NCBI GenBank assembly: GCA_003117195.1
Contig: BDSI01000006.1
Coordinates: 1,548,238-1,612,237 of the forward strand
Reading direction: 5' to 3'
DNA length: 64,000 bases
Source of the DNA: Eudorina sp. 2006-703-Eu-15
Lineage: Eukaryota; Chlorophyta; Chlorophyceae; Chlamydomonadales; Volvocaceae
Positions 1-64,000 of the stretch are shown here, one piece after another; the first letter of the stretch is position 1; every line of letters starts with the position of its first letter. A program made the translations under genes and the position numbers. The notes beneath the pieces were generated by a model, which saw only the letters and a program-made list of their open reading frames with translations, searched no databases and was not told the DNA's origin.

Positions 1-3000
1 GTCGGTGAGGCGGCCTGCGTCGCGCTGCTGTACATGGGGGACACGGGGCTGGTGGGATACACCAGCCGGCCGGCGGCGGCGGCGTTCAGGGCGTTGTATC
101 GCAATGGTACGACACCGGCTGGATCGGAGCCGGAGCTGGGCAACCGGTAAGGCGGGGGACCTCGGGGGGCTGGGGTGCCGTCGTAATACACCGGGTGGGT
201 CCCATCACAATACACCGGGTGGGTGGGTGGGTGGGTGAGAGTGTCGGTGTGGGGGTGGGTGGATGCGGTGATGGTGGTTGGGTTGGGTTGGCGGTCGTTA
301 TCAGGTGCCGGTGACCAGGACATGGTGCGCCAAGGCGTATATGTGTCCCCCCTGCTCCTTGCTGGAGGGCCAGGGAGGATGCGTTCGCTTCCTTTGAAAT
401 CCCGCACACGGTACTTACTCTGCCCGTACCGCGGGGGGGGGGAGTGGGGGCGGATGGGGTGGATGGACAGAGGGGAGCGACGAGCGAGCGGCCCGGGTCT
501 GGTACGCAGCCGCGTAAGGCCCCTCCGGACCCCCACCCCCACCCACTTGACCGGCCAGGCGCCCGTGACCCGTGGGTCCGCCGGTGCGGCCGTATGCGGA
601 GTGGACCTTTGCTCCTACGGCAGCAGCCTGGCAGCTGCCGTACGTCCACCAATGTCCCTCCCTCCCTCCCCCCCTCCCTCCCTCCCCCCCGATCTGCGTG
701 TGTCTGGCCAGTTTTAGCCAGACACACCAACCCCCTGCCAGCTTCAAAACGCCCTCTCCTCACCGCCCGTTCCCTCCCCCACCTCCGGCGGCAGCGCAGT
801 TTGAATCTCTCTACCAACTTCCTGTATCCCCACCTCCCTTCCCCACCCCCCCACCTCCCTTCCCCTCCCCCCCCCTCCCCCTCCCCCTCCCCCTCCCTCA
901 GATTCCAGGTGTTTGTGAGCCACCACCGAGCTGACTCGCACCAGTTCGCCATGTTCACGTTGTACCCGCTGCTGGTGCTCCAGGGGGTGCCCGCCTTCGT
1001 GGACCCACAGCACAGGTAAGCAAACACGCGTATGTGCGCGAGAGTACGGACGTACGGCGTACGACAGCACCACGTCCCGCGCACGTGGCCGCCCCCTTTT
1101 TGTCAATAAAGACAGCGAAACCGGAAAAGAGCAACAAACCGCCGCCCCCCAACGTGGCCGGTCCCCCCAGCGCGGTTTCTGTGCCGTATGTCAGCCGCCC
1201 GAGGAGGGGGCCAGCCCTGCTGTACCCTCCCAGCTCCCACCCGCCTGCCCCCCTGCCTTCCCCCCTCCGGCGGCAGCGCAGCTTCAAAACGGTGCGTCTA
1301 CCACCCTCCTGTACCCCTCCCCTCCCCAGCAGCGCAGTATAAATATGTCTACCACCCTCTTACACCCCTTTTTTCCCCTCCCCCCCTTGCCTACCACCCC
1401 CCTATACCCTTTCCTCCCCTCTACCAAATGTCCCCTCCAGGACGGCCTCCAGCGACTGGGCCCACATGATAGCCTGCTGTCGCAACATGGTGGTGGTGGT
1501 CAGTGAGATGCTGCTGGCCTCCCCGGACCACGTGCGGGAGGTGGAGGCGGCGGTGGCGGCGGGGGTCAATGTGGTGGTGGTGGTGCCGGAGGGGGCCCGA
1601 TGGGCGGACTCCCACGGGAACAAGGTGAGAGCGGGGGCAGGAGCAGGGCGGGTCAGGGGGGGCGGGTCAGGGGGGTCAGGCGGGTGTATCAGGAGGAGGG
1701 GGCGGGCGTCGGAGGATGGTGGTGTGGGTGGTTGTGGAGATGGGGGCTGCGGGTCCAGGGGAAGGGCGCATTGGCCGCGCCTTCCTCCACCTTCTCCCCC
1801 TCCTCCTCGCTCTCCCTCCTTGTTCGCCTCCCCCCCTTTCCTGCTCCCCCCATGCCCACTTCCCTTCACTGCCAACCCTTCTCGGCCTCTCGCCTTCACG
1901 GTGCTGTACCACATATTTCCTCCCTCCCGACGACGCTCCGCCAGACCCGTCTACCGCACCCTCAACCCTCAACCCTCACCCTAATGGCTGCAGGCGTTCG
2001 ACTCGCCGCCCCCCGCGGTCCTCCTCGCGCTACCAGCCAGTGTACGGCCGCTGTTTGCGGAAAACACGATGCCGTACGCCTCGGTCCGTCACGTGGAGTT
2101 CACGCAGCAGCTCATGTCGCGGCTGCAGCTGCCGGTAGCGGCCTCGGCGGCGGACGGCGCGGCGGAGACGGCGTCGCCGTCGGTGTCGCCGGGCCGCGAA
2201 GTCGGGCGGCTGCGCGGCGGCGGCGGCGGCGGCGGCGACGGTGTCGGGAGTACGAGCATGGCCCGGCGGGGCAGTACGAGCGGCATGGAGGGCGGAGCGC
2301 GGGGACGCGGCCGCTGGACGGGGCGAGGCGACACGCAAGGGGGCGATGACCAGCAGGTGTGAAGGGTGCCGTACGTGGGTGCACGCGCCATACATTCGTA
2401 CTCATCGCCTCGGTGGCAGGTCGAGCTGCTTCTCTGCCCCCTGAGCTGCTGCCGCCGCATTACCCTCTCCGGGGCCCTATGCGCATGCTGCGCTGCCGGA
2501 CAGCGCTGCAACCCGCGCCACCCACCTGCCCCAACCACCCGTCTCAACCACCCGCCACAACCACCCGCCGCACCACCCGCCCCTGCAGCCGCCCCACCGA
2601 GTCTCCTTCACGGGGGTGGGGGACGCCTTCCAGCGGCTGCAGCAGCAGCAGGACGAGGAGGAACGCGAGGAGCTGGAGGCAACTGCGGGGGCCGCCGCGG
2701 GGCCGGGCTCTGCGGCGGGCTCGGCGGCGGGACAGAGCGCCCTGCCCTGGCCCTGGAGCAAGCTGCTGGACGGCACCATGACCATCGGCTCCGACGACGA
2801 GGACGAAGTGGTCAGGTACCCCCGAAACCTGTTCAACAACCCCGGCGGAGGTGGGGATCAGCTGTCCGGGACCCTGGGGCGGGAGAGCGCGACCGGCATG
2901 GCGACGGGGCCGCTGACGGCGGCGCCGCCGCCGACGGGCGCGCCGGCGTCGTACACCTCCCGGCGCTTCACGGCGCGGCAGCGCTCGTCGATCAACCGGC

Positions 3001-5983
3001 AGGCGGCTCAGGCGCTGCAGCAGCAGCAGCAGTTTCTGGTGGTGCAGCATCAGTGGGTGCAGGAGTTCCAGGCGCAGCAGCAGCGGGCGTGGGCCCAGCA
3101 GCAGCAGCAGTCGTCGATGTTGTTGGGGAGTACGGGGTCGTGTAGTCCCCCGCCGGGGCAGGCGGGGCCGACGGACGACGGCGGCGGCGGCGGGGAGGGC
3201 TCGATGCGGCTGCCCGGCGTCGGACTCGGGGGCGGCCTGGGCGACATGGCGGGGCTGTCGCCGCAGCTGGTGTGTGCGGGTGTGGGTGTAAAAGATAAAT
3301 GAGCCGCGAGAAGTGATGTCCGGCGTGGGTGTGGGTGTGGGTGTGAGTGTGGGTGTCGGGGGGTGCATGTAGGAGGTGGGGCGGGCGGTACTGTTGGAAG
3401 GGTGTGCAGGGGTCGGTTTTGCGGCGCGGGTTTGACGACCGTACGAAGTCGTACACACGTGAAAGGGTGCGGCCGTACCGTACACACGTTGAAGGGGGCG
3501 TGCACTGTCCGGGCGAGTTTCGTGATCGGCTCATAAGTTTGTCTCTGATCACCACACCCGTCGCTCCGTGCCGTACCCGCCTGTCGTGCCCATCTCATTC
3601 TCTTGCCGCAGAACCAGCTGCTTGCGTTACAGTTGGAGCTGGTGCGGTACGAGCTACGGCAGGCCGTACAGGCGGTAAGTCTCCGGCCGACGCCGGCCTT
3701 CGGGTCACCACCGGGCCACTGTTCAGTCGGGTCGGGGGTGGGGGGGGTGGAGGGCGGGGAGGGGGTGGAGGGGGTGGAGGGCGGGGAGGGGTTGGAGGGG
3801 GTGGAGGGCGGGGAGGGGGTGGAGGGCGGGGAGGGGGTGGAGGGAAGTTCCGATACGCGCCCCGGATGTGTCTCACTCAGCTCTCGGGGCGCTGGGTGAT
3901 GGGGCGCCGCAGAGGGATACCAACAACAGGCGCACGTGATAATGCGGCCAAGACGACATCTGGCAGTACAGTACAATGCAGTACAATGCAGTACAATACA
4001 GTACAGTACAGTGGAGTGGAGTGCGCCTCCTGATATCCCTCTGCGGGACCCCTTGACCTGGCGCCCCGGGGGAGCCGAGCGGTCGAGTTGGGGCGGCAGG
4101 GGGTGAGGCGGCGGCAGCTCGCGACGGTGCGGTGCGGTGCGGTGCGGTGGGCCCGTGGACCGAAGCTCCCCCGGGGCTCCTCGGACTTGAGACCTCTAAT
4201 CCGTGCACGGATGGCCGCAGCAGCAGCAGCAGCAGCAGCAGCTCCATTCGAGGCAGCCAGGCGGCGGTCCGTCGGGGGTTGACCGTGTCAGGGTCCCCCC
4301 CCACCACCCCCTCGTCACCACCACCACCCCACCAGGTGTGTGTGTGCGTGTGTGCCGTCCTCTTGGGAAGCGGCGCTGCGATTGCAACTCCGGTGACCCT
4401 CTTGTCTCTCTTTCCTGCCCCCCCACGACGGTCCGTACCCGCACCCGCCCCCGGCTGTGTCTCCTCTTCTCACCTCACCTCACCTCGTCTCGCCCTACCT
4501 ACCCCCACCCCCCACCCACCCCGGGCCGCAGTCCCACGACAACATCATCTACAAGATTGACCGCCTCCGGAGTGACGTCACGGAGCAAGTCGTACAGCTG
4601 CGATTCGACCTGGCCGGTAAACTGGAGTCCATCCAGGAGGCCATGTCCAAGACAGGGGGCGGCGGCGGCGGCTGCGCAAGCGCCGTCGGCTCCGCACATG
4701 ACGGCACGTCGCCGCGGGAGGCCGTCGACGCCGCCAGCGGCGGCGGCGGCGGCGGCGGCAGCGGCAGCGGCGGCTCGAACCGCGACGCCGTCGGCGGCGG
4801 CGGCGGCGGCGCGTCGCCGTCACCCAGCCAGCACCAGCAACTGGCGGCGGCGCTGTCGACGTCGTTGGCGGCGACGTTGCAGGACGCCGTCAATCGGGCG
4901 GTTGCGCAGCTGCAGGCGAGTGTGATGGCGGCGGGTGTCCCGATCAAAGGGGGCCACAGCCATCAGGGGGTCGCGGCGGGGCCGGGGGTCTCGCAGGCCG
5001 TGGCCACCAACGCCACGGTCATCGCGGGCAGCCCCGCGCCCCTGCCCAAGGGACACCAAGGCGCGGTGGCGATGCTGGCGGCGGCTGCGCAGCAGCAGCA
5101 GGCCCAGCAACAGCAGCAGCTTAGTCCGCATCCGCCGCCGCCGCCCAGCAACTACGCGCGGGGGGCCAACGGCGGAGGCGGAGGCGTCCCGGTGCTGGCG
5201 CCCACGACGCCGCACTTGCCGCAGGGCATGGACATGCTCTCCCCCGTTGCTAGGGCGGGGGCCGCGGCATGGGGTGCGGACCTCCTGGGCCCGACCGGCG
5301 GCGTCGCCTCCCTCCCGCCGGGTGCCGCGCACGGCGGCGGCGCCAAGTCGCGCAGCAGCCATGCGGCGGTTGGCCCTCCGAATGGGGCAGTGGCGGGCGG
5401 TGGAGGGAAAGCTGCCGGCGCCAGTGGCGGCGGCGGCGGCGGCGCCTCAGCGGCCGGCACCGCGGGGCTGCCAGGGCGGCAGGGCCCCGGGCCGTTGGCG
5501 ATGTTTGACGCGGCCGCGGCGGAGGATGATGCGGCGGGTGCCGGCGGCGGTGCCGGCGGCGGCGGCGGAATGGACGGCCGCGTCATGTCGCCGACGTCGT
5601 TGTTGGCCTCCGTCACCAGCCCGGCTACAGCCCAGGCGGCGCTGCTGCTGGCGGGTCGTACACGGAATCAGGCGCAAGCTCCGGCGCAGGGCGGCGGCGG
5701 CATGAGCGGCGGCACCTCGCTGAACAATCGAAACAGCAGCGCGCACGCCGCCGCCGCGGCGGTGGCGGCGGTGGCCACCGTCGGCGGCACCGGCGCCGGC
5801 GGCGGCGCGCCCGGCGGCGGCCCCTCCAAAGGCACGTTACCGCCGCTGGCGGGGCTGCTGCCCGGGTTCGGGCCGATGTCCGCCGCCAAGCTGGTGGAGC
5901 GGACGGACGCAATGCCGGTCCGGAAGGTGCAGCAGCAGCTGCTTCTGACGCAGCAACAAGCGTCACAGCACCAGTTCGCCTAG
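1..5983 (+). CDS. TIR-like domain protein with low-complexity tail (5' end outside window)
   Basis: Eight exons join in phase: 1-146, 902-1015, 1441-1624, 1994-2356, 2589-3269, 3612-3674, 4221-about 4292 and 4532-5983 (TAG). About 1,024 residues lie in the window; the N-terminus is missing. Residues about 50-190 resemble a TIR fold: a first strand with FVSHHRAD (53-60), then LQGVPAFVD, a hydrophobic strand MVVVVSE (103-109), a helix with E120 and E122 (VREVEAAV), and a strand VNVVVVV. Such domains mediate self-association and, in some families, cleave NAD+ using a Glu in this helix; activity here is inference. Later exons encode likely coiled coils (3612-3674; start of the last exon), poly-Gln, and a long Gly/Ala/Gln-rich, probably disordered tail. 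The donor after 4292 (GTCCCC) is weak and is chosen because it keeps phase; GTGTGT after 4335 would break it. The TIR call rests on pattern only. Confidence 0.68.
147..901 (+). other. Intron of the TIR-like gene with pyrimidine repeats
   Basis: This 755-bp intron has a GTAAGG donor and a CTCAG acceptor. It contains a GGGT run near 205-237, a CCCT run near 658-690, and a C-rich tract from 829 to the acceptor. No separate gene is supported inside it; the long open frames here are compositional. Confidence 0.75.
3304..3364. repeat. GT/GGGTGT simple repeat
   Basis: A run of GGTGTG and GGGTGT units lies in the 3270-3611 intron of the TIR-like gene. It has no coding content. Confidence 0.7.
3726..3845. 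repeat. G-rich minisatellite in an intron of the TIR-like gene
   Basis: About 120 bp of imperfect tandem GGGGGTGGAGGGCGGGGA-type units, with strong purine bias on the + strand. It lies in the 3675-4220 intron. The same intron holds GTACAATGCA-type repeats (3966-4013) and a GTGCG run (4127-4149). Confidence 0.85.
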
Positions 5984-6742
5984 CCTCAGCCCCAGCCCAA
6001 GCCCCAGCCCAGCCCCAGCCCAAGCCCCAGCCCTAGCCTAGCAACACCGTGTTGCTCACAAAGCAAGGCGCTGCCGTGGCGGCGGACGAGGCTTCCGTGA
6101 GGCGGCTATCACTCGATGGCGGCGGGCAAGCGCGGTTGTGGAGGGGATGAGCCTTAGCCGGGGCACCACAATAATGCTTTGCCTTTAGTTCTTCATCATG
6201 GCTTTATCGATTCACGATTGGTTGGTGGCAGGTGGTGGTGGTGACGGCGAAGGGGGGACGGCCGCCGCGGCGGTCGCCGACCCGACCTCGGCCCCGGGGG
6301 GGGGACCCGAGAGACCCGAGAGACATCGCGGGATGAGAGCATTGGATCGGACGACGTAGTGTGGCGGCGCGGCGCAAAGCAACGCGACGCAACTATGGTT
6401 TTACAGACTTTGGGCCGGAGCTTCCTGTCGCGGATCTTTGGCGATGACATGACCGCAATGGAAGATGGACATGATGGGAGGAGAGACCTCCACCACACAG
6501 CCCCTGCGGGTCGGTTGGTTGCTGGGTTGGCAGCCCCGCTGCCAGGGCGGGGTGACTCCGGGTCGCATGTGCGCGTGCGTCCGTGTGCGCGTATGTGTGT
6601 GTGTGTGTGTCCGTGCGCGCGCGCGTGTGTGTTTGTGTATATAGGTGTGCGCGCACGACCCTGATCGTACGGCAACCTCTTGGCGGATTGCGGGATGGAT
6701 GGAGGGACCAAACAAACCCGACAGTTCCATACCCAGACTGCC

Positions 6743-6780
6743 GGGGAGGGAGGGAGGGAGGGAGGGAGGGAGGGAGGGGG
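6743..6780. repeat. GGGA tandem repeat, G-quadruplex prone
   Basis: An uninterrupted run of GGGA units on the + strand follows CCGGGGA. With four or more G3 runs one base apart, it fits the pattern for G-quadruplex formation. Confidence 0.85.
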
Positions 6781-7784
6781 AGTACTGTGGATGACGCAAG
6801 TAAAGGCATTTTTGACGTGCAAACAGGGCAGGGAAAGGTGGTGATGACGGGCGGCCGTGTCTTTGGCAGTAAGGGGGCGTGAGCGGGGGCACTGCTGGCG
6901 GGGCTGCTGGCGGGTGGAAAGACGGCTTTCCCAGGCAGGTTGTACATAGATACGCACAAACAAACAACGTCCACGAAACGAATGTGGAGAAGCGGGGAAA
7001 CGTGCCCGGCCTGCATGCCGCTGCCAAATAATCAAAAGTCATAAGAAACCACCACCGGAACGGCCCATCCGCTGGCGTTCCCAGCGGTGCTGAAAGTGTT
7101 TTGATGGGTCCGGGGCGTCCCTTAGCGGCGTTCCGGTTGCGCACTGTGATCAATGGGACGTGTGCCTGTGCAGTGCTGCGCTGCAGCTGTGTGGTGATGC
7201 CGTACTTGCCGTACCGTGACGAATGGAGAGTCGGCTGTTGACAGCCATGCGCGGCTGGCTGCCGACGACGATGGAGCGCGAGGAGGGCGCTGGGAGGAGG
7301 CCGGGCGCTAGGCTGTGCTTTGGGTTTGAAGGCTGCATGGAGCAATGTGGGACGTGCGCTTCAGAAGTTTTGCTGGCGCGCGTCGGGGCCCGGGGAGGGG
7401 GTTCAGCGGCGAACAGCGGCGTCGGGGCCGGACTGCGAGCTGCTAGCTGGGGCCGAGCTGCCTCCCGACGCCCGACCGCTGCTGACTCTCTCTCTCTCTC
7501 CCTGTGTGTGTGCCTCTCTCGCTCTCTCTCCCTCTCCCCCTCCCTCCGTCCCGCGCTGCGGTGTCGTGTCGCGTTGGGGTACTTGCGGGATCATGGAAGG
7601 CCTGCGCAGGCAGGCGGCATCCCCTCATCACCCCATCCCCTCATCCCCTCTTCCAGAGCTCTTGTGATGCCAGCTAGCCACACTGGCCAGGCCGCAGGAC
7701 GGGCGGGCGGGGGACCTTGCGGTGGGCCGCAGTGCGGAGATGCGAACATGGGCTGTGCATGTGCTGTGCTGTGTGTACTATGTG

Positions 7785-7840
7785 TGTCGCGAGATACCCG
7801 CCCGAACCGTGTGTTTAGATAAGAGACCCGCCCGAGCCGT
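7785..7840. repeat. Dispersed short repeat, intergenic double copy
   Basis: Two tandem variants of the GAGACCCGCCCGA-CCGTGTGTG unit are joined by GTGTTTAGATAAGA. The second matches the copy in the ALDH22 intron near 20969-20994. Confidence 0.6.
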
Positions 7841-10800
7841 GTGTGTGTATGTGTGCACGTGTGACACCGTATCTATGAGAGATGCACCCCGGTGATGTAC
7901 CCATATATATAAGGCGCGGCGAGCATCAGGCGCGGCTTGTCGGGTCGTGCACGTGTATAGGAGTAGTATACTAGTAGTACTGAGTCGACCTTGCGTCGTC
8001 AGGGTACGGCTGGACAGGACGAGCACCGTACAACGATTGACGCGGCGGTCCCGATCCGGCGGGGTTGTCCTGCTGCGGCCGCTGTACTGCGGGTGGCGTT
8101 GCGATGCATGTGCACAGAGATCGTACGTACGGATGCTGCCGTACTCAGAAACTCGCAGGGCAGTACGGGAGGGCGCAGCCAGCGCATATGTACATGTAGG
8201 ATTCTGCATTGAGGTGGTTGCGGTTTGTCGGAGGCCCGTGTTTCGAGCGGTGCTTGTCTTGAGGGCGTCTGGGGCCTGCTGACATGACGCTGACGTGATA
8301 TACTATGTCCCGGAAATAAGCGTCTCCCCAGTCCAGTGGTGGACCCGTCCCTGCCCTTCCGCGGCTCTGCAGAAGGTGGGCTTGTTTAGTAGCGAAGCTG
8401 CGGGCGTGGGTGTTGACGTGTCCGGGTGGTGTGCGTTTGGGTCGGACAGCGCGGGGGTGAATCCTCGAAGATTGGGTGGGTTCTCTAAAATTACGTACGA
8501 CCATGGTACGGAAAGATCCCAGGCCAGGTCGCCCTGCAGGTGCCCCTCACCTCATCTCGTAATGAGGGGCCGGATGGCTGTAAGCGGAAAACGATGGATG
8601 GATGAATGGATGGATGATGGCGGTGAGCTCTGTGGATGGGATGATGGTGGCTGGCAAGGACATGTGGACCAGTAGGTAACACACACAAGGATATGGGAAC
8701 AAACGGTGGCCGCCGCTCAGACGGAGTCCCAATCGGTGATCGCATTGCGCTCTGCGGGCGCGACGCTCTGGAGGAGCTACGTGCAGTTGGGCGCGACGGC
8801 GGACAGCAGGTACGGTGACCGGATTGAAGGCCACAGCGGAATCCGGGTTTCTCTTCGATAATACATCATAGGATTGCCGTACATCCAGTCTATGTCGTGC
8901 AGGACAACGCAACAGAGATACAGAGTTCCTTCAGCCGAGCAGCGAACCCAAATCGGCAAGGCCGCTCCATCGCAAACACGGACTCCTCAGTTTGGGTCGG
9001 CGCTGGAGGTGTCTGTGACAGCGGGTTTGGACTCATGCCTAGCGACCCTGGGCTTCCCGGTCAAACTCCCGTGTGTACAGTGAGAGACCCGCCCGAACCG
9101 AACCGCCCAATCCCAGGATACAGGTACTTGTCCAATGACCTGCAGTGTACTTTACCAGATGTACCTAAGGGCAAACAAGCAATACAGCCGTGCCACCACC
9201 GACGCGCGATGCATGCACGGGCAGGGCTACGGTATAGCGACCTATGGCTAACTCGGTGTGTGTGGGGTGGGGTGTTGGATGGGGGCCGATGCCCACGCGC
9301 TGCAACGTCACCCAATCATGGCCAGCGAAGTGGTCATCACGAGTGGGGTTTGGAATGTAGTTGCCCGACTGCACCCCGCGCGCGCTAGCCTGGCCGTGAC
9401 CAGAGGGGCCTGACGTTTGGCGGCAACACATGCATGGCGGGTGACCCAGTCTGTCTCAGCGGGTTTCAGTGCGGAGGCGCGGATGACCCTTGCACGGCCC
9501 GTGCATTTGCGTGCAGTCGGATGCTTGCCCGTAGTTGAGTGCGGTTGTGCGGACCGGGTTAAAGCCATCTGACGGAGTTGTGCAGGAAACAATGCGGCAA
9601 CGAGTTACTGAGATTGCCTGGCGCCGGACGTGGCAATGCACTGGTGCGTGGTCGAGTTAGCCCTTCGAATGGCTGAGGAAGATACCGTATAGTTGCGAGG
9701 CCACATGCCTTTGCAGCACAGTGTAGCGCTTTTGCACTGCAGTCGCAAGCATTCAAACCCCATGACAGTGCTGAGTGCTGCGTAGGTGCCTGGCCGTACG
9801 GCGTTGATTGGCAGCTGTGCCCCCCATGTGTGCGGCCTAAGCCCACCTAGTGACACAACACCCCAGGTACTCTTCAGGGCTAGCTCCACTTCCGCCGTCC
9901 TTCAACCGCAGCCCGATTGATGGTTTCCATGGAGCTCCCGTCGAGGGGTTTGGGTTCCGCAGCTCCTTTGTGGCTTAGCATGTCGTAGACATCACGACCT
10001 TCACCGACCGCTTGACCTTCCCCGGAATCCCCGCATCGTCCTGTCTGTCGACAATGGATTACCTTTATCACAAACCGATGTCAAGACCAGAACCCGCGCA
10101 AGCACTAGGAATAGGACCCGTGGACCAGCTGCGCCACCGCCATGGGAGCCCCTGAGAGCATCTCAAGTTACTTTGCATATTCAGCCACATAACTGTCGCG
10201 TGAGGCTTTGACTGCAAAAGCACTGCGAGTCGGCGCTTTGATGCAACACCATTACGCAGGGCAAAAGATACTGTTAATTGATATATTTCTAAGCTAGTAG
10301 AACCCTATCTGCCGATTGTTTCGTTGTTCTCCGGAACTACCGCACGAACTAGCAAAAGATTTCGGGAGGTCCATGAATCTTTGGGAGCAATAAACAGTAA
10401 TCCATGCGTGTTTATGCATTCGAATATTCAAGGCATTTTGTGTTACGGTATGGGGTCAGCAAGGTTTTGCCCTCATCGTGCCATGCAAGGCCCTCGCAGG
10501 GATCTGTTTCGGGCTGCAACTCGCATGCGGGCGCTGCTCCCGCATCGACAGTCGTTCTAGACGTGTATACCATTAGTAGTAGCCTGGATATGTGCGGACA
10601 AGGGGGCGTGGGATCCATTCCTTAGCAGGATGCTTGTGGGGAGGTGCCTGAACGCCAGCCCGACATTACCCGCCAGTAGATCTAAGGCCTGCCCTCAACG
10701 TTGCTGCGCATTTGTAAGCTCTACTGGTCATCAGCAGCCTCAGGTCACGCAGGCAGCCGCCCGGATAAGCACAACTAGCGAGGTGGGTCGAGCTATTGAA

Positions 10801-10908
10801 TGTCAGTAAGCATGCATATGATGTATATTCACTTTCATTTTCCATGGTCAGGTTTGCCAAACAGGCGTCGTCGGGCCTGTACCGGGTCACCTGTCAGGGC
10901 TCTTGCAG

Positions 10909-12570
10909 CTGCTTGAGGGACCACGTTCAGGACTCTCAACTCAAGCGGAACTGAATGAGCGGATTACACGCTGCACTTCATGGGAGGAGCTAGCTGCGCT
11001 TTATGAGGCAAACCTAGACATTTTAGACTTCGTGAACACAAGCACGACCTGGACACGGCTTGCCAAACTATTTAGTCCCGTGGGATCTCCTAAATACGAT
11101 GCGCAGACGTCAGTCGCTCTGCCCCCGGTTCGGGAGCCGTCTTTCAGGCGCTTCCTGGCTGTACTCATCGACGTCACCTCGCAGCAGCTGCGCCTTTTCG
11201 GCGTGCAGGCCCTGGCAAACGTCATGTGGGCTTTAAGCAATGCAGAATGGCGGCTGGATCAGCACGAGCCGGCGGTGGGCAAGTTGTTGCGTGACTGGTG
11301 CTCAGCCGTGCACGACCGCCTGCCGGAACTGCAAGCCCCGGACGTGTCCAACATATCGACCGCCATCGGCCGGTTGGATCATCGGTGGCGCTCGGACTTT
11401 GTGGTGGAGTTTTACCGCTCCGTGCTGCAGAGAGAGGACCTGCTGGCGCACCTGGACGTGACGACGCTCAACAACCTGCTGTATGGCATGTCCCGAGCGC
11501 GGCGGCGGGGGTTGACCCACATGGGTCCCTACACCCGCCGCCTGCTGGGTCAGTGCGTGGACCAGCTGCTGGAGCGGCCGGATCGGGAGGCGGCGGGTCT
11601 TGTGCCCTGGCGTGCAGCTCAGCTGCTGTATAACTGCTTTAAGCTGAAGCTACGCCTGCGGCCAAACTCGTACACGGTGCTGATGCCTCTGGTCGCGGAG
11701 GTGTACGCGCCACGGGAGCAGGGAGCGCCGAGCCCGTTGGATTGCTGGTCGATGGGCTTTCTGACCGCGTTTGTGGAGGCGCACCGAAATGTGCACCCCG
11801 CGGTGCGGCCGGACTTGAAGCCGCTGTACGCCTACGTGGAAAGACGGCTGCCGGAGGCCTCCACGAGCCAGCTGGCTATGCTGTCGCACGCGTTTGCCGA
11901 AATGGGCTGCCCGACGCAGGCGCCTTTCTGGGGCCACCTGTTTGCACGGTACCTGACGGGTCCACAGCAGCAGCATATCGGGGCAGAAGCAGCAGCGGCT
12001 GGGCCGCAGCCGCTACAGCAACAGCAGCAGCGCTTGCAACGTGTGCCTGAGCAGGTGGGGCCCCAGGGGTTTGCAGTCCTCGTGGATGGGCGGAGCCGTG
12101 CACCATCCGCGACAGGCCAGCAACAGCAACCTGTTCCCCAGCAGCGCAGCCATCTGTTTCACAAGCACTCGGATTCACTGCCTGCGCAGCAGCAGGTGTG
12201 GGTCCCGTCGTCTGTGTCCTCAGCGCAGCAGCAGCAGCAGTCATCGTCGGGATGTCTTCCTCTGTCAGCCAGGCAGCAAATGGAGGCGCACATGCAGCAC
12301 CACCAGCAGCAGGCAGCGCAGGCGCAGCAGCAGCGTAATGAGCGTGGGGAACGTGGGGCATGGGCTGAGTATGCGGCTGAGTCGCATCTGGTTCCTCAGG
12401 GTTATCGGGCGTCACACGCGCCGCAACCGCACCACCTACCACACCAGTTACGGCAGTTGACGCAATCCTCACAGCCAGTACGTCGGTCGCCGCAGCAGCC
12501 GCGATTGCCTGCAGATGGCTCCGATCGGCCGGTCCAGCTTCCGCAGCCCGTGCAGCCACAGCAACAGCAG

Positions 12571-12616
<46 letters not shown>

Positions 12617-13290
12617 CGGTCCTTTCGCAGTCAGAGCCTGCGACAGTATCAGCGGAGCAATCAGAACTGGAGGAGGTTCAGCAGCCGCAGCCTGCGGAGG
12701 GTCACCATGCGCAGCCGCCCTCGCACCTGCGGCAGCAGGAGCCGCAGTACCTGACCTCCCATCCACAGTCACGCGCGCCTGCAACGGCCACCTCGCAAAC
12801 CACCCGGCCGCCTGGTCAGTATACCGGGCATCAGCAAGCTGACCAGCTGCCCCCGGTCCTCGACTTGACGGCGGCGACTTCAGAAGGTGGCGCCACGGTG
12901 GCCTCACCGTGGCCGCATCCGGGGGGCGGCGATGGTGATGGTCGCGACGGCAGCACCGCCCTCGCCACCGCCGCCGCTGCCGCATCCAACCGGGCCGATG
13001 ACGACTTGACTCAGCCTCGTACATTGCACTATGTCTGCTGGCAGGCAGCCAAGGCGGGCATCCTGCCGCCGCGCGCCTTCCTCAAGTTGTACGTAGAGCG
13101 GGTGCCGCAGTGGCTTCTGCGGTCGGCGGACGACAAGCAGCTGGCGCAGGCGGTGGAGACGTTGAGGCTGCTTCGGTGGGTGCCGCGTCGGGAGCTGCGG
13201 GAAGCGCTCTGCGCTGCGTTGGAGCGGAGGGCGGGCACCTCGAGACTACCGTTGCGGGCGCTGCACAGATGGGTTCGTCAGCAGGGTTAA
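10909..13290 (+). CDS. Gln-rich, probable octotricopeptide-repeat (OPR)-like organelle RNA factor
   Basis: The frame is open from 10822 to a TAA at 13288-13290, with no in-frame ATG before about 11223. A 5' exon is therefore missing from this model, and 10909 (after TTGCAG) is a plausible acceptor. The N-terminal part (to about 11990) is helical and repeat-like, with phrases such as LANVMWALSNAEW and LNNLLYGMSRARRRG that recall the helix pairs of algal OPR proteins, which bind chloroplast or mitochondrial transcripts. A Gln-rich segment follows (about 11995-12830), with long CAG/CAA runs around 12553-12620. A helical C-terminus ends the protein (about 13015-13287). No RAP domain is visible. 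Family and organelle targeting are inference; the RNA target cannot be read from sequence. Other helical-repeat families remain possible. Confidence 0.55.
12553..12620 (+). repeat. CAG/CAA coding repeat (poly-Gln)
   Basis: Mixed CAG and CAA codons encode two Gln blocks of roughly eight to ten residues split by Pro, in frame within the OPR-like gene. The codon mixture suggests an old run rather than a fresh expansion. Confidence 0.9.
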
Positions 13291-13310
13291 TGCGAGCGGC
13301 GGGGTATTGG

Positions 13311-13315
13311 TGTAA
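13311..13315 (+). promoter_or_regulatory. Possible TGTAA polyadenylation signal
   Basis: TGTAA, the usual poly(A) signal of volvocine algae, lies 20 bases after the TAA of the OPR-like gene. That would give a very short 3' UTR, and a five-base motif can occur by chance. Confidence 0.35.
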
Positions 13316-15304
13316 GTTGAGCGGGCGCCGCATGGGGGCGGTCCGGAGGCAGGTGTCGATTAGTTAGGGTTGGCGTTGCTGCAGGTTTGGATGATGTTCA
13401 AGTGACGGAGAGTTGTCGCAGGTGATAGGTAAGGTAATGATGTTGCCTTGTATCAAGCTTGTAGGCCCTAGGAGCGCGGCGGGATTAGGGAAACGGTGTA
13501 GTCAAGGGCGGCGCAGACGGCCCGTCATCTTGCCGTGGGCGATGCTACCTCCACACCACGCGGGTGTGCGATCCTGCGGCGCGTCCGTAACTCCGTATGT
13601 TTGTTGATTGTCTGGCGCCGCCGCCGTTCATGACACATGCGCAGCCAATGACCAATGACACGTGCGCAGCCAATGACTGGCGACGCGGGTCGCCTCCGCC
13701 GCGGGCTTGCTGACACCAACTGCATGCGTTTCCAGCGGCGTGTCGCTCGTGCCCAGCGAACACTCGAAAGGGAGCCCCCCGCTCTTTCGGTCGCGGTGGT
13801 GCGCAAGGGGCGAGGGGTCGGGGACGTCGCCGGGGCATGCCGGGGGGTTCCACGCCTTGGTGAGGACATACCGCACATCACCGCGGGTCGGGGAAGTGGA
13901 TGCAATCCGGATGCACACGAACGGAACACACGAAAGGTGTACACGTATTCAGGCCCGGGATGGGGCCATGATGGGAGGTCTGGACGTGGCATGTGCCTTA
14001 CGGACGGGCGGCCAGCGTGGGAGGCAAGCTGACAACGGGCCGCTGACGTTCGCAATTCCTTTCTCACACGTGGGAGGACGTCTCACGTACGATGACGTTG
14101 GGGTCGGTTGGGTGGCTAGGTAGAGGAGAAGAGAATGACCGGCACAGCAGGTGTGCATTGCCATGAGCGCTGTTTGTTGTTCCGCAGGACAGGCATTTGA
14201 TTTCGGAGCGCCTCTGATGTACGGATCCTGTGCGAGCCAGACGAGCCGGACGCCCCTTGGCGGTGGAATGGGTAGGCATTCTTGTGCGCGCGCGCCCGGC
14301 ATCAGGCGTTTTCGCAAGGGCCACAGGATGGTGAGGGGTGTTAGTGAACCCAAGGGTTCGTCGCGAGATCAGATTTCATTGCAACAGCAGGGCTCGCACT
14401 GTTGCGCCAGGCTGTAGGGCGTTTGTGTTTGTTAATGCCGGAGGCAGCTGACGGGGCTGGACTCGCGGTGAGGTGCGAACGAGGGTAGGACTGTGCGAGG
14501 ACATGGCCGGGATGGATTGTACGTTTGCCGTCCCAACGAGGGCGAGCTGATGGGGAGGACTACCAGGGCTAGGTGAGGGGCGGATCAAGCCCACGGCCGC
14601 CCCTGCTGCCGTTACGCGTATCCGAACGTGCCGTGTAGCTGTCGCTGTTAGCTCAGTCGATGTCGTATTCCATCGTGGTTTAGACGGGGTGTTGGAATCG
14701 ACACAGCTCAAGTAAACAGTGACAACAGAATTACGTGTGCCTGCCTGCACCCCACCCATGGAGTGGACGGGCCTGGGCACATCTTGACAGGGCCCGATGT
14801 CTCAAGCTCTCAACCCTCCACAGCCTTACGCAACTTTCCAGCGTCGGCCAGCGTCATAACCATCCCTGCATACTGGGAATCCCTCGCAGAGGCAGTCTAT
14901 GACGAACTACATCTCTCGCTGAAGGCTCACCACTGGCCATCCTGGCGTTCCGTGCTGAGCAAACCCTGCGACGACCGCCCCTGCCCAAGTGCCCATGGCG
15001 TGAGACCCATCAGCCTCGGAAAATCCGTTGGGGCATGGGCAACCATCCGGCGATTCCCCGAAGTCGTACATTCCACACCTATTACCGTATATCGCGCACG
15101 TCAACTACCCGAAACCATGAGACTGGCAGAACAAGTCCACTGCTAGCAACCATAGTGAAGCCCGTGGGAGTGTTGGTGCAAATAAACGGCCAAGGACCCA
15201 GCCCTGCGGCTGCTGCGAGTACATATGCGAGCCGCCCCTTGGGCGCCCAGCAAGCCCGGGTTCGGCTTCGATTTGGGCAGACGGCCATTCCGTCAGCTGG
15301 ATCG
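13316..15304. other. Intergenic region without a recognised gene
   Basis: About 2 kb between the OPR-like gene and the TIM9 stop. It holds a near-perfect short tandem duplication at 13629-13677 (CATGCGCAGCCAATGAC and CGTGCGCAGCCAATGAC). Open frames here, including one at 14763-15146, show no recognised motif and no matching splice structure. The 3' UTR of TIM9 should occupy the right end. Confidence 0.55.
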
Positions 15305-15952
15305 CTATTTTCCTTGCGACGCTGCTGCCGCCGCTGCTTGTTGCTCCATTTGCGAGAAGAACTCCTGGAACCGCATGCCCACGCGCGCCGTGACGTGCAT
15401 GAACTTCTCGCAGCACTTGGCCACGCACTGCGGCGTTATACAACGGGTAGTTATACCACGGAATGAGAACCGGCGTCCAGAACCATAGGGGACAGGGTTA
15501 CACGAGTTGAGGTCTGGACAATTGGTGTGTCGTATGTGGCATGCCACCGACGCCCGTGCACACACGCCGGATAAAACCCGTCACCCGTGTGAGTGTCCCG
15601 TGTTACACCCGCCAGGCGCGCGTGACGCCAAATTCCCTCCCCGCCCTTACGACCTGTTTGGCTTTGGCTCAAGCACTTACCTGCTCCTCCTTGGCCGTCA
15701 ACGCTTTACTCCGCATATCCTCCGCGCATTCCTTGAAACACCGCTCCACCAGGTTGTTATACATCTTCAGGCTGTGTGAACACATGTATATCAGTATCCA
15801 ATACTACGGGAGGGCGCGTCGCCGCTCCTTGGGTCATAGTTGCCGCTGTCGGCGACGCACCTATCGCGAAGTTGCATCTGCTCCAACGCGGCCCCCAGAG
15901 CCATTTTGGCGTCATCTGGGAGATCTTGAACGGAGTCCAGAGGAAAGTTCAT
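15305..15952 (-). CDS. TIM9: Mitochondrial intermembrane-space chaperone TIM9
   Basis: Three minus-strand exons, 15952-15861, 15771-15681 and 15427-15305 (TAG), join in phase with GT-AG introns to give 101 residues. The protein carries the twin CX3C signature of small TIM chaperones, C42-x3-C46 and C62-x3-C66, 15 residues apart, whose disulfides lock a helical hairpin. It matches the plant TIM9 pattern: LEQMQLRDSLKMYNNLVERC before the first pair, and EKFMHVTARVGMRFQE after the second. Plant TIM9 is about 93 residues, so the length fits; the extra is an Ala/Gln tail. TIM9 with TIM10 escorts hydrophobic precursors across the intermembrane space to TIM22 or the outer membrane. The start codon at 15952 gives the usual short N-terminus without a presequence. 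A divergent ALDH22 gene starts 198 bp away. Confidence 0.93.
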
Positions 15953-16150
15953 TGCCAGTCGGTCTCTTCTCAAGTTTAGGTGCGAACGCTGATGATCTCC
16001 TGTGCAGTCTTCAAGAAATCTTAGGTCAGAACGATACCAGAAATATCGCTTGCATTTTGGACATGCAATATCGGTATGGCTGTGCGATATGCGCGTCTGT
16101 ACGGCGTTGGCGCGCTTGCCGGCAACTTTTGTGCAGCTCGCTGCCGGGTC
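15953..16150. promoter_or_regulatory. Shared bidirectional promoter interval of TIM9 and ALDH22
   Basis: Only 198 bp separate the two start codons, which point away from each other, so both promoters and 5' UTRs must lie here unless transcripts overlap. No clear TATA box is seen. AATATCG occurs twice (16042-16048 and 16067-16073), around a TGCATTTTGGACATGCA dyad. An in-frame ATG at 16076 could extend ALDH22 by 25 residues. Confidence 0.55.
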
Positions 16151-19100
16151 ATGGTAACAGCAAAAATGGATTATCAAAAGGTCGCCATGGAGGTCGTGCA
16201 AAGGGCTAAGGATTTGCTCAGCGTCGTAAGTAATAAAGGAGTCGCACTGACGGGCTTAACGGAGACACAGCTCTTTCAGCTTGCAGTCGCTGCTGTGGTG
16301 GCTATTGGGATTCTATACTTGCTAAAAGATGTGATCAGCACGTTGCTCATCCCCACTATCAAAGTGGAGCTCTCAGATGGTGAGCACGCGGGGCAAGGTA
16401 CAACCCATGTTTCCAATTTGCACCAACGGCGTTTTACCGCTGTGCAGCCGAAGCAAATGACATCATCGACAACGGCAAGTACACTCCTGGCCAGCCTGTC
16501 GATAAGGACGTGGTGCCGTGCTATGATCCCAGCACGATGCAGCTGCTGGGGCACCTGCCCGCCATGTCAGCGCAGGAGGTGAGTCAGCAAAGCTTCATAA
16601 TCGGCACTATACTCGTCAAAGTTGAAAGGTCGAAGGCTGTGGAGGGGGCGTCTTTGTGCTGTCGTAACGGCTACGTGACTGCGCCGGTCGAAGGAAACCA
16701 GTGTGGGGCAATTGTCGTGACAAGGTGTCAGGCACGTGGAAGACACGACAACCAGCTAGGGGTGGCATCCGTCCGCGCGCAACTTAGGTCGGGCGCGGAT
16801 CCTCGCGCCTGTGTTTGCGACCATAAAGGCGGTTACTCCGACTTGTCCGAAGGCATGCAAACGTGCTGTAAGAGTTAGGTAGCAGCCAACTGCAAATTTC
16901 ACGCCTGTTGTGCGCTCCGCCGCGCTTCCCTCCTCCCTGCGACACAGGTCAAAGCGCGCATTGCTCGCGCTCGGGCGGCCTCCAAGGTGGGACTGGTTTG
17001 TGGCCGCCCATTGCATGTCTCCCCGGGCATTAGGGGATCAGGTGCTGAGGAAATTTAGGGTCAACAGCAGACGGCGCTACATGCGTACGCGTAGCATCCC
17101 GTGTGCCCGATGTTGGTCAACCGGGAATGCAGTTCGGCCCTGACAGGTTCGACGAAAGGGCGGGGAGTTCAGTCTTGGGTGCGTGGCGGCGCGTCCGCCC
17201 CGCCGGTGGCCCGTGTTGCGCGGGGTGGCCCGTGTTGAAGGCGCAGGACCCGGCTCTCCTGCAGCGGCAGAGCAGACATGTACGCGGGCGTGCACTGAGG
17301 CTGTTGATCCTCGTCTCTGCAGATTTGGCGAAACTCCAGTTTCGCGCAGCGCCGGAAGCTGCTCCGCATCCTGCTCAAGTTCATGATCGACAACATGGAC
17401 ACCATCTGCAGGTGCGCGTCCGCCTCTCCCAATGTCACTGTCGGTGTACCACTGTCGGTGTACCATTGATGCACATCAGCCATGTCACGTCGCGCGTGAC
17501 TCCGGGTGGCAGCTGCGAGGGGACGAGTAGCGTCCGCCCTTGGTGGCCCGGGACCCCCGGGGTTGGGGTAGATCAGCAGCTTTGCGCTTCCAGCCGGGGC
17601 TGTCCCGGGGCTTGCTGCCGGGGATCGGTTCGTCGGCTGCCCCCGGGGTATCGGCCATCCCGCCGCAGCGTCTGGCTCGGGATGCGAAAGGAATGCGAGT
17701 GGGAGCAAGCTGGCGTCGCGGGGGTGGGGGTTTGCACGGAAGATGGCATGTGGGTTCCCTTGCAAAGGATGTTTGCGGGACTGGCTGGCCGTGCAGTGGC
17801 GTAGGTGAGCCGGCAGCCCCCGACCTGCCGAGCGGCATCTCGTGTGTGGCGTAGTCGCGTGCTCGCTGACTGGCGTGGATACGCGAACCTGCCGCTATAG
17901 AGCCGCAGACGCACACGGCGACACGGGACATGGGGGGCAGCCCGCGACCGTGTGACCCACATCACCCCGCCCGCGCGCACGTCCGGCCCTCCCACCCGGC
18001 CGCTCCGCTGCCGTCGTCCGCCCTGTCTCTCTTTGAACTCCCGCCCGCGCTCTCGCCGATTGCGGCCCTCCCCCTGACCTCAGGGTGTCGGTCCGCGACT
18101 CCGGGAAGCCGATGCTGGACGCGGTGGTGGGTGAGGTGGTGGTCACGTGCGAGAAGATCCACTGGCTGTGCAAGGAGGGCGAGAAGTACCTGCGCCCGGA
18201 GCGGAGGTCTTCAGGCATCCTGGTGAGAGGGGCCGGGCGGATTGGGCTTGACGGAGGCATGGACTTTGACTTATGATGCATGTTTCCAAATCAGCTGTGT
18301 CAGGCGGAAGAACAGAGGTGGACGCCAAGTGATTCGGCGGGTCTGGTGCGGTTTCCAGGAGAGGCGATCCCGGCGAACTCGGCCCGGTATCGCTGTGCGA
18401 ACCCCCCACCTCCGGGTGATGGGGGATGGGTGCGCAGTCCATGGTAGGGGTTGATGAGATGAGGCGCATACGAGCTATCTGCGCCCGTTGGAACGCCCGG
18501 TCGCGCTCAAGGGTCCACCTTGAAACGGTTACAGAAGAGGTGGACTGTTTCGGGTCGTGTAGGGCTGGGTGACTGCCTCGCTTTGCGGTGTATGTGGTGT
18601 GATTTTTAGAGCCATTTCCCTCCCTGCCTCCCTCCCCCCTTCCGGCTGCCAGAGCTTTTACAAGTCGGCGCGCGTCGAGTACGTGCCCGTGGGGGTGGTG
18701 GGCGCGATCGTGCCCTGGAACTACCCCTTCCACAATGTGCTCAACCCGCTCACCGCCGCGCTGTTCTCGGGCAACGCGCTGGTCATCAAGGTGGGCGCGC
18801 TCGCGTGCGTGTGTGTTACCTGGGCTGGCCGCTGTGCACCTGGGCTGGCCACTGCCAGTCGTGCCGCCTTGCTTTCCCCTCCGCGGAGGTCCATCGTCCA
18901 CATCTATCTATCCGCGGTTTGCCGTCTGCCGCAACACCGCCGACCGCCCGTTTGTGGTGTCAGCTGCGACGACGAAGGCTTTCCAGCCTGCGGCTCACCG
19001 GCAGCGGCACTGCGCTCACGGCTTCCTTGCCCCCTGCCGTACAGGTTTCGGAGCACGCCTCCTGGTCGACCGGGTTCTACGGCCGCATGATCTCCGCCGC

Positions 19101-22100
19101 GCTGGCGGCCGCGGGGGCCCCAGCGGACCTGGTGCAGATCGTGACGGGGTACGGCGAGGCGGGGCAGGCGCTGGTGACGGGCGGCGTGGACAAGGTCATC
19201 TTCGTGGGCTCCACGCAGGTGGGGGAGCGGGCGCACGTGGGTAAGGAAACCGAGCCGCGGGTGCGTGTGTGTGAAAAAGAAAACTCAGCCGCGAGAAGCG
19301 AAGTGGAGGGGGGTGGGTTTGAGAAGGATACCCACCAGCACAGCCCCGGAGTGGGATGAATGTGTTTCATTGATGCAATTGGGCCATGGGTGGATGGGGT
19401 CGGGGCGGGGTCGGGATGGGGCAGGTGCAGGAGCAGTAGCCTGATGGGGATTGCAGCCGAACTGGGTGACCTGGTGGGGTGTGTGGGGTCTCGCGCGAGG
19501 ATAGGGAGATTGCGAGGAAGAACGAAAAAGGCGATGTGGCCCGAAGGGGTGGGCTGACTGCGGTTTCGCTTTGTCTGCAACGAATTGACACAAGCAAAGG
19601 GGGGAATGAGGGATCGCGCGGGGGTTGCAGTCTCACGATCTCCGGGCTGACGGTGGCCCTCCGCGGCGCCGCCCGTGCCTCCGCACCCCACCGGACCGCG
19701 CAGGTGGGGAAGCTGGTGATGAAGGCGGCGGCCGACACCCTGACCCCCGTGGTTTTGGAGCTGGGCGGCAAGGACGCGGTCATTGTCGCTGAGGATGCTG
19801 ACCTCAACCAGGTGAGGGAAGGGCCCCGGGGCAGCTGGGAGACCGTGCACGTCGGGATCGCGTCGGGGTGGCGAACGGGGCTCAGGTCTTTGGGTGGGAA
19901 GGTGGGTGGGTGGTGTTAGGAGGAAGACAAGCTCCGGAAAGAATTCGCACACTTACGCGGCGTTACCCGCTGCACCCTGGGTGGGTGGGTGTGAGGAATC
20001 GGGGCCTCAGGGCCCGGCGAAACCGCTGCCTGCCCATCCCCCGGCCGCATAACCCCGCCGCCGCGCCCATTACGTACGTCCCATCTTCCCTCCAGGTGAT
20101 TCAGATCGTGCTCAAGGCCGCCTACCTCAACTGCGGCCAGAACTGCGCGGGCGGCGAGCGCTTCTTCGTGCACGACAAGATCTACGACAAGTTCCTGGAG
20201 AAGGTACGACAATGAACCCACCCCGTGGGAGCGCAGCGTCACCAGCGCCCATGCGCGGCGTGTCCTCTCTTCGTGCCGACAAGCGCCCCCGGCCCCAGTC
20301 CCACCAATGTTTCGGTTCCCTGGCAGCGTTTGACACATTTGAGACGCTGGGGGCACTCCAGGACGCCGCTGTTCCTTGCGTCTGGTGCCGGGCGGGTTAC
20401 ACCTGGCTTTTCTTTGGTCTTGAACCCCTTCGCTCCCGCCGCAACCCCCCTCCCTCCCTCCCTCCCCCCCTCCCTCCCTCTCGAAATGTCTACCAATTTT
20501 CTATACGCCGCCCTCCCCCCTCCCTGCCTGCCCTCTCAGGTGACTCCGCTGATCCGCAACCTGCGGCAGGGCAACCCGCTGGGCCCCGAGCCGGTGGACT
20601 GCGGAGCCATGTGCATGCCAGGTGGGGCGGGGCGGTGGGGACGCCGGGGCAGCCATCAGGGGTGTGGTGGCGCTTGTGGTGGACACCCGCCCGCGTCTCC
20701 GCGTCTGGCCGCCCTGGGGGCATCCTACCCCCTGCTCAATCGGGCTGGCCTGGGACCCTTGCTAGGTTCGATACCACGCGCCCGCACCTCGGCGCCCCAA
20801 AACCCATATTCATGAAACCCATAATTGGTGCGAACAGTTCGGTCCTCCCAGAGGGCCTTCACCCCCCCCCCCCGCTGTGCGCGTGCACCTGGTCGCGCGG
20901 CTCCTCCCCAGTTGGGGTCGTCAGCAGCTTTCCGCTGTTCACCTCGCTCCGGGTTGTCACCGGGCTGGGTGTGTTTAGATAAGATACCCGCCCGCCCAAA
21001 CCCGCCAGGCTGGGTGTGTCTGGGCTTGTCTTTCTTTCGCTTTCATGTCCTCCCCTCCCTGCGCCCTCAGGCCTCGCGGAGAAGGTCCACGGGCTGGTGG
21101 AGGACGCGGTGGCCCGGGGCGCGCGGCTGCTGGCGGGCGGCAAGCTGCGGCCCGCCTCGGAGACGGGCGGGCAGTTCTACCCGCCCACCCTGCTGGCGGA
21201 CGTGCGGCCGGGCATGAAGATCTGGGAGGAGGAGGTGTTCGGACCGGTGGGTGGGGTGGGTCGCCACGGCCGGGATCGGCTGACCGGGTGGCATGGGTGT
21301 GCAGGATAAACGGCATGTTCTGATCATGTGTTTCGTGTGACACAGGGTTCGGGCAGGTCGGCAATTATGATTTCGAGGACGATGTGGCGTCGCAGGTTTG
21401 CTAGGGGTTGACTGTACTTGGTCCGACCCCCCACCCTTCCCCCGCCCTTTCCCCCGCCCAGGTGATGAGCGTCATCCGGTGGAGCAGCGACGACGAGGTG
21501 GTGGCTCTGGCCAACGACTGCCCCTTCGGACTGGGATCCAACGTCTTCTCGGGCAGCCAGCGCCGCGCGCGCGTCATCGCCAGCCGGCTGGAGGCGGGCA
21601 TGTCCGCCGTCAACGACTTCGCCACCACCTACATGTGCCAATCGCTGCCCTTCGGCGGCGTGAAGCATAGCGGCTTTGACCGATTCGCGGGTGTGTGTGC
21701 TGCGAGGCGCGGGCCGAAGCCGGGGCTGGGGCTGGGACTGGGATCTGACGCTGGCGGGACTAGGGACCCACGGCGGAGACAGTTTCCATTTTGGGTTGCA
21801 TTGGGATTGCGGCTTTGACCATTGACGTGCCATGCTTGTCGGCGGTGCTAGCTCGAGTCGCCTTGATGCGCAACGACCGTTTGCCTCTGCACCCGCGCTT
21901 GCAGCCTAGGGGCTACCTTCTGCGGCGCGCAGGCGCCACGTCGTCCCCTTTTCATAAAGCTCCACGAAAATCCACACACGAGCGAAACGAGTCCCTTCGT
22001 ACAGATGGCTCCTGTTGGGCAGACGGCTTGCCCCCACTCGGTGCCATGAAACCGCGTGCATGTCTTGACTCGGTGCGACTGGCGCGCACGCCGACCCTCA

Positions 22101-22400
22101 GCTGCCTTTGTCGTTACCGGATCCCCCCCCGCAGGCGTGGAGGGCCTCCGGGGGCTGTGCGTGCCCAAGGCGGTGTGCGAGGACCGCTTCCCGCTGCTCA
22201 TGAAGTCCTCCATGCCGCCGCCCTGGGAGTACCCGGTCAAGCCCAACGGCTTTGCGTTCGGCCGCTCCCTGGTGACCATGTTCTACGGCCCCGGACTGCT
22301 CTACCAGGCGCGTGGCCTGGCGGCGCTCCTGCACTGTCTCATCTTCCCGGCCGCCTATGCCAAGAAGGCGGAGCGGGCGGACAAGCCCAAGGCGGCCTGA
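16151..22400 (+). CDS. ALDH22: Membrane-anchored aldehyde dehydrogenase, plant ALDH22 type
   Basis: Thirteen exons join in phase with GT-AG introns: 16151-16379, 16448-16578, 16948-16986, 17323-17411, 18084-18222, 18653-18790, 19045-19218, 19704-19811, 20096-20203, 20540-20621, 21071-21246, 21462-21690 and 22135-22400 (TGA); 635 residues. ALDHs oxidise aldehydes to acids with NAD(P)+. Visible motifs are PWNYPFHN (230-237; the Asn is catalytic), the cofactor-site FVGST, LELGGKD with general base E332, and [12 protein letters not shown] with nucleophile C366. [15 protein letters not shown] lies near the C-terminus. A transmembrane segment at about 41-58 precedes the catalytic domain, as in plant ALDH22A1, and PFHN and MCQSLPFGG also fit that family. 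The physiological substrate is unknown; the anchor suggests an endomembrane or similar site. An upstream in-frame ATG (16076) and a downstream one (16166) are alternative starts. Confidence 0.94.
20444..20482. repeat. CCCT tandem repeat in an ALDH22 intron
   Basis: A CCCTCCCTCC-type run lies upstream of the exon that starts at 20540. Similar C/T tracts recur in other introns of the window and probably combine splice polypyrimidine function with simple-repeat growth. Confidence 0.75.
20969..20994. repeat. Dispersed short repeat, ALDH22 intron copy
   Basis: GTGTGTTTAGATAAGA followed by TACCCGCCCG matches a stretch near 7809-7834 almost base for base. A shorter GAGACCCGCCCGAACCG relative occurs near 9083. 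The copies sit in noncoding DNA, as expected for a mobile or otherwise dispersed repeat family. Confidence 0.6.
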
Positions 22401-24011
22401 GGTCGCCCACTGGATCTAGGGGCTGGATCTAGATGGGCGAGTTGTCTGGGGCTGGGGATGGGGCTGCGGTCCAGGGGGTTGTCGTGGGTTAGGCTGCGGT
22501 TTGGGGGCGTCGGGTGCCGAAGGAGCAGGGCACGGGAGCAGTCTCTATGATCCATTCGACATGACGTGCATTACGATACCATATGTGGGGAACAGGGCGG
22601 TGTGTTGGGGCCGTCGGAGCGGAAACCGAGGGGGAATATGTGTGACGTGTGGTGAGAGCGGGTGCGCTACTAGGCGCGTGTGACGTGAGCCCGCGGTGAT
22701 GCTGCTGGTGTGAAGAGCTGAAGCGAGTAGGGGGGTTGGCAGTGAACAGCCGTGGCCCCACGCCCCTATCCCAACCCCCGGGATGTGGAGTCGCTTGATC
22801 CGGTCCTCAGCTGATCAGGGGACAACAGAGGGCATGGGGTAGAGTTCCGCAGCCTCAACCAACAAGGCGGCTGCTCGAGCCCCTCGGTGCGGCGGACAGG
22901 TACCACGATGATGTGGGCGTTTGACAGGGCGCGCGGGCGCATAACATAAGAGCTGACAGGGCGCTGTTGACGGCCTTACCTACACGTGAGACTCCTGGCA
23001 AGTCTTTTCTGTGCGGAAATCTCAACGTCAGTTGCCCCAAGGCGCATGTGTGGCCGCGTTCCCCTCGGCGGTGGGGTGAGGTGGCAACCCGTGACAGTGA
23101 TCGTGCGTTGTAGAAGTTTGGACAGCTTTCGTACCGTATGGGCCCTCTGAATGCAGCCAACGAGCAGCTGGGGGCAAAGGACTACACGGCACCGAGGCGT
23201 TGTTCTCCCTTGCGGGCTGTCCACCGCACCCCCATCGGGGGTAATCCAGGGGATGTAAAGGCGCCGAGTATGGAGGGCAGCCGGTGGTTGCGTCGTTGCC
23301 CTGCTGATCGTAAATGTTGTATCACCATCATGGAGGGCACTCTGGCAACGCAGCTTTCGTAACCATCCAACACCAGCGCGCGAAGCGCACCCGAGGACGT
23401 CGATTTGCTGCCCTGACCCCACGCGCCGGTGCGGCTGGAGGTTTTATGCCCAGAAAGAAACTGCCAAGATATTGAAGTATAGCTTACATATGTATACATA
23501 TATATTTTAATTGAATGAATGTCAATATCACTTGCTTCCTAATAATGTCCGGATCGCGGTAAGCAAGGGAAGGTATGTTTTTAGTGCCGACACGAGATCG
23601 TCCGCAAGCTAACGTCCAAACAAATACAAGTTAAAACCTTCTGCGCCTGGTGACCCAAGCCGAAGCCCATTCAAAAACAATGACAGGCTGAGTCATAGTG
23701 CTGACTCACGTTAGGAGAAAAACTTTCAGCTGCATGATAATAAGCATATAGGATCATGTATTCTACATTTTATTTACATATTGCACTTGGTGGCGGATAG
23801 GACACAAGAATGCAGGATGCTAGAAGCCGTTTCGAAGGTCGCTGATAGTACGGCCCTGCGTTTCCGCTTTGCTTATAGGACACTGAAAGCAGAATTTGTG
23901 TCAACTTGATCATTGTAACTATTACTGCAGCTTGCGTGCCAAATACATCAAAAACTCATCTGAAAATTCGCCCAGAATCGTCGTCGCGAAATATTAAACA
24001 GGTCTCCAAGG
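22401..24011. other. Intergenic region with an AT-rich stretch
   Basis: The first kilobase is GC-rich and has no recognised gene. From about 23450 to 24010 the composition shifts strongly to AT (a TATACATATATATTTTAATTG stretch near 23490), right up to the start of the GH16 gene. It may contain that gene's promoter; no element is certain. Confidence 0.55.
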
Positions 24012-26679
24012 ATGTCTCTCACCTCTTGTTTATTAACGTTGTTTGTCCTCGCTGATGTATGGGCGACTAGCACTGGAAGAATAGTCAAGCCTCCTTCGCC
24101 GTCCCCCTCGCCCTCGCCGTCGTTGCCACCATCACCATCGCCATCTGCGCCGCCCTCGAGCTCTCCTCCACCTTCTCCCCCCAGAGACTGCATGTGGCCA
24201 ACGCTATTGTGGTCGGATGAATTTGATGCGGCAACCTTGGACACCTCATCCTGGAACTACTTCGTGGGAACAGGTAAGCGGAGGCTCTCCCTACCAAGAT
24301 GTACTTCCCTCAGTTGTGTGACTGCTTCATCGGACGATGTGCATCAGCAAGCAACCATTACAAGCACGTTCCCAGGTCACGTGAATTTGGTTTGCAAGTG
24401 TCGCGCTCTGCTACCACCACCACGACCACCACCACCACCACGACCACCAGCAGTCAACGTGCACGCACGGTCCAATCCGTCCAACAATGCAAAAGGAAGG
24501 AGACGCAATAATGATTCCGCGCCATGTCGACTCAACATAGCACATCGCCTGGGTCTGTCCCGACACCCCATTCTCAGCCTACAACAACGAGCTCGAGTAC
24601 TACACGTCCCGCCCCGAGAATGTGCGCCTGGAGAATGGCAACCTTGTCATTGAGGCGCGGGCGGAGTCGTACAACGGCATGAACTACACTTCGGGACGGA
24701 TCGACACCCGGCTGAAGCAGGCGTTCTACCCGGGCGTGTCTGTGGGCGGCGTCACGTACAACCGTATCCGCTACGAGGCCCGAATCAACCTGCCCAAGGG
24801 TGAGGTGGTGGCGGACACCGCCGGTTTTAGGGTGTACGAAGCTCGTTCATGAGCGCTTGCGGTTTTATTTGTCGCGGTCCGTACGTACGGCAGATCACGG
24901 ATGCATCTCAGCACCTTTTGTACACGGCCTGCCTGTCTTGCACAAAACCAGAGGCACATGAAAACCTGATGGCGTCGGATGCCAAACCGCGCTGAACGAA
25001 GCACTCGGGTGCATCTTGTAGCCGGACCTGCAGCCGGACCTGTATAACCGCTTTGATTTCCCGGCAAACCAGCAACACGGGCTTTCCGCATTGATGGATC
25101 CCCTGTTGCCATGAAAACAGGTCAAGGCATGTGGCCCGCGTTCTGGCTCGCGCCAAACAGCCAGACGTGCGACGCATGCGGACCGTACGGCTCATGGCCG
25201 TACTCTGGGGAGATTGATATCTTGGAGGTGTGTACGATCAAGGTCGTACTTGCGTTGTCTCCTAGGTCCTTCCTTATGTCTTCACTATGCGCAGGCCCCC
25301 TGTCGACACATACCCACAGGATGTCCTCTCTTACCACCAGAAAACTAATTCCATTTACCGTTTCTGTCGTCCGTGCAGGCCATCAATAACATGACGTACG
25401 CCTTCGGGACGATCCACTACGGCGGCTTCATTTCCAGCGGTGAGGGTCCTGGTTCAGCCCGTTTTTGAATAATGGAAATCTTTTGGTCGACTCAACGAGT
25501 TGCATGTCCCCTCGACTGTTCCCATAAGTATCGCCATAGATTTGTGAAGGTGATGACACGGCTGCTCCCCAACTTGCGGAATTTCCTGACAGTCTTGACA
25601 CCCTCCAGCCGCTGCTTAAGCTCCGCTTGTCGCCCTGCATCGGTGCATGTACGTACGGGATATGCAGGTGCGACGATTCAGAACCAGGGCCACTTCCGGC
25701 CCACCGCCTTCAATCTGGCACTTGAATGGTGAGTGGTTGCGACATACAGCGGGAGGGGGAAGCGCGGTGGAGCGGTCTGCTGCTGGGAGGGTACGGAGAG
25801 GGTTGCATGTTGCTTATGAAATCCGACGGACAGCGCGTACGGGCGGGGATGCCATTTGGGCCTGATGTCCGCCCGTCCTGTCGGCGGTGGGGGGCGATCC
25901 TGAGTGTGTGGCTTGCCGGGCCCGCCGGAGGCGCTTGTTGACCTAGTATGTAGCTCTGTGGGCGTGGATACGTACTTCGATTGACGATCAATAGTTTACG
26001 AGGAGGGCTGTCCCGAAATGGGACATCCGCACGTGCACCTGATAGATGAGTTGAGCTCCGCCACCTCGCTGCTGCCATTCAGAGACCGGCCCGGCCCCAC
26101 ACAGATGTATGTACTCTCCTTGCAATCCTGTATGTATGTAGGCACACATACGCGTTCGAGTGGAGCGCAAACCAGATGTGGTGGTACATCGATGACGTAC
26201 TGTACTACACGACGCACAGGTCCGTACACGAGGAGTGCTCCTGGATCATCCGAGCGGTTCGATTGCTACGAGCTGCGTGCGTGCGTTGCTGGGGAGAAGG
26301 GGACGGACACCTGCACCGAAGTGTCCCCCTGCGCACTCGCTACATACACCTCTGTGACTTCCTGTCGATGTTGTTATGTGCCGCGTCTGTCTTTGTTTGT
26401 AACCGTTAGTTACAAGGTGGACCCGTGTCTGTCGTTGTATGTGATGTGCATCTATCTGCTGTCGGCCTGTTCATCTGTCGCAGTTGGTCGCTGTCGGATG
26501 ATGGCTGGTGGACGTCCTCCCAGACCGGCACCCCCACGGGCCCCAACTCGCCCTTCGACGCCCCCTTCTACGTCATCCTCAACCTCGCCGTCGGGGGAGA
26601 CTGGCCGGGCGCACCCAACGCCGCCACGGTGTTCCCCTCGCAGCTGCTGGTCGACTACGTGCGCGTGCTGGGCTTCTAG
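24012..26679 (+). CDS. Secreted glycoside hydrolase family 16 (laminarinase-like) with Pro/Ser linker
   Basis: Seven exons join in phase: 24012-24273, 24578-24799, 25121-25227, 25379-25439, 25668-25728, 26142-26219 and 26484-26679 (TAG); 328 residues. Residues 1 to about 19 form a signal peptide. Residues about 25-57 are Pro/Ser repeats like the hydroxyproline-rich linkers of algal wall proteins. The GH16 jelly-roll follows: LLWSDEFD at its start, then GMWPAFWLAP, then catalytic GEIDILE with nucleophile E192, D194 and acid/base E197. The extra residue in EIDILE is the beta-bulge form, seen in beta-1,3-glucanases and relatives and absent from lichenases and XTH enzymes. The C-terminal strands are complete (VILNLAVGGDWPG, VDYVRVLGF). 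It probably hydrolyses or remodels a beta-glucan outside the cell; the exact substrate is inference. Confidence 0.94.
24415..24450. repeat. CCA/CGA trinucleotide repeat in GH16 intron 1
   Basis: A run of CCACCA and CGACCA triplets lies inside the first intron (24274-24577). It could read as a coding run but lies outside the phased model. Confidence 0.75.
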
Positions 26680-29570
26680 ATGGAGCGAGCGAGCGAGCGG
26701 GTGCATCAACATCAGGTCGCGGGGCGACGGCGGAGATGAATGGTGTCGTGACGGATGAACTGTATGTGTACGTTGTATCATGTGTTAAAGGAAGGACCGA
26801 TCGGCAGATATCCATGTGGGACATCTCACGGTACATACCACTACATACATGCGCCATGGACGGCACGGCAGGCTGTTTCGAATTTTTCTTCGTGTTGTTT
26901 CTTGGCGCTTGCTTGCTCTTGTGCGCAGTCGCGGCGGGCGCGGCATCCACGCATATCGGCCGGCTATCGTGCGTGCGCCACGTCGTGAGTCTATGGGGTT
27001 TAGCGGCGCCGCAGCCTCGCAACGGGGCCCAGTGCCTCATTTGAATGAGCTAGGTGGAGTTACTTTTGTTATGATGCGGCTGTGCTCCGCCGGTACGTAG
27101 GTCCATCCCCCGCCGCGGGGTCACCTACCGCGTAGTGCTTAGCTCAAGGGTGGGCGGGCAGGGAGAGGCCGAGGGAGTTCAAAACTGGAAACGGAGACCT
27201 GCACACGGATCTAGATGTACATTATACCGAAGTGAGCTTCCCATGTATAGCTGTTGTACCTACGTACTTATTATTTTTATATTATTATACCACAACACTC
27301 CGTGGCCTGTCGACCGTCGTTTGCTCTCGTTGTGTATCGCCGGTCCGACCTACATACCGTCCGGCTTCATTGAGCAAGTCAGCGCGATTACAGTTATTAA
27401 TGTTGGCCGCCGAATCTGGCTGCCTCACTGACCGACTGGTTGCTGTATATGTGCTGAAGGTATCGGCTAGGCTACTGTGTGTATGTTTGTGGATACGGTG
27501 GTGGACCCATACCATGATCACGGGTAGATAGTACGAGCATTCTTCAATGGACAGGTCGTGAATTCACTCGTTGGTGCGCGCTGAGCCGCATGTGCGTAAA
27601 TCCCATGTTAGTCGTAATCGTCCCATGTTGCGGTTCTCCCGCGAGCAGGATAGATCTTGCAAGACATGGTGGCTGCTGCAAAGTAAGCCTCGGGGCCGGG
27701 CTTTGGTTTGACCACCCTGTCAGGCCCAACCGCCCAATGAACTGCCCTGTACTTTCCGCCGCTCCCTGCGCATTGTACATTGTCCGATTCACGAGGCGTA
27801 CATATGCCGCACAACCGTCCAGCCCTGGCCAACACCAACCACCGCGAAATGCTCACCCCACCCTACTTGTCAGCGCGAGCACGGGCCAGCAGGTAACGGG
27901 CGATGTCAGGACGCCTGGTCGCGAGTCAAGGTCCAAGCGCACGCACATCAGCCCGTGACGGGTACGGCGATGACCGCCGTGTCATCTGTACGACACATCC
28001 AACGGCACGTGATCCATGCATCCATTCATCACGAGGAACCCTGCCACCCGCTCGTTGGTCTGAACCTCGCGTCGCCCGGACCACGTCGGGAAGTGGCATC
28101 TGACAGGGAGCTGACTGAGCTGCTGCAGTGGACCATGCGAGACGGAGACGGCGGACAGGATAGCACGTTGGCACCGCCCCGGCATGATCCTTACCGCGGC
28201 ACTAGCAACACTTCATGACCGCGCCCCGCGACTTGCTGAAACGGCCTCGCGGATTCTTGCTTAATCCCGCCAAATCCCTTCACACCTCGCGGTTTAGCGT
28301 GACCTCATGCCATGGAGTGGTGGTGTTGAGAAACACCGGGGGTCAATGTCTATTGTCTCTCACCCACTCTCCCCCGGACCAACCTTCGACATCCCCGCTG
28401 CAGCAACTCCTCCATCGCCTCCCCATGCGCAAGAGCGACCCTGAGCGACTTGCACATGAGCATGCGCATGAGGGCGGAGAATCGTAGGGCACGTCAGCGA
28501 CTGTGTTGGGCTCTTCCAGGGGGGGGATGCGGCCCTCCGCCCGGGGCATGGGGCCAACTGGGAGCTCCGAAGCTCCTATGTACCGCGCAACGGGATAGGT
28601 AGGGACAGGGGCAGCCGTTCGTGAGGAGGAGGAAGCCGGGGGGCAAGCAGCGCAGGCACCCTTATCTCCTTCACAACTGCAGCTGCGGCAGCGCGTGTGC
28701 AGGTAGTTCGTTCCAATCTCTCACATAGTCTATCAAATTGCTAGCTATTGCCGCCGGCTCCCCAGTCGCACCTCCTAACCGTCGTTCCATGCCCCACATC
28801 CGCGCGGCCTGCGATGCTTGTCGCCGTGACGACTCAGCTAGCTCTGCTCTAGTCACCCGTGAGCCGAGAGGCGTTCGGCTCCATCCAAAATCATTTACGG
28901 AAATTTTGAGAAGAGCTGTCGAGCGGTGTGCCATCGAAGTATCTCCTCACAATTTGCCGCTGGCCACCTCAGCTCCGTAAGGTACGGGTTCTCTATTTGT
29001 CCATCAAAGTTATCCTTGCTGCCATGCATCGAAACAGGTAATCCAGCACATCTTCAAAGGAAAAATGTCCGGTCATTGCGTGTGACTATGCACCGCACAT
29101 ACAAGTCTGCGCTGAGCGCAAGTCCCAACAATTGTTACAAGCATTATCCTGTAGGCCGTTTGAGTAATATAGAAGCATGACATAAGGTACGGAAGAGCTC
29201 GTTTTGCGACTGGTGGAATGCAGGTCTGGATTCACTTCAAATACAACGTACAGACAGACGGCTGCTACACGCGATATCAATAGATGTTCCATGCCTTCGG
29301 ATATTGTATTACATGGCGTATTTTTATTATAGAGACATTCAGATTATTATAGCATGTCAATTGTTACTTCACGTGTACATACGAAGCCTACCAACTACCG
29401 CTGAAGATGAATTAATACTTAGTGGATATGTAAAATTTGGTAAGATAGGGTAGTTCCACGATTGACAGCTGGCGTGGCGTAGTCTGGATGCGGGGCTAAC
29501 GCTGGCCAGGAGTCCCTGCTGCTGGTTGAGGCCCGGCGACCGCCCAAGCAGTTCCACCGGGAATGAGACC
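26680..29570. other. Intergenic region without a recognised gene
   Basis: About 2.9 kb of mixed-composition DNA with AT-rich patches around 27230-27300 and 29280-29450. Short open frames occur on both strands, but none shows a recognised domain, splice support or strong coding character. Confidence 0.5.
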
Positions 29571-29642
29571 GGCGAGCGGGGGGCCACTGTCCTCGCCCCT
29601 GACAGTGGCCCCCCTTGCCTCTTAACAATGTACCCGCTCGCC
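29571..29642. repeat. Nested inverted repeat
   Basis: Outer arms GGCGAGCGGG (29571-29580) and CCCGCTCGCC (29633-29642) enclose inner arms GGGCCACTGTC (29581-29591) and GACAGTGGCCC (29601-29611). The inner hairpin has a nine-base loop; an unpaired segment separates the right arms. It could be a transcript hairpin or the remains of a small inverted-repeat element. Confidence 0.75.
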
Positions 29643-30529
29643 GTACGGCAATCAACCGTCGGCACGCCTGTCCCCTCCCTCTTGACACGAAAGAAGGGCT
29701 TGGCATAGCTCAGACCCTCACACGCACTCACTCCCATAACCAATGAAGCACTCTATAACACAATGGCAAGGAAAACTACTCCCAAACTGCCCGCAAACAA
29801 TTCTTAACCATTAATAAAAATGAAGGCAATGAAGTCCTGCCTCCCAATAAAATTCCCAATCCAAGCAACACCGTGCCCTCTCCGTCAGAATTCATATGGC
29901 ACAGGCCCAGCTAAGACGCAGCCGGTCCTCAACCACCACAGCTTCCCAAGCACGCCGCGTCACAGTTGGGGCCAACAATCACTTCAAAACCGATCTCCTT
30001 CGCCGCCGGATATCTAGGGTTTCGTGTTGGGCGTTGGATGGGCTGGAATTCCGAGGGCTGGTGTCGCCAATGCATGGTGGGTGCGTGAAGGGGGCGGGAA
30101 TTTGCCCCATCCGGTTCTGGCTGGGGTGCACTGCACTGACTTTCGGGTGCAGTGTTGGGAAAGCACCTCTCGAAGCAAGGTTAGAGAGTGCGGCATTGCC
30201 GCCAGCGTTGCGGTGTGTTGCACGGAGCGTTGCTGCTTTGGATGTCGTAGTTGCGCCAATGGCTTGGACAACCACATGGAGTGTTTTCGTTACGGGATTT
30301 CATGATCAGATTGTGACCAGCGGACACGCGTGCAGCATCTGGTCTGGTGTCGTAAGGCGCGCAGGTGGAGGTAGGTGGAGGGGGCCCAGTGAAGAGGCAC
30401 CCTTGCTCCTGATGAGATCTGGAGCTCGCTGTAAGCGTTGCTTAAGTTATCCTGTCTGATCAGAATGCGGGGCTTCCCTGGACGCCACAACCACTGATAC
30501 GAAACTCGCAACAGAGGTTGTTACCCCCC
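29643..30529. other. Intergenic region without a recognised gene
   Basis: About 0.9 kb between two hairpins. The open frame at 29896-30459 has no recognised motif, and the opposite strand is also partly open, so composition may explain it. Nothing firm is seen. Confidence 0.45.
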
Positions 30530-30590
30530 GGGTTATGTAAGCAGGGCTGGGTGTCCTGTGCTGCGACACGCAGCCCTGCTTACATAACCC
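30530..30590. repeat. Long, near-perfect hairpin
   Basis: GGGTTATGTAAGCAGGGCTG (30530-30549) pairs perfectly with its reverse complement at 30571-30590. After one G/G mismatch the stem continues as GTGTC/GACAC (30551-30555 with 3065-69 of the same kilobase, i.e. 30565-30569) around a nine-base loop. The stem is 25 pairs with one mismatch. This fits a precursor-like RNA hairpin or a miniature inverted-repeat element. It lies 24 bp beyond the stop of the broken frame on the minus strand. Confidence 0.8.
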
Positions 30591-30613
30591 CGGGGAAGGC
30601 TACGAAGGCTCGC

Positions 30614-31084
30614 TCAAGATGTCTGGAACGGGGGGTGGCGATTCAAGTCACCATCAACGATCGACAGCAGCAACTTGAATCGCGCGGTAGTCTGCTCACC
30701 AGGGTCTTTCGAGGCAGCCAAGGTCTCGAGGGCCTTGCGTTCGTCGTCAGTCAGCTCCGGCTTGATTTACTTGAAGGCAGCCTTGCGGAAGCAGACTTCC
30801 AACGTGCTCTTGGCGTGCTTCGAGGCACTCGTCAGCGCCAGGAGAATCTTGAAGACCGCATCCCGAAGGGCAGGTCGGATGGGGCTGACACGGTGGGCTG
30901 GCACGTTGCTGATGAGAAATGACCCACCAAAGGGCTCCGCGCTTGCGCCTGCTGCGGCCCAGTCCTGCACATCCCGACATGGGCGGTGGACGCACATTGC
31001 TGACCCCACCCAGGCACCCAGGTTCCTACCTGCCGGGGCAGCGCAGGGGCGGCATCCAACTCCAACCGGCGAAGGAGCACCCAT
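30614..31084 (-). pseudogene. Broken minus-strand reading frame, family not recognised
   Basis: Read from 31084 leftwards, the frame is open to a TAA at 30767-30769, then continues in the same frame for exactly 50 codons to a TGA at 30614-30616. Both sides look protein-like: VFKILLALTSASKHAKSTLE before the stop, and IKPELTDDERKALETLAASK after it. A single CAA-to-TAA change would explain the break. Alternatively the stop lies in an unrecognised intron, since AAGTAAAT resembles a donor. No domain is recognised. It may be a decayed gene or a mobile-element remnant beside the satellite. Confidence 0.45.
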
Positions 31085-31139
31085 GCAGATTGCGCAGACT
31101 ACATGAGGCTGCAGTCACTACCACGAATCAATCCCTAAA

Positions 31140-31557
31140 TTAACCCCGCGGGGCATCTACCAGCATCGACCAGCATCGACCAGCCGCCGCCGGATATCGT
31201 GATGCCTGTACGGTCGGGGCTGCCCCCCATCGCTCCACCCCCGAGAAGACCGCCTCCGGACAGCTGTGCAGCTCCTCCTCTCCTCTCCTCCAGCCTCAGA
31301 GCCAAACCGCCGCCCACCATGGTCCCGCAACCACGGCCGCCTCGGTCACCACCGCCATAACGCCATAACCGCCGCCACAACCATCGCCGCCGCCACCGCC
31401 CGGCCGTACCAGATCCAGATCCGGACCCAAAGCCGGGACCGGCGGGACCCCGGAAGACTGCGGCTGGACGATGATGGGAGGTGCCCACCGCCATAATGTA
31501 CCGTGGGACGGCCAACCGGGAGGATAAGTACGGGGAAGAGGGGAGTTTGGGGAGCAA
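31140..31557. other. Unique left flank of the satellite array
   Basis: GC-rich DNA with a triple ACCAGCATCG repeat near 31160-31187 and CCGCCA-type triplet tracts. Long open frames on the minus strand run from here into the array and look compositional. No gene is supported. Confidence 0.5.
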
Positions 31558-33008
31558 TCCGGCCTGACGTACATGCCGTACATGTCGTCGCGCCTCCCAT
31601 CGAACAACCAAAGCCTTCCCGCCTCCCAAGGTGCTAGATCCACATCCGCCAAGATGCAATGCAATGCACAGCAAAGAGGCAACAAAACGAAACCAAAGCA
31701 CAGCGCAGAACAAGGCAGCGCGGGAGGAGAACGGGCAGCACACGAGGCAGGAACGCAGTCTTCCCGCTCCCAACTCCCACCGCCGGCTACCAACCTCACC
31801 GTCAGCCAGTGGAAAGTGATGTTGGGCAGGGCAGGCGGCGGCGGCGGCGGCGGCGTCGCCGCCATGTGCAGGCTGCTGATGCCGCGGCGGCGGCGGCGGC
31901 GGAAGCGGCTACAGCAGCGGCGGCGGCGGCGCCGCCGCCGCAGCCACAGGGCGCGAAGAAGAGCGCGATGCCGCCGCTGCTCCCGCTGCTGCCGCTGCGG
32001 CTCGGAACAGTGGTCTTGAGGGCGATGTGGGTAAACGAGTGCAGGACTCGGATGTCCCGCCGGTCGGCGGAGGGGGCCAGGGAGGCACTTCGGCAGGCGA
32101 AGAAGCTGACGTGGACGACCTGTGCGGGGACGCGCGGGCGTCGCCGCGGGGGAATGGACGGGCGAGGGAACTAGTGAGGCAGCAGAACGTGGTGGAATGA
32201 GGGTACCGCGCACCCCACCCTCCAACATCCAGGCCCTACCCCGCCCCTCCCAGCAGAGCATTCCGGCCTGACGTACATGCCGTACATGTCGTCGCGCCTC
32301 CCATCGAACAACCAAAGCCTTCCCGCCTCCCAAGGTGCTAGATCCACATCCGCCAAGATGCAATGCAATGCACAGCAAAGAGGCAACGAAACGAAACCAA
32401 AGCACAGCGCAGAACAAGGCAGCGCGGGAGGAGAACGGACAGCACACGAGGCAGGAACGCAGTCTTCCCGCTCCCAACTCCCACCGCCGGCTACCAACCT
32501 CACCGTCAGCCAGTGGGAAGTGATGTTGGGCAGGGCACGCGGCGGCGGCGGCGGCGGCGTCGCCGCCATGTGCAGGCTGCTGATGCCGCGGCGGCGGCGG
32601 CGGCGGAAGCGGCTACAGCAGCGGCGGCGGCGGCGCCGCCGCCGCAGCCACAGGGCGCGAAGAAGAGCGCGATGCCGCCGCTGCTCCCGCTGCTGCCGCT
32701 GCGGCTCGGAACAGTGGTCTTGAGGTCGATGTGGGTAAACGAGTGCAGGACTCGGATGTCCCGCCGGTCGGCGGAGAGGGCCAGGGAGGCACTTCGGCAG
32801 GCGAAGAAGCTGACGTGGACGACCTGTGCGGGGACGCGCGGGCGCCGCCGCGGGGGAATGGACGGGCGAGGGAACTAGTGAGGCAGCAGAACGTGGTGGA
32901 ATGAGGGTACCGCGCACCCCACCCTCCCACATCCAGGCCCTACCCCGCCCCTCCCAGCAGAGCATTCCGGCCTGACGTACATGCCGTACATGTCGTCGCG
33001 CCTCCCAT

Positions 33009-33041
33009 CGAACAACCAAAACAACCAAACAACCAAAGCCT
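33009..33041. repeat. 17-bp AACAACC expansion in satellite copy 3
   Basis: Standard units read AACAACCAAAGCC after the anchor. Here the AACAACCAAA part is repeated, adding 17 bp. A near-identical 16-bp expansion occurs in the copy at 36517 (about 36548-36572), five units later. Confidence 0.85.
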
Positions 33042-36000
33042 TCCCGCCTCCCAAGGTGCTAGATCCACATCCGCCAAGATGCAATGCAATGCACAGCAAA
33101 GAGGCAACGAAACGAAACCAAAGCACAGCGCAGAACAAGGCAGCGCGGGAGGAGAACGGACAGCACACGAGGCAGGAACGCAGTCTTCCCGCTCCCAACT
33201 CCCACCGCCGGCTACCAACCTCACCGTCAGCCAGTGGGAAGTGATGTTGGGCAGGGCACGCGGCGGCGGCGGCGGCGGCGTCGCCGCCATGTGCAGGCTG
33301 CTGATGCCGCGGCGGCGGCGGCGGCGGAAGCGGCTACAGCAGCGGCGGCGGCGGCGCCGCCGCCGCAGCCACAGGGCGCGAAGAAGAGCGCGATGCCGCC
33401 GCTGCTCCCGCTGCTGCCGCTGCGGCTCGGAACAGTGGTCTTGAGGGCGATGTGGGTAAACGAGTGCAGGACTCGGATGTCCCGCCGGTCGGCGGAGAGG
33501 GCCAGGGAGGCACTTCGGCAGGCGAAGAAGCTGACGTGGACGACCTGTGCGGGGACGCGCGGGCGCCGCCGCGGGGAATGGACGGGCGAGGGAACTAGTG
33601 AGGCAGCAGAACGTGGTGGAATGAGGGTACCGCGCACCCCACCCTCCCACATCCAGGCCCTACCCCGCCCCTCCCAGCAGAGCATTCCGGCCTGACGTAC
33701 ATGCCGTACATGTCGTCGCGCCTCCCATCGAACAACCAAAGCCTTCCCGCCTCCCAAGGTGCTAGATCCACATCCGCCAAGATGCAATACAATGCACAGC
33801 AAAGAGGCAACGAAACGAAACCAAAGCACAGCGCAGAACAAGGCAGCGCGGGAGGAGAACGGACAGCACACGAGGCAGGAACGCAGTCTTCCCGCTCCCA
33901 ACTCCCACCGCCGGCTACCAACCTCACCGTCAGCCAGTGGGAAGTGATGTTGGGCAGGGCAGGCGGCGGCGGCGGCGGCGGCGTCGCCGCCATGTGCAGG
34001 CTGCTGATGCCGCGGCGGCGGCGGCGGCGGAAGCGGCTACAGCAGCGGCGGCGGCGGCGCCGCCGCCGCAGCCACAGGGCGCGAAGAAGAGCGCGATGCC
34101 GCCGCTGCTCCCGCTGCTGCCGCTGCGGCTCGGAACAGTGGTCTTGAGGGCGATGTGGGTAAACGAGTGCAGGACTCGGATGTCCCGCCGGTCGGCGGAG
34201 AGGGCCAGGGAGGCACTTCGGCAGGCGAAGAAGCTGACGTGGACGACCTGTGCGGGGACGCGCGGGCGCCGCCGCGGGGGAATGGACGGGCGAGGGAACT
34301 AGTGAGGCAGCAGAACGTGGTGGAATGAGGGTACCGCGCACCCCACCCTCCCACATCCAGGCCCTACCCCGCCCCTCCCAGCAGAGCATTCCGGCCTGAC
34401 GTACATGCCGTACATGTCGTCGCGCCTCCCATCGAACAACCAAAGCCTTCCCGCCTCCCAAGGTGCTAGATCCACATCCGCCAAGATGCAATGCAATGCA
34501 CAGCAAAGAGGCAACGAAACGAAACCAAAGCACAGCGCAGAACAAGGCAGCGCGGGAGGAGAACGGACAGCACACGAGGCAGGAACGCAGTCTTCCCGCT
34601 CCCAACTCCCACCGCCGGCTACCAACCTCACCGTCAGCCAGTGGGAAGTGATGTTGGGCAGGGCACGCGGCGGCGGCGGCGGCGGCGTCGCCGCCATGTG
34701 CAGGCTGCTGATGCCGCGGCGGCGGCGGCGGCGGAAGCGGCTACAGCAGCGGCGGCGGCGGCGCCGCCGCCGCAGCCACAGGGCGCGAAGAAGAGCGCGA
34801 TGCCGCCGCTGCTCCCGCTGCTGCCGCTGCGGCTCGGAACAGTGGTCTTGAGGGCGATGTGGGTAAACGAGTGCAGGACTCGGATGTCCCGCCGGTCGGC
34901 GGAGAGGGCCAGGGAGGCACTTCGGCAGGCGAAGAAGCTGACGTGGACGACCTGTGCGGGGACGCGCGGGCGCCGCCGCGGGGGAATGGACGGGCGAGGG
35001 AACTAGTGAGGCAGCAGAACGTGGTGGAATGAGGGTACCGCGCACCCCACCCTCCCACATCCAGGCCCTACCCCGCCCCTCCCAGCAGAGCATTCCGGCC
35101 TGACGTACATGCCGTACATGTCGTCGCGCCTCCCATCGAACAACCAAAGCCTTCCCGCCTCCCAAGGTGCTAGATCCACATCCGCCAAGATGCAATACAA
35201 TGCACAGCAAAGAGGCAACGAAACGAAACCAAAGCACAGCGCAGAACAAGGCAGCGCGGGAGGAGAACGGACAGCACACGAGGCAGGAACGCAGTCTTCC
35301 CGCTCCCAACTCCCACCGCCGGCTACCAACCTCACCGTCAGCCAGTGGGAAGTGATGTTGGGCAGGGCAGGCGGCGGCGGCGGCGGCGGCGTCGCCGCCA
35401 TGTGCAGGCTGCTGATGCCGCGGCGGCGGCGGCGGCGGAAGCGGCTACAGCAGCGGCGGCGGCGGCGCCGCCGCCGCAGCCACAGGGCGCGAAGAAGAGC
35501 GCGATGCCGCCGCTGCTCCCGCTGCTGCCGCTGCGGCTCGGAACAGTGGTCTTGAGGGCGATGTGGGTAAACGAGTGCAGGACTCGGATGTCCCGCCGGT
35601 CGGCGGAGAGGGCCAGGGAGGCACTTCGGCAGGCGAAGAAGCTGACGTGGACGACCTGTGCGGGGACGCGCGGGCGCCGCCGCGGGGGAATGGACGGGCG
35701 AGGGAACTAGTGAGGCAGCAGAACGTGGTGGAATGAGGGTACCGCGCACCCCACCCTCCCACATCCAGGCCCTACCCCGCCCCTCCCAGCAGAGCATTCC
35801 GGCCTGACGTACATGCCGTACATGTCGTCGCGCCTCCCATCGAACAACCAAAGCCTTCCCGCCTCCCAAGGTGCTAGATCCACATCCGCCAAGATGCAAT
35901 GCAATGCACAGCAAAGAGGCAACGAAACGAAACCAAAGCACAGCGCAGAACAAGGCAGCGCGGGAGGAGAACGGACAGCACACGAGGCAGGAACGCAGTC

Positions 36001-39000
36001 TTCCCGCTCCCAACTCCCACCGCCGGCTACCAACCTCACCGTCAGCCAGTGGGAAGTGATGTTGGGCAGGGCACGCGGCGGCGGCGGCGGCGGCGTCGCC
36101 GCCATGTGCAGGCTGCTGATGCCGCGGCGGCGGCGGCGGCGGAAGCGGCTACAGCAGCGGCGGCGGCGGCGCCGCCGCCGCAGCCACAGGGCGCGAAGAA
36201 GAGCGCGATGCCGCCGCTGCTCCCGCTGCTGCCGCTGCGGCTCGGAACAGTGGTCTTGAGGTCGATGTGGGTAAACGAGTGCAGGACTCGGATGTCCCGC
36301 CGGTCGGCGGAGAGGGCCAGGGAGGCACTTCGGCAGGCGAAGAAGCTGACGTGGACGACCTGTGCGGGGACGCGCGGGCGCCGCCGCGGGGGAATGGACG
36401 GGCGAGGGAACTAGTGAGGCAGCAGAACGTGGTGGAATGAGGGTACCGCGCACCCCACCCTCCCACATCCAGGCCCTACCCCGCCCCTCCCAGCAGAGCA
36501 TTCCGGCCTGACGTACATGCCGTACATGTCGTCGCGCCTCCCATCGAACAACCAAAACAACCAACAACCAAAGCCTTCCCGCCTCCCAAGGTGCTAGATC
36601 CACATCCGCCAAGATGCAATGCAATGCACAGCAAAGAGGCAACGAAACGAAACCAAAGCACAGCGCAGAACAAGGCAGCGCGGGAGGAGAACGGACAGCA
36701 CACGAGGCAGGAACGCAGTCTTCCCGCTCCCAACTCCCACCGCCGGCTACCAACCTCACCGTCAGCCAGTGGGAAGTGATGTTGGGCAGGGCACGCGGCG
36801 GCGGCGGCGGCGGCGTCGCCGCCATGTGCAGGCTGCTGATGCCGCGGCGGCGGCGGCGGCGGAAGCGGCTACAGCAGCGGCGGCGGCGGCGCCGCCGCCG
36901 CAGCCACAGGGCGCGAAGAAGAGCGCGATGCCGCCGCTGCTCCCGCTGCTGCCGCTGCGGCTCGGAACAGTGGTCTTGAGGGCGATGTGGGTAAACGAGT
37001 GCAGGACTCGGATGTCCCGCCGGTCGGCGGAGAGGGCCAGGGAGGCACTTCGGCAGGCGAAGAAGCTGACGTGGACGACCTGTGCGGGGACGCGCGGGCG
37101 CCGCCGCGGGGGAATGGACGGGCGAGGGAACTAGTGAGGCAGCAGAACGTGGTGGAATGAGGGTACCGCGCACCCCACCCTCCCACATCCAGGCCCTACC
37201 CCGCCCCTCCCAGCAGAGCATTCCGGCCTGACGTACATGCCGTACATGTCGTCGCGCCTCCCATCGAACAACCAAAGCCTTCCCGCCTCCCAAGGTGCTA
37301 GATCCACATCCGCCAAGATGCAATACAATGCACAGCAAAGAGGCAACGAAACGAAACCAAAGCACAGCGCAGAACAAGGCAGCGCGGGAGGAGAACGGAC
37401 AGCACACGAGGCAGGAACGCAGTCTTCCCGCTCCCAACTCCCACCGCCGGCTACCAACCTCACCGTCAGCCAGTGGGAAGTGATGTTGGGCAGGGCACGC
37501 GGCGGCGGCGGCGGCGGCGTCGCCGCCATGTGCAGGCTGCTGATGCCGCGGCGGCGGCGGCGGCGGAAGCGGCTACAGCAGCGGCGGCGGCGGCGCCGCC
37601 GCCGCAGCCACAGGGCGCGAAGAAGAGCGCGATGCCGCCGCTGCTCCCGCTGCTGCCGCTGCGGCTCGGAACAGTGGTCTTGAGGGCGATGTGGGTAAAC
37701 GAGTGCAGGACTCGGATGTCCCGCCGGTCGGCGGAGAGGGCCAGGGAGGCACTTCGGCAGGCGAAGAAGCTGACGTGGACGACCTGTGCGGGGACGCGCG
37801 GGCGCCGCCGCGGGGGAATGGACGGGCGAGGGAACTAGTGAGGCAGCAGAACGTGGTGGAATGAGGGTACCGCGCACCCCACCCTCCCACATCCAGGCCC
37901 TACCCCGCCCCTCCCAGCAGAGCATTCCGGCCTGACGTACATGCCGTACATGTCGTCGCGCCTCCCATCGAACAACCAAAGCCTTCCCGCCTCCCAAGGT
38001 GCTAGATCCACATCCGCCAAGATGCAATGCAATGCACAGCAAAGAGGCAACGAAACGAAACCAAAGCACAGCGCAGAACAAGGCAGCGCGGGAGGAGAAC
38101 GGACAGCACACGAGGCAGGAACGCAGTCTTCCCGCTCCCAACTCCCACCGCCGGCTACCAACCTCACCGTCAGCCAGTGGGAAGTGATGTTGGGCAGGGC
38201 ACGCGGCGGCGGCGGCGGCGGCGTCGCCGCCATGTGCAGGCTGCTGATGCCGCGGCGGCGGCGGCGGCGGAAGCGGCTACAGCAGCGGCGGCGGCGCGCC
38301 GCCGCCGCAGCCACAGGGCGCGAAGAAGAGCGCGATGCCGCCGCTGCTCCCGCTGCTGCCGCTGCGGCTCGGAACAGTGGTCTTGAGGTCGATGTGGGTA
38401 AACGAGTGCAGGACTCGGATGTCCCGCCGGTCGGCGGAGAGGGCCAGGGAGGCACTTCGGCAGGCGAAGAAGCTGACGTGGACGACCTGTGCGGGGACGC
38501 GCGGGCGCCGCCGCGGGGGAATGGACGGGCGAGGGAACTAGTGAGGCAGCAGAACGTGGTGGAATGAGGGTACCGCGCACCCCACCCTCCCACATCCAGG
38601 CCCTACCCCGCCCCTCCCAGCAGAGCATTCCGGCCTGACGTACATGCCGTACATGTCGTCGCGCCTCCCATCGAACAACCAAAGCCTTCCCGCCTCCCAA
38701 GGTGCTAGATCCACATCCGCCAAGATGCAATACAATGCACAGCAAAGAGGCAACGAAACGAAACCAAAGCACAGCGCAGAACAAGGCAGCGCGGGAGGAG
38801 AACGGACAGCACACGAGGCAGGAACGCAGTCTTCCCGCTCCCAACTCCCACCGCCGTCTACCAACCTCACCGTCAGCCAGTGGAAAGTGATGTTGGGCAG
38901 GGCAGGCGGCGGCGGCGGCGGCGGCGTCGCCGCCATGTGCAGGCTGCTGATGCCGCGGCGGCGGCGGCGGCGGAAGCGGCTACAGCAGCGGCGGCGGCGG

Positions 39001-42000
39001 CGCCGCCGCCGCAGCCACAGGGCGCGAAGAAGAGCGCGATGCCGCCGCTGCTCCCGCTGCTGCCGCTGCGGCTCGGAACAGTGGTCTTGAGGGCGATGTG
39101 GGTAAACGAGTGCAGGACTCGGATGTCCCGCCGGTCGGCGGAGAGGGCCAGGGAGGCACTTCGGCAGGCGAAGAAGCTGACGTGGACGACCTGTGCGGGG
39201 ACGCGCGGGCGCCGCCGCGGGGGAATGGACGGGCGAGGGAACTAGTGAGGCAGCAGAACGTGGTGGAATGAGGGTACCGCGCACCCCACCCTCCCACATC
39301 CAGGCCCTACCCCGCCCCTCCCAGCAGAGCATTCCGGCCTGACGTACATGCCGTACATGTCGTCGCGCCTCCCATCGAACAACCAAAGCCTTCCCGCCTC
39401 CCAAGGTGCTAGATCCACATCCGCCAAGATGCAATACAATGCACAGCAAAGAGGCAACGAAACGAAACCAAAGCACAGCGCAGAACAAGGCAGCGCGGGA
39501 GGAGAACGGACAGCACACGAGGCAGGAACGCAGTCTTCCCGCTCCCAACTCCCACCGCCGGCTACCAACCTCACCGTCAGCCAGTGGGAAGTGATGTTGG
39601 GCAGGGCACGCGGCGGCGGCGGCGGCGGCGTCGCCGCCATGTGCAGGCTGCTGATGCCGCGGCGGCGGCGGCGGCGGAAGCGGCTACAGCAGCGGCGGCG
39701 GCGGCGCCGCCGCCGCAGCCACAGGGCGCGAAGAAGAGCGCGATGCCGCCGCTGCTCCCGCTGCTGCCGCTGCGGCTCGGAACAGTGGTCTTGAGGGCGA
39801 TGTGGGTAAACGAGTGCAGGACTCGGATGTCCCGCCGGTCGGCGGAGAGGGCCAGGGAGGCACTTCGGCAGGCGAAGAAGCTGACGTGGACGACCTGTGC
39901 GGGGACGCGCGGGCGCCGCCGCGGGGGAATGGACGGGCGAGGGAACTAGTGAGGCAGCAGAACGTGGTGGAATGAGGGTACCGCGCACCCCACCCTCCCA
40001 CATCCAGGCCCTACCCCGCCCTCCCAGCAGAGCATTCCGGCCTGACGTACATGCCGTACATGTCGTCGCGCCTCCCATCGAACAACCAAAGCCTTCCCGC
40101 CTCCCAAGGTGCTAGATCCACATCCGCCAAGATGCAATGCAATGCACAGCAAAGAGGCAACGAAACGAAACCAAAGCACAGCGCAGAACAAGGCAGCGCG
40201 GGAGGAGAACGGACAGCACACGAGGCAGGAACGCAGTCTTCCCGCTCCCAACTCCCACCGCCGGCTACCAACCTCACCGTCAGCCAGTGGAAGTGATGTT
40301 GGGCAGGGCACGCGGCGGCGGCGGCGGCGGCGTCGCCGCCATGTGCAGGCTGCTGATGCCGCGGCGGCGGCGGCGGCGGAAGCGGCTACAGCAGCGGCGG
40401 CGGCGGCGCCGCCGCCGCAGCCACAGGGCGCGAAGAAGAGCGCGATGCCGCCGCTGCTCCCGCTGCTGCCGCTGCGGCTCGGAACAGTGGTCTTGAGGGC
40501 GATGTGGGTAAACGAGTGCAGGACTCGGATGTCCCGCCGGTCGGCGGAGAGGGCCAGGGAGGCACTTCGGCAGGCGAAGAAGCTGACGTGGACGACCTGT
40601 GCGGGGACGCGCGGGCGCCGCCGCGGGGGAATGGACGGGCGAGGGAACTAGTGAGGCAGCAGAACGTGGTGGAATGAGGGTACCGCGCACCCCACCCTCC
40701 CACATCCAGGCCCTACCCCGCCCCTCCCAGCAGAGCATTCCGGCCTGACGTACATGCCGTACATGTCGTCGCGCCTCCCATCGAACAACCAAAGCCTTCC
40801 CGCCTCCCAAGGTGCTAGATCCACATCCGCCAAGATGCAATGCAATGCACAGCAAAGAGGCAACGAAACGAAACCAAAGCACAGCGCAGAACAAGGCAGC
40901 GCGGGAGGAGAACGGACAGCACACGAGGCAGGAACGCAGTCTTCCCGCTCCCAACTCCCACCGCCGGCTACCAACCTCACCGTCAGCCAGTGGGAAGTGA
41001 TGTTGGGCAGGGCACGCGGCGGCGGCGGCGGCGGCGTCGCCGCCATGTGCAGGCTGGCTGATGCCGCGGCGGCGGCGGCGGCGGAAGCGGCTACAGCAGC
41101 GGCGGCGGCGGCGCCGCCGCCGCAGCCACAGGGCGCGAAGAAGAGCGCGATGCCGCCGCTGCTCCCGCTGCTGCCGCTGCGGCTCGGAACAGTGGTCTTG
41201 AGGGCGATGTGGGTAAACGAGTGCAGGACTCGGATGTCCCGCCGGTCGGCGGAGAGGGCCAGGGAGGCACTTCGGCAGGCGAAGAAGCTGACGTGGACGA
41301 CCTGTGCGGGGACGCGCGGGCGCCGCCGCGGGGAATGGACGGGCGAGGGAACTAGTGAGGCAGCAGAACGTGGTGGAATGAGGGTACCGCGCACCCCACC
41401 CTCCCACATCCAGGCCCTACCCCGCCCCTCCCAGCAGAGCATTCCGGCCTGACGTACATGCCGTACATGTCGTCGCGCCTCCCATCGAACAACCAAAGCC
41501 TTCCCGCCTCCCAAGGTGCTAGATCCACATCCGCCAAGATGCAATGCAATGCACAGCAAAGAGGCAACGAAACGAAACCAAAGCACAGCGCAGAACAAGG
41601 CAGCGCGGGAGGAGAACGGGCAGCACACGAGGCAGGAACGCAGTCTTCCCGCTCCCAACTCCCACCGCCGGCTACCAACCTCACCGTCAGCCAGTGGAAG
41701 TGATGTTGGGCAGGGCACGCGGCGGCGGCGGCGGCGGCGTCGCCGCCATGTGCAGGCTGCTGATGCCGCGGCGGCGGCGGCGGCGGAAGCGGCTACAGCA
41801 GCGGCGGCGGCGGCGCCGCCGCCGCAGCCACAGGGCGCGAAGAAGAGCGCGATGCCGCCGCTGCTCCCGCTGCTGCCGCTGCGGCTCGGAACAGTGGTCT
41901 TGAGGGCGATGTGGGTAAACGAGTGCAGGACTCGGATGTCCGCCGGTCGGCGGAGAGGGCCAGGGAGGCACTTCGGCAGGCGAAGAAGCTGACGTGGACG

Positions 42001-45000
42001 ACCTGTGCGGGGACGCGCGGGCGCCGCCGCGGGGAATGGACGGGCGAGGAACTAGTGAGGCAGCAGAACGTGGTGGAATGAGGGTACCGCGCACCCCACC
42101 CTCCCACATCCAGGCCCTACCCCGCCCCTCCCAGCAGAGCATTCCGGCCTGACGTACATGCCGTACATGTCGTCGCGCCTCCCATCGAACAACCAAAGCC
42201 TTCCCGCCTCCCAAGGTGCTAGATCCACATCCGCCAAGATGCAATGCAATGCACAGCAAAGAGGCAACGAAACGAAACCAAAGCACAGCGCAGAACAAGG
42301 CAGCGCGGGAGGAGAACGGGCAGCACACGAGGCAGGAACGCAGTCTTCCCGCTCCCAACTCCACCGCCGGCTACCAACCTCACCGTCAGCCAGTGGGAAG
42401 TGATGTTGGGCAGGGCACGCGGCGGCGGCGGCGGCGGCGTCGCCGCCATGTGCAGGCTGCTGATGCCGCGGCGGCGGCGGCGGCGGAAGCGGCTACAGCA
42501 GCGGCGGCGGCGGCGCCGCCGCCGCAGCCACAGGGCGCGAAGAAGAGCGCGATGCCGCCGCTGCTCCCGCTGCTGCCGCTGCGGCTCGGAACAGTGGTCT
42601 TGAGGGCGATGTGGGTAAACGAGTGCAGGACTCGGATGTCCCGCCGGTCGGCGGAGAGGGCCAGGGAGGCACTTCGGCAGGCGAAGAAGCTGACGTGGAC
42701 GACCTGTGCGGGGACGCGCGGGCGCCGCCGCGGGGAATGGACGGGCGAGGGAACTAGTGAGGCAGCAGAACGTGGTGGAATGAGGGTACCGCGCACCCCA
42801 CCCTCCACATCCAGGCCCTACCCCGCCCCTCCCAGCAGAGCATTCCGGCCTGACGTACATGCCGTACATGTCGTCGCGCCTCCCATCGAACAACCAAAGC
42901 CTTCCCGCCTCCCAAGGTGCTAGATCCACATCCGCCAAGATGCAATGCAATGCACAGCAAAGAGGCAACGAAACGAAACCAAAGCACAGCGCAGAACAAG
43001 GCAGCGCGGGAGGAGAACGGACAGCACACGAGGCAGGAACGCAGTCTTCCCGCTCCCAACTCCCACCGCCGGCTACCAACCTCACCGTCAGCCAGTGGAA
43101 AGTGATGTTGGGCAGGGCACGCGGCGGCGGCGGCGGCGGCGTCGCCGCCATGTGCAGGCTGCTGATGCCGCGGCGGCGGCGGCGGCGGAAGCGGCTACAG
43201 CAGCGGCGGCGGCGGCGCCGCCGCCGCAGCCACAGGGCGCGAAGAAGAGCGCGATGCCGCCGCTGCTCCCGCTGCTGCCGCTGCGGCTCGGAACAGTGGT
43301 CTTGAGGGCGATGTGGGTAAACGAGTGCAGGACTCGGATGTCCCGCCGGTCGGCGGAGAGGGCCAGGGAGGCACTTCGGCAGGCGAAGAAGCTGACGTGG
43401 ACGACCTGTGCGGGGACGCGCGGGCGCCGCCGCGGGGAATGGACGGGCGAGGGAACTAGTGAGGCAGCAGAACGTGGTGGAATGAGGGTACCGCGCACCC
43501 CACCCTCCCACATCCAGGCCCTACCCCGCCCCTCCCAGCAGAGCATTCCGGCCTGACGTACATGCCGTACATGTCGTCGCGCCTCCCATCGAACAACCAA
43601 AGCCTTCCCGCCTCCCAAGGTGCTAGATCCACATCCGCCAAGATGCAATGCAATGCACAGCAAAGAGGCAACGAAACGAAACCAAAGCACAGCGCAGAAC
43701 AAGGCAGCGCGGGAGGAGAACGGACAGCACACGAGGCAGGAACGCAGTCTTCCCGCTCCCAACTCCCACCGCCGTCTACCAACCTCACCGTCAGCCAGTG
43801 GAAAGTGATGTTGGGCAGGGCAGGCGGCGGCGGCGGCGGCGGCGTCGCCGCCATGTGCAGGCTGCTGATGCCGCGGCGGCGGCGGCGGCGGAAGCGGCTA
43901 CAGCAGCGGCGGCGGCGGCGCGCCGCCGCAGCCACAGGGCGCGAAGAAGAGCGCGATGCCGCCGCTGCTCCCGCTGCTGCCGCTGCGGCTCGGAACAGTG
44001 GTCTTGAGGGCGATGTGGGTAAACGAGTGCAGGACTCGGATGTCCCGCCGGTCGGCGGAGAGGGCCAGGGAGGCACTTCGGCAGGCGAAGAAGCTGACGT
44101 GGACGACCTGTGCGGGGACGCGCGGGCGCCGCCGCGGGGAATGGACGGGCGAGGGAACTAGTGAGGCAGCAGAACGTGGTGGAATGAGGGTACCGCGCAC
44201 CCCACCCTCCCACATCCAGGCCCTACCCCGCCCCTCCCAGCAGAGCATTCCGGCCTGACGTACATGCCGTACATGTCGTCGCGCCTCCCATCGAACAACC
44301 AAAGCCTTCCCGCCTCCCAAGGTGTTAGATCCACATCCGCCAAGATGCAATGCAATGCACAGCAAAGAGGCAACGAAACGAAACCAAAGCACAGCGCAGA
44401 ACAAGGCAGCGCGGGAGGAGAACGGACAGCACACGAGGCAGGAACGCAGTCTTCCCGCTCCCAACTCCCACCGCCGGCTACCAACCTCACCGTCAGCCAG
44501 TGGGAAGTGATGTTGGGCAGGGCACGCGGCGGCGGCGGCGGCGGCGTCGCCGCCATGTGCAGGCTGCAGCGGCGCTGATGCCGCGGCGGCGGCGGCGGCG
44601 GAAGCGGCTACAGCAGCGGCAGCGGCGGCGGCGCCGCCGCAGCCACAGGGCGCGAAGAAGAGCGCGATGCCGCCGCTGCTCCCGCTGCTGCCGCTGCGGC
44701 TCGGAACAGTGGTCTTGAGGGCGATGTGGGTAAACGAGTGCAGGACTCGGATGTCCCGCCGGTCGGCGGAGAGGGCCAGGGAGGCACTTCGGCAGGCGAA
44801 GAAGCTGACGTGGACGACCTGTGCGGGGACGCGCGGGCGCCGCCGCGGGGGAATGGACGGGCGAGGGAACTAGTGAGGCAGCAGAACGTGGTGGAATGAG
44901 GGTACTGCGCACCCCACCCTCCCACATCCAGGCCCTACCCCGCCCCTCCCAGCAGAGCATTCCGGCCTGACGTACATGCCGTACATGTCGTCGCGCCTCC

Positions 45001-47724
45001 CATCGAACAACCAAAGCCTTCCCGCCTCCCAAGGTGCTAGATCCACATCCGCCAAGATGCAATGCAATGCACAGCAAAGAGGCAACGAAACGAAACCAAA
45101 GCACAGCGCAGAACAAGGCAGCGCGGGAGGAGAACGGGCAGCACACGAGGCAGGAACGCAGTCTTCCCGCTCCCAACTCCCACCGCCGTCTACCAACCTC
45201 ACCGTCAGCCAGTGGAAAGTGATGTTGGGCAGGGCAGGCGGCGGCGGCGGCGGCGGCGTCGCCGCCATGTGCAGGCTGCCTGATGCCGCGGCGGCGGCGG
45301 CGGCGGAAGCGGCTACAGCAGCGGCGGCGGCGCGCGCCGCGCAGCCACAGGGCGCGAAGAAGAGCGCGATGCCGCCGCTGCTCCCGCTGCTGCCGCTGCG
45401 GCTCGGAACAGTGGTCTTGAGGGCGATGTGGGTAAACGAGTGCAGGACTCGGATGTCCCGCCGGTCGGCGGAGAGGGCCAGGGAGGCACTTCGGCAGGCG
45501 AAGAAGCTGACGTGGACGACCTGTGCGGGACGCGCGGGCGCCGCCGCGGGGAATGGACGGGCGAGGAACTAGTGAGCAGCAGAACGTGGTGGAATGAGGG
45601 TACTGCGCACCCCACCCTCCCACATCCAGGCCCTACCCCGCCCTCCCAGCAGAGCATTCCGGCCTGACGTACATGCCGTACATGTCGTCGCGCCTCCCAT
45701 CGAACAACCAAAGCCTTCCCGCCTCCCAAGGTGCTAGATCCACATCCGCCAAGATGCAATGCAATGCACAGCAAAGAGGCAACGAAACGAAACAAAGCAC
45801 AGCGCAGAACAAGGCAGCGCGGGAGGAGAACGGACAGCACACGAGGCAGAAACGCAGTCTTCCCGCTCCCAACTCCCACCGCCGTCTACCAACCTCACCG
45901 TCAGCCAGTGGAAGTGATGTTGGGCAGGGCAGCGGCGGCGGCGGCGGCGGCGTCGCCGCCATGTGCAGGCTGCCGCGTGATGCCGCGGCGGCGGCGGCGG
46001 CGGAAGCGGCTACAGCAGCGGCGGCGGCGGCGGCGCCGCGCCGCAGCCACAGGCGCGAAGAAGAGCGCGATGCCGCCGCTGCTCCCGCTGCTGCCGCTGC
46101 GGCTCGGAACAGTGGTCTTGAGGCGATGTGGGTAAACGAGTGCAGGACTCGGATGTCCCGCCGGTCGGCGGAGAGGGCCAGGGAGGCACTTCGGCAGGCG
46201 AAGAAGCTGAACGTGGACGACCTGTGCGGGGACGCGCGGCGCGCCGCCGCGGGGAATGGACGGGCGAGGGAACTAGTGAGGCAGCAGAACGTGGTGGAAT
46301 GAGGGTACCGCGCACCCCACCCTCCCACATCCAGGCCCTACCTCCGCCCTCCCAGCAGAGCATTCCGGCCTGACGTACATGCCGTACATGTCGTCGCGCC
46401 TCCCATCGAACAACCAAAGCCTTCCCGCCTCCCAAGGTGCTAGATCCACATCCGCCAAGATGCAATGCAATGCACAGCAAAGAGGCAACGAAACGAAACC
46501 AAAGCACAGCGCAGAACAAGCCAGCGCGGGAAGGAGAACGGACAGCACACGAGGCAGGAACGCAGTCTTCCCGCTCCCAACTCCCACCGCCGGCTACCAA
46601 CCTCACCGTCAGCCAGTGGGAAGTGATGTTGGGCAGGGCACGGCGGCGGCGGCGGCGGCCGCCGCCATGCAGCAGGCTGCTGATGCCGCGGCGGCGGCGG
46701 CGGCGGAAGCGGCTACAGCAGCGGCGGCGGCGCGCCGCCGCAGCCACAGGCGCGAAGAAGAGCGCGATGCCGCCGCTGCTCCCGCTGCTGCCGCTGCGGC
46801 TCGGAACAGTGGTCTTGAGGGCGATGTGGGTAAACGAGTGCAGGACTCGGATGTCCGCCGGTCGGCGGAGAGGGCCAGGGAGGCACTTCGGCAGGCGAAG
46901 AAGCTGACGTGGACGACCTGTGCGGGGACGCGCGGGCGCCGCCGCGGGGGAATGGACGGGCGAGGGAACTAGTGAGGCAGCAGAACGTGGTGGAATGAGG
47001 GTACCGCGCACCCCACCCTCCCACATCCAGGCCCTACCCCGCCCCTCCCAGCAGAGCATTCCGGCCTGACGTACATGCCGTACATGTCGTCGCGCCTCCC
47101 ATCGAACAACCAAAGCCTTCCCGCCTCCCAAGGTGCTAGATCCACATCCGCCAAGATGCAATGCAATGCACAGCAAAGAGGCAACGAAACGAAACCAAAG
47201 CACAGCGCAGAACAAGGCAGCGCGGGAGGAGAACGGACAGCACACGAGGCAGGAACGCAGTCTTCCCGCTCCCAACTCCCACCGCCGCTACCAACCTCAC
47301 CGTCAGCCAGTGGGAAGTGATGTTGGGCAGGGCAGGCGGCGGCGGCGGCGGCGGCGTCGCCGCCATGTGCAGGCTGCAGCGCGGCTGATGCCGCGGCGGC
47401 GGCGGCGGCGGAAGCGGCTACAGCAGCGGCGGCGGCGCCGCCGCCGCAGCCACAGGGCGCGAAGAAGAGCGCGATGCCGCCGCTGCTCCCGCTGCTGCCG
47501 CTGCGGCTCGGAACAGTGGTCTTGAGGGCGATGTGGGTAAACGAGTGCAGGACTCGGATGTCCCGCCGGTCGGCGGAGAGGGCCAGGGAGGCACTTCGGC
47601 AGGCGAAGAAGCTGACGTGGACGACCTGTGCGGGGACGCGCGGGCGCCGCCGCGGGGGAATGGACGGGCGAGGGAACTAGTGAGGCAGCAGAACGTGGTG
47701 GAATGAGGGTACGCGCACCCCACC

Positions 47725-47790
47725 TCCCACATCCAGGCCCTACCCGCCCCTCCCCCACCCTCCCACATCCAGGCCCTACACATCCGCCCC
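47725..47790. repeat. Local duplication of the C-rich spacer in one satellite copy
   Basis: CACATCCAGGCCCTAC occurs twice here instead of once, which lengthens the distance to the next anchor to 744 bp. It may be a real slippage product or an assembly error, since nearby units carry many indels. Confidence 0.65.
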
Positions 47791-49939
47791 TCCCAGCAGA
47801 GCATTCCGCCTGACGTACATGCCGTACATGTCGTCGCGCCTCCCATCGAACAACCAAAGCCTTCCCGCCTCCCAAGGTGCTAGATCCACATCCGCCAAGA
47901 TGCAATGCAATGCACAGCAAAGAGGCAACGAAACGAAACCAAAGCACAGCGCAGAACAAGGCAGCGCGGGAGGAGAACGGACAGCACACGAGGCAGGAAC
48001 GCAGTCTTCCCGCTCCCAACTCCCACCGCCGGCTACCAACCTCACCGTCAGCCAGTGGGAAGTGATGTTGGGCAGGGCAGGCGGCGGCGGCGGCGGCGGC
48101 GTCGCCGCCATGTGCAGGCTGCTGATGCCGCGGCGGCGCGGCGGCGGAAGCGGCTACAGCAGCGGCGGCGGCGGCGCCGCCGCCGCAGCCACAGGGCGCG
48201 AAGAAGAGCGCGATGCCGCCGCTGCTCCCGCTGCTGCCGCTGCGGCTCGGAACAGTGGTCTTGAGGGCGATGTGGGTAAACGAGTGCAGGACTCGGATGT
48301 CCCGCCGGTCGGCGGAGAGGGCCAGGGAGGCACTTCGGCAGGCGAAGAAGCTGACGTGGACGACCTGTGCGGGGACGCGCGGGCGCCGCCGCGGGGGAAT
48401 GGACGGGCGAGGGAACTAGTGAGGCAGCAGAACGTGGTGGAATGAGGGTACCGCGCACCCCACCCTCCACATCCAGGCCCTACCCCGCCCCTCCCAGCAG
48501 AGCATTCCGGCCTGACGTACATGCCGTACATGTCGTCGCGCCTCCCATCGAACAACCAAAGCCTTCCCGCCTCCCAAGGTGCTAGATCCACATCCGCCAA
48601 GATGCAATGCAATGCACAGCAAAGAGGCAACGAAACGAAACCAAAGCACAGCGCAGAACAAGGCAGCGCGGGAGGAGAACGGACAGCACACGAGGCAGGA
48701 ACGCAGTCTTCCCGCTCCCAACTCCCACCGCCGCTACCAACCTCACCGTCAGCCAGTGGGAAGTGATGTTGGGCAGGGCAGGCGGCGGCGGCGGCGGCGG
48801 CGTCGCCGCCATGTGCAGGCTGCAGCGGCGGCTGATGCCGGCGGCGGCGGCGGCGGAAGCGGCTACAGCAGCGGCGGCGGCGGCGCCGCCGCAGCCACAG
48901 GGCGCGAAGAAGAGCGCGATGCCGCCGCTGCTCCCGCTGCTGCCGCTGCGGCTCGGAACAGTGGTCTTGAGGGCGATGTGGGTAAACGAGTGCAGGACTC
49001 GGATGTCCCGCCGGTCGGCGGAGAGGGCCAGGGAGGCACTTCGGCAGGCGAAGAAGCTGACGTGGACGACCTGTGCGGGGACGCGCGGGCGCCGCCGCGG
49101 GGGAATGGACGGGCGAGGGAACTAGTGAGGCAGCAGAACGTGGTGGAATGAGGGTACGCGCACCCCACCCTCCCACATCCAGGCCCTACCCCGCCCCTCC
49201 CAGCAGAGCATTCCGGCCTGACGTACATGCCGTACATGTCGTCGCGCCTCCCATCGAACAACCAAAGCCTTCCCGCCTCCCAAGGTGCTAGATCCACATC
49301 CGCCAAGATGCAATGCAATGCACAGCAAAGAGGCAACGAAACGAAACCAAAGCACAGCGCAGAACAAGGCAGCGCGGGAGGAGAACGGACAGCACACGAG
49401 GCAGGAACGCAGTCTTCCCGCTCCCAACTCCCACCGCCGTCTACCAACCTCACCGTCAGCCAGTGGGAAGTGATGTTGGGCAGGGCAGGCGCGGCGGCGG
49501 CGGCGGCGGCGTCGCCGCCATGTGCAGGCTGCAGCGCGGCTGATGCCGCGGCGGCGGCGGCGGCGGAAGCGGCTACAGCAGCGGCGGCGGCGGCGGCGCG
49601 CCGCCGCAGCCACAGGGCGCGAAGAAGAGCGCGATGCCGCCGCTGCTCCCGCTGCTGCCGCTGCGGCTCGGAACAGTGGTCTTGAGGGCGATGTGGGTAA
49701 ACGAGTGCAGGACTCGGATGTCCCGCCGGTCGGCGGAGAGGGCCAGGGAGGCACTTCGGCAGGCGAAGAAGCTGACGTGGACGACCTGTGCGGGGACGCG
49801 CGGGCGCCGCGCGGGGGAATGGACGGGCGAGGGAACTAGTGAGGCAGCAGAACGTGGTGGAATGAGGGTACCGGCACCCACCCTCCCACATCCAGGCCCT
49901 ACCCCGCCCCTCCCAGCAGAGCATTCCGGCCTGACGTAC

Positions 49940-50191
49940 ATGCCGTACATGTCGTCGCGCCTCCCATCGAACAACCAAAGCCTTCCCGCCTCCCAAGGTG
50001 CTAGATCCACATCCGCCAAGATGCAATGCAATGCACAGCAAAGAGGCAACGAAACGAAACCAAAGCACAGCGCAGAACAAGGCAGCGGGAGGAGAACGGA
50101 CAGCACACGAGGCAGGAACGCGCGCACCCCACCCGTCCCACATCCAGGCCCTACCCCGCCCCTCCCAGCAGAGCATTCCGGCCTGACGTAC
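49940..50191. repeat. Truncated satellite copy (252 bp)
   Basis: After the anchor this copy follows the standard unit to about 50120 (GGCAGGAACG) and then jumps to the CGCGCACCCC spacer. About 450 bp, including the whole GGC/GCC core, is missing. CGC at the junction gives short microhomology. Confidence 0.85.
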
Positions 50192-53100
50192 ATGCCGTAC
50201 ATGTCGTCGCGCCTCCCATCGAACAACCAAAGCCTTCCCGCCTCCCAAGGTGCTAGATCCACATCCGCCAAGATGCAATGCAATGCACAGCAAAGAGGCA
50301 ACGAAACGAAACCAAAGCACAGCGCAGAACAAGGCAGCGCGGGAGGAGAACGGACAGCACACGAGGCAGGAACGCAGTCTTCCCGCTCCCAACTCCCACC
50401 GCCGCTACCAACCTCACCGTCAGCCAGTGGGAAGTGATGTTGGGCAGGGCAGGCGGCGGCGGCGGCGGCGGCGTCGCCGCCATGTGCAGGCTGCAGCGGC
50501 GGCTGATGCCGCGGCGGCGGCGGCGGCGGAAGCGGCTACAGCAGCGGCGGCGGCGGCGCGCCGCCGCAGCCACAGGGCGCGAAGAAGAGCGCGATGCCGC
50601 CGCTGCTCCCGCTGCTGCCGCTGCGGCTCGGAACAGTGGTCTTGAGGGCGATGTGGGTAAACGAGTGCAGGACTCGGATGTCCCGCCGGTCGGCGGAGAG
50701 GGCCAGGGAGGCACTTCGGCAGGCGAAGAAGCTGACGTGGACGACCTGTGCGGGGACGCGCGCGGGCGCCGCGGGGGAATGGACGGGCGAGGGAACTAGT
50801 GAGGCAGCAGAACGTGGTGGAATGAGGGTACCGCGCACCCCACCCTCCCACATCCAGGCCCTACCCGCCCCTCCCAGCAGAGCATTCCGGCCTGACGTAC
50901 ATGCCGTACATGTCGTCGCGCCTCCCATCGAACAACCAAAGCCTTCCCGCCTCCCAAGGTGCTAGATCCACATCCGCCAAGATGCAATGCAATGCACAGC
51001 AAAGAGGCAACGAAACGAAACCAAAGCACAGCGCAGAACAAGGCAGCGCGGGAGGAGAACGGACAGCACACGAGGCAGGAACGCAGTCTTCCCGCTCCCA
51101 ACTCCCACCGCCGTCTACCAACCTCACCGTCAGCCAGTGGGAAGTGATGTTGGGCAGGGCAGGCGGCGGCGGCGGCGGCGGCGTCGCCGCCATGTGCAGG
51201 CTGCTGCTGATGCCGCGCGGCGGCGGCGGCGGAAGCGGCTACAGCAGCGGCGCGGCGGCGGCGCCGCCGCAGCCACAGGGCGCGAAGAAGAGCGCGATGC
51301 CGCCGCTGCTCCCGCTGCTGCCGCTGCGGCTCGGAACAGTGGTCTTGAGGGCGATGTGGGTAAACGAGTGCAGGACTCGGATGTCCCGCCGGTCGGCGGA
51401 GAGGGCCAGGGAGGCACTTCGGCAGGCGAAGAAGCTGACGTGGACGACCTGTGCGGGGACGCGCGGGCGCCGCCGCGGGGAATGGACGGGCGAGGGAACT
51501 AGTGAGGCAGCAGAACGTGGTGGAATGAGGGTACCGCGCACCCCACCCTCCCACATCCAGGCCCTACCCCGCCCCTCCCAGCAGAGCATTCCGGCCTGAC
51601 GTACATGCCGTACATGTCGTCGCGCCTCCCATCGAACAACCAAAGCCTTCCCGCCTCCCAAGGTGCTAGATCCACATCCGCCAAGATGCAATGCAATGCA
51701 CAGCAAAGAGGCAACGAAACGAAACCAAAGCACAGCGCAGAACAAGGCAGCGCGGGAGGAGAACGGACAGCACACGAGGCAGGAACGCAGTCTTCCCGCT
51801 CCCAACTCCCACCGCCGGCTACCAACCTCACCGTCAGCCAGTGGGAAGTGATGTTGGGCAGGGCAGGCGGCGGCGGCGCGGCGGCGTCGCCGCCATGTGC
51901 AGGCTGCTGATGCCGCGGCGGCGGCGGCGGCGGAAGCGGCTACAGCAGCGGCGGCGGCGCGCGCCGCCGCAGCCACAGGGCGCGAAGAAGAGCGCGATGC
52001 CGCCGCTGCTCCCGCTGCTGCCGCTGCGGCTCGGAACAGTGGTCTTGAGGGCGATGTGGGTAAACGAGTGCAGGACTCGGATGTCCCGCCGGTCGGCGGA
52101 GAGGGCCAGGGAGGCACTTCGGCAGGCGAAGAAGCTGACGTGGACGACCTGTGCGGGGACGCGCGGGCGCCGCCGCGCGGGGAATGGACGGGCGAGGGAA
52201 CTAGTGAGGCAGCAGAACGTGGTGGAATGAGGGTACGCGCACCCCACCCTCCCACATCCAGGCCCTACCCCGCCCCTCCCAGCAGAGCATTCCGGCCTGA
52301 CGTACATGCCGTACATGTCGTCGCGCCTCCCATCGAACAACCAAAGCCTTCCCGCCTCCCAAGGTGCTAGATCCACATCCGCCAAGATGCAATGCAATGC
52401 ACAGCAAAGAGGCAACGAAACGAAACCAAAGCACAGCGCAGAACAAGGCAGCGCGGGAGGAGAACGGACAGCACACGAGGCAGGAACGCAGTCTTCCCGC
52501 TCCCAACTCCCACCGCCGCTACCAACCTCACCGTCAGCCAGTGGGAAGTGATGTTGGGCAGGGCACGCGGCGCGGCGGCGGCGGCGTCGCCGCCATGTGC
52601 AGGCTGCTGATGCCGCGGCGGCGGCGGCGGCGGAAGCGGCTACAGCAGCGGCGGCGGCGGCGCGCCGCCGCAGCCACAGGGCGCGAAGAAGAGCGCGATG
52701 CCGCCGCTGCTCCCGCTGCTGCCGCTGCGGCTCGGAACAGTGGTCTTGAGGGCGATGTGGGTAAACGAGTGCAGGACTCGGATGTCCCGCCGGTCGGCGG
52801 AGAGGGCCAGGGAGGCACTTCGGCAGGCGAAGAAGCTGACGTGGACGACCTGTGCGGGGACGCGCGGGCGCCGCGCGGGGGAATGGACGGGCGAGGGAAC
52901 TAGTGAGGCAGCAGAACGTGGTGGAATGAGGGTACGCGCACCCCACCCTCCCACATCCAGGCCCTACCCCGCCCCTCCCAGCAGAGCATTCCGGCCTGAC
53001 GTACATGCCGTACATGTCGTCGCGCCTCCCATCGAACAACCAAAGCCTTCCCGCCTCCCAAGGTGCTAGATCCACATCCGCCAAGATGCAATGCAATGCA

Positions 53101-56100
53101 CAGCAAGAGGCAACGAAACGAAACCAAAGCACAGCGCAGAACAAGCCAGCGCGGGAGGAGAACGGCAGCACACGAGGCAGGAACGCAGTCTTCCCGCTCC
53201 AACTCCCACGCCGCTACCAACCTCACCGTCAGCCAGTGGGAAGTGATGTTGGGCAGGGCAGCGGCGCGGCGCGGCGGCGTCGCCGCCATGTGCAGGCTGC
53301 TGATGCCGCGGCGGCGGCGCGCGGAAGCGGCTACAGCAGCGGCGCGCGGCGGCCGCCGCCGCAGCCACAGGGCGCGAAGAAGAGCGCGATGCCGCCGCTG
53401 CTCCCGCTGCTGCCGCTGCCGGCTCGGAACAGTGGTCTTGAGGGGCATGTGGGTAAACGAGTGCAGGACTCCGATGTCCCGCGGTCGGCGGAGAGGGCCA
53501 GGGAGGCACTTCGCAGGCGAAGAAGCTGACGTGGACGACCTGTGCGGGGACGCGCGGCGCCGCCGCGGGAATGGACGGGCGAGGAACTAGTGAGGCAGCA
53601 GAACGTGGTGGAATGAGGGTACCGCGCACCCCACCCTCCACATCCAGGCCCTACCCCGCCCCTCCCAGCAGAGCATTCCGGCCTGACGTACATGCCGTAC
53701 ATGTCGTCGCGCCTCCCATCGAACAACCAAAGCCTTCCCGCCTCCCAAGGTGCTAGATCCACATCCGCCAAGATGCAATGCAATGCACAGCAAAGAGGCA
53801 ACGAAACGAAACCAAAGCACAGCGCAGAACAAGGCAGCGCGGGAGGAGAACGGACAGCACACGAGGCAGGAACGCAGTCTTCCCGCTCCCAACTCCCACC
53901 GCCGCTACCAACCTCACCGTCAGCCAGTGGGAAGTGATGTTGGGCAGGGCACGCGGCGGCGGCGGCGGCGGCGTCGCCGCCATGTGCAGGCTGCTGATGC
54001 CGCGGCGGCGGCGGCGGCGGAAGCGGCTACAGCAGCGGCGCGGCGGGCGCCGCCGCAGCCACAGGGCGCGAAGAAGAGCGCGATGCCGCCGCTGCTCCCG
54101 CTGCTGCCGCTGCGGCTCGGAACAGTGGTCTTGAGGGCGATGTGGGTAAACGAGTGCAGGACTCGGATGTCCCGCCGGTCGGCGGAGAGGGCCAGGGAGG
54201 CACTTCGGCAGGCGAAGAAGCTGACGTGGACGACCTGTGCGGGGACGCGCGGGCGCCGCCGCGGGGAATGGACGGGCGAGGGAACTAGTGAGGCAGCAGA
54301 ACGTGGTGGAATGAGGGTACCGCGCACCCCACCCTCCCACATCCAGGCCCTACCCCGCCCCTCCCAGCAGAGCATTCCGGCCTGACGTACATGCCGTACA
54401 TGTCGTCGCGCCTCCCATCGAACAACCAAAGCCTTCCCGCCTCCCAAGGTGCTAGATCCACATCCGCCAAGATGCAATGCAATGCACAGCAAAGAGGCAA
54501 CGAAACGAAACCAAAGCACAGCGCAGAACAAGGCAGCGCGGGAGGAGAACGGACAGCACACGAGGCAGGAACGCAGTCTTCCCGCTCCCAACTCCCACCG
54601 CCGGCTACCAACCTCACCGTCAGCCAGTGGGAAGTGATGTTGGGCAGGGCAGGCGGCGGCGGCGGCGGCGGCGTCGCCGCCATGTGCAGGCTGCTGATGC
54701 CGCGGCGGCGGCGGCGGCGGAAGCGGCTACAGCAGCGGCGGCGGCGCCGCCGCCGCAGCCACAGGGCGCGAAGAAGAGCGCGATGCCGCCGCTGCTCCCG
54801 CTGCTGCCGCTGCGGCTCGGAACAGTGGTCTTGAGGGCGATGTGGGTAAACGAGTGCAGGACTCGGATGTCCCGCCGGTCGGCGGAGAGGGCCAGGGAGG
54901 CACTTCGGCAGGCGAAGAAGCTGACGTGGACGACCTGTGCGGGGACGCGCGGGCGCCGCCGCGGGGAATGGACGGGCGAGGGAACTAGTGAGGCAGCAGA
55001 ACGTGGTGGAATGAGGGTACCGCGCACCCCACCCTCCCACATCCAGGCCCTACCCCGCCCCTCCCAGCAGAGCATTCCGGCCTGACGTACATGCCGTACA
55101 TGTCGTCGCGCCTCCCATCGAACAACCAAAGCCTTCCCGCCTCCCAAGGTGCTAGATCCACATCCGCCAAGATGCAATGCAATGCACAGCAAAGAGGCAA
55201 CGAAACGAAACCAAAGCACAGCGCAGAACAAGGCAGCGCGGGAGGAGAACGGACAGCACACGAGGCAGGAACGCAGTCTTCCCGCTCCCAACTCCCACCG
55301 CCGGCTACCAACCTCACCGTCAGCCAGTGGGAAGTGATGTTGGGCAGGGCAGGCGGCGGCGGCGGCGGCGGCGTCGCCGCCATGTGCAGGCTGCTGATGC
55401 GCGCGGCGGCGCGGCGGCGGAAGCGGCTACAGCAGCGGCGGCGGCGGCGCGCCGCCGCAGCCACAGGGCGCGAAGAAGAGCGCGATGCCGCCGCTGCTCC
55501 CGCTGCTGCCGCTGCGGCTCGGAACAGTGGTCTTGAGGGCGATGTGGGTAAACGAGTGCAGGACTCGGATGTCCCGCCGGTCGGCGGAGAGGGCCAGGGA
55601 GGCACTTCGGCAGGCGAAGAAGCTGACGTGGACGACCTGTGCGGGGACGCGCGGGCGCCGCCGCGGGGAATGGACGGGCGAGGGAACTAGTGAGGCAGCA
55701 GAACGTGGTGGAATGAGGGTACGCGCACCCCACCCTCCCACATCCAGGCCCTACCCCGCCCCTCCCAGCAGAGCATTCCGGCCTGACGTACATGCCGTAC
55801 ATGTCGTCGCGCCTCCCATCGAACAACCAAAGCCTTCCCGCCTCCCAAGGTGCTAGATCCACATCCGCCAAGATGCAATGCAATGCACAGCAAAGAGGCA
55901 ACGAAACGAAACCAAAGCACAGCGCAGAACAAGGCAGCGCGGGAGGAGAACGGACAGCACACGAGGCAGGAACGCAGTCTTCCCGCTCCCAACTCCCACC
56001 GCCGGCTACCAACCTCACCGTCAGCCAGTGGGAAGTGATGTTGGGCAGGGCAGGCGGCGGCGGCGGCGGCGGCGTCGCCGCCATGTGCAGGCTGCAGCGG

Positions 56101-56498
56101 CGGCTGATGCCGCGGCGGCGGCGGCGGCGGAAGCGGCTACAGCAGCGGCGGCGGCGGCGCCGCCGCAGCCACAGGGCGCGAAGAAGAGCGCGATGCCGCC
56201 GCTGCTCCCGCTGCTGCCGCTGCGGCTCGGAACAGTGGTCTTGAGGGCGATGTGGGTAAACGAGTGCAGGACTCGGATGTCCCGCCGGTCGGCGGAGAGG
56301 GCCAGGGAGGCACTTCGGCAGGCGAAGAAGCTGACGTGGACGACCTGTGCGGGGACGCGGGGCGCCGCCGCGGGGAATGGACGGGCGAGGGAACTAGTGA
56401 GGCAGCAGAACGTGGTGGAATGAGGGTACCGCGCACCCCACCCTCCCACATCCAGGCCCTACCCCGCCCTCCCAGCAGAGCATTCCGGCCTGACGTAC

Positions 56499-56878
56499 AT
56501 GCCGTACATGTCGTCGCGCCTCCCATCGAACAACCAAAGCCTTCCCGCCTCCCAAGGTGCTAGATCCACATCCGCCAAGATGCAATGCAATGCACAGCAA
56601 AGAGGCAACGAAACGAAACCAAAGCACAGCGCAGAACAAGGCAGCGCGGGAGGAGAACGGACAGCACACGAGGCAGGAACGCAGTCTTCCCGCTCCCAAC
56701 TCCCACCGCCGTCTACCAACCTCACCGTCAGCCCGGAAGCGGCTACAGCAGTCTTGAGGGCGAATTGCCGCCGCGGGGAATGGACGGGCGAGGGAACTAG
56801 TGAGCAGCACGCGCACCCCACCCTCCCACATCCAGGCCCTACCCCGCCCTCCCAGCAGAGCATTCCGGCCTGACGTAC
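56499..56878. repeat. Mosaic, internally deleted satellite copy (380 bp)
   Basis: The copy is standard to about 56732, then has short pieces of later unit segments joined directly: CGGAAGCGGCTACAGCAG, then TCTTGAGGGCGA, then CCGCCGCGGGGAATGG. Several separate deletions are needed. This suggests collapse of hard-to-read GC tracts, or real multi-step deletion. Confidence 0.8.
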
Positions 56879-59800
56879 ATGCCGTACATGTCGTCGCGCC
56901 TCCATCGAACAACCAAAGCCTTCCCGCCTCCCAAGGTGCTAGATCCACATCCGCCAAGATGCAATGCAATGCACAGCAAAGAGGCAACGAAACGAAACCA
57001 AAGCACAGCGCAGAACAAGGCAGCGGGAGGAGAACGGGCAGCACACGAGGCAGGAACGCAGTCTTCCGCTCCCAACTCCCACCGCCGGCTACCAACCTCA
57101 CCGTCAGCCAGTGGAAGTGATGTTGGGCAGGGCAGGCGGCGGCGGCGGCGGCGGCGTCGCCGCCATGTGCAGGCTGCTGATGCGCGGCGGCGGCGGCGGA
57201 AGCGGCTACAGCAGCGGCGGCGGCGGCGCCGCCGCAGCCACAGGGCGCGAAGAAGAGCGCGATGCCGCCGCTGCTCCCGCTGCTGCCGCTGCGGCTCGGA
57301 ACAGTGGTCTTGAGGGCGATGTGGGTAAACGAGTGCAGGACTCGGATGTCCCGCCGGTCGGCGGAGAGGGCCAGGGAGGCACTTCGGCAGGCGAAGAAGC
57401 TGACGTGGACGACCTGTGCGGGGACGCGCGGGCGCCGCCGCGGGGGAATGGACGGGCGAGGGAACTAGTGAGGCAGCAGAACGTGGTGGAATGAGGGTAC
57501 CGCGCACCCCACCCTCCCACATCCAGGCCCTACCCCGCCCTCCCAGCAGAGCATTCCGGCCTGACGTACATGCCGTACATGTCGTCGCGCCTCCCATCGA
57601 ACAACCAAAGCCTTCCCGCCTCCCAAGGTGCTAGATCCACATCCGCCAAGATGCAATGCAATGCACAGCAAAGAGGCAACGAAACGAAACCAAAGCACAG
57701 CGCAGAACAAGGCAGCGCGGGAGGAGAACGGACAGCACACGAGGCAGGAACGCAGTCTTCCCGCTCCCAACTCCCACCGCCGGCTACCAACCTCACCGTC
57801 AGCCAGTGGGAAGTGATGTTGGGCAGGGCAGGCGGCGGCGGCGGCGGCGGCGTCGCCGCCATGTGCAGGCTGCTGATGCCGCGGCGGCGGCGGCGGCGGA
57901 AGCGGCTACAGCAGCGGCGGCGGCGGCCGCCGCCGCAGCCACAGGGCGCGAAGAAGAGCGCGATGCCGCCGCTGCTCCCGCTGCTGCCGCTGCGGCTCGG
58001 AACAGTGGTCTTGAGGGCGATGTGGGTAAACGAGTGCAGGACTCGGATGTCCCGCCGGTCGGCGGAGAGGGCCAGGGAGGCACTTCGGCAGGCGAAGAAG
58101 CTGACGTGGACGACCTGTGCGGGGACGCGCGGCGCCGCCGCGGGGGAATGGACGGGCGAGGGAACTAGTGAGGCAGCAGAACGTGGTGGAATGAGGGTAC
58201 GCGCACCCCACCCTCCCACATCCAGGCCCTACCCCGCCCTCCCAGCAGAGCATTCCGGCCTGACGTACATGCCGTACATGTCGTCGCGCCTCCCATCGAA
58301 CACCAAAGCCTTCCCGCCTCCCAAGGTGCTAGATCCACATCCGCCAAGATGCAATGCAATGCACAGCAAAGAGGCAACGAAACGAAACCAAAGCACAGCG
58401 CAGAACAAGGCAGCGCGGGAGGAGAACGGCAGCACACGAGGCAGGAACGCAGTCTTCCCGCTCCCAACTCCCACCGCCGGCTACCAACCTCACCGTCAGC
58501 CAGTGGAAAGTGATGTTGGGCAGGGCAGCGGCGGCGGCGGCGGCGGCGTCGCCGCCATGTGCAGGCTGCTGATGCCGCGCGGCGGCGGCGGCGGAAGCGG
58601 CTACAGCAGCGGCGGCGGCGGCCGCCGCCGCAGCCACAGGGCGCGAAGAAGAGCGCGATGCCGCCGCTGCTCCCGCTGCTGCCGCTGCGGCTCGGAACAG
58701 TGGTCTTGAGGCGATGTGGGTAAACGAGTGCAGGACTCGGATGTCCCGCCGGTCGGCGGAGAGGGCCAGGGAGGCACTTCGGCAGGCGAAGAAGCTGACG
58801 TGGACGACCTGTGCGGGGACGCGCGGGCGCCGCCGCGGGGGAATGGACGGGCGAGGGAACTAGTGAGGCAGCAGAACGTGGTGGAATGAGGGTACCGCGC
58901 ACCCCACCCTCCCACATCCAGGCCCTACCCCGCCCTCCCAGCAGAGCATTCCGGCCTGACGTACATGCCGTACATGTCGTCGCGCCTCCCATCGAACAAC
59001 CAAAGCCTTCCCGCCTCCCAAGGTGCTAGATCCACATCCGCCAAGATGCAATGCAATGCACAGCAAAGAGGCAACGAAACGAAACCAAAGCACAGCGCAG
59101 AACAAGGCAGCGCGGGAGGAGAACGGACAGCACACGAGGCAGGAACGCAGTCTTCCCGCTCCCAACTCCCACGCCGGCTACCAACCTCACCGTCAGCCAG
59201 TGGGAAGTGATGTTGGGCAGGGCACGCGCGGCGGCGGCGGCGGCGTCGCCGCCATGTGCAGGCTGCTGATGCCGCGGCGGCGGCGGCGGCGGAAGCGGCT
59301 ACAGCAGCGGCGGCGGCGGCGGCCGCCGCCGCAGCCACAGGGCGCGAAGAAGAGCGCGATGCCGCCGCTGCTCCCGCTGCTGCCGCTGCGGCTCGGAACA
59401 GTGGTCTTGAGGGCGATGTGGGTAAACGAGTGCAGGACTCGGATGTCCGCCGGTCGGCGGAGAGGGCCAGGGAGGCACTTCGGCAGGCGAAGAAGCTGAC
59501 GTGGACGACCTGTGCGGGGACGCGCGGGCGCCGCCGCGGGGGAATGGACGGGCGAGGGAACTAATGAGGCAGCAGAACGTGGTGGAATGAGGGTACCGCG
59601 CACCCCACCCTCCCACATCCAGGCCCTACCCCGCCCCTCCCAGCAGAGCATTCCGGCCTGACGTACATGCCGTACATGTCGTCGCGCCTCCCATCGAACA
59701 ACCAAAGCCTTCCGCCTCCCAAGGTGCTAGATCCACATCCGCCAAGATGCAATGCAATGCACAGCAAAGAGGCAACGAAACGAAACCAAAGCACAGCGCA

Positions 59801-62800
59801 GAACAAGGCAGCGCGGGAGGAGAACGGACAGCACACGAGGCAGGAACGCAGTCTTCCCGCTCCCAACTCCCACCGCCGGCTACCAACCTCACCGTCAGCC
59901 AGTGGGAAGTGATGTTGGGCAGGGCACGCGGCGGCGGCGGCGGCGGCGTCGCCGCCATGTGCAGGCTGCACGGGCTGATGCCGCGGCGGCGGCGGCGGCG
60001 GAAGCGGCTACAGCAGCGGCAGCGGCGGCGGCGCCGCCGCAGCCACAGGGCGCGAAGAAGAGCGCGATGCCGCCGCTGCTCCGCTGCTGCCGCTGCGGCT
60101 CGGAACAGTGGTCTTGAGGGCGATGTGGGTAAACGAGTGCAGGACTCGGATGTCCCGCCGGTCGGCGGAGAGGGCCAGGGAGGCACTTCGGCAGGCGAAG
60201 AAGCTGACGTGGACGACCTGTGCGGGGACGCGCGGGCGCCGCCGCGGGGGAATGGACGGGCGAGGGAACTAGTGAGGCAGCAGAACGTGGTGGAATGAGG
60301 GTACCGCGCACCCCACCCTCCCACATCCAGGCCCTACCCCGCCCCTCCCAGCAGAGCATTCCGGCCTGACGTACATGCCGTACATGTCGTCGCGCCTCCC
60401 ATCGAACAACCAAAGCCTTCCCGCCTCCCAAGGTGCTAGATCCACATCCGCCAAGATGCAATGCAATGCACAGCAAAGAGGCAACGAAACGAAACCAAAG
60501 CACAGCGCAGAACAAGGCAGCGCGGGAGGAGAACGGACAGCACACGAGGCAGGAACGCAGTCTTCCCGCTCCCAACTCCCACCGCCGGCTACCAACCTCA
60601 CCGTCAGCCAGTGGAAGTGATGTTGGGCAGGGCACGCGGCGGCGGCGGCGGCGGCGTCGCCGCCATGTGCAGGCTGCTGATGCCGCGGCGGCGGCGGCGG
60701 CGGAAGCGGCTACAGCAGCGGCGGCGGCGGCGCCGCCGCCGCAGCCACAGGGCGCGAAGAAGAGCGCGATGCCGCCGCTGCTCCCGCTGCTGCCGCTGCG
60801 GCTCGGAACAGTGGTCTTGAGGGCGATGTGGGTAAACGAGTGCAGGACTCGGATGTCCCGCCGGTCGGCGGAGAGGGCCAGGGAGGCACTTCGGCAGGCG
60901 AAGAAGCTGACGTGGACGACCTGTGCGGGGACGCGCGGGCGCCGCCGCGGGGGAATGGACGGGCGAGGGAACTAGTGAGGCAGCAGAACGTGGTGGAATG
61001 AGGGTACCGCGCACCCCACCCTCCCACATCCAGGCCCTACCCCGCCCCTCCCAGCAGAGCATTCCGGCCTGACGTACATGCCGTACATGTCGTCGCGCCT
61101 CCCATCGAACAACCAAAGCCTTCCCGCCTCCCAAGGTGCTAGATCCACATCCGCCAAGATGCAATGCAATGCACAGCAAAGAGGCAACGAAACGAAACCA
61201 AAGCACAGCGCAGAACAAGGCAGCGCGGGAGGAGAACGGGCAGCACACGAGGCAGGAACGCAGTCTTCCCGCTCCCAACTCCCACCGCCGGCTACCAACC
61301 TCACCGTCAGCCAGTGGAAAGTGATGTTGGGCAGGGCAGGCGGCGGCGGCGGCGGCGGCGTCGCCGCCATGTGCAGGCTGCTGATGCCGCGGCGGCGGCG
61401 GCGGCGGAAGCGGCTACAGCAGCGGCGGCGGCGGCGCCGCCGCCGCAGCCACAGGGCGCGAAGAAGAGCGCGATGCCGCCGCTGCTCCCGCTGCTGCCGC
61501 TGCGGCTCGGAACAGTGGTCTTGAGGGCGATGTGGGTAAACGAGTGCAGGACTCGGATGTCCCGCCGGTCGGCGGAGAGGGCCAGGGAGGCACTTCGGCA
61601 GGCGAAGAAGCTGACGTGGACGACCTGTGCGGGGACGCGCGGGCGCCGCCGCGGGGGAATGGACGGGCGAGGGAACTAGTGAGGCAGCAGAACGTGGTGG
61701 AATGAGGGTACCGCGCACCCCACCCTCCCACATCCAGGCCCTACCCCGCCCCTCCCAGCAGAGCATTCCGGCCTGACGTACATGCCGTACATGTCGTCGC
61801 GCCTCCCATCGAACAACCAAAGCCTTCCCGCCTCCCAAGGTGCTAGATCCACATCCGCCAAGATGCAATGCAATGCACAGCAAAGAGGCAACGAAACGAA
61901 ACCAAAGCACAGCGCAGAACAAGGCAGCGCGGGAGGAGAACGGACAGCACACGAGGCAGGAACGCAGTCTTCCCGCTCCCAACTCCCACCGCCGGCTACC
62001 AACCTCACCGTCAGCCAGTGGGAAGTGATGTTGGGCAGGGCACGCGGCGGCGGCGGCGGCGGCGTCGCCGCCATGTGCAGGCTGCTGATGCCGCGGCGGC
62101 GGCGGCGGCGGAAGCGGCTACAGCAGCGGCGGCGGCGGCGCCGCCGCCGCAGCCACAGGGCGCGAAGAAGAGCGCGATGCCGCCGCTGCTCCCGCTGCTG
62201 CCGCTGCGGCTCGGAACAGTGGTCTTGAGGGCGATGTGGGTAAACGAGTGCAGGACTCGGATGTCCCGCCGGTCGGCGGAGAGGGCCAGGGAGGCACTTC
62301 GGCAGGCGAAGAAGCTGACGTGGACGACCTGTGCGGGGACGCGCGGGCGCCGCCGCGGGGGAATGGACGGGCGAGGGAACTAGTGAGGCAGCAGAACGTG
62401 GTGGAATGAGGGTACCGCGCACCCCACCCTCCAACATCCAGGCCCTACCCCGCCCCTCCCAGCAGAGCATTCCGGCCTGACGTACATGCCGTACATGTCG
62501 TCGCGCCTCCCATCGAACAACCAAAGCCTTCCCGCCTCCCAAGGTGCTAGATCCACATCCGCCAAGATGCAATGCAATGCACAGCAAAGAGGCAACGAAA
62601 CGAAACCAAAGCACAGCGCAGAACAAGGCAGCGCGGGAGGAGAACGGGCAGCACACGAGGCAGGAACGCAGTCTTCCCGCTCCCAACTCCCACCGCCGGC
62701 TACCAACCTCACCGTCAGCCAGTGGAAAGTGATGTTGGGCAGGGCAGGCGGCGGCGGCGGCGGCGGCGTCGCCGCCATGTGCAGGCTGCTGATGCCGCGG

Positions 62801-64000
62801 CGGCGGCGGCGGCGGAAGCGGCTACAGCAGCGGCGGCGGCGGCGCCGCCGCCGCAGCCACAGGGCGCGAAGAAGAGCGCGATGCCGCCGCTGCTCCCGCT
62901 GCTGCCGCTGCGGCTCGGAACAGTGGTCTTGAGGGCGATGTGGGTAAACGAGTGCAGGACTCGGATGTCCCGCCGGTCGGCGGAGAGGGCCAGGGAGGCA
63001 CTTCGGCAGGCGAAGAAGCTGACGTGGACGACCTGTGCGGGGACGCGCGGGCGCCGCCGCGGGGGAATGGACGGGCGAGGGAACTAATGAGGCAGCAGAA
63101 CGTGGTGGAATGAGGGTACCGCGCACCCCACCCTCCCACATCCAGGCCCTACCCCGCCCCTCCCAGCAGAGCATTCCGGCCTGACGTACATGCCGTACAT
63201 GTCGTCGCGCCTCCCATCGAACCAAAGCCTTCCCGCCTCCCAAGGTGTTAGATCCACATCCGCCAAGATGCAATGCAATGCACAGCAAAGAGGCAACGAA
63301 ACGAAACCAAAGCACAGCGCAGAACAAGGCAGCGCGGGAGGAGAACGGACAGCACACGAGGCAGGAACGCAGTCTTCCCGCTCCCAACTCCCACCGCCGG
63401 CTACCAACCTCACCGTCAGCCAGTGGGAAGTGATGTTGGGCAGGGCACGCGGCGGCGGCGGCGGCGGCGTCGCCGCCATGTGCAGGCTGCAGCGGCGGCT
63501 GATGCCGCGGCGGCGGCGGCGGCGGAAGCGGCTACAGCAGCGGCAGCGGCGGCGGCGCCGCCGCAGCCACAGGGCGCGAAGAAGAGCGCGATGCCGCCGC
63601 TGCTCCCGCTGCTGCCGCTGCGGCTCGGAACAGTGGTCTTGAGGGCGATGTGGGTAAACGAGTGCAGGACTCGGATGTCCCGCCGGTCGGCGGAGAGGGC
63701 CAGGGAGGCACTTCGGCAGGCGAAGAAGCTGACGTGGACGACCTGTGCGGGGACGCGCGGGCGCCGCCGCGGGGGAATGGACGGGCGAGGGAACTAGTGA
63801 GGCAGCAGAACGTGGTGGAATGAGGGTACTGCGCACCCCACCCTCCCACATCCAGGCCCTACCCCGCCCGTCCCAGCAGAGCATTCCGGCCTGACGTACA
63901 TGCCGTACATGTCGTCGCGCCTCCCATCGAACAACCAAAGCCTTCCCGCCTCCCAAGGTGTTAGATCCACATCCGCCAAGATGCAATGCAATGCACAGCA

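Follow-up and report, generated by a model that had tools for sequence, protein, structure and literature searches.

What is the source of the long tandem repeat at the right edge of a 64,000-nucleotide stretch (the window) of contig BDSI01000006.1 (C6) of Eudorina sp. 2006-703-Eu-15, and where in the genome does it lie? The array itself is real: a 20-mer anchor occurs 48 times without mismatch in the window, from 31,563 onwards and usually at a spacing close to 704 bp, in agreement with the preliminary description of at least 48 near-identical copies of about 704 bp. That description had placed the start at 31,558 and followed the array to the window edge. The first unit match in fact begins at 31,552, and once 100 kb of downstream contig were added, 96 anchor copies were found at C6:1,579,800-1,646,417, with the last unit-like sequence ending beyond the window edge at C6:1,647,094 for a total span of ~67.3 kb. 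The anchor was absent from the minus strand of the array region, all units having the same orientation.

31552..64000, no strand: in-window part of the 704-bp tandem array (anchor positions and unit alignment), continuing to C6:1,647,094

Among the 95 anchor intervals, 17 were 704 bp and 12 were 703 bp, and the others ranged from 678 to 797 bp except in two short units, which measured 252 and 380 bp. With the two short units left out, mean pairwise substitution identity was 99.4% among 46 of the 48 units starting in the window, the last of which extends beyond the window edge, and 99.0% among 93 of the 95 units of the whole array, while neighbouring units were ~97.6% identical when indels were counted. 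The near-identity of the units bears out the earlier impression of a recent-looking, homogenised satellite. Units were more alike the nearer they lay to each other, the six right-most were the most divergent of the array, and exact internal repeats reached 1,631 bp, many of them at near-whole unit offsets.

The copy number of the array depends on the assembly. The mean number of short indels per unit was 5.4 for u20-u39 and u69-u79 but 0.25 for u00-u11, 0.85 for u40-u59 and 0.44 for u80-u88, although indel-rich and indel-poor zones had similar numbers of substitutions; the indel-rich zones look like uncorrected long-read error, and the exact copy number is less certain. These zones, the two truncated units and the 20-kb PacBio libraries of the probable source assembly, which are shorter than the array (PMC6123790, partial text), would fit an array whose real length differs greatly from the assembled one. 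We nevertheless consider such an artefact very unlikely, given that unit variants change along the array, that the longest exact repeat is 1,631 bp and that the array was assembled without a gap and joined to both flanks; moreover, an error would affect how many units there are, but neither whether the array exists nor where it came from.

Sultan elements form long-unit, homogenised, single-orientation arrays, and the unit size and layout found here resemble them, as had been pointed out when a Sultan-like, subtelomeric placement was proposed and centromeric and interstitial positions were left open. The array is interstitial: it is followed by ~424 kb of contig, and both the 184 kb read and the terminal 10 kb at each end of C6 lacked telomere repeats. 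A search of the whole genome with a 25-mer at up to three mismatches gave 139 forward and 46 reverse matches (24 and 26 for the reversed control), and among the 100 best places listed the 96 with zero or one mismatch were all inside the 704-bp array, at a single locus rather than at several chromosome ends or at the many chromosomes or loci expected of a centromeric repeat. Aldehyde dehydrogenase and GH16-like exons adjoin the array. A subtelomeric or centromeric satellite of the Sultan type, perhaps brought inside by chromosome fusion, is thus extremely improbable. Judged by descriptions, this array of a related green alga shares its long unit, homogeneity and single orientation with Sultan, but differs in being interstitial, confined to one locus and VPS8-derived, whereas Sultan elements are subtelomeric repeats of Chlamydomonas reinhardtii (PMC10030371, partial text).

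The unit had been described as matching no gene. Read on the minus strand, it consists of two non-adjacent pieces of one gene on contig C116, a homologue of VPS8. VPS8 is a subunit of the CORVET endosomal tether. Unit positions 35-270 and 322-590 matched the C116 gene in the same orientation at places ~1.5 kb apart, the former at C116:175,924-176,177 (67.8% over 261 columns, E 1.9e-15) and the latter at C116:177,707-177,998 (72.6% over 296 columns). The 35-270 match, which had been predicted beforehand from locus L006, scored 72.5 bits, and positions 396-592 scored 158 bits, where shuffles (n=300 each) scored at most 30.1 and 37.4, respectively. Splice junctions are kept in both segments.

31597..31832, minus strand: end of an upstream VPS8 exon, splice donor and start of the next intron (35-270 of the first full unit; C116 alignment)
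31,799/31,800, minus strand: splice donor junction of the first full unit (read by eye)
31884..32152, minus strand: end of a later VPS8 intron, acceptor and VVHVSFF exon (322-590 of the first full unit; C116 alignment)
32,119/32,120, minus strand: acceptor junction of the first full unit (read by eye)
32099..32130, minus strand: 32-base block across the acceptor, where the module varies least (88 exact copies over the entire array)

Since introns are retained at both segments, the copying took place at the DNA level and not through a retrocopy. The 148 bp formed by positions 591-704 and 1-34 and the GGC-rich stretch at 271-321 had no match in the 4,994 bases of the C116 gene that were read. 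The peptide of this gene, spliced by eye, hit Pfam Beta-prop_VPS8 (3.3e-13) and VPS8_N (8.9e-11), both above the cut-off, below which the unspliced VPS8 frames remained. A protein match, P0008, aligned with the C116 gene over residues 1-390 (50.7%, E 7.4e-81) and with the satellites within residues 1-65 only, and it was the sole match in a second protein search with the C116 gene. Solved structures offered no useful relative, the best being WDR24 at 7.5e-4, a generic propeller. Judged from these alignments, the donor gene of the unit is VPS8, so the unit does match a known gene family, an outcome that the preliminary description had itself set against its reading.

Further VPS8 pieces were found in arrays of other periods elsewhere in the genome. 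One VPS8 exon begins with 21 bases that were preserved perfectly or with one mismatch in all five families compared, namely the 704-bp array, the C19 array, the 2,380 array, and single copies on C19 and C41. It is conceivable, although very unlikely, that the arrays act on VPS8 through antisense or small RNAs aimed at these 21 bases, which if true would explain why VPS8 pieces repeatedly gave rise to tandem arrays in this genome.

The array sits inside a low-copy dispersed repeat (element E1), two paralogues of which, E2 (inverted) and E3 (direct), are both on C6 and hold only part of the unit. Within E1 a 268-bp tandem repeat adjoins the 704-bp array; it had no match in the 4,994 C116 bases read, where its donor gene was not found. 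The flank on the left contains the following features.

27705..31551, no strand: left flank, partly common to E2 and E3 (alignment with the paralogues on C6)
30015..31184, no strand: stretch absent from E2 (alignment break)
30,001-30,014 and 31,185-31,198, no strand: 14-bp direct repeats bounding the stretch absent from E2 (read from the sequence)
31285..31328, minus strand: short VPS8 match (88.6% over 44 bp to C116:175,871-175,914)
31400..31464, minus strand: short VPS8 match (78.5% over 65 columns to C116:176,583-176,644, E 2.9e-6)

This arrangement could reflect a non-autonomous transposon that captured a piece of VPS8 and in which the repeat region expanded, as in Tetris. A 404-bp part of the left flank (29,609-30,012) had 16 matches in the genome and the right flank had 10; 11 of the 13 left-flank matches outside C6 were on eight contigs also bearing module matches; E1 carries two different tandem repeats (704 and 268 bp) side by side; and its extra stretch is bounded by the 14-bp direct repeat. 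On the other hand, a Pfam search of 10 frames, of which three came from the left flank, detected neither a transposase nor a reverse transcriptase nor any other domain, and no target-site duplication or clear terminal repeats were found in the element copies, which were read in part. The ends differ among E1, E2 and E3, and the three copies lie within 270 kb of one contig, as expected from local duplication. A sequence of 130-169 bp on both sides of E1 was considered as an LTR and rejected, as it is missing at the right end of E2 and E3; this motif occurred at seven places in the genome at up to two mismatches, five of them on C6. We regard the transposon as possible but doubtful, and it adds a carrier to the explanation by a gene fragment rather than contradicting it.

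We also weighed whether a large gene on the minus strand uses the repeats as working exons or as regulatory repeats. The splice-like junctions are retained, and 149 of 150 matches of the 268-bp unit could be read without a stop. Codon-position differences were 0.11, 0.03 and 0.14 between the C19 and 2,380 arrays and 0.07, 0.04 and 0.15 between the 704-bp unit and E3, and the low second-position change in these two pairs could reflect constraint at some stage. Between the unit and the C116 gene, however, positions 1, 2 and 3 were flat (0.22, 0.20 and 0.19, with 54 each). A single long coding repeat was rejected because the unit length of 704 bp is not divisible by 3 and the stop-to-stop frames break in every unit. 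The 268-bp repeat was likewise rejected as a tandem-exon gene and read as a relic, because its units differ between loci by an 8-bp deletion and single-base gaps at E3 and C79, and the donor is lost at C79. Working exons or regulatory repeats are therefore highly improbable. The 32-base acceptor block had 170 genome matches at up to three mismatches (control, 0), a striking count, but its greater conservation relative to neighbouring columns had a permutation p of only about 0.01; this excess weighs against the reading of the array as a relic.

The array is probably a satellite made from a VPS8 gene fragment, in which a deleted pseudogene piece was amplified and homogenised by unequal exchange. 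Part of VPS8 would have been duplicated at the DNA level with its introns, the copy would have lost ~1.5 kb from its middle, fusing two pieces, and the fragment would have come to sit inside the low-copy dispersed repeat, where the fused 704-bp piece multiplied head to tail and unequal exchange may keep the units uniform. We infer the order of these events, the amplification mechanism, the recency and the lack of function, and a pseudogene relic is the best explanation of the array. Most satellites no longer reveal where they came from, but this genome contains the donor gene together with sister elements with partial units and arrays of several periods derived from that gene, so that the order and dates of the steps from gene copy through deleted fragment to satellite can be worked out. 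What led to the amplification of fragments of a single housekeeping gene at two or more loci then becomes a testable question. Among the papers listed from an open-licence library, none dealt with this satellite or with repeats derived from VPS8; for one search these were 10 of 472 papers, all lacking the term 'vps8'.

Human D4Z4 and Drosophila Stellate are gene-bearing tandem arrays or gene-derived satellites, and the units here similarly contain protein-gene sequence, but the 704-bp unit joins two pieces over a deletion and has no intact gene frame. In Drosophila virilis, Tetris/TIR-220 forms long homogeneous arrays of up to 66 copies inside a dispersed element whose other copies have few units, the unit being part of the transposon terminal repeats (PMC4079207, partial text). 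The array here likewise lies inside a dispersed element with few units elsewhere, whereas its unit stems from a host gene and its carrier is only a putative transposon. ZeppL clusters at Chlamydomonas centromeres are also locus-specific repeat clusters of the same algal group but consist of nested LINE copies with reverse transcriptase (PMC8226300, partial text), which was absent from the frames tried here.

A non-coding RNA gene was rejected, as the window contained no tRNA and no Rfam match that reached the gathering score. RNA folding z-scores of the repeat were -2.05 on the plus strand and -2.95 on the minus strand (20 shuffles each), which GGC/GCC runs can explain.

Elsewhere in the window, the frame at 10822-13287 matched one protein each of Pleodorina starrii (78% identity) and Volvox carteri (71%) over 45-46% of its length, and these matches support the volvocine type of genome that had been assumed beforehand.

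The tandem array of 704-bp units is a genuine interstitial satellite with clear boundaries and derives from VPS8. The window spans C6:1,548,238-1,612,237 (C6, contig BDSI01000006.1, 2,071,381 bp). When 20 kb of upstream and 100 kb of downstream contig are added to it, a 20-mer anchor occurs 96 times over C6:1,579,800-1,646,417 and 0 times on the minus strand, and the final unit-like sequence ends at C6:1,647,094. The assembled contig has no N bases inside the array and shows it complete; the copy number of 96 is an estimate from the assembly. Unit spacing was 704 bp in 17 of 95 intervals and 703 bp in 12, with two short units (252 and 380 bp) and six long final ones (751-797 bp). The at least 48 near-identical copies claimed in the preliminary description were recovered as 48 anchors within the window, with a substitution identity of 99.4% for 46 of the 48 units starting there; it was 99.0% for 93 of the 95 units in the whole array, excluding the two short ones. 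Short indels averaged 5.4 per unit in u20-u39 and u69-u79, 2.75 in u12-u19, 2.22 in u60-u68, and 0.25, 0.85 and 0.44 in u00-u11, u40-u59 and u80-u88, respectively. The indel-rich units had no matching rise in substitutions, and the excess looks like uncorrected long-read error. AT skew was ~+0.27 to +0.37 across window 31,552-64,000, with GC skew near zero.

The whole assembly (181.2 Mb, 3,033 contigs) was searched for related sequence. A likeness to subtelomeric Sultan elements, raised earlier, did not hold in position or distribution: ~424 kb of contig sequence follows the array, and among the 100 places listed for a 25-mer with up to three mismatches, all 96 that have at most one mismatch lie in this array. 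The array is not a chromosome-end repeat. Its single locus beside ordinary genes also argues against a centromere. Exact TTTTAGGG x3 sites numbered five in the assembly (L024-L028, on C3, C83, C126 and C716), of which only that on C716 was at a contig end. Within the window, the following coding features were seen.

Window 10,822-13,287: 822-aa frame, best matching Pleodorina starrii (78% over 45% of query), with Volvox carteri at 71% over 46% and Gonium pectorale at 78% over 10%; these matches support a volvocine genome
Window 19.8-21.8 kb: two aldehyde dehydrogenase stretches
Window 26.1-26.4 kb: GH16-like exon, score just under the cut-off

The unit had been described as matching no gene, which was overturned by two segments matching a VPS8 gene on contig C116. 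Unit positions ~355-650, also found at other loci, read on the minus strand as ..AQVVHVSFFxxRxASxALSADRR..LHSFTHIxLKTxVxSR.., and a search with a related frame of a 2,380-bp array found proteins P0008 and P0009. Since P0008 matched the C116 locus over residues 1-390 (50.7%, E 7.4e-81) and the satellites only within residues 1-65, C116 holds the gene. Unspliced C116 frames matched VPS8 propeller models weakly (4e-5 and 0.13, both under the cut-off); splicing by eye gave a 236-aa peptide that matched Beta-prop_VPS8 (3.3e-13) and VPS8_N (8.9e-11), both over the cut-off. At L006, a relative on C41, unit positions 47-249 adjoin a VPS8 stretch, and these positions were therefore expected just upstream of the gene part already read, a prediction made before the next 500 upstream bases were examined. 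Unit 35-270 matched those 500 bases (67.8%, E 1.9e-15), taking in the end of an exon (gene sequence ..ALPDITQHWLTV), the GTGAGG donor and intron sequence. This match scored 72.5 bits, whereas the best of 300 dinucleotide shuffles reached 30.1 and the reversed sequence 23.8; for unit 396-592 the corresponding scores were 158, 37.4 and 29.2 bits. The unit thus joins two segments that are separated by ~1.5 kb in the gene, share one orientation and retain their splice junctions. Two further short VPS8 matches lie in the left flank (window 31,285-31,328 and 31,400-31,464), and a GGC-rich stretch of 51 bp and another 148 bp of the unit had no match in the 4,994 gene bases compared.

Four other array loci were examined, each in part.

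C385 and C189: period ~2,380 bp
C1142: period 1,728 bp
C19: spacing ~2.7-3.3 kb

All four carry two VPS8 segments (joined-stretch 1,124-1,271 and ~2,000-2,350) at 75-85%, and other pieces of VPS8 have therefore been amplified at other loci. Module matches of ~70% identity, many ~2,380 bp apart, were also seen on small contigs (C385, C189, C233, C639, C965, C998, C1052, C1142, C1594, C1725 and C1834). These matches suggest a larger VPS8-related satellite where the assembly breaks; of these contigs, C385, C189 and C1142 were examined in part. L006 (C41:502,296-505,491) is a VPS8 relic, 69% identical to the gene over 700 columns including a pseudo-exon with a stop. L003 (C19:424,574-425,245) is a single unit-length copy whose two ends both fall around unit position 501-514 and overlap by 14 bp, resembling a piece cut from a circle or a remnant of an array.

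The array lies in a repeat with two partial paralogues on C6.

~C6:1,575,942-1,653,617: E1, holding the 704-bp array
C6:1,535,158-1,541,063: E2, inverted paralogue of E1
From C6:1,385,627: E3, direct paralogue of E1

E3 has unit positions 355-648 once, and E2 has unit 352-704 together with 1-45, a stretch weakly resembling 272-391 and, at its left end, a 78-bp piece. A 404-bp left-flank piece had 16 genome matches, three on C6; 11 of the other 13 lie on eight contigs also bearing module matches (C19, C189, C233, C385, C965, C998, C1594 and C1834), and C9 and C56 have a left-flank match without one. A right-flank piece had 10 genome matches. The flanks thus recur elsewhere, which makes the array an expansion within a dispersed repeat of low copy number. 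By eye, a near-perfect inverted repeat (arms ~24 bases) was seen at window 30,526-30,595, in a stretch missing from E2.

Unit and gene differ by 0.22, 0.20 and 0.19 at codon positions 1, 2 and 3 (54 each), and the 704-bp and C19 arrays by 0.28, 0.24 and 0.26 (intron 0.24, exon 0.26). Two comparisons were not flat: C19 versus 2,380-bp arrays (0.11, 0.03 and 0.14; intron 0.17, exon 0.09) and the 704-bp array versus E3 (0.07, 0.04 and 0.15; intron 0.02, exon 0.09). Across five families (the 704-bp, C19 and 2,380-bp arrays and the C19 and C41 single copies), divergence is 0.21 in the intron part and 0.15 in the exon part, and the least variable block is -11 to +9 around the acceptor (permutation p ~0.01). 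Against the gene itself, the exon was closer than the intron in 7 of 7 rows (0.11-0.28 versus 0.30-0.40), as expected from constraint on the gene's own exon.

In the proposed origin, part of VPS8 would have been duplicated at the DNA level, undergone internal deletion and been placed inside the dispersed repeat, with tandem duplication and then unequal exchange between units. Such exchange is supported by exact repeats within the array that reach 1,631 bp and in many cases are offset by close to a whole number of units, by the greater likeness of neighbouring units and by the less uniform right edge. In Tetris of Drosophila virilis, arrays of up to 66 copies are amplified inside the element (PMC4079207); the 704-bp array differs in its host-gene donor. 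The interest of the system lies in the coexistence of the donor, partial sister elements and several arrays in one genome.

A second, exon-like tandem repeat adjoins the 704-bp array, with a unit of 268 bp in E1, ~251 bp in E3 and ~263 bp in C79.

C6:1,647,095-1,651,807 (L012): exon-like repeat in E1
L023: exon-like repeat in E3
C79:578,624-584,830, C22:144,208-175,173 and C1534: further exon-like repeats

Anchors of this 250-268-bp unit numbered 18 in E1, 18 in E3 (19 with another anchor) and one in E2. Its 59-aa reading gave 150 scored matches among 162 candidates (E1 17, E3 19, E2 1, C79 24, C1534 7, C22 81 and C103 1), and 149 of the 150 were without a stop.
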